A stretch of 42,103 nt of DNA, from contig MIBW01000005.1 of NCBI GenBank assembly GCA_001829625.1, positions 1,242-43,344 on the forward strand, read 5' to 3'. Within the stretch, counting starts at the first letter, position 1. Each line of letters starts with the position of its first letter. The notes below the pieces were generated by a model. That model was not told the origin of the DNA and searched no databases. It saw only the letters and a list, made by a program, of their open reading frames with translations. Positions 1 through 42,103 of this stretch are shown here, piece by piece. A program made the position numbers and the translations under genes. This DNA comes from Sulfurimonas sp. GWF2_37_8 (lineage in GTDB: Bacteria > Campylobacterota > Campylobacteria > Campylobacterales > Sulfurimonadaceae).

Positions 1-2
1 CC

Positions 3-587
3 TATGCAAAAACTTCTGTTGATATAGGAGACACAACCATTTTAGGCGGCCTCTCTTACGCAAAAGGAAGCTCACGCCTTGACCATACCCAAGATGAAAC
101 GGGAGCACACGCATTTAGCGGAGACAGCATACTTTATGGAGCGGACTTAGTTGTGAAACACTTTTTTGATTCATACAGCTCTTTGACTTGGCAAAGTGAA
201 TGGCTCAGTAGAAATATGGACGGAACGCAGTACAGCATCGACGATACAACACTTCTTGCCACACCTGTTGCGCTCACAAAAAAACAAAGCGGACTTTACA
301 CACAACTTGTTTATGCTTATGACAAAAACTGGAAAACTGGTGTGAGATATGATACTATTTATCAAAACGACATTGAAAAAAGTGCGGGCTTACCTGCGTT
401 TGCACCACAAAACTTAGACAAATACTCGGCTATGGTTGAGTACCACACAAGCGAATTTGCAAGATTTAGATTGCAGTACGACAGAAACAATGCACTTTTC
501 AACGCAGATGATGAACGCCAACAAGTAGACACGATTATGCTACAAGCAAATATCTCTATCGGTGCACACGGAGCCCATAGTTTTTAG
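3..587 (+). CDS. Outer-membrane beta-barrel / zinc-associated porin or receptor, C-terminal part (5' truncated by window edge)
   Basis: Open frame runs from window start (YAKTSVDIGDTTILGGLSYAKG...) to the stop at 587; alternating beta-strand pattern and terminal F (GAHGAHSF); directly upstream of znuA/znuB-like genes. Confidence 0.65.
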   Translation, partial: YAKTSVDIGDTTILGGLSYAKGSSRLDHTQDETGAHAFSGDSILYGADLVVKHFFDSYSSLTWQSEWLSRNMDGTQYSIDDTTLLATPVALTKKQSGLYTQLVYAYDKNWKTGVRYDTIYQNDIEKSAGLPAFAPQNLDKYSAMVEYHTSEFARFRLQYDRNNALFNADDERQQVDTIMLQANISIGAHGAHSF

Positions 588-618
588 TAAAAACGCACGG
601 CGGTCATCTCTTTTGACG

Positions 619-711
619 CACGGAGATTCCGCATCAAGTGCGGAATGACGGGAGTGTGTTTGGAATGACGGGTTTTTCGTCACCCTGAACTTCGGTTCTC
701 GGGTCTCCGTG
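619..711. repeat. Composite inverted-repeat intergenic element with CACGGAGA...TCTCCGTG termini, containing ATTCCGCACTTGATGCGGAAT palindrome
   Basis: Perfect 8-bp terminal inverted repeat (619-626 / 704-711); internal hairpin ATTCCGC-ACTTGAT-type; related copies at ~21398 and ~27145. Confidence 0.6.
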
Positions 712-750
712 GGTAAATACAGTTATTCTTATACAAAAAAAGGACACTTT

Positions 751-1626
751 ATGAACAAATTTTACTTTCTTTTTTTACTTCCATTCTCACTTTATGCGCA
801 CTTAAATATTGCCGTGAGTTATCCTTTTATTGGCGCAATTACCAAAAGTATTGGCGGGGAACACATTGAGACCGTTGTACTTGCAAAAGGAAACTGGGAT
901 CCTCACTTTGTAGTGCCGCGTCCTTCACTCATTGCCAAAATGAGAAACGCCGATGCACTTATCATGAACGGTGCGCAGCTTGAAATCGGCTGGTTGCCTC
1001 CGCTTATAAACCGTGCGGCAAATCCAAAAACGCAGCCTAACGCTCCAACATTTTTAAATCTTTCGCACCATGTAGAGCTCATTTTAAAACCAACAAATGT
1101 GGACAGAAGCGGTGGTGACGTGCATCCTGATGGCAATCCCCATTTTCACCTTGCTCCTGAAAATATTTTGATTTTAGCCAAAACAATTGAGGAGTTTCTC
1201 ATCTCAATCGACCAAGAGCACAAAACAATTTATGAAGCCAATTATGCTGCGTTTACTGAAGAATGGAGTAAAAATATAGCGATTTGGAAAACAAAAATGG
1301 CTGAAAAAAAAGGCAAAAAAGTTATCCAGTTTCACGACAACTTGGCGTATTTTAATATGACATACGGGCTAGAGAGCATCGGCACAATCGAACCGCTTCC
1401 TGGGATTCCGCCAAGTTCTCGCCACACTTTAGCGCTTATAGAACTCATCAAAAAAGAAAACCCGTGCTGCGTTTTGCATGATGTTTACCACTCCACAAAA
1501 ACAGCTGCGTTTATCGGTGAAAAGACAGGCCTCCCGATAGTCATTATGCCCCACGATGTAGGTGCGCTAGAGAGCATAGAAGATTTAAAATCTTTGTTTG
1601 ATTATCTCACGGGAGCAATCAAATGA
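751..1626 (+). CDS. znuA: Metal (zinc/manganese) ABC transporter substrate-binding protein, ZnuA-like
   Basis: Signal peptide MNKFYFLFLLPFSLYA; SBP family features (AVSYPFIGAI, NGAQLEIGWLPPL, HPDGNPHFHLAPEN, ESIGTIEPLPGIPPSSRH). Confidence 0.8.
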   Translation: MNKFYFLFLLPFSLYAHLNIAVSYPFIGAITKSIGGEHIETVVLAKGNWDPHFVVPRPSLIAKMRNADALIMNGAQLEIGWLPPLINRAANPKTQPNAPTFLNLSHHVELILKPTNVDRSGGDVHPDGNPHFHLAPENILILAKTIEEFLISIDQEHKTIYEANYAAFTEEWSKNIAIWKTKMAEKKGKKVIQFHDNLAYFNMTYGLESIGTIEPLPGIPPSSRHTLALIELIKKENPCCVLHDVYHSTKTAAFIGEKTGLPIVIMPHDVGALESIEDLKSLFDYLTGAIK

Positions 1627-2363
1627 TGGACATTTTACTCGTTCCGATACTTCTAGTCGTCATCTTAGTTATGCTGCATTCCTACTTTGGTATGGGCATT
1701 CTTAAACGCGGCATTATCTTTACCGACCTAGCCATTGCACAGTTTGCGGCGCTGGGTTCATCTATTAGTCTGGGCTATTTTCATCATGAGTATTTCTACA
1801 TCTTAACCCTGAGTTTTGCGCTTTTAAGTGCGTTTCTCATTGCTTTTGCCTCACAAAGAGAACTCAAACTCGAAGCTTTTATAGGTATTTTGTACGTTTT
1901 AGGTGCTAGCGGCATCATGATGGTTTTGGCAAATTCTGCTGAGGGAATGGAGCATTTCAAGTCTCTTTTAGCAAGTGACATACTTTTTACACCTCTTGAT
2001 GAAGTACTCAAAAGTGCCCTCATTTACGCCCTTATCTCGTTAGCACTTTGGAAGGTTTACCCAAGACTTACAGGTTTTGTCAAAGAGCTTGCGTTTTTCT
2101 CTCTGCTCGCACTCACGGTCACCTCTTCCGTCGCGTTAGCAGGTGTGTTAGTAGTGTTTGTTTTACTTATAGCACCTGCACTTATGGCGACTTCACTCCA
2201 TCTCAAACGCCCTCTTTTAGGCAGTTTTATCTTTGGCTGGAGCTTTAGCATTGCGGCTATTGTTGCTTCTTACTATTATGATTTGCCAACGGGTTACACC
2301 ATAGTTTTTTTAGGTGCTTTTCTTAGTGCTTTACTGGTTTTGGTCACTTCCAAAAAAGCTTAA
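1623..2363 (+). CDS. znuB: Metal ABC transporter permease, ZnuB-like
   Basis: Multi-TM ABC-3 family permease pattern; overlaps the end of the znuA-like gene by 4 nt. Confidence 0.8.
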   Translation: MMDILLVPILLVVILVMLHSYFGMGILKRGIIFTDLAIAQFAALGSSISLGYFHHEYFYILTLSFALLSAFLIAFASQRELKLEAFIGILYVLGASGIMMVLANSAEGMEHFKSLLASDILFTPLDEVLKSALIYALISLALWKVYPRLTGFVKELAFFSLLALTVTSSVALAGVLVVFVLLIAPALMATSLHLKRPLLGSFIFGWSFSIAAIVASYYYDLPTGYTIVFLGAFLSALLVLVTSKKA

Positions 2364-2379
2364 CCTGCTCCTCAAGCTT

Positions 2380-2412
2380 CCTCTTATATAATTCTTTTCA
2401 CATTATAAGAGG
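2380..2412. promoter_or_regulatory. Inverted repeat CCTCTTATA-N15-TATAAGAGG overlapping a TATAAT and the Shine-Dalgarno of the next gene
   Basis: Perfect 9-bp arms (2380-2388, 2404-2412); AGAGG lies ~8 nt before the TTG start at 2421. Confidence 0.5.
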
Positions 2413-2420
2413 TTTGAAAA

Positions 2421-2741
2421 TTGAACTACCCAAACGAATGGACCCAAAAAGAGTATCTACAGAACAAGGTCAAACTTGAAAAAGAAGGAGTGGCGGTTGT
2501 TCTCATCGACACAATCCTCTCCCCGATAGAAAAAGCAGACACGCATACTTACAATCCTTTTGAGTTAAAAAATTATCCCCACGGTAGTGTTTTTGTCTTT
2601 TATTGCGACAGCGGAAAGTCCTCTCTTGACCGCTTAGGAGAGTATAAACAAAAGTTTCCAATGATGCACTGTATTTCCCTCAAAGGCGGTAGAGGTTATT
2701 GGAGAAAGAATATGATGCTGATGGAAGAAGATGTACTCTAA
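2421..2741 (+). CDS. Rhodanese-like domain protein (TTG start)
   Basis: VFVFYCDSGKSS-like active-site loop and LKGGRGYW tail typical of rhodanese domains. Confidence 0.65.
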   Translation: MNYPNEWTQKEYLQNKVKLEKEGVAVVLIDTILSPIEKADTHTYNPFELKNYPHGSVFVFYCDSGKSSLDRLGEYKQKFPMMHCISLKGGRGYWRKNMMLMEEDVL

Positions 2742-3057
2742 ACATGACAAACTTTTGGCAGAGTTCAGCCTTTGCTTGCATGAAAAACGTTACTACGACG
2801 CGCATGAAGCACTTGAAGTCCTATGGTTTCCACGGCGTTTTGAAGATGATGCGCAGGTGTATCTTCTCAAAGGATTTATCAATGCCAGTGTCTCTTTTGA
2901 GCTTATCAAACGCGGTCGATATGAGCCAAGTAAACGTGCCTGGAAAAACTATCTCAAATATAGACAACTTCTCTATAAAGTACCCTCTGTTCATGCAAAT
3001 ACTTACCATGCGATAAGCCGTCACCTCGATACGCTTTACAATTTGAAGCAGATTTGA
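2731..3057 (+). CDS. DUF309 domain-containing protein
   Basis: Motif YYDAHEALEVLWFPRR...LLKGFINASVSFELIKRGR resembles DUF309; overlaps the preceding gene. Confidence 0.7.
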   Translation: MYSKHDKLLAEFSLCLHEKRYYDAHEALEVLWFPRRFEDDAQVYLLKGFINASVSFELIKRGRYEPSKRAWKNYLKYRQLLYKVPSVHANTYHAISRHLDTLYNLKQI

Positions 3058-3109
3058 TTTAACTGATGTTACATTTTATGGCTATAATTCCACCAAAAAA
3101 AGGATTTGT

Positions 3110-3961
3110 ATGGATGCGATAGCCCAAACGCAAGAAGTTGCTCAAGTTGCGGCTACTACTGTAAACAAGTATTCTGATCTTGCTCTTGCATATACGAGCG
3201 AATATGGACTCAAACTTTTAGGTGCTTTGCTTATCTTTATTATCGGTAAATGGGTTATAAAAAGAGTGACGAAGGTCATCAGCACATTTATGCACAAAGC
3301 AAATGTTGATGAAACGCTCTTAGAGTTTGCTTCAAGCCTTATCTACTTCTTACTTTTGCTTATGGTCATTATGGCGTCACTCAATGCTTTGGGTGTCAAC
3401 ACAACCTCTTTTATCGCTGTTCTTGGTGCTGCTTCTTTGGCTGTGGGTCTTGCACTCAAAGATGCACTCTCCAACATCGGTGCAGCAGTGCTTATCATCG
3501 TCTTTCGCCCTTTTGGGATTGGAGATACCATTGATGCAGCTGGAGCAACAGGAAAAGTGATAAAAATTTCTCTTTTCTCTACAACGATAACTCCTGCGGA
3601 TAATAGAGCTATCATCATCCCAAACTCTGCTATCATCAGTGGCAATATCACAAACTACTCCTCCCAAACGCAGCGCCGTGTGGATCACACTTTTGGCATA
3701 GGCTATGGGGATGACCTCAAACTCGCAAAAGAGACGCTCATGGAGATAGTCATGGCAGATGCTCGTGTACTTCTAGAGCCTGCACCTTTTGTTGCTGTGA
3801 GCGAACTGGCTGAGAATAGCGTCAACTTCACGGTTCGCTCATGGGTAAAGACGGATGATTATTGGGATGTCTATTTTGATATCACAGAAAAAGTAAAACT
3901 TACATTTGATGAGAGAGGGATATCGATTCCTTACCCTCAAATAGATGTACATCAAAAATAA
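3110..3961 (+). CDS. mscS: Mechanosensitive ion channel, MscS family
   Basis: ALGVNTTSFIAVLGAASLAVGLALKDALSNIGAAVLIIVFRPFGIGDTIDA is the classical MscS TM3/beta domain. Confidence 0.92.
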   Translation: MDAIAQTQEVAQVAATTVNKYSDLALAYTSEYGLKLLGALLIFIIGKWVIKRVTKVISTFMHKANVDETLLEFASSLIYFLLLLMVIMASLNALGVNTTSFIAVLGAASLAVGLALKDALSNIGAAVLIIVFRPFGIGDTIDAAGATGKVIKISLFSTTITPADNRAIIIPNSAIISGNITNYSSQTQRRVDHTFGIGYGDDLKLAKETLMEIVMADARVLLEPAPFVAVSELAENSVNFTVRSWVKTDDYWDVYFDITEKVKLTFDERGISIPYPQIDVHQK

Positions 3962-3980
3962 AACTTACAAAGGAAAAAAA

Positions 3981-4763
3981 ATGAAAAAAATCTTACTACT
4001 CTCTTTAGCTACAGCATCATTTCTCATGGCTGCTGAAAAGATGGACGCATTTATCAGTCACTCTGAATTAGGGTTCAATAAAACAGACGGAAATACCGAT
4101 ACAACTACCCTCAACCTTGATGCAAAAGCAGAAAAAAATTGGGGCAGACACGCAGCAATCGCTTCTATAGATGGGCAGTACGCAAAAAACAAAGGAGTAG
4201 AATCCAAAAATAAATTTGTAGCGGAACTCAACTATGATTATGTGCTCACACATGAGCTTTCACTCAATTATCTTGCGGGATATAAAGATGACAAATTCTC
4301 GCGTTTTGACTACCAAATATACACCGGACCAGGTGCGAAATACCTTGTTTTTAAAGATGATATCCATAATCTCACCTTAGATGGAAACTTACTCTATGCA
4401 AAAGACGCTATCGCGACTGTAAACTACGACGGTGCGGGTGATATTATCGAATATCCAAATCCAGACAATACTGCGACAGTTACTTCAACTCCAAGCTATA
4501 CTGAAAGTTACGCCGCTTACAGACTTAGAGGCGTTTATGAGAGACAACTTTTAGAAAACCTCAAATTTGGACAGGAACTCAGTTATAGAAGTTCATTCAA
4601 AGATCAGGGGAACTTCTTTATCTACTCCAAAACAGGTCTCTCAACGAAACTCTCTACACTTTTCTCAGCAGGTATGAGCTATAAAGTGGATTATGTCAAT
4701 CTTCCAGGGGACAAAGAAAAAGCCGATACGACACTTACTGCCAATCTTATTATGGATTATTAA
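3981..4763 (+). CDS. DUF481 (YdiY-like) outer-membrane beta-barrel protein
   Basis: Signal peptide MKKILLLSLATASFLMAAE; LGFNKTDGNTDTTTLNLDAKAEKNWGRH, typical of DUF481 proteins. Confidence 0.75.
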   Translation: MKKILLLSLATASFLMAAEKMDAFISHSELGFNKTDGNTDTTTLNLDAKAEKNWGRHAAIASIDGQYAKNKGVESKNKFVAELNYDYVLTHELSLNYLAGYKDDKFSRFDYQIYTGPGAKYLVFKDDIHNLTLDGNLLYAKDAIATVNYDGAGDIIEYPNPDNTATVTSTPSYTESYAAYRLRGVYERQLLENLKFGQELSYRSSFKDQGNFFIYSKTGLSTKLSTLFSAGMSYKVDYVNLPGDKEKADTTLTANLIMDY

Positions 4764-4774
4764 GCGAGGAGAAT

Positions 4775-5896
4775 TTACTCCTTATTAAAGCGGTTTACAC
4801 CGCTTCTACTCCATAGCGTGATAAAAACAAAAGCCACAAAAGCCACAAACGCAGCCACCAAAAAGATACTCTGGGGAAAATAATCATACAAATATCCAAA
4901 ACCAAGCGCGCCCAAAAGTCCGCCAAAACCATAGGTAACTCCTGAAAAGAACTGCTGCGCGAGAACTTTATTGGCATAAATCTGGTGTAGATAACTTATA
5001 GAAGCAGAGTAAAAAAGGGCAAAACTCAGGGCATGAAGTGACTGGGTAAAAAAGAGAACTTCAAGGTTTGTCGGATAGAGATAGACCAAAAACCATCGTA
5101 CAACCGCGGATAATGTGGTAATCTGCAACAACAAAACAAGATTAAAACGCAGCAAACGACCTTGAAAAAAAAGCATCAAAATCTCTACTAAAACACCAAA
5201 AGTCCAGAGATAGATAGTCATATCCAAAGTGAGACCGTGATCTGTCTCATAGATAGTAAAGAAGTTGTAAAACGCACCAAAACTCACCTGCATGAGCATA
5301 AGAGCTACCCACAATTTATAATCACTAATGACGGCAATATCGTTGGGAAGTGTCTCTCTTTTCTGAGCGTTTTTATGGACATCTTTGGCTATAAAAAAGG
5401 CCAAGAGTGCAGTCAAAAAGACAAAACTCATCATATAGTAGAGTGCGATTTGTGGTGAAGTGAGGAACTTAACTAGCAAAAGTGCTACGAAAACGAATCC
5501 TATAGAGCCATAAAGGCGTACCTTTCCATATCCCTCTTTTTTGACTACCTCAAGAGCGATGACTTCAACATAAGGAAGTATCAAACTCATCCCTACGCTC
5601 AGCATGACATTGGAGAAAAAAAGTCCCCAAAAGTTATAGAGCATGAGATAAAACGCAACAGAACTTAGAAACATGATGGCAAGTGCAGCGTTAAATCTTT
5701 GGAAGTTCAGCTCCAAACCTTTCGTAAACGCAAAAGGAAGCAAAAAACGCACTAAAGGTGCAGCTGCGAAGATAATACCTATCTCACTGCCGCTATAACC
5801 CACCATCATGAGCACTTTAGGCATAAATATAATATATATCCCAACAATACCAAAATAAAAAAAATAAAAAATGGCTAAAAGAATCTGCATGAGCAA
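4775..5896 (-). CDS. MFS transporter (MFS_1-like / PPP-type)
   Basis: ~12 hydrophobic segments; KVRLYGSIGFVFVALL motif typical of the MFS_1-like family. Confidence 0.8.
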   Translation of the reverse strand: MLMQILLAIFYFFYFGIVGIYIIFMPKVLMMVGYSGSEIGIIFAAAPLVRFLLPFAFTKGLELNFQRFNAALAIMFLSSVAFYLMLYNFWGLFFSNVMLSVGMSLILPYVEVIALEVVKKEGYGKVRLYGSIGFVFVALLLVKFLTSPQIALYYMMSFVFLTALLAFFIAKDVHKNAQKRETLPNDIAVISDYKLWVALMLMQVSFGAFYNFFTIYETDHGLTLDMTIYLWTFGVLVEILMLFFQGRLLRFNLVLLLQITTLSAVVRWFLVYLYPTNLEVLFFTQSLHALSFALFYSASISYLHQIYANKVLAQQFFSGVTYGFGGLLGALGFGYLYDYFPQSIFLVAAFVAFVAFVFITLWSRSGVNRFNKE

Positions 5897-6044
5897 TTAT
5901 AGCACTGAACTAGAAGAGAGTTTTTGTCAAACCTGGATTTTAGGTCAGATTCACGATGATGCAGAGTTGAATATTTCGTTAATTTAAATCCTAAAGAAAT
6001 ATTTTTCAGCTTCTATTTTTTCACTATCTAGCATAAAATAATTT

Positions 6045-6608
6045 TTAATTTAAGTCCGAATCTGCCCAGTATTTTGTCCCTTGTATCGTCGCCTGAAGTG
6101 CCAAACCGTTTTGGGTAAGTTTGTAGATACGTACACCAGGAGCGACCGTCACGGCTGCGTTTAGCGCTCCACCGTCTGCGCCTGCTTTTGCCGCGGCATC
6201 AGCTTGTGCGTTTGCTTCCCAGCCTTGTTCTATGAAGTAATCAAATGCTTTTTTATCTTCAAAAAGAAAGATGATACGAAAATCTTTGACACCCAGACCA
6301 AATCCAAGACCGCCAGAAGCCATATTCATATAAATGGTTTTGCCACTGCCGTTTACTTTGGCAAGACCTTTGCCGCCTTCTGCAGAGAAGAATAATGCGT
6401 TGATACCGAGGTTGCTAAAAGTGGCATAACCATAAGACCTTGCAATCATCTCTTTTGCCTCAGGAGCGTATTTATACAAAAGCCAAAGAGTTTCCTGACT
6501 TGCTTCTTTGCGTTCACTTCGGAGTTTCTCTGGACTTTGACCCGACCAAAATCCCGAAAACATAAACATGGCAAGCAGCAGTGCCGCGATAATACTAATT
6601 TGTTTCAT
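6045..6608 (-). CDS. Lipid-binding SYLF / YSC84-like domain protein
   Basis: ARSYGYATFSNLGINALFFSAEGGKGLAKV...GLGFGLGVKDFRIIFLFEDKKAFDYF matches SYLF features. Confidence 0.75.
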   Translation of the reverse strand: MKQISIIAALLLAMFMFSGFWSGQSPEKLRSERKEASQETLWLLYKYAPEAKEMIARSYGYATFSNLGINALFFSAEGGKGLAKVNGSGKTIYMNMASGGLGFGLGVKDFRIIFLFEDKKAFDYFIEQGWEANAQADAAAKAGADGGALNAAVTVAPGVRIYKLTQNGLALQATIQGTKYWADSDLN

Positions 6609-7987
6609 TTTAACTCCTTTTCTATTGTCTCAATAGTAACACTTTTTTCTATATGTGAAGCAAACTCATCGATGATTTTTTGTTTATACTCTGCAAAATC
6701 ATAACCTTTATAGTTTGGATTGATACTGCGAAAGAGTTTTGTACGAAATCTATTATTGTCAAATATCCCATGGACTATCGTTGCATAAAGATTTCTTTTT
6801 TTGACAAAAAGCTCTTTAATGATGGCATTATGTATCTCGTAGCCTTGAATTTTGTACCCAAAAAGAGAGTAGAGTCCTTTTTTAGTGATAGTTTTTTTGC
6901 CAAAAATGACCTCTGCGTTTATGCGACCGAGACCTTGTATTTTTTTATACGCTGATTCGACGTTGTTTGGATCGAGTATCTGCTCATGAAGCATCTCATA
7001 ACCACCGCTGATGGCTACGAGTTTTTGTTCTTTGGATGTGAGGATATTTTTGAAACCGTTTTCGATAAGCCACTCTAAATCATCCACAACCATCTTGCTC
7101 CCAGGCAAGATAAGCAAGTCACACAAAGAAGCTTCATGTAGGTTGTTGATAAAACGCAGCTCTATCTCTTTATCTGCCAAAAGCGGTTCAAAGTCCGTAA
7201 TATTGCTGATGTTTGGCAGTTTTATAACACCCACGGTGATGATACTCTCTTTGGTATTTTGAGGAGAAGCGAGCATCGACTCTATCGTGTCAAAGCCAAG
7301 ATTAAGCTCTTTGTGAGGTATGACACCCAGTACACGCATACCAAAAAGCTGTTCGATGATCTGCACGCCCTCGTCAAACTCAGCGATATCATTTTGAAAT
7401 TTATCCACGATAACACCGATAACATCTTGTCTGAGTTTTTTTGGCAAGAGTTTATAAACGCCATAGATAGAGGAAAAAAGTGAGCCGTCTTCTACCCCCG
7501 TTACGAGAATAATCTTCGTTTTAAACTCTTGCGCGATATAGATGTTAGAGAGGTCTCGTTTCATAAAACTTTGCTCAACAGGGTTTCCCGCTCCCTCTGC
7601 TACGATACATTCATACTTTTTTGAGAGTTTGACAAAAGCATCTTTGACAAAAGGTTTGAGCATCTGCGTATCTTTGTAGCAACTCCAGATATCCTTTTTG
7701 CCACTGCTTTTACCATGAATGATAAGATCGGTTTTTGTGGGGGATTCTACTTTGAGAAGGACAGGATTCATCAAAAATGAACTTTTGATACCTATCGCTT
7801 CTGCGGCAAAGCACTGTGGTATCGCCATCTCTGCGCCATCATCACTTACCTGTGAATTTTTGGAGGTGCTTTGCGCCTTAAAAGGAGCGACATTGTAGCC
7901 GCGTTTGTGAAGGATATAGGTGAGTGCAAACGCAATACTGGACTTGCCCTCATCATTGCTTGTGCCAAAAATACTAAGTGATCTCAA
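6605..7987 (-). CDS. cobQ: Cobyric acid synthase, CobQ-type
   Basis: SIFGTSNDEGKSSIAFAL, VAPFKAQSTSKNSQVSDDGAEMAIPQCFAAEA, IVAEGAGNP and C-terminal GATase-like domain. Confidence 0.9.
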   Translation of the reverse strand: MRSLSIFGTSNDEGKSSIAFALTYILHKRGYNVAPFKAQSTSKNSQVSDDGAEMAIPQCFAAEAIGIKSSFLMNPVLLKVESPTKTDLIIHGKSSGKKDIWSCYKDTQMLKPFVKDAFVKLSKKYECIVAEGAGNPVEQSFMKRDLSNIYIAQEFKTKIILVTGVEDGSLFSSIYGVYKLLPKKLRQDVIGVIVDKFQNDIAEFDEGVQIIEQLFGMRVLGVIPHKELNLGFDTIESMLASPQNTKESIITVGVIKLPNISNITDFEPLLADKEIELRFINNLHEASLCDLLILPGSKMVVDDLEWLIENGFKNILTSKEQKLVAISGGYEMLHEQILDPNNVESAYKKIQGLGRINAEVIFGKKTITKKGLYSLFGYKIQGYEIHNAIIKELFVKKRNLYATIVHGIFDNNRFRTKLFRSINPNYKGYDFAEYKQKIIDEFASHIEKSVTIETIEKELK

Positions 7988-8119
7988 ACTTCACGACTCC
8001 TTGTGATAACGCTTTAGTAGAAAGTTCTTTTTTTCTAAAGCAAAAAGTGTACTCACTGGAGCTTTTACTGAGATAATGGATAACTCTTTTAGTTGTTAAG
8101 ATACAAAAGAATTTTGCAA

Positions 8120-8160
8120 AACGCAAGAGACTGCCGCGCTACGCTCGCAGTGACGGAGTG
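8120..8160. repeat. Intergenic palindromic repeat of the CGTCACTGCGAGCGTAGCGCGGCAGTC type
   Basis: Antisense of GACTGCCGCGCTACGCTCGCAGTGACGG; second relative at ~25393 (TGTCACTGCGAGTATAGCGCAGCAC). Confidence 0.5.
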
Positions 8161-8246
8161 TTGTTACTGTGAGGTTTTTTAAAGAAACTTTTTCGCTTTG
8201 CAAAAAGCGCTTCGCTTGTTTTTGTAGCTTTAGGGGGTGCATAACA

Positions 8247-8909
8247 TCAGTTATTGATTGAAACCAACCCTTTTATTTTTTTATAAAAATAGTTAAAACT
8301 TGGAGATTTATTGTTGTTAATATCCATCCGTGGAGTGATCTTACTCGCCCAATTGCATTTTTCTGCTCCTATGACACTATAAGGATGTTTTTTTAAGGCT
8401 GAAGAACCTTTCGGATAGATTGCATTTGCAAGAGTTTCCCAAGTTCCACAAATACTGTCATTTGTGTAGGTTGTTAAAATATCTGATTTAGCAGAGGGAT
8501 AAGCATCTTTTATAGCATTGGTATCACCCAGCAACCATGCTTCACCCTCTTCAATTGCAAGGCAAAACAAGGTATTCGGCTTTTGAGTACAGTTCTCTAA
8601 AATAACTACTAATTCTTGTTTAAAGTCTATTAAACATTTTGAATCTAAATCAACTATGACTATAACCACTGCTTGATATGTTTCTCCATAACTAGCATGT
8701 GTTCGTCCAAATCCTGCTAACAATCTTGGCAATTGATTTAATAACACTCTTTTACTAGGGTCAATGGTTTGATTTAAATCTTTCGGTATATGCCCTACGC
8801 CTTTGTATTTATGTATTTTAAATGTGTCATCTGAAGAAATCATTTTAGGCAATAACTCTTGCAACATTATTTCGCCAGATTGATCTTCTATTAGTATCTC
8901 AAAAAACAT
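8247..8909 (-). CDS. DUF4276-like protein (possible TOPRIM-like nuclease partner of AAA ATPase)
   Basis: N-terminal ILIEDQSGE, VVIVIVDLDS and LAIEEGEAWLLGD acidic motifs; starts 1 nt after the AAA ATPase stop. Confidence 0.65.
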   Translation of the reverse strand: MFFEILIEDQSGEIMLQELLPKMISSDDTFKIHKYKGVGHIPKDLNQTIDPSKRVLLNQLPRLLAGFGRTHASYGETYQAVVIVIVDLDSKCLIDFKQELVVILENCTQKPNTLFCLAIEEGEAWLLGDTNAIKDAYPSAKSDILTTYTNDSICGTWETLANAIYPKGSSALKKHPYSVIGAEKCNWASKITPRMDINNNKSPSFNYFYKKIKGLVSINN

Positions 8910-10196
8910 TTATGTAACTTTTAAGTCCAAATAATCACTATACCATAGTGAACCAAGAGGGATACCTTCTGCAACCAAATTTACCAATAAACCATCATCA
9001 CTTGCTCTTCTTATATTAGAAAATCCATTATCATTTTTATCTAAAATCCATACTTCGTTTGGTTGCAGAGCATCTACAAAATACGGTTGATGTGTAGTGA
9101 CAAATATTTGTGAGCCTCCTTTTTTCCCTGTTGCATGTTGACGGAACTCACTGGCAAGAGTTTCAAGTAGCTTGTGGTATAAACCATTCTCTGGCTCTTC
9201 AATACAGAGAAACTGCGGTGGACTAGGATCTTCTAGCAGTAACAAATAAGCAAAAACTTTTAATGTTCCATCTGACATTTTTTGTGCATAAAAAGGATCT
9301 TGAAATCCTTTATTATTAAACCTTAATAACAATCTTCCATCATTTGTTCTTTCTGTATCAATATGCTCAATACCTGGTATTTTATTGGCAATTTTATTAA
9401 GTATATTTTGAAATTTTGTTTTATGTTCTCTTTCCATATATTGGACAACATTTCCTAAATTATCCCCATGCATATTTAGATGTTTTTGTGGTCCGGACAA
9501 GGGAAGACTTCTAGCAGCATCAGGCGTAAAATAACTTAAATACCAATTTTCAATAAATTCCCTAAAAGAGGAAATTCTCGGGTGTTCCGTCAAAGTTCCT
9601 AAAATAGCTATTCCTAATCTTCTTTTATCGGAAAGCTCCACTAATTCCGTTGTCGTACTTTCTACTTGTGAAAAACTTGCCAATAAGTTTTCTATTGGTG
9701 TTTCAAAATCATCATTTGTGATTTTTAAACCTTCTAACTCTCCCTTCCATACAGCTCCACGCCCTTCATTAAGCAATAAAAAAGAAAAAGGACGACCCCT
9801 ATCTTGCCCTGCACGTCTTTGGCGTAAGCGCTCTGATTTTACATATGGACGTTCATAATCATCCAAATCAATAGAAAGTTCATATGTAATAGGTCTTGAC
9901 TTATAATCTTCTCTATAGTACACGTGAAACTCTATTGGTTCATTTGAACCTTGAGATCTCATTTTGTGAAAACCGCCCCGACCATTCATATCACAAGCTT
10001 CTTCTACTCCAAACTTCAAACAATCCGATAAAAATCCAAAAACGTCAAATAAAGTGCTTTTACCAACACCATTCTTACCTATAACTGCAGTTAAAGGTGT
10101 TAATTCTTCTTTCCCTTGAGTATTCCACAATTTACCCATTGTAATGTCTTTTAAGGTTCCAAAATTTTTAACACTAAATCCTTGAATTTTCGCCAT
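8910..10196 (-). CDS. AAA family ATPase (AAA_21 / RloA-OLD-like)
   Basis: Walker A GKNGVGKST, Walker B FLCIEEPENGL, QIFVTTHQPYFVDAL H-loop region. Confidence 0.85.
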   Translation of the reverse strand: MAKIQGFSVKNFGTLKDITMGKLWNTQGKEELTPLTAVIGKNGVGKSTLFDVFGFLSDCLKFGVEEACDMNGRGGFHKMRSQGSNEPIEFHVYYREDYKSRPITYELSIDLDDYERPYVKSERLRQRRAGQDRGRPFSFLLLNEGRGAVWKGELEGLKITNDDFETPIENLLASFSQVESTTTELVELSDKRRLGIAILGTLTEHPRISSFREFIENWYLSYFTPDAARSLPLSGPQKHLNMHGDNLGNVVQYMEREHKTKFQNILNKIANKIPGIEHIDTERTNDGRLLLRFNNKGFQDPFYAQKMSDGTLKVFAYLLLLEDPSPPQFLCIEEPENGLYHKLLETLASEFRQHATGKKGGSQIFVTTHQPYFVDALQPNEVWILDKNDNGFSNIRRASDDGLLVNLVAEGIPLGSLWYSDYLDLKVT

Positions 10197-10429
10197 TTTA
10201 TTGTCCTAAATCAGCTAATATAGCTTATTTTTCTGTAAGTAAATTTATGCTTTTGACAATTTACAAAATCAAAAATTATATAAACATAAAAGTATTCATT
10301 TAAATAAGTGTTGAGTATAGCGAAGTTTTTGTCAATTTTTGTTTTTTAATCTATAAAATACTCCTCAAAACTCTATTTTAATAAGTTCTTCTTTTGTCAG
10401 GTATTGCACTCATGTCATCTCTTTAGTCA

Positions 10430-10873
10430 TTACTGTATTTGAATATTGTGGAAACATTTATCCATTATCTTCTGCCACTCTATATCAAAACATTTGCTGA
10501 TAAACTCTTCGCTGTGAGGTACTAAGCAGGCGGTGCAGTCTTGATGGAGGGCGTTTTGAGAAATAAATTTTTTGCCTTCTTTTGCGTTTATGGCACAAAA
10601 ACTGTATTCGGTTTTCTCTTCTATGTTTGTTGTAGAGTTGTCATCAAATCTAAAGTGAGGGCAGGCGCAGAGGTAGCAGTTGAGAGTTTCTACATCATGG
10701 CATTTTTTGTCCTCTTGATATAAAAGACAAAACTCTCTCTCATGGAGCACCATGTTGTCAAAATCAAAATAATCAATGATTTGTTTTTTATTCATTCCCC
10801 GCTCATGGAGCTTCGCAACTATAGTTGTATGTTTTATACTGTGGGAGTCAAACCACTCTTTGTATGTCATCAT
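10430..10873 (-). CDS. Cysteine-rich hypothetical protein
   Basis: 147 aa ORF with clustered cysteines (NCYLCACPHFRF, DCTACLVPH), possible metal/Fe-S binding. Confidence 0.6.
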   Translation of the reverse strand: MMTYKEWFDSHSIKHTTIVAKLHERGMNKKQIIDYFDFDNMVLHEREFCLLYQEDKKCHDVETLNCYLCACPHFRFDDNSTTNIEEKTEYSFCAINAKEGKKFISQNALHQDCTACLVPHSEEFISKCFDIEWQKIMDKCFHNIQIQ

Positions 10874-10949
10874 GAGCGCCTTATCGTTTTACTTTGGTGG
10901 CTTATTCCTATCTAAAGCAAAAAATGTACACATCTTTTGTGAAGTGACT

Positions 10950-11600
10950 TTATATTTTTTTGCTCAATGCTTCTATATGTTCATTGTCGCCAATTACAAC
11001 TAAAATATCTCCTGTTTCGATCAAATCGTTCTTCTCAAAAGAGGTGTACCATACTCCTTGATGTTTATAAGCTATCGGTTTGACTTTAAATTCGGACTCA
11101 AAAATAGGAGAAAGGACGGAAACTCCTATCCAAAAAGAAGGAATGCTTAATTTGGCAATTTTCATTGTGATGGAGAGGTCGATGGTCTCATAATGCATAT
11201 TTTCAAGCATACCCTTGACAAGTTTTTTAGCCGATTCCATCTCTGGGTAGATCACTTTCGCGGCACCTAGTTTGGCAAGTATTTGACCGTGTATTGTAGT
11301 GATAGCTTTGGCTACAACGGTTGCAACGCCTAGTTCTTTGAGTGCCATTACTGTTAAAATACTTGCTTCGATATTTTCACCGATACTTACAACAGCAGTA
11401 TTTACATTGGCAATACCTGCTTCTCGAAGTGCCCGTATATCGGTTGAATCAAGAACGATGGCATCTTGAACAAATTCATTGATTTCTCGTATCTGTTCCT
11501 CGTTTTGATCTACCGCAATCACACTAATGCCCTGTTGTGCTAATCCTTTTGCAACATGAAACCCAAACTTTCCTAAACCTATAACTGCAAAACTATTCAT
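10950..11600 (-). CDS. Trk/Ktr system potassium uptake regulatory protein (TrkA/KtrA, RCK_N)
   Basis: FAVIGLGKFGFHVAKGLAQQGISVIAVDQNEEQI Rossmann motif; overlaps end of the TrkH/KtrB gene. Confidence 0.92.
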   Translation of the reverse strand: MNSFAVIGLGKFGFHVAKGLAQQGISVIAVDQNEEQIREINEFVQDAIVLDSTDIRALREAGIANVNTAVVSIGENIEASILTVMALKELGVATVVAKAITTIHGQILAKLGAAKVIYPEMESAKKLVKGMLENMHYETIDLSITMKIAKLSIPSFWIGVSVLSPIFESEFKVKPIAYKHQGVWYTSFEKNDLIETGDILVVIGDNEHIEALSKKI

Positions 11601-12847
11601 AATACAATTTTCCCCTCTGCATATTTAATACGGCTTTGAACCGCTTTTCCCACAATAAGTACGGTAAACGCAAAAACACCAATCCGCCCCATAAACATAA
11701 GTAAAATGATATTTACTTTTCCCCAATCACTAAAAAGCGCACTGTAACTCAAACTTCCGCCATTACCAGTAGAGAGCCCGACCGTTCCAAAAGCGGAACA
11801 AGCCTCAAAAAGAATCCGTAAAAAAGGCAAACTCTCAAGTTCACTTAGTAAAATAGTTGATGCTACAACATAAACAGAAGCGATAAAGATAATCGCATAT
11901 GCTTTGTTGATTTGATAAGGTGCTATTGATCTGCGAAAAATATGAACATGCGTATCGCCTCTTAGTGTGTACCAAAGCCCAATCATAGCTAGTGCGAACG
12001 CCGTGATTTTAATCCCACCTGCAGTACCGCCCGGTGCACCCCCAATCATCATAAAAAATGTAGAAAAGAAGAGGTTAGCATCGCTTAGAGTGGAGAGATC
12101 AATCGAATTAAATCCCGCAGTCCGATAATTTACCGAAGCAAACCATGCCGCTAATAATTTTTCATCTAGCGATAAATCTTTAAACGCATTGTTCCACTCA
12201 AGTGATAGCAGCAGTATCATGCCTGCCAAAATCAGGAAAACTGTCATAACCAATACAATTTTTGTATGTGTGGAGAGACGTACTATCTCTTTTGTTTTGA
12301 AATGGTAGAGTTCAATGAGCACTAAGTATCCCAAACCACCGAGAATTATTAAAATTGGAATGGTAAAGTTGATAATAAAATCTTTTTGATATCCCATCAT
12401 ATTGTCGCTAAAGAGAGAAAAACCTGCATTGTTAAAAGCAGAAATTGAATGGAAGATACCATACCAGAGAGCTTTTTCAATGGGCATATCCATCCAAAAT
12501 CGGAATGTAAGGATAATTATTCCTAATGCCTCAATAATAAAAATAGAACTAAAGACAATTTTTAAAAATCTTACAATTCCATCTATACCAGGATAATTCA
12601 AGGACTCTTGAAGGATGAGGCGATCTCTATGAGCAATTTTTTTATGTCGCATAACGGCTAAAAAAGTTACAGCAGTCATATAACCAAGCCCGCCTATTTG
12701 AATGAGTAACATAATAATAAGCTGTCCTGTGGATGTAAAATCAATAGGCGTATCTTTAACAATCAATCCTGTGACGCAGACCGCAGAAGTGGAGGTAAAA
12801 AATGCGTCGATAAAACGCAGCTCTCCATGGTGGGAAAAGGGCAGCAT
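11597..12847 (-). CDS. Potassium transporter TrkH/KtrB; in-frame coding probably extends upstream to about 12919 with an ATA start
   Basis: DAFFTSTSAVCVTGL, FNNAGFSLFSDN, NYRTAGFNSI, SAFGTVGLSTG selectivity-filter repeats; first TM helix residues continue upstream of the first ATG. Confidence 0.9.
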   Translation of the reverse strand: MLPFSHHGELRFIDAFFTSTSAVCVTGLIVKDTPIDFTSTGQLIIMLLIQIGGLGYMTAVTFLAVMRHKKIAHRDRLILQESLNYPGIDGIVRFLKIVFSSIFIIEALGIIILTFRFWMDMPIEKALWYGIFHSISAFNNAGFSLFSDNMMGYQKDFIINFTIPILIILGGLGYLVLIELYHFKTKEIVRLSTHTKIVLVMTVFLILAGMILLLSLEWNNAFKDLSLDEKLLAAWFASVNYRTAGFNSIDLSTLSDANLFFSTFFMMIGGAPGGTAGGIKITAFALAMIGLWYTLRGDTHVHIFRRSIAPYQINKAYAIIFIASVYVVASTILLSELESLPFLRILFEACSAFGTVGLSTGNGGSLSYSALFSDWGKVNIILLMFMGRIGVFAFTVLIVGKAVQSRIKYAEGKIVL

Positions 12848-12921
12848 AAGTGCAAATGTTCCAACAAATATAAGTCCTATAAAGCTATAAACGATAAGTC
12901 TGAGTTCTAATGTATGTATGA

Positions 12922-13632
12922 CTATTCCTTTGAGATAGAATCATTTTGGCAGTAAAATCGATAACCGACACCCATTTGTGTGATGATATATTGCGGTCGG
13001 GAAGGGTCATTTTCGATTTTTTTTCGTAGGGAATTTACAAATGTACGCAAATAATGCATCTCATGCTGATAACCGACACCCCAAACTTCTTTAAGAATAC
13101 GTGAATGTGTTACAACCTGATTTGGATGGAGCATAAAGTATTTGAGTAAATTAAATTCAGTAGGCGTGAGCTTCAAAATAGTCTCATTTTTTGAAACGAT
13201 AAGAGTTTCAATTTGTAGAACAAGCTCCCCGCAAACAATATGCTGTTGCGATGGAATAATTCCAAGCAAACGACGCTGTGCGGAACGAATCCGCGCAGAG
13301 AGTTCTATGCCTGAAAATGGTTTGAGCACATAGTCGTCTGCACCCGTATCAAGAGCTGCAACAATCTCTTGTTCGGCATGTCGGGCTGAGATGACGATAA
13401 TAGGAGTCATCGCTTGAGAGCGCACATTTTTAATAAGCGTTTTGCCGTCTCCATCAGGAAGCCCGAGATCCAGAAGTATGATATCGGGATTATTTACTTG
13501 AAATAGACGATAGGCACTTTTAAGATTTTCAGCTATGACACATCCGTATCCATCCTGAGTCAAAGTAAATTGAAGCATTTTACTAATTCCTGGATCATCT
13601 TCCACAATAAGAATTAAATCTTTTGTTTTCAT
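12922..13632 (-). CDS. Response regulator, KdpE/OmpR family
   Basis: LIVEDDPGISKML, DIILLDLGLPDGDG receiver motifs and C-terminal winged helix. Confidence 0.9.
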   Translation of the reverse strand: MKTKDLILIVEDDPGISKMLQFTLTQDGYGCVIAENLKSAYRLFQVNNPDIILLDLGLPDGDGKTLIKNVRSQAMTPIIVISARHAEQEIVAALDTGADDYVLKPFSGIELSARIRSAQRRLLGIIPSQQHIVCGELVLQIETLIVSKNETILKLTPTEFNLLKYFMLHPNQVVTHSRILKEVWGVGYQHEMHYLRTFVNSLRKKIENDPSRPQYIITQMGVGYRFYCQNDSISKE

Positions 13633-14648
13633 GATTGTTCCTGATAGACCATATTGTGGGACTTCTCAATAGGAAAAATTGTTTTGATAGAAATCCCGTC
13701 CTTATCGTTAAAAGCTTGAATTTTTCCATGATGTGCCTGTACGATTTCTTTGCAAATCGCTAATCCGATGCCACTTCCTTTGATATCGGCTGTTGTATCA
13801 AGACGATAAAAGCGTTCAAACATATTATACAAATCATCTTTAGAAAGCGGCGAACTTTGGTTGAAAACTGTTATACATATACTTGATGGGAGTAAAACAA
13901 CGCTAATGAGAATTTTTGTATTTGATGAAGAAGAATATTTCATAGCATTGTCAACTAAATTTACAATCAGTCGTGTTAGCAAAGCTTCGTCTCCCCAGTA
14001 TAGAGGAATATTAGGGTCGATGTTGATTTGGATTTTTGTCGCATCGAGATCAAACTCTTGAAGAGCAATACCTATAATGTCTTGCATATCACACCATTGA
14101 TAGTATAAAAATGTTTTGGAATTTTGGATTCTTGCACTGTCGAGTAAGGTAGAAATCAAACGATTCATCTGTTGTCCGGATTGTTTGATTTGATGCACTA
14201 TTTCTTCTCTGTCTGAGTCTAAAAGAGTCTGTTTTTTCAGCAAAATAGAGGTGTTCCCAAGTATAGAAGCCAAAGGTGTTTTGAGGTCATGTGACAAGGT
14301 GTTGAGTAGAATGTCTTTAATAGCCGTAACGCGAAGTCGCATCGCTTGAGCGGTAATAATATAGCCAGCCACATAAAAAAGAATAAAACTCCAAACATAC
14401 AGCAAATCATGTACGGTAAAACTATAAGTCGGAGGAACATAGAGTAAATCAAATAAAACCACAGAGATAGTTGAAACAATCATTGTCGCTTTCATATCGC
14501 CTTCTAGTGCAATGACTAAGATAGGTATAAGATGCATCAACGCAATATTAATCATGCCCAACAAATCCATAAAAAGAATACCAAAAAAGGTGATGACTAC
14601 TTGTAAAAAAAGAGGAATGAGATAGTGCTTATATTTAAGAAAACTCAT
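13629..14648 (-). CDS. Sensor histidine kinase, KdpD-like C-terminal module (DUF4118-like TMs, HisKA, HATPase_c)
   Basis: LLYVPPTYSFTVHD DUF4118-like segment, LSHDLKTPLASILGNTSIL H-box, NLVDNAMKYSS N-box, GSGIGLAICKEIV G-box. Confidence 0.9.
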   Translation of the reverse strand: MSFLKYKHYLIPLFLQVVITFFGILFMDLLGMINIALMHLIPILVIALEGDMKATMIVSTISVVLFDLLYVPPTYSFTVHDLLYVWSFILFYVAGYIITAQAMRLRVTAIKDILLNTLSHDLKTPLASILGNTSILLKKQTLLDSDREEIVHQIKQSGQQMNRLISTLLDSARIQNSKTFLYYQWCDMQDIIGIALQEFDLDATKIQINIDPNIPLYWGDEALLTRLIVNLVDNAMKYSSSSNTKILISVVLLPSSICITVFNQSSPLSKDDLYNMFERFYRLDTTADIKGSGIGLAICKEIVQAHHGKIQAFNDKDGISIKTIFPIEKSHNMVYQEQS

Positions 14649-14752
14649 TTATTTATCGTTGCAGCCAATCTAATTAAAATAGCGATTATTAAGCCAAAAA
14701 TGACAACAATTTCGCCAATCACAACCCATACATTATCAATCATACTGCTCAT
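14645..14752 (-). CDS. Small single-TM membrane protein MSSMIDNVWVVIGEIVVIFGLIIAILIRLAATINK (start possibly at internal ATG 14743)
   Basis: Own translation of the reverse strand; stop TGA overlaps the kinase ATG; AAGGA upstream; not in the supplied ORF track (too short). Confidence 0.6.
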   Translation of the reverse strand: MSSMIDNVWVVIGEIVVIFGLIIAILIRLAATINK

Positions 14753-14773
14753 CCTTTTCTCTTAAAGAGAGCA

Positions 14774-14779
14774 ATTATA
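14774..14779 (-). promoter_or_regulatory. Putative -10 box (TATAAT) for miniprotein-KdpDE-Ktr operon
   Basis: Reverse-strand TATAAT ~20-30 nt upstream of the first ATG; TTGACA farther upstream with non-optimal spacing. Confidence 0.4.
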
Positions 14780-14820
14780 ACAGCATACTTATCAAGAACT
14801 TGTCAAGATTTCACTTGAAA

Positions 14821-15399
14821 TCATTTTGTTCTTTTAAAAGATTTGAGAAGATAAAAGATGATAAAAAGTTCCATACAAAAAAGAAAATAATGGATCTCAT
14901 AAACTTGTATCTGTTTGTCTGTGATGCCAAAGAAAAGCTCCAAAGATTCGTAAAACCCCCATGCGATAAACATTCCTGCAAGATAGCCTTTTTGTTTGAC
15001 AACATCGACAAAGGTAATGGGCTGCGTTTTGCGTAAAAAAAGCGTCTCCGCACGCACAAGGTAAGAGCCAAAAGTAAAAGCGAGCTGATACCCGCAATAA
15101 AAAACAAAGGCACTTGTGTAGCTGTAGGAGGCTAGTAAAAAATAGCCGATAACAGCGAGTAAAATCAACTCGACAAAAAGCGATATTTTGAAAAAATATT
15201 CGATATTCATGATTTTGTAATAGAATTTGGCGATAAGTAACATCCCAAACGCAAGAGCGATACCGCCGAGACTATAGACACGTGGCTCAAGTGGCGCGTA
15301 AAGTGCAAAGATGCTTCCTACGCTGATGCCTACAAAAAGTGAATTATAAAATTTGTACTTCAAAAACTCACGGATATTGAGTTTGAGATTTGACTTCAA
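14821..15399 (-). CDS. Hypothetical integral membrane protein, translationally coupled to YcaO
   Basis: ~6 hydrophobic segments; start overlaps YcaO stop by 4 nt. Confidence 0.7.
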   Translation of the reverse strand: MKSNLKLNIREFLKYKFYNSLFVGISVGSIFALYAPLEPRVYSLGGIALAFGMLLIAKFYYKIMNIEYFFKISLFVELILLAVIGYFLLASYSYTSAFVFYCGYQLAFTFGSYLVRAETLFLRKTQPITFVDVVKQKGYLAGMFIAWGFYESLELFFGITDKQIQVYEIHYFLFCMELFIIFYLLKSFKRTK

Positions 15400-17012
15400 A
15401 TGGCACTCTTTTTTATCTCTAGTCTGTCATACATGAGCAACATATTTTTGTACTCTTGATGCAGTGAGACATCGATAAGAAACGCTTCTCCGTCAATGAA
15501 AGAGAGGGCTTTATCTACTTTTTCTTTGCTAAAGAGTGCGTGTAAACCCTCTTCAAAATCTTCAAAAAGAAGATCTGCTTCATCCATACGCAGTAGCTCA
15601 AGCACTACATGAGCCAGAGGATGTTTAGTAAATTCGAGTAGTTCTCGCACCTCGTCATTGTTGCCGCAAAGCATATGTATCTGCGCCTTAAACTCTAGCA
15701 TGGTGAAGTTGTGCTCAAATATCACGCCGAGATATTTTTCCATATTTAGAGACTCTTCAAGTGTCTCTATCTCTGTGAGGATATCCTCAGGGTCGTATTT
15801 TGTGAAGTTTAACACCATATCACGGATGCGTTTCGGGGTGTTTTTGTTGTTATAGATGAGGTCTTCTACGGGGTAAATTTCGCTCATGTTTGGCACTATT
15901 ATTTGGCAAGAGTAGAAACCTAGATAGTTATATTCACGAAGATAAATCTCTCTGCCAAGATTTTTGGCAATTTCAAATAAGAACGTATGCTCATCCGCTG
16001 TGCAAGTGCCTTTGTAGCTCCATGGCGCAAGCTCAAAACTTTTTTTTGCACTCAAAAAATGAAACCCGAGTTTGCCGTTGGAGTCGATAAAATGTGACTC
16101 AAGGTTGAAGTTATCTGCGACAAGTGAGAGATCAAAAGTAGGAGTCTCAAAACTCTCAAGATTTTCAAGTCCGCGTCCTTGCATAAGCTCCGTCATCGTT
16201 CTCTCTAAAGAGACTTCAAGGATAGGATGCGCACCAAATGAGACGAATAGTGTTGCGTTTTTTGGATTGATAAGGGAGATGGCTGTGACGGGAAATCTGC
16301 CGCCCAAAGAGGCATCAAGCACTTCTACGATATAGCCTAGAGAACGCAGGGTTTGGATATCGCATGAGAGTTTTGTAAATGATGCTATCAACTCAGGTGG
16401 AAAATTTGGAAGTGCGTAGCCATTTTTGATAATCTCTATTTTTGCATAACGCTCATAAATTTCACTTAAAGCCTGCACTTGCGCCTCTTGCGGGGTATTT
16501 CCCGTTGCTAGTCCATTACTCACATAAAGATTGGAGAGGATATTGAGCGGGAAATACACCTGCGTTTTGTCGGATTGTTTGATAAAAGGCAAAGCGACTA
16601 TTTTCTCCTCATAGTCGCTGTTAAAGTCCACAAAATCCTCATGCATGAGCTCTGCGTTTGGGTCGTAAAAAGCGCGTAATTCATCGCAAAGGTATTGCTC
16701 ATCAAAGCCAAACGCAACGGCATCAGGATAATATTTGCGCTCTGGAAGATGAAAATCTATAAAAAAATTGTTCGTCTGCAGGCGTTCGATATATTCACCA
16801 AGCGCACTTGCCCTTGAAGCTTCAGAGAGTGTTCCTTTGCCGTTTGAGTAGATGTGTCGTGGGGCTTCTTTGGAGGCTAAGTTGACAGAAAAACAGTTTG
16901 TAAGCGGATGTTTTTCCTCTGCAAAAATCACTTCACACCCGACTGCTTCAAGAACTGCGTGCATTTTTGTCAGAGAGATTTCCAGAGGAGCGTCTTTTGA
17001 TAGGAGTTGCAT
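15396..17012 (-). CDS. ycaO: YcaO-domain protein (E. coli YcaO-like)
   Basis: NGKGTLSEASRASALGEYIERLQTN, SNGLATGNTPQEAQVQALSEIYERYAK, TMTELMQGR: YcaO ATP-binding features. Confidence 0.88.
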   Translation of the reverse strand: MQLLSKDAPLEISLTKMHAVLEAVGCEVIFAEEKHPLTNCFSVNLASKEAPRHIYSNGKGTLSEASRASALGEYIERLQTNNFFIDFHLPERKYYPDAVAFGFDEQYLCDELRAFYDPNAELMHEDFVDFNSDYEEKIVALPFIKQSDKTQVYFPLNILSNLYVSNGLATGNTPQEAQVQALSEIYERYAKIEIIKNGYALPNFPPELIASFTKLSCDIQTLRSLGYIVEVLDASLGGRFPVTAISLINPKNATLFVSFGAHPILEVSLERTMTELMQGRGLENLESFETPTFDLSLVADNFNLESHFIDSNGKLGFHFLSAKKSFELAPWSYKGTCTADEHTFLFEIAKNLGREIYLREYNYLGFYSCQIIVPNMSEIYPVEDLIYNNKNTPKRIRDMVLNFTKYDPEDILTEIETLEESLNMEKYLGVIFEHNFTMLEFKAQIHMLCGNNDEVRELLEFTKHPLAHVVLELLRMDEADLLFEDFEEGLHALFSKEKVDKALSFIDGEAFLIDVSLHQEYKNMLLMYDRLEIKKSAI

Positions 17013-17121
17013 AGGGGTTCACTTTATTGTTTTTCGTAGCATAACATAAAATGTGAACTGTTTTAACTCAAGTTAAATTATAAGAAGAGTAAGATGCATA
17101 TATATAGAGAGGAAAAAATCT

Positions 17122-19437
17122 ATGAAATTTATTTTATTTTTATTGGTTATGTGGGCATCTCTTTTCGCACAAGAAAAAGTTGTTTTACAGCTCAAATGGT
17201 TACACCAGTTTCAGTTTGCAGGGTATTATGCAGCGCTTGAGAAGGGTTTTTACAAAGAAGTCGGGCTTGATGTAGAGATACGCGAGCGGGATTTAGGAAA
17301 AAATAATATCGCGCAGGTGATAAATGGTGAAGTGGACTACAGTATCGCCGATGCCATTTTATTTTTGTATAAAGCGAAAAATGAACCGATAGTGGTTGTC
17401 GCCCCGATTTTCCAACACTCCCCAAATATGCTTATGACACTCAAAGAGAGCGGACTAGACAGCCCTTATAAGTTAGAGAACAAAAATGTGATTTTTTATA
17501 GAAAAGATGTTGATGGATTTGGTATCCTTGGGATGTTTAAGAGTCTCAAAATTGAACCTTTTTTATCGCGCATCAAAGAAGAGACGACACATACATATTT
17601 AGCAGAGAAAAAAACAGATGCTTATGCTGTATATGTGAGTAACGAACCATTTTATATGAAGCAAATGGGTGTGGATATCAACCTTATAAATCCTGCCAAC
17701 TACGGTTTTGACCTTTATGGCGATATGCTTTTTACAAGTACAAAAGAGGCGCAGGAACATCCTCAGAGGGTACAAAAGTTTAAAGAAGCAAGTCTCAAAG
17801 GGTGGCTTTATGCACTTGAGCATAAGGATGAAATCGTTGCTTTGATACAAGCGAAGTACGCCAAAGAAAAATCTCTTGAACATCTGCGTTATGAAGCTGA
17901 CGCGCTTGAGCAGATGATACAGCACAAAGCTATTCCAATAGGTACGCTTGATATGGGGAGGGTGCAATACACTCTGGATATGTTCGCAAAATACGGACTT
18001 ATAGAAAATAGTGTCCCTATAGAAGAGTATATTTTTAACCCAACCGAAAAATCTCAAACAAGTAAAAATCTCCTTAGCAAAGAAGAAAAAGCCTATCTAA
18101 GAGATAAAAAAGTGCTGAAGCTTTGTATTGATCCTAGTTGGATGCCTTTTGAGCAAAATTTCAATGGTGAGCACATTGGCATGAGTGCAGAGTATATAGA
18201 GATAATCGAAAAACTTATCCAAACCCCTATCGAGATGGTTCCTACGCAAACATGGAGTGAGTCTCTTGCGTTTGGCAAAGAGAGAAAATGTGACTTTTTC
18301 TCCCTGCTCATGGCAACAGAGGAGAGGAAAAAATATCTGAATTTTACGCAGCCTTATCTCAAAGTGCCTTTGGTTATCGTCACAGACTTTAGTGAACTTT
18401 TTGTGGAGGATATCTCTAAAGTCAAAGGGAGAAGGATAGGTATTGTCAAAGGGTACGCTTTTAAAGAGATACTGTTACAAAAATATCCCGATATCAATAT
18501 CGTAGATGTAGAAAATATACATGATGGACTTGAAAAGGTTTATAACAAAGAGCTTTTTGGTTTTGTAGATACTTTGGCGACTACGGGATACCATATCCAA
18601 AAAGAGTATATCGGGCAGCTTAAAATAGCGGGCAAATTTGATGAAACCTGGAATCTTGCTATAGGGATGCGCAATGATGAACCGCTGCTCAAAGATATTT
18701 TTGATAAGGTTATAGCACAGATATCACAAGAGCAAAAACAGAGGATTTTAAACAACTGGGTCTCTGTAAACTACGATGAAGCAGCAAACTACACCCTCAT
18801 TTTACGATGGTTTGGTGGCATTTTGCTTGTGTTTAGTATCATTTTATCGCTGGTGCTTTTTGTCAACAGAAGACTTGCCAAAGAGATACAAAGCCGTAAA
18901 ATCATAGAAAAAAAACTCGAAGAGATGAGTATCACAGACGCACTGACATCACTCTACAACAGACGCTATTTCAATGAGATGTTTTCAAGGCTTATCAATA
19001 GCGCAAAACGCGATAATACGACAATTTGTTTTGCGATTTTGGATATTGATTATTTTAAGCAGTATAACGATACTTATGGGCATATAGGTGGCGATGAGGC
19101 TTTGAAGAAGATTGCACAGGTGCTACGTGACTCTATGCAAAGGGCGGATGATTACTCTTTTAGACTTGGCGGTGAAGAGTTTGGAATCTTATTTAAAGGA
19201 GTTGATGCGACAACAGCTCAAAAATTTGTCAATGAGATACGAGAAAAAATCGAATCCATGCAGATCCAACACAAAACTTCTTCCGTCTGCCCATACCTCA
19301 CAGCATCTTTGGGTCTTGTTGTAAGAGATGCAAAAGATGTAAAAAAATGCGAAGATCTCTACAAAGAAGCTGATGAGCTTCTCTATAAAGCCAAAGCAGG
19401 CGGGAGAAATAGGGTTGAGAGTAATCTAGAACTTTAG
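17122..19437 (+). CDS. Diguanylate cyclase with NMT1/THI5-like and SBP_bac_3-like periplasmic sensor domains
   Basis: VVLQLKWLHQFQFAGYYAALEKGFYKEVGLDV (NMT1-like), LKLCIDPSWMPFEQ (SBP_bac_3-like), TM, then DALTSLYNRRYF and RLGGEEFGIL (GGDEF domain). Confidence 0.92.
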   Translation: MKFILFLLVMWASLFAQEKVVLQLKWLHQFQFAGYYAALEKGFYKEVGLDVEIRERDLGKNNIAQVINGEVDYSIADAILFLYKAKNEPIVVVAPIFQHSPNMLMTLKESGLDSPYKLENKNVIFYRKDVDGFGILGMFKSLKIEPFLSRIKEETTHTYLAEKKTDAYAVYVSNEPFYMKQMGVDINLINPANYGFDLYGDMLFTSTKEAQEHPQRVQKFKEASLKGWLYALEHKDEIVALIQAKYAKEKSLEHLRYEADALEQMIQHKAIPIGTLDMGRVQYTLDMFAKYGLIENSVPIEEYIFNPTEKSQTSKNLLSKEEKAYLRDKKVLKLCIDPSWMPFEQNFNGEHIGMSAEYIEIIEKLIQTPIEMVPTQTWSESLAFGKERKCDFFSLLMATEERKKYLNFTQPYLKVPLVIVTDFSELFVEDISKVKGRRIGIVKGYAFKEILLQKYPDINIVDVENIHDGLEKVYNKELFGFVDTLATTGYHIQKEYIGQLKIAGKFDETWNLAIGMRNDEPLLKDIFDKVIAQISQEQKQRILNNWVSVNYDEAANYTLILRWFGGILLVFSIILSLVLFVNRRLAKEIQSRKIIEKKLEEMSITDALTSLYNRRYFNEMFSRLINSAKRDNTTICFAILDIDYFKQYNDTYGHIGGDEALKKIAQVLRDSMQRADDYSFRLGGEEFGILFKGVDATTAQKFVNEIREKIESMQIQHKTSSVCPYLTASLGLVVRDAKDVKKCEDLYKEADELLYKAKAGGRNRVESNLEL

Positions 19438-21366
19438 TTTCAATCCTGCTAAAACAGTTCTTGAAAAATTTACAGGATAGATGGCGTTATCTCTAATCCA
19501 TAATCCATTGCTTTGGTCGAACAGGTTGTTGATTTTAGCGAAATATTCATAGTTCTCTTTTGCGTAAGTAGCAGAGATATCTGTTGTATTGTATGCATCT
19601 TGCGTTTGAGCAAAATTGTTTGCAAAGTCATCTGCTGCATATGCTTCTGAACGGTAAGTCTGCGCGAGCGCGAGTGTTGTGTATCGTGTAGGAAGATAGC
19701 TCAGTGTTGCTTTGATGCTATGGTCACTTACCCCTGGAAGTTTATTGCCAGCATAATCATCTGTTCCTTCTTTTTCATTATCGATTATGGCTTGAACATA
19801 GTTATAGTGCAACACTACATTATAAGCATCCGTAATAAGCCATTTGTCATAAATATCCACACCATATTTGTGTGACTTGTCTATGTTCGTATTTGTTCCA
19901 AAGTCACCCACATAAGCTTTATAGAGATAGATTTCATCTTTGAGGTCTATGTAATATGCAGAAACTTTAAATTTGTTTTGTGGCAGGAAATAGTTGAATC
20001 CAAGTGTGTAGCTATCCGTTTTCATAGGTTCTATAAAATCACTGAAGCCTGTGGTGATAACTGGCCAAGCAGAGTAATCCGCAATAAAAAAAGAGTCTAT
20101 GTTCGGTGCTTGATACGCATGAGCATAGTTGATAAAAAGAGATTTTTCTTTATCGAGTGTGTAGTTGTAGCCTAGTTCAGCTCCTTGAAGAGAGTTGTCT
20201 TGTGCCAAATCACTTGTATCGTCTTTGTAGTTATAGTGAACTTTTTCATAGCGGTAACCAGCTTTAAAAGTGTTTTGACCTAAGTAAAACTCACTCATCG
20301 CAAACGCAGCGGAGTTATTTTTTGTCGTAGTATTTGAGGATGTTTTTCTCTCTCCATTGAAGCCATCATACCCTACACTAAGTGAAAGTGCTTCCGTGAT
20401 GTAATCCAAAGAAGTTTTGAGAGAGTTGTATGTATAGTGAGACGGACCAGAATAGGAAGGGATATAGTCACTTTTTTTTCTTTCATTGTTTGCATCTAAT
20501 TTCAAACTAAGTTCGTCTGTGATGGTATATGTGATACCTGCGTTTAGGAGATTCGTGTCAAATACTTGATTGGAGGTATAGCCAGCAAATTGAGCAGGAT
20601 TCTCTTCATACTGTTTCAAGGACATAACTCCGCCGTATAAAACATCTGTTCTTGCAAAATTTGCTCCAGCTCTAAGTTCGAGTTTGTCCGTTGGTGCATA
20701 CGAGATATCTATCCCTCCTGTTGTGAGAGAATTTTTATCCAGATTGCCATCGGCATCTATATTTTTTATGCCACCGTGTCTTCTTGTTTCTCCATATGTA
20801 GCTATAGAAAATTTCTCTTCGCTGTGCCCAAGATAAAAAGAACCGTCATACGTTTTATAGTTACCCGCATAAAAAGTGAGTACGCCATCACTGTTTTTCT
20901 TTGTAATGATATTGATTACTCCTGCGTTTGCCCCGTCACCTCGGAGTACAATAGCGCTTGATTTGATAATTTCTATTCGCTCTATCGATGTCGGCGTAAT
21001 GGTTGCAAGAAGTTGCGGTACATTGTCTATGTTGTTGAGTTTTCGACCGTTGAGAGTTATAACGATATTTTGATTGCCGTTGCTTGTTCCATATCCATGT
21101 ATGTCAATGAGTTGGGTAAATGGATTTCCGTAGCTTGGCATGGTTGTGAGAGAAGTTTGTGTATTTAAAAACTCATACACATTTTGCACATGAGCGTTTT
21201 CTATATCTTTTTGTGTGTAAATTTCTATGGCGTCGGTTGATTTGAGCTCATCTGTTATGATGGCAGTAGATGTCACTACAAGGGGTTCAAGTGTTATTTT
21301 TTCATTCGCCTGAAGTTGGCTCAAAAGAGCGACTGAGATAAGTGATAATTGTATTGTTTTTTTCAT
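19426..21366 (-). CDS. TonB-dependent outer-membrane receptor
   Basis: Plug domain (IEIYTQKDIENAHVQNVYEFLN, IVLRGDGANAGVINIITKK) and C-terminal barrel ending GLKLKF. Confidence 0.9.
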   Translation of the reverse strand: MKKTIQLSLISVALLSQLQANEKITLEPLVVTSTAIITDELKSTDAIEIYTQKDIENAHVQNVYEFLNTQTSLTTMPSYGNPFTQLIDIHGYGTSNGNQNIVITLNGRKLNNIDNVPQLLATITPTSIERIEIIKSSAIVLRGDGANAGVINIITKKNSDGVLTFYAGNYKTYDGSFYLGHSEEKFSIATYGETRRHGGIKNIDADGNLDKNSLTTGGIDISYAPTDKLELRAGANFARTDVLYGGVMSLKQYEENPAQFAGYTSNQVFDTNLLNAGITYTITDELSLKLDANNERKKSDYIPSYSGPSHYTYNSLKTSLDYITEALSLSVGYDGFNGERKTSSNTTTKNNSAAFAMSEFYLGQNTFKAGYRYEKVHYNYKDDTSDLAQDNSLQGAELGYNYTLDKEKSLFINYAHAYQAPNIDSFFIADYSAWPVITTGFSDFIEPMKTDSYTLGFNYFLPQNKFKVSAYYIDLKDEIYLYKAYVGDFGTNTNIDKSHKYGVDIYDKWLITDAYNVVLHYNYVQAIIDNEKEGTDDYAGNKLPGVSDHSIKATLSYLPTRYTTLALAQTYRSEAYAADDFANNFAQTQDAYNTTDISATYAKENYEYFAKINNLFDQSNGLWIRDNAIYPVNFSRTVLAGLKLKF

Positions 21367-21397
21367 AGTTTAATTTTCCTAATAATTTTTTTTGACA

Positions 21398-21430
21398 CAC
21401 TGAGATTCCGTATCAAGTACGGAATGACGG
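21398..21430. repeat. Intergenic palindrome, CACTGAGATTCCGTATCAAGTACGGAATGACGG
   Basis: Same family as 619-651, with stem C/G pair replaced by T/A. Confidence 0.6.
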
Positions 21431-21769
21431 CTTGTTGCGTTTGGAGTGACGGTATGGTGGTGAAATGGCGTTGTTGAGACTTTTAAAGTAGTTAAAAAAA
21501 AGTTTTTGGGTGAAATAAAGCTTGAGGGTTTTGCGTGTTTTTTTGAAAAAATAACAGTTGCAATGGCAAGGTTTGAGAGAGAACTCTAGTGGGCAGAGAA
21601 TGGCGAGTTCTTCGATCTCTTCTTCTGCTTCGAGTTCTTCAGATTTGTAGGTGAGTGTATGAAAACTTTGCACACGTACAGCGGTTGCGTTTATGGTTAT
21701 TTGCCCAACAGTTGCGGTGATTGCGTTTAGGGTAAAATAGTTTTTACCAAAACCTTTAGGCAGTTTCAT
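21413..21769 (-). CDS. Hypothetical protein downstream of nitrate reductase; N-terminus resembles TOBE-like fold, C-terminus runs into a repeat element
   Basis: 118 aa ORF starting 64 nt after nasA stop; last ~10 residues encoded by the 21413-21450 palindromic repeat. Confidence 0.45.
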   Translation of the reverse strand: MKLPKGFGKNYFTLNAITATVGQITINATAVRVQSFHTLTYKSEELEAEEEIEELAILCPLEFSLKPCHCNCYFFKKTRKTLKLYFTQKLFFNYFKSLNNAISPPYRHSKRNKPSFRT

Positions 21770-21832
21770 TGTTCTCTTTCGTAAAAATTTTGCGAATTAT
21801 AGCGAAAAAAATGCTACACCTATTTTTGGCTA

Positions 21833-23812
21833 TCAAAATATTTCAACCCTCACCGCGCTATGGTTGTAGTCTGGTTCAAGAGATTCTTTGTCTAAAAGGT
21901 CGTTGGTGAGGTAGTTTATTTCACGGTTACTTATGGGGATAAAGATATTTTTTTCGTTGATACTCTCCGTGATAAGCGCTTTTGAGAGGAGTGTCCCACG
22001 GATGGAGGAGATGCGTATCTCATCACCCTCTTTGATGTTCAGTGCTTCGGCATCTTTTGGGTGTATCTCACAAAAGTTCAGCTCTTTGTATTTTAAAAGC
22101 GTAGCAGGAAGGTTTGTTTTTGTCCCAGAGTGCCATTGGTCACGGGTGCGTCCCGTGAGAAGGATAAAAGGATACTCTAGGCTTGTTTTTTCACTAAGAA
22201 GTTTATTTTCTACAAAAAAGAGATTGCCTTTTTTGTCGGGTGTCAAAAAGTGCTTGATATTTTCTCCCCAGATAAAAGGCTGTTTTTTGAGAGATTCATA
22301 AGAAGTTTTATGGATATCCATATAGGCGTTTAGTTTGGTCATCTCCTGATACTCTTCAAATATTTCCTGAGGGTTTTTATAGTTAAAGGTCTCTTTGAAG
22401 CCCAGTGCGTGAGCTAAAAGCATAAAGATTTCCCAGTCGGGTTTACACTCTATAGATGTGCGTGTGAGTTTTTCTTGTTTGGTGATGGTTCTATCGAGAT
22501 TTGTCTGTGTTCCCTCTTTTTCTCCCCACGGTGCGGCTGGAAGGCGGATATGGGCAAATTTTGAACTCTCTGAATTGGTATATGCGTTTATCTCTACAAC
22601 CATCGGGATTTTCTTCATGAGCGCTTCGACTTTGTTTCTGTTTGGCAGATGATAGATAGGGTCTGTGTGGCAGATGATGAGCAGATCGAGTTTAGCATCG
22701 AGCATCTGTGTGGCAGTGAGTCCAGGCTTATTATCTATCTTGTCTGTTTTCCAAAACTCTGAGACAAGTTCTACACTTTTTTTGTCAAAACCCAAATGCA
22801 CTGCAAGCATCGTAGAGAGTCCGCCAACTTCGCGCCCGCCCATTGCGTTTGGCTGACCTGTGAGACTAAGTGGACCATTGCCTTCTTTAAATATCTTGCC
22901 GCTAAGAAGATGGGTATTGATAAGCGCGAGGTTTTTATCTACACCTTGTACGGATTGGTTGAGTCCCATCGTCCATGCTGTGATGATGTTTTTGCTCTCT
23001 TTGTAAAGTGTGAAAAATGCATCAAATTGCTCTGCGCTGAGACCTGTGCGTTTGAGCATTTTTGTCAAGGGAACTCTTTTAAACTTGTTTTTGAGGAGTT
23101 CAAAGTTATTGATATGTGTCTGAACAAACTCTTTGTCATAAAGCTCTTCATCGATGAGGCGTTTGGAGATGAGGTTAAAAAAGTCGATGTCACTTCCGAC
23201 TTTAAGTGGTAGATACAAGTCGGCAGATTTGGCTGTTTCTGTAAAACGCGGGTCGATAACTACGACTTTAAGTCCTTGTTTTTTGGCTCTTTTTATCTGG
23301 TTGTGAAAGACGACATGTGCTTCAGCGGTATTTGCTCCTGCTAAGATAAGCAAGTCGGACTTGAAGATATCGTTCATGCGAACTGGTACAAAATCCGCTC
23401 CCAAAGATTTTTTGTAAGCGACAACGGCACTGGACATACAGGTGCGGCTGTTTGTATCGACATTGTTTGTGCCGATAAAACCTTTACCGAGTTTGTTGGC
23501 TATATAGTAGTCTTCTGTGAGTAGTTGTCCTGAGAGATAAAAACCGATTTTCTCTTTTGGGGTTTGTTGTATCTTTTTGGCGATTGCGTTTATACTCTCT
23601 TCCCATGAGCTGATAACAAATGGCTCTTCTATAGTAGAACGCATATGAGGACGTAGCAGTCTTGAGCTTGTTTCGATACTTATAAGTTCAGATACCCCTT
23701 TTGAGCAAAGTTTGCCTTCATTGGATGGGTAGGTTACTTCTCCGATAAGTTTCTCTTTATCAAACTCTATCCCACAACCAACACCACAATAGCCACACAC
23801 AGATCTGATCAT
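21833..23812 (-). CDS. nasA: Assimilatory nitrate reductase catalytic subunit (molybdopterin oxidoreductase, NasA/NarB-like)
   Basis: MIRSVCGYCGVGCGIEF...GKLCSKG [4Fe-4S] motif, NTNSRTCMSSAVVAYKKSLGAD, molydop-binding C-terminus; adjacent nitrate transporter and nitrite reductase. ORF opens at 23851, MIRSV start at 23812 more likely. Confidence 0.88.
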   Translation of the reverse strand: MIRSVCGYCGVGCGIEFDKEKLIGEVTYPSNEGKLCSKGVSELISIETSSRLLRPHMRSTIEEPFVISSWEESINAIAKKIQQTPKEKIGFYLSGQLLTEDYYIANKLGKGFIGTNNVDTNSRTCMSSAVVAYKKSLGADFVPVRMNDIFKSDLLILAGANTAEAHVVFHNQIKRAKKQGLKVVVIDPRFTETAKSADLYLPLKVGSDIDFFNLISKRLIDEELYDKEFVQTHINNFELLKNKFKRVPLTKMLKRTGLSAEQFDAFFTLYKESKNIITAWTMGLNQSVQGVDKNLALINTHLLSGKIFKEGNGPLSLTGQPNAMGGREVGGLSTMLAVHLGFDKKSVELVSEFWKTDKIDNKPGLTATQMLDAKLDLLIICHTDPIYHLPNRNKVEALMKKIPMVVEINAYTNSESSKFAHIRLPAAPWGEKEGTQTNLDRTITKQEKLTRTSIECKPDWEIFMLLAHALGFKETFNYKNPQEIFEEYQEMTKLNAYMDIHKTSYESLKKQPFIWGENIKHFLTPDKKGNLFFVENKLLSEKTSLEYPFILLTGRTRDQWHSGTKTNLPATLLKYKELNFCEIHPKDAEALNIKEGDEIRISSIRGTLLSKALITESINEKNIFIPISNREINYLTNDLLDKESLEPDYNHSAVRVEIF

Positions 23813-23929
23813 TTTATACACTCCATTTTTTTCTGTAAATGAATTATACATTGAAGATTAATGTAAAAATAAGATTAACTTGTATAAAAATTAAGCAATT
23901 TATTGATTATTTCCCGTTCATAGCTCTGA

Positions 23930-23935
23930 TATAAT
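23930..23935 (+). promoter_or_regulatory. Putative sigma70 -10 box (TGATATAAT) for nrtA
   Basis: TATAAT in the nasA/nrtA divergent region, ~40 nt before the start codon. Confidence 0.45.
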
Positions 23936-23976
23936 TTTGCCAGAAAGATGAGTTTATGAAAATTTAAGGAGATTAC

Positions 23977-25359
23977 ATGTTGAGCAGACTAGTAAAAATT
24001 GGTTTGGGATTGTCACTTGTTGCAACATCACTACTTGCGGAGTTGGAAAAAAAAGAGTTAAATATAGGCTTTATAGCACTTACGGATTGTGCGCCTATCA
24101 TTATCGCTGAGGAAAAAGGTTTCTTTAAAAAACATGGCTTAACTGTTCATGTTGTCAAAGAAGGTGGCGGTTGGCCGGGTATCCAGCAAAAAGTGATTAG
24201 CGGAGAGTATGACTTTGCGCACGCACTTGCAGGGATGCCGATAGCAGCTACTTTGGGTATCAATGGAGAGGCAAATCTTCAGGCTGTTTTGTCACTTGAC
24301 TTCAACGGAAATGGCATCACATTTGGAAACAACATCATAGAAAATATGAAAAAGTATGGCATGGATGAGAAAAAACGACCGCTTGGTTCGGAGTCACTCA
24401 AAAAATATATCGACGCAAAACATAAGGCGGAAGGCGCTGCATACCAACCTCTGAGTTTTGGTATGGTACACCCTGTTTCTACGCATAACTATGAGCTTCG
24501 TTACTGGATGGCAAGTTCAGGAATCCAGCCTGATGCAGACGCAACTATCAAACCTTTTCCACCACCGACCATGCCTTCAAATCTTATCGCAGGAAATATC
24601 GAAGGGTATTGTGTTGGTGAGCCATGGAATGAGCGTATCGTTATGAAAGAAAAAGGCTCAACTCTCGTTACAAACTACGATATCTGGAACAACAATCCTG
24701 AAAAAGTTCTCCAAACGCGAGCGGACTTTATAGATAAAAATCCTCAGACTACAAAAGCCGTGATGAAAGCTATCCTCGAAGCGCAAATGTGGTTGGATAC
24801 TTCATGGGAAAACCGTAAAGAAGCGGCAAAGATTTTGAGTCAAAAGAACTATGTAAACGCACCTGTAGATGTTTTGGAAAAATCCATGATAGGCACTTTT
24901 CAGTATCTCAAAGGAGAAAAATCAGAAGCAAATCCTATGTTTAATGTTTTTGCAAACTACTATGCAGCTTATCCGTTTTACTCACACGGCATGTGGTTTA
25001 TTACGCAGATGTACAGATGGGGACAGATCGATAAAGCTGTTGATATGAAAGCGGTTATCGAGTCTGTTTATAGACCGGATTTGTTTGAGATAGCGGCAAA
25101 AGAAGTGGGTTACACACTGCCTCCAAGCCCATGGAAAAAAGATGGTGTGGACAAATACAATATGTTTATGGATGGCAAAGTGTATGATCCAAATGAAGCG
25201 GTGGAGTATATCTACAGTTTTGAAGTAACAAATCCAAAAGTGAGTAAAGCAGAGATGCTAAAAGTCAACAAATGGAGCGTCAAAACGCAGCAGCCAGAGT
25301 ATGTATGTCCATATGGTCCAGCAGGCTGTGCCGATCCGAAATATGTGACAAAAAAATAG
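23977..25359 (+). CDS. nrtA: Nitrate ABC transporter substrate-binding protein (NrtA/CmpA family)
   Basis: LNIGFIALTDCAPIIIAEEKGFFKKHGL, GGWPGIQQKVISGEYDFAHALAGMPIA, NLIAGNIEGYCVGEPWNER. Confidence 0.9.
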   Translation: MLSRLVKIGLGLSLVATSLLAELEKKELNIGFIALTDCAPIIIAEEKGFFKKHGLTVHVVKEGGGWPGIQQKVISGEYDFAHALAGMPIAATLGINGEANLQAVLSLDFNGNGITFGNNIIENMKKYGMDEKKRPLGSESLKKYIDAKHKAEGAAYQPLSFGMVHPVSTHNYELRYWMASSGIQPDADATIKPFPPPTMPSNLIAGNIEGYCVGEPWNERIVMKEKGSTLVTNYDIWNNNPEKVLQTRADFIDKNPQTTKAVMKAILEAQMWLDTSWENRKEAAKILSQKNYVNAPVDVLEKSMIGTFQYLKGEKSEANPMFNVFANYYAAYPFYSHGMWFITQMYRWGQIDKAVDMKAVIESVYRPDLFEIAAKEVGYTLPPSPWKKDGVDKYNMFMDGKVYDPNEAVEYIYSFEVTNPKVSKAEMLKVNKWSVKTQQPEYVCPYGPAGCADPKYVTKK

Positions 25360-25372
25360 TCTCATAACAAGC

Positions 25373-25429
25373 TAAACGCAGTGACACAATTTTGTCACTG
25401 CGAGTATAGCGCAGCACTTTTTGCGTTTA
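25373..25429. repeat. TAAACGCA...TGCGTTTA inverted pair enclosing a 10-bp perfect hairpin (CGCAGTGACA-CAATTT-TGTCACTGCG)
   Basis: Read directly; located between nrtA and nrtB. Confidence 0.75.
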
Positions 25430-25501
25430 TTAAGTTGATTGGTAGCCAGAAACAAAACTTGCTATCTATGAGTTTAATGCTGTAAATAAAAGGAAAAAAA
25501 G

Positions 25502-26317
25502 ATGAACAAAGAATTAGTCAAAAAAATATTTTTGCCCTTAGTGGTATTGGTGTTTGTATTGCAAGTGTGGAGCGGTATCGCATCGCTTGTCAATGAGTTC
25601 CCGACCCCGAGTGATACTTATATCGCTGCGTTTGGCGGTGTAACGAGTGCGGGTGATGAACTCACGGGAGTGCTTAGTAATCCTTTTTATGTGAACAATC
25701 AAGATGACAAAGGAATCTTTTGGCAACTTATCGAATCACTCAAACGCGTATTCGCTGGTTTTGTTTTGGCTATTATCGTTGGTGTGCCGCTTGGTCTTTT
25801 TGTGGGGATGAGTAAAAATGCGTTCTATGCGCTCAACCCTTTTATTCAGATATTCAAGCCTGTTTCACCGCTAGCGTGGTTGCCTCTGCTTTTGTTTATC
25901 TTTCAGGATATCAATATGACGGCGATTGCTACTATCTTTATCACCTCTATCTGGCCGATTATCATCAATACAGCTTTGGGTGTGAAGAGTGTCAGTGAAG
26001 ACTATATGAATGTGGCTAAAGTGCTGCGTTTTACATCTATGGAAAAAGTGATTCAGATTATTTTGCCAGTTTCTGTACCGTATATATTTACAGGTATGCG
26101 CCTCTCTTTGGGTATTGCATGGTTGGTTATCGTCGCTGCTGAGATGCTTACGGGCGGTATCGGTATCGGTTTTTGGATTTGGGATGCGTACAACAATCTT
26201 AACTACCATCACATTATTATAGGGATTATTGTAGTTGGTCTTATCGGGTATCTTTTAGACCTTATTATGGGAAAAATCGCGGATTATTTTGATTATACGA
26301 AAAGAGGGAGAGCATAA
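25502..26317 (+). CDS. nrtB: Nitrate ABC transporter permease (NrtB-like)
   Basis: BPD_transp_1 permease; EAA-type loop (DYMNVAKVLRFTSMEKVIQIILPVSVPYIFTGMRLSLGIAWLVIVAAEML). Confidence 0.88.
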   Translation: MNKELVKKIFLPLVVLVFVLQVWSGIASLVNEFPTPSDTYIAAFGGVTSAGDELTGVLSNPFYVNNQDDKGIFWQLIESLKRVFAGFVLAIIVGVPLGLFVGMSKNAFYALNPFIQIFKPVSPLAWLPLLLFIFQDINMTAIATIFITSIWPIIINTALGVKSVSEDYMNVAKVLRFTSMEKVIQIILPVSVPYIFTGMRLSLGIAWLVIVAAEMLTGGIGIGFWIWDAYNNLNYHHIIIGIIVVGLIGYLLDLIMGKIADYFDYTKRGRA

Positions 26318-27108
26318 TGAGCAAGTTTTTAAGTTTAGAAGGAATCGAGAAACGATTTCCTATCTCAGGAAAAGAAGATTATGTAGCGGTCACGGATGTC
26401 AACTTAGAGATAAAAGAGAATGAAATCATCTCTATTATAGGTCATAGCGGATGTGGTAAAAGCACGCTTCTCAACATGATATCTGGTCTGGATGCACAAA
26501 CAAGCGGAGCGATAATTTTAGAAAATCACCATATTCAAGGTCCTGGACCTGAACGCGCAGTGGTGTTTCAAAATCACTCTTTGCTTCCATGGCTGAGTGT
26601 GTATCAAAATATCGAGATGGCGGTAAAAAAAGTGATGCCCCAACTAGGCGCACATGAGCTACGCCAAAGAGTCGAACACTATATCAGTATGGTAAATCTT
26701 GACCATGCAAAAGATAAACTTCCAGGGGAGATAAGCGGAGGTATGAAACAGCGTGTAGGGATAGCCAGAGCACTCTCTATCACACCGAAAGTTCTGCTTA
26801 TGGATGAACCTTTTGGTGCGCTTGATAGCCTCACGCGTGCAAATCTTCAAGAGCATCTTATGCGTATCCAGCAAAAAGTGCAAAATACGGTCGTCATCAT
26901 CACACATGATATCGACGAAGCGGTACTTTTGAGCGATAGAGTTATCATGATGACAAATGGACCTCAAGCAACAATAGGTGAGATACTTGAAGTCAATCTT
27001 CCTCGACCGCGAAACAGAGTAGAGCTACAGCAAAATCCTGAATATATCCGATGTCGTGAAGCAATTTTAAGCTTTTTATATGAGAAATTTGCAAAAGATG
27101 ATGAATAG
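26317..27108 (+). CDS. Nitrate ABC transporter ATP-binding protein (NrtC/NrtD-like)
   Basis: Walker A GHSGCGKST, signature ISGGMKQRVGIARAL, Walker B VLLMDEPFGALD. Confidence 0.92.
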   Translation: MSKFLSLEGIEKRFPISGKEDYVAVTDVNLEIKENEIISIIGHSGCGKSTLLNMISGLDAQTSGAIILENHHIQGPGPERAVVFQNHSLLPWLSVYQNIEMAVKKVMPQLGAHELRQRVEHYISMVNLDHAKDKLPGEISGGMKQRVGIARALSITPKVLLMDEPFGALDSLTRANLQEHLMRIQQKVQNTVVIITHDIDEAVLLSDRVIMMTNGPQATIGEILEVNLPRPRNRVELQQNPEYIRCREAILSFLYEKFAKDDE

Positions 27109-27142
27109 GATAACCCTCTTTTAGAGTGCTATGGTTTTTTGT

Positions 27143-27166
27143 TATTCTGAACTTGATTCAGAATCT
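27143..27166. repeat. Intergenic palindrome ATTCTGAACTTGATTCAGAATC
   Basis: Same ATTC-stem-ACTTGAT-stem-GAATC architecture as 619 and 21398 copies with a different stem. Confidence 0.55.
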
Positions 27167-27207
27167 TTTTTATTTTCTCAGTAAACAAAAACATAAAGGG
27201 AGAGAAG

Positions 27208-27990
27208 ATGCAAACATATACTACTTTGGGACATGTGACACTTGTTGGCTGCGGTACAGGTGATGTGGAGCTTTTGACCCTCAAAGCTTATAAAACCATC
27301 CAAAACGCAGATGTGGTTTTTATCGACCATCTGATAAGTGATGCAATCATAGATATTATTCCAAAAGATACGATGAAGATATCAGTAGGCAAACAAAAAG
27401 GCGCACACAGCGTCAAACAAGAACGAATAAATGAAATGCTTATTGAGTATGCTGTAAAAGGTTTGGAAGTAGCGCGTCTCAAAGCAGGTGATCCATATAT
27501 CTTTGGGCGTGGGGCAGAAGAGGCGCAAGCACTTATCGAAAAAGGCATTTGTGTAGATGTTATTCCTGGTATCTCTTCGGCAATCGCTGGACCTTTGAGT
27601 GCAGGTATCGCGCCGACAGCGCGCGGATATGCAACAAATCTTTCTATTGTCTCCGCACACCTTGCAGGCAACAGTATCAATCTCCAGTGGATTGATTTAC
27701 TCAAGATGAAAAACCATACAACTATCGTACTGATGGGACTCTCACGCGCAGAGGAGATTGTAGCAGCGGCACTTGAAGCGGGAGTGAATGCAGATATGCC
27801 TACGGCTATTATCTCTAATGCTTCACGAGCAAACCAGACACGTATTATCACAACACTCAAAGATTTACCAAACGCAGCGAAAGATGCTCCAAGACCTGGA
27901 ATTATTGTCTTTGGAGAGGTGGTAAATTTGGCAAAAATACTTCCAAGTTATGAGATGAAAGAGGAGATAGCAGATGCAAAAATTGCATGA
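27208..27990 (+). CDS. cobA: Uroporphyrinogen-III C-methyltransferase (SUMT)
   Basis: VTLVGCGTGDVELLTLKAYKTIQNADVVFIDHLIS, RLKAGDPYIFGRGAEEA, PGISSAIAGPLSAGIAPTARG. Confidence 0.92.
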   Translation: MQTYTTLGHVTLVGCGTGDVELLTLKAYKTIQNADVVFIDHLISDAIIDIIPKDTMKISVGKQKGAHSVKQERINEMLIEYAVKGLEVARLKAGDPYIFGRGAEEAQALIEKGICVDVIPGISSAIAGPLSAGIAPTARGYATNLSIVSAHLAGNSINLQWIDLLKMKNHTTIVLMGLSRAEEIVAAALEAGVNADMPTAIISNASRANQTRIITTLKDLPNAAKDAPRPGIIVFGEVVNLAKILPSYEMKEEIADAKIA

Positions 27991-29566
27991 GGCGTATGCC
28001 GCACATAATAAAAAAGTAAACAAAATCGAGCAGATGAAAGAGCTCAAAACTCCTCTTTTTGTCTATGAAAATCTCAAAAAAATTTGTGAAGAGGGATATG
28101 AAAATCTCAAAGATGAGGATAGTAAATATTTCTTAAAATGTTTCGGACTTTTTGACAAAGACGAGGGTGAGTTTATGATACGAGTGCGTGTTCCAGCAGG
28201 GCAACTTAGTATTGAACAAGCTAGAGCCATTGGGCGCATATCACAAGAATACGGCAATGATTATATAGATATAACGACAAGACAGCAGATAGAGCTGCGT
28301 TTTATCAAGTTTGAAAATCTTTATAAGGTTATTGTGAGTTTGGATGCCGTTGGTATTACGACTTTTCAAACAGGAGTGGACAACTTTAGAAACATTGTCA
28401 CCTCTTCTTACGATGGATTGAGTGAAGATAGCCTTATCCATTGTATGCCGATTATAGAGGAGATGCAAGGGATTTTTTTAAAAAAAGAGGAGTGGATAGG
28501 GGCTTTGCCTCGTAAGTTTAACGCGGCAATTTTGGGTACGCAGACAAATGATTGTAATATTTTTGGACATGATTGTTGTTTTATTTTGGCAAAAAAAGGC
28601 GATATACTGGGTTTTAACCTCTATCTTGGTGGAAGAGTCGGTATGCAAGCCCAAGATAGCGGACTTTTTGTGAAACCTCAAAATGTTAAAGAGGTGTTTT
28701 TATCGCTTATCTCTTTGTTTAAAGAGTTTGGTTTTCGTGATAACCGTAACAAAAATCGTCTCCATTTTCTCATAGAAGAGGTAGGAATGGAAATATTTGC
28801 CCAAGCCATCATCCAGACAACAAAAGCGAAGCTGGAGAGTTCAGGAGAGCTTCTGCTTGCACATGAGCATCAAATTCCTCAAGATGGAATTTTTAGACTC
28901 AAAGAGGATAAATCAGCACTATTATTTACAATTCCTTCAGGAATTTTTAGCGGCAGCGATCTGCTTGAAGCGGCAAAAGTTTCCCTAAAATACGATGGTA
29001 TCTTGCGCTTATCTATAGAACAAAGTTTTTATATTGTGGCTTATAATACAAAGATAGAAATGATAAAAAAGAGTGCGATTTATCAAAAATATGCTACTTA
29101 TCAAAACCCATATTTTGTTCATCAAATAGCTTGTGCAGGAACTGCGACCTGTTCGTTTGGGGTGATTCCAAACAAACCTGATGCCATTGAGATGGCAGAG
29201 TTTTTACATCAAGAAGTACCGCTTGAAGATGCAAAAGTACGTATGTACTGGTCCGCTTGTCCAAAAGGCTGTGGTATCCATGGTATCGCAGATATCGGTT
29301 TTGAGGGCTGTAAGGCAAAAGATGCAAATGGAGATACCTGTTTTGGAGTCCATATTCTTCTTGGCGGCAAGGCTTCTAAAGAAGCGCAGGAAGCTAGAAT
29401 AATATATAAAGCCCTGCCTCTGAGTCAAGCAAAATATACAGTAAAAAAGATTATGCTCATGTACAAATATGAGCGCGAAGCGGGAGAGAGTTTTGAGAAT
29501 TTTGAGACGCGCTTGCTCCATGGACTTGACAATGAAGCACTTGTGCAAAAAATAGAGATGTATTAA
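27974..29566 (+). CDS. nirA: Ferredoxin-type nitrite reductase (nitrite/sulfite reductase, NirA-like)
   Basis: Siroheme/[4Fe-4S] ligand pattern CAGTATC...CPKGCG; DITTRQQIELRFI; overlaps the SUMT gene end and lies in the nitrate cluster. Confidence 0.88.
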   Translation: MQKLHEAYAAHNKKVNKIEQMKELKTPLFVYENLKKICEEGYENLKDEDSKYFLKCFGLFDKDEGEFMIRVRVPAGQLSIEQARAIGRISQEYGNDYIDITTRQQIELRFIKFENLYKVIVSLDAVGITTFQTGVDNFRNIVTSSYDGLSEDSLIHCMPIIEEMQGIFLKKEEWIGALPRKFNAAILGTQTNDCNIFGHDCCFILAKKGDILGFNLYLGGRVGMQAQDSGLFVKPQNVKEVFLSLISLFKEFGFRDNRNKNRLHFLIEEVGMEIFAQAIIQTTKAKLESSGELLLAHEHQIPQDGIFRLKEDKSALLFTIPSGIFSGSDLLEAAKVSLKYDGILRLSIEQSFYIVAYNTKIEMIKKSAIYQKYATYQNPYFVHQIACAGTATCSFGVIPNKPDAIEMAEFLHQEVPLEDAKVRMYWSACPKGCGIHGIADIGFEGCKAKDANGDTCFGVHILLGGKASKEAQEARIIYKALPLSQAKYTVKKIMLMYKYEREAGESFENFETRLLHGLDNEALVQKIEMY

Positions 29567-29619
29567 AATTTGAGGTTGTCGTTTCAATGAAAGAGCCTCA
29601 TCTGTGATACAATCTCAGG

Positions 29620-30951
29620 ATGAAACTATCACACTTAAAACAAATAAACACCTACTTGCAGAAGTTCTCAAAGATTTCTGCAATCTTTAGAGTCTCAGAC
29701 ACTATTCTCAAAGTCGTTTTTGATAAAGATGATGCATTCTATTTTGATATGCAACGCTCCAATGCCAATATCTTCAAAACGCAGAGTTATCCGCGTTCTA
29801 AAGTTTATAATGCTCCTTTTGATGTTGTTTTGGCAAAACGATTTAACCGCGCTAACATCCTTGAAATCGGACTTTTAAATGATGATAAAGTGTTGCGTTT
29901 TAAAACTTCAGTAGCTTCTGCATACAAGGAAGAACTCAGCTATTTGCAGATAGAAATGACGGGAAAATATACAAATATTATCATCCTTGATGAGCAAAAT
30001 ATTGTCCTAGAAGCCCTGCGTCACGTTGATCTTTTCTCTTCCTTTCGTGAGGTACGCGTGGGGCAAAAACTCTTAGATATTCCTACGGCTCCATTTGAAG
30101 CAAAAGAGTATCCACTTGAAGATGTCGAAGCTTTTTTGTACGAACAACATGCGCATGAGCAGCTTCAAAAACTAGCCTCCGCAAAGAGACAAAAAGTCGC
30201 GTTTTTACAAAAAAAACTCAAAAAGCTTGAAAAACTTTTATCAAGGCTTGATGATGAAAAAACGCTTTTGCAAGAGGCAGAAAATGCCCAACATCAAGGC
30301 AATCTCGTACTGGCAAATATGCACGCAATCAAACCATATACGCGTTTATTGAAACTTCAGGATTATGATGGAAATGAAGTAGAGATAGAACTTGAAAAAT
30401 CCTATGCAAGTGTGTCGCAAATCTCCAACGCACTTTTTACTAAAAGCAAAAAAGCAAAACAAAAAGCCCTGCATATGCATATAGAAAAAAGCTCTCTTGA
30501 AGCAAAAATAGAACACATCAAACTCTTTATTCATGTTGTTGAAGAAGCTAAAGATGTAGCAAAAATAGAACTATTGTTCCCCAAAAGAGTACAAAATAAA
30601 AGAATCAAACAAAATGACTCAATAGAGAGTTTTTTGATTGAAGGCTACAAAGTCCAACTTGGAAAAAATGAAAACGGCAATGTACAGCTGCTTCAAAACG
30701 CAAAAGCAAAAGATGTTTGGTTGCATCTCAAAGAGCGACCATCAACTCATGTGCTTATCACAACTGACAAACAAAATGTTCCCATGAGTGTCATTGAGGC
30801 TGCTGCAAGACTTTGTGTAGAGTTTACGACAATTCAAAAAGACAAGTTTTTGGTCGATTATACTCCAAGACGTGAAGTGAATATCCAAAGCGGTGCAAAT
30901 GTGCTCTATAACAAATATAAAACGATAGAGATAGATAATAGAACTTCATAA
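29620..30951 (+). CDS. NFACT family protein (RqcH/FbpA-like)
   Basis: NFACT-N start (MKLSHLKQINTYLQKF...), coiled coil, C-terminal DVWLHLKERPSTHVLI NFACT-R domain. Confidence 0.88.
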   Translation: MKLSHLKQINTYLQKFSKISAIFRVSDTILKVVFDKDDAFYFDMQRSNANIFKTQSYPRSKVYNAPFDVVLAKRFNRANILEIGLLNDDKVLRFKTSVASAYKEELSYLQIEMTGKYTNIIILDEQNIVLEALRHVDLFSSFREVRVGQKLLDIPTAPFEAKEYPLEDVEAFLYEQHAHEQLQKLASAKRQKVAFLQKKLKKLEKLLSRLDDEKTLLQEAENAQHQGNLVLANMHAIKPYTRLLKLQDYDGNEVEIELEKSYASVSQISNALFTKSKKAKQKALHMHIEKSSLEAKIEHIKLFIHVVEEAKDVAKIELLFPKRVQNKRIKQNDSIESFLIEGYKVQLGKNENGNVQLLQNAKAKDVWLHLKERPSTHVLITTDKQNVPMSVIEAAARLCVEFTTIQKDKFLVDYTPRREVNIQSGANVLYNKYKTIEIDNRTS

Positions 30952-30978
30952 GCGATACATTAGTATAAGGAGCATATC

Positions 30979-31284
30979 GTGGCAATCGGATCGATTGGAA
31001 ATACAATATTTGTCAACCAGATGACCGCCAATGCGACGGCCCTGCAAAATACTCATAATAACCGTGTGGATTTTCAAAATATGGTAGCGCAAGCGGCAGC
31101 AAATGAAAAAGATGAAAAAGTGATAGAAGTGCGTCCAGCAGAAGAAAATCAAGAGGTAGATCCTGATCGTGAACATCAAAAAGATGAAGCGGACGCAGAG
31201 AATCAGAGAAGTCCTAAAGAAGATGAAGAAAAGGACGAAGAAGAACCAGCGGCGGCATATCATATATTGGATATTAAAGTATGA
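30979..31284 (+). CDS. Hypothetical highly charged protein (GTG start)
   Basis: ORF with an SD (aaggagc) 5' of GTG; Glu/Asp/Lys-rich tail; fits between NFACT and cdsA genes on same strand. Confidence 0.6.
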   Translation: MAIGSIGNTIFVNQMTANATALQNTHNNRVDFQNMVAQAAANEKDEKVIEVRPAEENQEVDPDREHQKDEADAENQRSPKEDEEKDEEEPAAAYHILDIKV

Positions 31285-31325
31285 TAAGATACAATCGTGT
31301 TTTTGAGAAATAAGGGGAGAGTTTT

Positions 31326-32081
31326 ATGAGTATTTTTAATGATCATAGAGAGAGAATCATAACAGGATTGGCGCTTTTGGCTGTTGTTCTTGTTGTGGGA
31401 TTTATCGATAATTTTTACTTGATGTGGCTTGTTTTTGGAGCTGTTTATCTTGTCGCGTTTAAAGAAGCTATGGCGCTCTTTGATGTCAAAAATGACAGAG
31501 CATTTGTTTATGCTATCGGAGTTTGGTTACTTGCGGGTATCTATCCGTATGGCGATGATCTTTTTGTTCTTGCGGGTATAGCCTACGCCAGTGCCATAGC
31601 ATATAATAAAGATTTGGAATGGAGAAATTTCTTCCCTTTTATCTACCCTACGGCGGGAATGCTTTTTATGTTTACGATGTATCAGGAGTATCATATTCTT
31701 TCGCTTTTGTGGCTGCTTGTCATCGTCGCACTGACTGATGTGGGAGCTTACGCAGTAGGCAAAACTATCGGTGCGACAAAGTTCTCACAGACAAGTCCGA
31801 ATAAAACAATGGAAGGCGTTGTAGGCGGTATTATCGTTGCAACTTTGGGCGGAACACTTATTGGGCTTTATAGCTTTAGTTTTACCGCTGCAATCATTAT
31901 CTCTTTTGTAGTCTCTTTGGCTTCTATCTTTGGCGACTTGTTTGAGAGTTCACTCAAACGCAGCGCAAACGTAAAAGACAGTGGAACAATTTTTCCAGGT
32001 CATGGCGGTATGCTTGATAGGATTGACGGCTATCTTTTTGCATCAATCGTGATGCTTGTGCTTCTTAGAGGCTTAGTATAG
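31326..32081 (+). CDS. cdsA: Phosphatidate cytidylyltransferase
   Basis: GDLFESSLKRSANVKDSGTIFPGHGGMLDRIDGYLFA signature. Confidence 0.95.
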   Translation: MSIFNDHRERIITGLALLAVVLVVGFIDNFYLMWLVFGAVYLVAFKEAMALFDVKNDRAFVYAIGVWLLAGIYPYGDDLFVLAGIAYASAIAYNKDLEWRNFFPFIYPTAGMLFMFTMYQEYHILSLLWLLVIVALTDVGAYAVGKTIGATKFSQTSPNKTMEGVVGGIIVATLGGTLIGLYSFSFTAAIIISFVVSLASIFGDLFESSLKRSANVKDSGTIFPGHGGMLDRIDGYLFASIVMLVLLRGLV

Positions 32082-32082
32082 T

Positions 32083-33153
32083 TTGATACTTCTTGGTTCT
32101 ACAGGTTCTATAGGGGTCAATACCTTAGCTGTTGCCAAAAAGTTCGGCATGAATGTCGAAGTTTTGGTGTGTGGTAAAAACATAGAACTTTTAAATCAGC
32201 AAATAGAAGAGCACCATCCTAGTATCGTAATAGTGTCTGATGAAGAGGATAGAGTAAAAGTAAATCATGACTGCGTTTACGCGGGCCAAGATGCCATTGT
32301 TGCCGTTATCAAAGACTCTTCCAGTGTGCTTGTTGTCAACGCACTTGTTGGTTTTTTAGGTCTGCGCCCGACTTTAGCGGCATTAGAGAGTGGCAAAAGA
32401 GTCGCGCTTGCAAACAAAGAGTCTTTGGTTGCTTGCGGTGCTTTCATCGACACTTCAAAAATCCAGCCTATAGACAGTGAACATTTCGGGCTTTGGTATC
32501 TTTTACAAGAGAGACCCATAAGTAAGATGATTATTACGGCAAGCGGCGGTGCTTTTCGTGATTGGGATATCAAAAAACTTCAAAACGCAAGTTTAGCTGA
32601 TACACAAAAACATCCAAATTGGTCGATGGGGCAAAAAATCACTATAGATTCGGCAACGATGGTCAATAAAATGTTTGAACTCCTTGAAGCTAGATGGCTT
32701 TTTGGCGAAGGTCAATACGACGCTATCATCGAGACAAAATCCCTTATTCACGCACTCATAGATTTTAAAGACGGCTCTACGACAGCACACTTTGCACACG
32801 CAAGTATGCAACTCCCCATCGCGTATGCTTTAAATCAAAAGATGGATGTAAATATCCTCGCTCATGTCGATTTGCTCAAAATCGGCTCTTTGGAGTTTCG
32901 AGAAATAACACATGAGCGGTATCCTGTATGGCAGATAAAAGAGGAGCTTTTGAAAAATCCTCAAAGAGGCGTAGTAGTAAACGCAGCTAATGAAGCGGCG
33001 ATAGAACTTTTTATAGAGAAAAAAATAGGTTTTATGGACATTAGCAAGCATATTATAACAGCATATGAAAAGTTTGACGCAGCTCCAAAAAATGTCGCAG
33101 ATGTTTTTATTATAGATAAAGAAGTGAGAAGTTATGTAAGGACGAGAGTATGA
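32083..33153 (+). CDS. dxr: 1-deoxy-D-xylulose 5-phosphate reductoisomerase (TTG start)
   Basis: [52 protein letters not shown]. Confidence 0.96.
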
Positions 33154-34127
33154 TACTCAGCATAGAGAGCTCATGCGACGATAGTGCTATAGCCATTACA
33201 GAGATAGCTACAAAAAAACTTCTTTTTCATAAAAAGATATCGCAAGAGTTGGAGCATAGCGTTTATGGGGGTGTTGTACCTGAACTTGCAGCAAGACTCC
33301 ATGCAGAAGCACTTCCTCGTATTTTAGAAGAGTGTGCGCCTTATTTTCAGGATCTAAAAGCCGTAGCTGTAACTTCTTCTCCTGGATTGGCTGTAACACT
33401 GATAGAGGGTGTGACGATGGCAAAAGCTATTGCTGTGGCACTAAAGATACCGCTTATCGGAGTGAATCATCTTATTGGGCATATCTATTCACTTTTTATA
33501 GAAAAAGAGGTTGCGTTTCCTCTCACGGTACTTTTAGTCTCAGGCGGACACACTCAGGTGATGGAAGTCAAAAATTTGCACGACATCAAAACAGTCGCAA
33601 AAAGTATGGATGATAGTTTTGGAGAGAGTTTTGATAAAGTAGCAAAAATGATGGATTTGGGATATCCTGGCGGACCTTTGATACAAGAACTAGCAAAAGG
33701 CGCGCAGAGAAAAAGATACAATTTTACTATCCCACTACTACATTCATCTAAATTTGCGTTTTCCTATTCTGGGCTTAAAAACGCAGTAAGATTGGCTGTT
33801 GCAGAGAGTGATACAGAGGATTATAAAGATATCGCGGCTTCTTTTGAACATATCGCAACGACGCACCTCACGCAAAAACTCAAAAAATATTTTAAAGAAG
33901 TTCCGCCTCAAACTTTTGCTATAGTCGGCGGAGCAAGTGCAAACTTGTATCTACGAGAGCAAATAGAAGAACTCCTCAAACCCTACAAAGCCAAGCTTCT
34001 TTTGAGCGAACTTCACTACTGCTCTGACAATGCGGCGATGATAGGACGCGTGGCTGTTGCGATGTATGAAGAGAGGATGTTTTCTACTTTAGAGAGTTTG
34101 AAGATTACTCCAAGAAGTAACATATAA
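33150..34127 (+). CDS. tsaD: tRNA N6-adenosine threonylcarbamoyltransferase
   Basis: [45 protein letters not shown]. Confidence 0.96.
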
Positions 34128-34232
34128 ACTTAAATCTTGCTTTCATGGTAACACTCTTTTTATAAATAAGACAAGAATTATCCGATTTAAAATATACTTC
34201 CGGCATAAATAAATCAAAAATAAGGAGCCAAA

Positions 34233-34736
34233 ATGGCAACTACAAAATTCAAAGGTACAGACGTAGAACTTTTAGGAAATCAAGTAAATGTTGGAGATAA
34301 AGCTCCAGAAGTTACAGTTGTAAATTCAGCTGGTTTAGGTGATGTAGTAGTTGGTGGTGCACAAGGTGTAAAACAACTTATTATCGTTGTTCCTTCTTTG
34401 GATACAGGCGTATGTGCTGCTGAAACTCGTAACTTCAATGCAAAAGCTGCTGCGATGAACGGGGTAAAACCAACAATCGTTTCTTTAGATTTGCCATTTG
34501 CTGCTGGACGTTTCTGCCAAGCTGAAGGTATTGAGAACTTAACTGTATGTTCAGACTTCAGAAATAAAGATTTTGCTAACGCGTATGGTGTATTACTTGG
34601 TGGTTCTGTACTTGCTGGTGTAACTTGTAGAGCAATCTTCGCAGTAAATGAAGAAGGAATCGTAACATACAAAGAGATCGTTCCTGAAATCACTGAAGAG
34701 CCAAATTACGATGCAGCTCTTGACGCTGTAAAATAA
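34233..34736 (+). CDS. tpx: Thiol peroxidase
   Basis: VVPSLDTGVCAAETRNFN and AAGRFCQAEGIENLTVCSDFR. Confidence 0.94.
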   Translation: MATTKFKGTDVELLGNQVNVGDKAPEVTVVNSAGLGDVVVGGAQGVKQLIIVVPSLDTGVCAAETRNFNAKAAAMNGVKPTIVSLDLPFAAGRFCQAEGIENLTVCSDFRNKDFANAYGVLLGGSVLAGVTCRAIFAVNEEGIVTYKEIVPEITEEPNYDAALDAVK

Positions 34737-34757
34737 TTTTTTTAAAAAGTTTCATAT

Positions 34758-34793
34758 ACTCAAGAGTTATCCCCTTAGCGCTTGAGTGTTTTT
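34758..34793 (+). terminator. Putative rho-independent terminator downstream of tpx
   Basis: ACTCAAG ... CTTGAGT followed by GTTTTT. Confidence 0.5.
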
Positions 34794-34932
34794 AGGCTTC
34801 TGTAGCTTATCCATTTTTCTCCCCTTTTCTTTTATTAGGGCTTTTGCCCTAAAACAATCAATTTTTTCTAACATTAAGCAACATCTAGATTCTCTTTGCT
34901 ATAATTTACTCAATTTATTTTTGGAGAAAATC

Positions 34933-35694
34933 ATGAAGAAAATCGTACAATCTTGTATATCCGTAGCGCTTGTAGCAACATTTGCAAATGCCGACATGAG
35001 CAGAGTAGAAATGGGCGCTGGTGTATGGCAACAAACACCAAAAGGTGATATCACTTACAGTGACAATGGGGGAACAGGAAGTGATGGGGTCAATGAAAAA
35101 GAAGAAAACAGCAACTATGCATGGATGCTTATCAAACATCCGATACCTGTTTTACCAAATATTAGACTTGAGTATGTGAATCTTGAGAGTACAGGTAAAG
35201 CAACCGGAAGTTTTGAAGAGTTTACAGCTCCTATAGATACCCCAACTTCACTCAAGATGAAACAGTTCGACATCATCCCTTATTATAATATCCTTGACAA
35301 CACGGGATGGACCACGCTTGATATCGGGCTTGATGCGAAAGTTGTCAGTTTGGACTATGCGGCGCAGGGCGTTACTATTGGTGCACTTGCAAGTCAAAAC
35401 TATAGCGATTCTGTTACGATTGTTATTCCTATGGGCTACTTACGCGCACGTGTAGAGATTCCTGCGACAAATATCGGTCTTGAAGCGGATGTAAAATATG
35501 TCACATATGATGGTTCGACTATCTCGGATATGCGTGCAAAAATTGATTACACTTTAGATTTTTTCCCTGTAGTGCAACCAGCACTTGAAATGGGGTATAG
35601 AACACAAAAGATAGATATCTCAAGTACAGATGTAAAGTCTGCGATCAATATAGAATATTCAGGTCTTTATGCAGGTCTGATGCTGCGTTTTTAA
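34933..35694 (+). CDS. Outer-membrane beta-barrel protein, TIGR04219-like
   Basis: Signal peptide MKKIVQSCISVALVATFANA then DMSRVEMGAGVWQQTPKGDI; beta-barrel ending YAGLMLRF; SD ggaga before ATG 34933. Confidence 0.75.
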   Translation: MKKIVQSCISVALVATFANADMSRVEMGAGVWQQTPKGDITYSDNGGTGSDGVNEKEENSNYAWMLIKHPIPVLPNIRLEYVNLESTGKATGSFEEFTAPIDTPTSLKMKQFDIIPYYNILDNTGWTTLDIGLDAKVVSLDYAAQGVTIGALASQNYSDSVTIVIPMGYLRARVEIPATNIGLEADVKYVTYDGSTISDMRAKIDYTLDFFPVVQPALEMGYRTQKIDISSTDVKSAINIEYSGLYAGLMLRF

Positions 35695-36516
35695 ACGATT
35701 TGCCTCAAGCAGAGGCGAATCACGCCCCATATATCTTCTATCAAGTACAGCAATCTCACAAACAAGCCAAATACCAAAAGTTTCATAAACCCTTTTTTGT
35801 GCCTCTTGGATAAGATAGATAGCATCCTTAAATGCGCCATTATTGTGATTTACAAGAAAGTTTGCATGTTCTTTGCTAAACTCCATATCTCCGACTCGTA
35901 GCCCTTTGAGACCTACGGATTCGATAAGTCTTCCTGCAAAATCACCAACAGGATTTTTAAAACAGCTTCCTGCACTTGATGTGGTTGGTTGGTTTGTACG
36001 CATTTTTTTAAACATGGCTACTTTTGCGTTATCAAAACCATAATTAAGAGCAAGTGTGACTTCAAGGATAGGCTCATCTATATTTGTGTATCTGTATCCA
36101 AAATCTATCTCAGACTTGCGTTTTGTGCCTGAACAGATTTGGATAGAGATGAGTTGATTGAATATTTCGTACTCTTTGAGTCCTGCATTCATATACACAA
36201 GACCGCCCATTTTGCCAGGAAGATGAGAGAGAAATTCAAGATTTGCTATATTGTTTTTTTTGCAAAAAGAGGCGACTTTGCCTGATGGAGTCGCTGCTCC
36301 AACGACAAGGAAGTTATCTTGTATTTTGATGTAATCATATTTTTTGCTTAATGTTAGGAGTTTTGGAGGCTGTTCTCCAATAAGGATGTTATTACATGAG
36401 CCAATGATATAAGACTCTTTATCATAAAAGATACAATCCTCTAAAAGCATAACTTCTAAAGTTTGCCCAACTCTGATAGAAGAGTATTTTGAAAAATCTA
36501 TCTCTTTTGTTTGCAT
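35659..36516 (-). CDS. murB: UDP-N-acetylmuramate dehydrogenase
   Basis: SSIRVGQTLEVM, LEFLSHLPGKMGGLVYMNAG, SSAGSCFKNPVGDFAGRLIE. Confidence 0.92.
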   Translation of the reverse strand: MQTKEIDFSKYSSIRVGQTLEVMLLEDCIFYDKESYIIGSCNNILIGEQPPKLLTLSKKYDYIKIQDNFLVVGAATPSGKVASFCKKNNIANLEFLSHLPGKMGGLVYMNAGLKEYEIFNQLISIQICSGTKRKSEIDFGYRYTNIDEPILEVTLALNYGFDNAKVAMFKKMRTNQPTTSSAGSCFKNPVGDFAGRLIESVGLKGLRVGDMEFSKEHANFLVNHNNGAFKDAIYLIQEAQKRVYETFGIWLVCEIAVLDRRYMGRDSPLLEANRLKTQHQTCIKT

Positions 36517-36782
36517 TATTCTACAAATGTTGGAATCATATTGAAAATATTAACAGAGAAGTCTGTCATGGAGTTGAGCATCCATGGCATAGTAAGAACG
36601 ATAACGATGATGACACTGATTATTTTTGGGATAAAAGAAAGCGTCATCTCATTGATCTGCGTAGTTGCTTGAAAAATACTTACAGCCAAACCGATAAACA
36701 TACCTGTTAAAAGTCCTGGGAGTGAGAGCAGAAGGGCTATTTTAAATGTTTCAACACCAAGTGCTATGAGTTTTGCTTCCAT
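36516..36782 (-). CDS. fliQ: Flagellar biosynthesis protein FliQ
   Basis: 88 aa two-TM protein; LLSLPGLLTGMFIGLAVSIFQATTQINEMTLSFIPKI. Confidence 0.95.
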   Translation of the reverse strand: MEAKLIALGVETFKIALLLSLPGLLTGMFIGLAVSIFQATTQINEMTLSFIPKIISVIIVIVLTMPWMLNSMTDFSVNIFNMIPTFVE

Positions 36783-36783
36783 T

Positions 36784-37647
36784 TTATGAGTTCCTGAGTT
36801 CTTTATATTCTATAGGAATGAGATAATCTTCTATTGTAGTCATAGTATCATAAAACCCATGAGCATAGCCAATTTCAAAGAGTTTATTGATGGCTTTGTA
36901 TTGGATAGGGCTTAAAGATATTGAGTCATCATTGGCATAGAGTTCGAGATATTTATCTAAAGTAGGCGCATTTATGCGGACAAGATTACGCTCAAGAAGC
37001 ATCTTTGAGAGACGTTCTTTATGTTTTCTTGCAACAGAGACAGCTTTAGTGAGTGTTACTTCGTATTCTATGGCTTTGTTCAGTGGTAAAGAACGACGGA
37101 TAGCCATACCACCAAGTGGAAGAGGAAGTTCATCTCCAGCAAGCTCTTGCCAGATATCCCACATTTCTCTCTCAACCTCAAGTGCATCTGCATAAGTCAA
37201 AATACTCTCATGTATCAAAACACCAGCGTCAACAATACCATCAAGTACGGCTTGTTCTATCTCTAAAAAGTTCATATAAGTGATGCGTGCATCAGGATAA
37301 GCGATACGAAAAAGCATGGCGTTTGTGGTGTGTTTTCCGCTGAGTGCGACTTTGAAGTTGCGTTTGAGTTTAGTCTCTTTTTTCTTGATGAGTTTTGGGC
37401 CATATCCTTCGCCAAAACTCACAGCGGTTCGTAGCGGAGCATATTCTTCTTTGATGTGTGGATAGAGCGCAAAACTGATAGCAACGATATCGTAAACGCC
37501 ACGCAGCGCATCTTCGTTGAGTGTTTGGATATCTTTAGCAATGTTATCAAATTGTACATTTTTCATATTGACCCAGCCAAACTTAATTGCATAGTACATA
37601 AAGATATCGTCTGCATCCGGCGAGTGGGCAATAAGTGTTTTTTTCAA
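36784..37647 (-). CDS. mqnD: 1,4-dihydroxy-6-naphthoate synthase-like protein (futalosine menaquinone pathway)
   Basis: AHSPDADDIFMYYAIKFGWV, DIVAISFALYPHI, PLPLGGMAIRRSL. Confidence 0.85.
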   Translation of the reverse strand: MKKTLIAHSPDADDIFMYYAIKFGWVNMKNVQFDNIAKDIQTLNEDALRGVYDIVAISFALYPHIKEEYAPLRTAVSFGEGYGPKLIKKKETKLKRNFKVALSGKHTTNAMLFRIAYPDARITYMNFLEIEQAVLDGIVDAGVLIHESILTYADALEVEREMWDIWQELAGDELPLPLGGMAIRRSLPLNKAIEYEVTLTKAVSVARKHKERLSKMLLERNLVRINAPTLDKYLELYANDDSISLSPIQYKAINKLFEIGYAHGFYDTMTTIEDYLIPIEYKELRNS

Positions 37648-37797
37648 GTTTAATCCATTTCTATTTTAAGAGGTTTTCTAAAGTAGATTTTAACCAAATA
37701 AGGATAAAATTTCACTCAATTTACGCTGATAGTTCGGTGTAAAAAAGAAATAAATATGACAAATTGAAATATTTTTTGAAATTATTTAAAATTGCCA

Positions 37798-37803
37798 TAT
37801 AAT
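37798..37803 (+). promoter_or_regulatory. Putative -10 box (TATAAT) of recA
   Basis: CCATATAATGAG 32 nt upstream of the chosen recA start. Confidence 0.45.
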
Positions 37804-37834
37804 GAGTCTAAATTTAATAATAAGTGAGCCCAAG

Positions 37835-38872
37835 ATGGATGCAAACAAACAAAAATCATTAGACTTAGCAATGAAACAAATCGATAAAGCGTTTGGTAAA
37901 GGCGCTTTGATGAGACTAGGCGATAAAGAGTTCGAGCCTATTAAAGCGATAAGCACAGGTTCTCTTGGGCTTGACCTAGCACTTGGAATAGGCGGAGTAC
38001 CTCAGGGTCGTGTTGTTGAGATTTATGGACCTGAGAGTTCTGGTAAAACAACTTTAGCCCTTCAAATAACTGCAGAGTGTCAAAAAGCCGGTGGCGTTTG
38101 TGCATTTATAGATGCGGAACATGCTTTGGATGTTATTTATGCTAAAAATCTGGGTGTTGACATTGACAATCTTCTTGTCTCACAACCAGATTATGGCGAG
38201 CAGGCTTTAGACATTGTTGAAACAATTGCTAGAAGTGGTGCAATTGATTTAATAGTTATCGACTCTGTTGCTGCGCTTACACCAAAATCTGAAATAGAAG
38301 GCGAAATGTCCGACCAAAATGTTGGAGTTCAAGCCAGACTTATGTCAAAAGCTCTTCGTAAACTTACGGGTGTTTTACACAAAATGAATTGTACAGTGAT
38401 TTTCATCAACCAAATTCGTATGAAAATTGGAATGATGGGTTATGGTTCTCCAGAGACAACAACAGGCGGAAATGCCCTCAAGTTTTATGCCTCTGTTCGT
38501 ATAGATGTCCGTCGTATAGCAGCACTTAAACAGGGCGAAAGTAATATTGGTAATCGTGTTAAAGCAAAAGTTATAAAAAATAAAGTTGCTCCTCCATTTC
38601 GTCAGGCTGAGTTTGATATAATGTTCGGAGAGGGCATCTCTAAAGAGGGTGAACTTGTTGATTATGGCGTGAAGCTTGACATCATAGATAAAAGTGGAGC
38701 ATGGTTCTCTTATGGAGAGACAAAACTCGGTCAAGGACGTGAAAACGTTAAAGCAAAGTTCAAAGAAGAGCCAGAACTTGCTCGCGAAATAGAAGAAAAA
38801 ATAAAAGCTGCTATGGGAATGAGTACACTAATGACGATGGAAACTTCAGATATAGAAGAGTTTGACGAATAA
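37835..38872 (+). CDS. recA: Recombinase RecA
   Basis: [45 protein letters not shown] opens at 37802 but that ATG overlaps a TATAAT so MDANKQ at 37835 is preferred. Confidence 0.98.
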
Positions 38873-38894
38873 TTTTAAAAAAAGAGGTGAATAT

Positions 38895-40163
38895 ATGTTT
38901 ATAGATAATGTGAGTGCGATAGAAGTAATGGATTCACGTGGAAATCCAACAGTAAAAGCAACAGTTGTACTGAGTGATGGAACAGTAGCCAGTGCAATCG
39001 TTCCTTCAGGTGCAAGTACAGGTAAACGCGAAGCGCTTGAGTTGCGTGATGGCGGAAGCCGTTATATGGGTAAGGGAGTGTTACAAGCAGTTGAAAACGT
39101 AAATTCTCAAATATCAGATGCCCTTATAGGTTTATCTCCTTTTAATCAGGCAGTTATTGACGCGACAATGAAAGAGCTTGATGGAACTGAAAACTATGGC
39201 AACCTTGGTGCAAACGCAGTTCTTGGTGTTTCTATGGCAGTTGCTCGTGCTGCAGCACAAAGTCTTGGTGTACCACTTTACCGTTACTTAGGTGGAGCAA
39301 ACGCTATGGTTATGCCAACTCCTATGCTCAATATTATCAATGGCGGAAGCCATGCTGACAACTCTGTTGACTTTCAGGAATATATGATTATGCCTATTGG
39401 TTTTGAGGATTTTGCAACATCACTTCAAGCATCTGCTGAAGTGTATCATAACCTTAAAGCGATTTTAAAAGCGAAAAAACACAATACGGCACTTGGTGAT
39501 GAGGGTGGTTTTGCGCCAGATCTTAGCTCAAATGAAGAACCTATCCAAATTATAATGGAAGCTATAGAAAAAGCTGGTTACAAAGCGGGAGAGCAAATGG
39601 CAATCGCACTCGACGTTGCTGCTTCAGAACTTGTATGCGAAGGTGGGTATAAGCTTGATTCTGAAAATAGAACAGTAAGTTCTGCTGAACTTGTTGACTA
39701 TTATGTTGACCTTTGCACAAAATACCCGATTGTATCTATCGAAGACGGCTTGAGTGAAGATGACTGGGCTGGTTGGAAAATTCTTACTGAAAAACTTGGA
39801 AACAAAGTACAACTCGTAGGAGATGATTTGTTTGTTACAAATGCAAGTATTTTAAGTGAAGGCATACAAAAAGGTATCGCGAACTCTATTCTTATCAAAC
39901 CAAACCAAATAGGTTCAGTTTCTGAGACGATGCTTACTGTGCGTTTAGCACAAAGAAATGGTTACAAATGTGTTATGAGCCACCGTTCAGGTGAGAGTGA
40001 AGATGCATTTATTGCTGATTTTGCAGTTGCCTTAAACTGTGGCGAGATCAAAACTGGATCAACTGCACGTGGTGAGCGAACTGCTAAATACAACCGTCTT
40101 TTAGAGATTGAGAACGAAGTTGTTTATAGTGAATATTTAGGCTCTACACTTTTCAAACACTAA
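38895..40163 (+). CDS. eno: Enolase
   Basis: [75 protein letters not shown] before ATG 38895. Confidence 0.98.
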
Positions 40164-40172
40164 GTCACTTCT

Positions 40173-40451
40173 ATGGATAATGAAGAGCTTTATGACACTA
40201 TAGACAATTCGCAAAGTTTGACGCAACGTTACCTTGGAGTACCGTTAGCAAAGTTTTTGCTTATGTTTTTTATGGTCATTGGCTTTGGTGTTTATTTGGG
40301 AATGCTTCTTTATGGAACTAACTCACTTGAAGTTCTTTTTGGGCTTCAGGATTATGAAACCTATCTTCAAGGTGAAGTTGACAGACTAAAAAATGAAAAC
40401 GCAGAACTGCAGCGGGAGTATTTTGAGCTTAAAGAGATTTCTGCTCAATAA
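40173..40451 (+). CDS. FtsB/DivIC-like septum formation protein
   Basis: One TM helix followed by coiled coil GEVDRLKNENAELQREYFELKEI. Confidence 0.7.
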   Translation: MDNEELYDTIDNSQSLTQRYLGVPLAKFLLMFFMVIGFGVYLGMLLYGTNSLEVLFGLQDYETYLQGEVDRLKNENAELQREYFELKEISAQ

Positions 40452-40496
40452 CTCGCTATAATAACCATCAACTAAATTGCCCTAGGAGCGTAAAAG

Positions 40497-41159
40497 ATGA
40501 AAGTTTTAATAGCAATATTTCTACTTTTATCAGCTCTTGTCGCAAGAGAAAACCCTTTTTTTCCAACTGAGGGAGAAAAAGAACTCCCTTTTACATCCAA
40601 TGATGTGAAAAATCTTCCTGCCTTGCAGCGCGCAAGTATTTCTCTCCCATCTAAAGCAAGAGTTCTTGAGAGTGTTAGTGTAAAATATAAAAATCTTGAT
40701 GGTTCAACTGAGAGTAAAACTATCGAAGTAGAAAATACAATCGACTGGCATTTACCAATCTTTGTCACACAAAGCTACCCCTCTTCAAATACTCAAGAGA
40801 TAAAGAGTGAAAAGAGAGAGGAAGTAAAACAAGCTAAAGAGATAAAAAACAAACAAGGGCTTGAAAAGATTGCTTCTATAGCATACGCCGACTTTTATAC
40901 ATCAGGAAAAAGCCTTCAAGTAAATACGAAAGATGAGCTTATGAGAAACTTTTTACTTTCGCATCCACACAGAATAGTCCTTGATTTTAAAAGAGATGCA
41001 AATATTAAAGCTTACACAAAAGAAATTTCACAAAATATTTTTTCAAAAATTAGAGTAGGAAATCACTCTGGTTATTATCGTGTTGTTATCGAGCTTGACG
41101 GATATTATAGATACACTCTTGCAAATACTAACACAGGATATACAATCACACTGCGTTAG
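40497..41159 (+). CDS. AMIN domain-containing protein
   Basis: Signal peptide and C-terminal HRIVLDFKRDANIKAYTKEI...RVGNHSGYYRVVIELDG. Confidence 0.75.
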   Translation: MKVLIAIFLLLSALVARENPFFPTEGEKELPFTSNDVKNLPALQRASISLPSKARVLESVSVKYKNLDGSTESKTIEVENTIDWHLPIFVTQSYPSSNTQEIKSEKREEVKQAKEIKNKQGLEKIASIAYADFYTSGKSLQVNTKDELMRNFLLSHPHRIVLDFKRDANIKAYTKEISQNIFSKIRVGNHSGYYRVVIELDGYYRYTLANTNTGYTITLR

Positions 41160-41160
41160 T

Positions 41161-41322
41161 TTAGGATTTAAAAAACGAGTAGATAAATCTTAAAAAGCCA
41201 CTCTCTCTTTTCCCTTGTTCAAGCTTAAAAGCTTGAGGTTTCTTCTTTTTTGTTTGCTCATGCAGTTTATTTTCAAGATAACTTGAGGCTAGATGAAGAA
41301 AGCTAGGCTCAAATTTATTCAT
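41161..41322 (-). CDS. Small basic hypothetical protein (53 aa) MNKFEPSFLHLASSYLENKLHEQTKKKKPQAFKLEQGKRESGFLRFIYSFFKS
   Basis: Own reverse-strand translation; start overlaps the OmpA/MotB-like gene stop; below the ORF-track length cut-off. Confidence 0.5.
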   Translation of the reverse strand: MNKFEPSFLHLASSYLENKLHEQTKKKKPQAFKLEQGKRESGFLRFIYSFFKS

Positions 41323-42103
41323 AGTCCAAAATCCTCTCTATTTCATGAAGAGCATCATCGTTTTTAAGGGTAAATTTTATCTCTATTCTTCGTGAGAGTT
41401 CTTTATCTTCTTGAGCTTTTTTATCTTTGATTGTATCTTGATCTGCTCTTCCGCTTGCAAGTAAAAGTGGTTTGAGATTATTGTTTTCAGTAAAATCAAG
41501 CGTCAATAGATAACGCATAACGGCGTAAGCTCTTTTTTGAGAAAGGTCGAGGTTGTAGAGATAGGTTCCATCACTATCTGTATGTCCTTCGATGATGATT
41601 TTATCAAGCTGATTTTTTATATTTTTATTGGAAGTGAGTGCACCTACATAGTTAATAAATACTTTTTTAAGCTCATTTTTAGATGACTCCTTAAGTTCTG
41701 CACTTCCTTTATCAAAGAGAATATTTGAAGAGAGCCTCAATGAACCGCTTATAGGGTCAATCTGTATATTTTTGCCTAAGTTTTGTTTGAGCTCGGCTAT
41801 GACTTTTATTTTTATACCTGTGAGACTTTTAATCTTTGCTTTTTGCTCTTGGAGTTTCGCGATAAGAATGTCATATTTGCTTTGATTTTCTAGAAGTACA
41901 TTTTCTTTGTTTGCAAGTTCACCTGAGAGAGCTAAAATTGTTGCGTTTAGATCATCTATATGCATTGATTGAGAGAGTAAAACGCTGTTGAGATTAATAA
42001 TCTCTTGCGTGGTAAGTTCTAGTGCCTTTTCTTTATCACTGAGTTCATTTGTTCTTTGCGCGAGCAGGGCTTGGAGTCTCTGAACTTCAATATCCCGCAA
42101 CAA
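41315..42103 (-). CDS. OmpA/MotB C-terminal domain protein with coiled coil (5' truncated by window edge)
   Basis: LFDKGSAELKESSKNELKKVF...IIIEGHTDSDGTYLYNLDLSQKRAYAVMRYLL. Confidence 0.88.
   Translation of the reverse strand: MLRDIEVQRLQALLAQRTNELSDKEKALELTTQEIINLNSVLLSQSMHIDDLNATILALSGELANKENVLLENQSKYDILIAKLQEQKAKIKSLTGIKIKVIAELKQNLGKNIQIDPISGSLRLSSNILFDKGSAELKESSKNELKKVFINYVGALTSNKNIKNQLDKIIIEGHTDSDGTYLYNLDLSQKRAYAVMRYLLTLDFTENNNLKPLLLASGRADQDTIKDKKAQEDKELSRRIEIKFTLKNDDALHEIERILDYE

Follow-up and report, generated by a model that had tools for sequence, protein, structure and literature searches.

AAACGCAR, a strongly over-represented word of a Sulfurimonas lineage, as a putative DNA uptake sequence

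Dense recurrence of one short word in genes and intergenic DNA alike raises the question of what maintains it. The window, i.e. the whole stretch of DNA analysed here, comprises 42,103 nt of Sulfurimonas sp. GWF2_37_8 (GCA_001829625.1, contig MIBW01000005.1, positions 1,242-43,344), a genome that is an 83%-complete MAG. An initial annotation had proposed some 65-70 copies of AAACGCA in both orientations where base composition predicts about 5, with about 10 copies of each sibling word and usually a purine after the core. Exact counting bears this out: the window holds 71 copies (32 on the plus and 39 on the minus strand) against 5.4 predicted from base composition, the siblings AAACGCG, AAACGCC and AAACGCT occur 12, 11 and 10 times, and the base that follows AAACGCA is A in 27, G in 33, C in 8 and T in 3 copies. 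The positions cited at that stage are correct to within 2 bases, and the N-A, T-Q, A-F and R-F frames are consistent with the ORFs. Among the sites placed in intergenic DNA, those at 591, 8119, 25374 and 25422 stand, whereas the one at 21436 is doubtful, lying within a 118-aa ORF (21413-21769, minus strand) that is perhaps not a gene. No Rfam families were found in the window. The exact AAACGCA matches on both strands, in window coordinates, are:

395..401, minus strand, AAACGCA site
591..597, plus strand, AAACGCA site, intergenic
1028..1034, plus strand, AAACGCA site
1248..1254, minus strand, AAACGCA site
1468..1474, minus strand, AAACGCA site
1506..1512, minus strand, AAACGCA site
1829..1835, minus strand, AAACGCA site
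2090..2096, minus strand, AAACGCA site
3126..3132, plus strand, AAACGCA site
3666..3672, plus strand, AAACGCA site
4847..4853, plus strand, AAACGCA site
5145..5151, plus strand, AAACGCA site
5270..5276, plus strand, AAACGCA site
5651..5657, plus strand, AAACGCA site
5726..5732, plus strand, AAACGCA site
5745..5751, plus strand, AAACGCA site
6156..6162, minus strand, AAACGCA site
6207..6213, minus strand, AAACGCA site
6914..6920, minus strand, AAACGCA site
7152..7158, plus strand, AAACGCA site
7928..7934, plus strand, AAACGCA site
8119..8125, plus strand, AAACGCA site, intergenic
10583..10589, minus strand, AAACGCA site
11666..11672, plus strand, AAACGCA site
12182..12188, plus strand, AAACGCA site
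12813..12819, plus strand, AAACGCA site
15023..15029, minus strand, AAACGCA site
15247..15253, plus strand, AAACGCA site
15827..15833, minus strand, AAACGCA site
16254..16260, minus strand, AAACGCA site
16561..16567, minus strand, AAACGCA site
16653..16659, minus strand, AAACGCA site
16710..16716, plus strand, AAACGCA site
18267..18273, minus strand, AAACGCA site
19601..19607, minus strand, AAACGCA site
20302..20308, plus strand, AAACGCA site
20539..20545, minus strand, AAACGCA site
20923..20929, minus strand, AAACGCA site
21436..21442, minus strand, AAACGCA site, intergenic or within doubtful small ORF
21686..21692, minus strand, AAACGCA site
21722..21728, minus strand, AAACGCA site
22583..22589, minus strand, AAACGCA site
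22844..22850, minus strand, AAACGCA site
23047..23053, minus strand, AAACGCA site
23585..23591, minus strand, AAACGCA site
24855..24861, plus strand, AAACGCA site
25283..25289, plus strand, AAACGCA site
25374..25380, plus strand, AAACGCA site, intergenic
25422..25428, minus strand, AAACGCA site, intergenic, inverted relative to the 25374 site
25627..25633, minus strand, AAACGCA site
26025..26031, minus strand, AAACGCA site
27303..27309, plus strand, AAACGCA site
27870..27876, plus strand, AAACGCA site
28296..28302, minus strand, AAACGCA site
29777..29783, plus strand, AAACGCA site
29894..29900, minus strand, AAACGCA site
30696..30702, plus strand, AAACGCA site
31956..31962, plus strand, AAACGCA site
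32272..32278, minus strand, AAACGCA site
32583..32589, plus strand, AAACGCA site
32979..32985, plus strand, AAACGCA site
33512..33518, minus strand, AAACGCA site
33755..33761, minus strand, AAACGCA site, minus/plus pair with 33779, pair also in L009 and L010
33779..33785, plus strand, AAACGCA site, minus/plus pair with 33755, pair also in L009 and L010
35684..35690, minus strand, AAACGCA site
36117..36123, minus strand, AAACGCA site
37359..37365, minus strand, AAACGCA site
39212..39218, plus strand, AAACGCA site
39940..39946, minus strand, AAACGCA site
40397..40403, plus strand, AAACGCA site, intergenic
41942..41948, minus strand, AAACGCA site

The over-representation of AAACGCA is real and genome-wide. 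For the window, an order-3 Markov simulation predicts 16.7 +/- 4.3 copies (300 runs, maximum 28) against the 71 seen, and codon shuffling of the coding sequence predicts 13.8 +/- 3.2 (300 runs, maximum 23) against 67. With a maximal-order Markov model applied to the window alone the word goes unflagged, since the 6-mers within it take up the signal; on 271 kb, models of order 2-4 do pick it out, and those of order 2 and 3 rank AAACGCA(R) first among 7- and 8-mers. Across the 1.906 Mb genome AAACGCAR occurs 2,567 times (1345+1222), about 1.3 copies per kb, against 346 (196+150) for the reversed control pattern. In the 271 kb, 394 sites lie in ORFs against 79 under a codon null (200 shuffles, maximum 104), an about 5-fold excess that favours selection at the nucleotide level over codon bias, as had been suggested from the start. 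All six frame and orientation classes exceed this null, by 2.7- to 7.3-fold, so that the enrichment is not confined to one codon pair or frame; neither of the refuting conditions set at the outset holds. Codon usage, base composition or mutational bias might instead produce the word as an artefact, and the N-A and A-F codon pairs do contain the largest number of sites; however, the excess in all six classes, single-base neighbours that are in general neither depleted nor enriched and the lack of the word in relatives with similar proteins leave such an artefact next to no probability.

The core of the word is sharp. AAACGCAG was seen 260 times against 14.4 expected, and nearly all of its one-base neighbours occur at about 1x expectation, with AAACGCAA and some variants at positions 7-8 deviating. 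The surrounding consensus is about H-AAACGCA-R-B, and flank preferences past position 9 are weak. The C-to-T variant AAATGCAG was rejected as a dialect of its own, showing a mild rise in some genomes. Sites are found at 1.59 per kb in CDS against 1.07 per kb in intergenic DNA, which is without enrichment. Within genes, sense copies lean to the 3' end (25 in the first against 57 in the last fifth) and antisense copies to the 5' end (44 against 28; p 1.8e-4), the antisense trend by itself not being significant. Inverted plus/minus pairs within 20 bp are rare (7 among 766 sites), and with so few of them a terminator role for AAACGCA was rejected.

Strand bias had been named as a check, and the two GC-skew strands carry 442 and 426 sites, a symmetry to which the division of AAACGCAG alone (239 vs 200, p 0.07) adds a weak caveat. 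A Chi-like recombination hotspot or a KOPS-like segregation motif, read by AddAB/RecBCD or FtsK, would suit a dense, mostly intragenic word that is kept in close relatives, and Chi, which is tied to recombination, is likewise short, asymmetric and over-represented. Chi and KOPS are normally polar, however, and because AAACGCAR is strand-symmetric this explanation is disfavoured; given also its patchiness between sister clades and an alternative word, TACATGTA, that is palindromic and offers no orientation to read, we regard it as quite improbable. The DNA-uptake-like reading that had been put forward is partly supported overall, with enrichment, symmetry and the sharp core on its side. Judged by these sequence patterns, AAACGCAR probably serves natural transformation in this lineage of Sulfurimonas as its DNA uptake sequence. 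In that case some DNA-binding component of the type IV pilin/ComEC machinery would recognise the word on extracellular DNA, so that conspecific DNA would be preferred at uptake, and recombination would swap imperfect sites for perfect ones, letting the word build up in both orientations.

The occurrence of AAACGCAR within Sulfurimonas is patchy. About 30 (30-32) of 135 genomes carry it, in several clades of a recA+eno tree and with flank variants that differ among carriers, and it is absent from every other sampled genus of Campylobacteria. Conservation at orthologous sites, another check proposed earlier, amounts to 70, 45 and 81% in three motif-bearing relatives against 35, 21 and 60% for shuffled control words, 1.4 to 2 times the controls (p 3e-7, 1e-4 and 8e-3), and to 0-2% among motif-lacking relatives. 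TACATGTA, an unrelated palindrome, is spread through genes in 26-31 other Sulfurimonas genomes; sister clades alternate between the two words, and none of the genomes combines them (Fisher p 6e-5 to 6e-4, uncorrected for phylogeny). Patchiness, flank dialects and this exclusion go beyond the initial annotation, and they strengthen the uptake-sequence reading. Neither word is found in 72-79 genomes, although comEC is present in most of the genus, and how common such genomes are was counted against that reading.

AAACGCAR and TACATGTA look like rival self-recognition passwords for DNA uptake; we infer that uptake is the selected function of the former and that the latter may be a second dialect within one system. 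That Sulfurimonas uptake specificity comprises at least two mutually exclusive, unrelated passwords, one asymmetric and one palindromic, swapped repeatedly between sister clades, has in our view an even chance of being correct. AGATGCW and CATGAGC may perhaps be further passwords. CATGAGC is the second over-represented word of the genome; a one-receptor picture does not explain it, which counts against that picture. We know of no such password swapping in Neisseriaceae or Pasteurellaceae, whose dialects retain a common core.

Mutual exclusion would also suit a methyltransferase swap. A lineage-specific methyltransferase would then mark the word and the mark would be read at uptake, AAACGCAR and TACATGTA reflecting different enzymes, and the palindromic form of TACATGTA is that of many methyltransferase targets. 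Campylobacter jejuni, of the same phylum, provides a precedent, as it tells self from non-self at the first uptake step via CtsM-methylated RATTY (PMC8468864); with this caveat, literature searches agree with the earlier statement that no DUS is described in Campylobacterota. Unlike RATTY, which is short, common and methylation-dependent, AAACGCAR is a longer over-represented word, and it is non-palindromic. Methyltransferase targets are, to our knowledge, seldom over-represented 5- to 20-fold, and we consider methylation-marked self DNA unlikely. Conserved sites on both strands, coding and intergenic, might also bind an abundant nucleoid-organising or regulatory protein, and a switch of its specificity between lineages could again yield mutual exclusion. 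However, the flank and core dialects look like those of uptake sequences, and 1.2-1.6 sites per kb, mostly intragenic and replaced wholesale between sister clades, are as far as we know unusual for nucleoid proteins, which makes such a binding site highly improbable.

Regarding the machinery for uptake, comEC was detected in 123 of the 135 Sulfurimonas genomes, and pilin genes lie within about 8 kb of it in the genomes inspected. Genome G000, a carrier of the word, has a comEC match and priA-linked pilins, genes of a predicted natural-transformation machinery. The priA-adjacent pilin is syntenic with C. jejuni Cj0683, and AlphaFold models it with confidence (pLDDT 90); a Foldseek search of the model against the PDB gave no significant match, and profile-search matches fell mostly in the N-terminal helix that pilins have in common. 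Although the obvious receptor candidate, this pilin is not supported as such: it is widespread, being present in genomes with and without the motif, and the motif does not follow its tree (10 label changes, no better than the species tree). A further cluster of pilin genes, whose presence correlates with the G000 clade, proved to encode a type II secretion system and to be shared by a motif-free genome, and was dropped as receptor locus. Neither locus yielded a receptor, which was counted against the uptake reading.

The behaviour of AAACGCAR is best explained as resembling that of the neisserial DUS and the Pasteurellaceae USS, with the sequence of neither. Each genome holds about 1,000-6,000 exact copies of the short neisserial DUS, without general orientation bias and with dialects within the family (PMC3630211, PMC2346458). 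AAACGCAR shares the high copy number, the lack of general orientation bias and the lineage dialects; its sequence is unrelated to the GCCGTCTGAA family, and AAACGCAR and TACATGTA lack the kind of relation that a common CTG core gives to the neisserial dialects. Inverted pairs acting as terminators are common in Neisseria, but AAACGCAR is seldom paired in this way and intergenic regions are unenriched, both of which were counted against the uptake reading. The neisserial DUS is read by the minor pilin ComP, whereas in Sulfurimonas the receptor is a predicted one. For the USS, sense and antisense copies tend to opposite gene ends (PMC2346458) and an extended A/T-rich flank has been described (PMC1852404). 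AAACGCAR is likewise high in copy number, mostly single and opposite in its sense and antisense tendencies; unlike the USS (AAGTGCGGT / ACAAGCGGT), to which its sequence is unrelated, it has weak flank preferences. The predicted USS receptor is ComN/PpdA.

Sequence-encoded uptake specificity is on record for two families of proteobacteria (PMC12616744, PMC3630211). The question raised here is directly testable, because these are environmental bacteria and several closed genomes are in the set. If true, AAACGCAR would add Campylobacterota as a third case, independent of these and with motifs that are unrelated and alternate between sister clades; whether uptake sequences act as barriers of sexual isolation, and by what route a genome exchanges thousands of sites, could then be tested.

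The heptamer AAACGCA occurs 71 times in the window (32 copies on the plus and 39 on the minus strand), while its sibling heptamers have 10-12 copies each and base composition predicts only 5.4. The initial annotation had put these values at roughly 65-70, about 10 and about 5, and its remark that a purine usually follows the core holds at 60 of the 71 sites, hence the 8-letter form AAACGCAR. An order-3 Markov simulation of the window yields 16.7 +/- 4.3 copies, and in its coding sequence 67 are found vs 13.8 +/- 3.2 after codon shuffling. The surrounding genome (1.906 Mb in 101 contigs, 83% complete; the window lies in contig 5) has a RecA with 98-99% identity to those of the MAGs Sulfurimonas sp. 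STC_53 (G141) and N3_29 (G097). Genome-wide, AAACGCAR has 2,567 copies, one per 0.74 kb, vs 346 for the word read backwards as a control. AAACGCA and its 8-mer form AAACGCAG are the top 7- and 8-mers in 271 kb of the genome under order-2 and order-3 Markov models. Two ways of refuting the enrichment had been named, a codon-preserving null and confinement to a single frame, and the word survives both: the ORFs of the 271 kb hold 394 copies where codon shuffling gives 79, and all frames in both orientations show an excess, ranging from 2.7- to 7.3-fold. Selection on AAACGCAR acts at the nucleotide level.

The word is abundant, sharply delimited and symmetric between strands. AAACGCAG is observed 260 times vs 14.4 expected and AAACGCAA 201 times vs 33.5, nearly all single-base neighbours of AAACGCAG are near expectation, and substitutions at positions 7 and 8 of the word show lesser excesses, for example AAACGCGG with 30 copies vs 8. 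Flank preference is short, with G avoided before the word and C favoured after it, and strand use is balanced (442 copies on G-rich vs 426 on C-rich strands). Inverted site pairs are few. The coefficient of variation of site spacing is 1.23, with word-free gaps of up to 7 kb, the longest of which carries housekeeping genes (ribosomal-protein and secY-like ORFs among them, assigned by reading the sequences), and the gaps are therefore not simply mobile DNA. The longest motif-free gap of the window itself, 8119-10583, is no longer than chance allows; it holds a small gene and its AAA-ATPase-like partner, which from their sequences resemble a mobile or defence pair. Within genes, sense copies are sparse at the start (25 in the first fifth vs 57 in the last), whereas antisense copies are relatively frequent there (44 vs 28; p 1.8e-4 for the contrast). 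The same intragenic tendency has been reported for the uptake signal sequence (USS) of Pasteurellaceae (PMC2346458).

In surveys of 397 genomes of the class and of 200 from the family, only Sulfurimonas (g1) is clearly positive. About 30 of 135 Sulfurimonas genomes carry the word, from G141 (AAACGCAG 2,331 vs 83 in the control) down to weak cases, and on a recA+eno tree they form several clades with motif-free lineages between. Clades differ in word flanks or core: the G146/G170 group uses YYAAACGCAGY, and in the G177/G154/G193 group the word is mixed with AAACGCGA or AAACGCCA. The exact word is kept at orthologous coding positions in 52 of 74 cases in G141 (35% for control words with its letters shuffled), 34 of 76 in G097 (21%) and 38 of 47 in the relative G071 (60%), and in 1/55, 0/34, 0/32 and 0/34 in four motif-free relatives. 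The word turns over between lineages.

Scanning of motif-free genomes revealed a second, palindromic word, TACATGTA, with an extended form CTACATGTAG in G142. It lies 2.5- to 25-fold above the reversed control in 26-31 Sulfurimonas genomes, depending on threshold, and at most 1.3-fold in all 30-32 AAACGCAG genomes. The two words exclude each other (Fisher p 6e-5 to 6e-4, uncorrected for phylogeny). TACATGTA is mostly intragenic and 5- to 9-fold over the codon null (55 vs 10.6 in G142; 24 vs 3.8, 17 vs 2.1 and 19 vs 2.1 in other genomes). Sister clades alternate between the words on the species tree, where the carriers of either show at least four switches. The pattern is consistent with a single system that has alternative specificities. 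A palindrome cannot be read with polarity, which, if the function is shared, argues against Chi for both words.

We propose that AAACGCAR is a DNA uptake sequence for natural transformation. A pilin or other outer component would bind the word on incoming DNA, recombination of preferentially imported DNA would maintain it, and a shift in receptor specificity would swap one word for another. The main rival, which keeps the link to uptake, holds that a methylated form of the word is recognised, as described for DNA uptake in C. jejuni (PMC8468864). The transformation channel gene comEC is present in 123 of 135 Sulfurimonas genomes, including that of the window, where priA and two type IV pilin genes lie within ~8 kb of it. 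The priA-adjacent pilin can be likened, by gene order alone, to C. jejuni Cj0683, a competence protein with a pilin motif that precedes priA and is required to start DNA uptake (PMC10046745). Its predicted structure has the long N-terminal helix and four-stranded sheet of type IV pilins, and relatives occur in 117 of 135 genomes. The tree of this pilin tracks the motif no better than the species tree does, so that a receptor role cannot be assigned to this pilin. The alleles of the window's genome and G071 are nearest to those of a distant clade, G170/G211/G217, and a different one is present in G141 and G097, although these are close relatives (loci compared: L283, L286, L292, L305, L307); the locus has likely been exchanged horizontally. 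The clade of the window's genome also has a type II secretion cluster (L263-L266) with gspC to gspM-like genes, assigned by reading. G142 has a matching pilin cluster; the pilin-motif hits in G095, G081 and G064 include none.

Further words are over-represented. CATGAGC coexists with AAACGCA in the window's genome (879 copies vs 38 for the reversed control; 29 in the window) and in G071 (1,924 vs 78); it exceeds the codon null (137 vs 33), its core is sharp and its strand use is unbiased. AGATGCT, CAGATGC and AGATGCA, possibly a third dialect, are enriched in Sulfurimonas loci L298, L166, L222 (G103), L168, L225 (G195), L059 and L044, with 35 CAGATGC vs 0 reversed in G103. CCACATGCC in L026 (labelled Sulfuricurvum) and CGATCGC in L078 are strongly over-represented, each within ~18-19 kb. 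The CTCAAAG excess in loci of the window's genome is probably a codon-context effect, since 128 of 185 copies share a single reading frame, where 39 are expected; strand bias is mild (192 vs 126).

The initial annotation knew of no uptake sequence described in Campylobacterota, and our open-literature searches agree, with no paper found that links uptake sequences with Campylobacterota or Sulfurimonas. Judged by title and abstract, Epsilonproteobacteria with uptake sequences returned only a general review, and the four papers naming Sulfurimonas with natural transformation and competence included none about uptake sequences. The putative Sulfurimonas uptake word is of the type of the Neisseriaceae DUS and the USS, which it would resemble in its way of working, but its sequence belongs to neither family.
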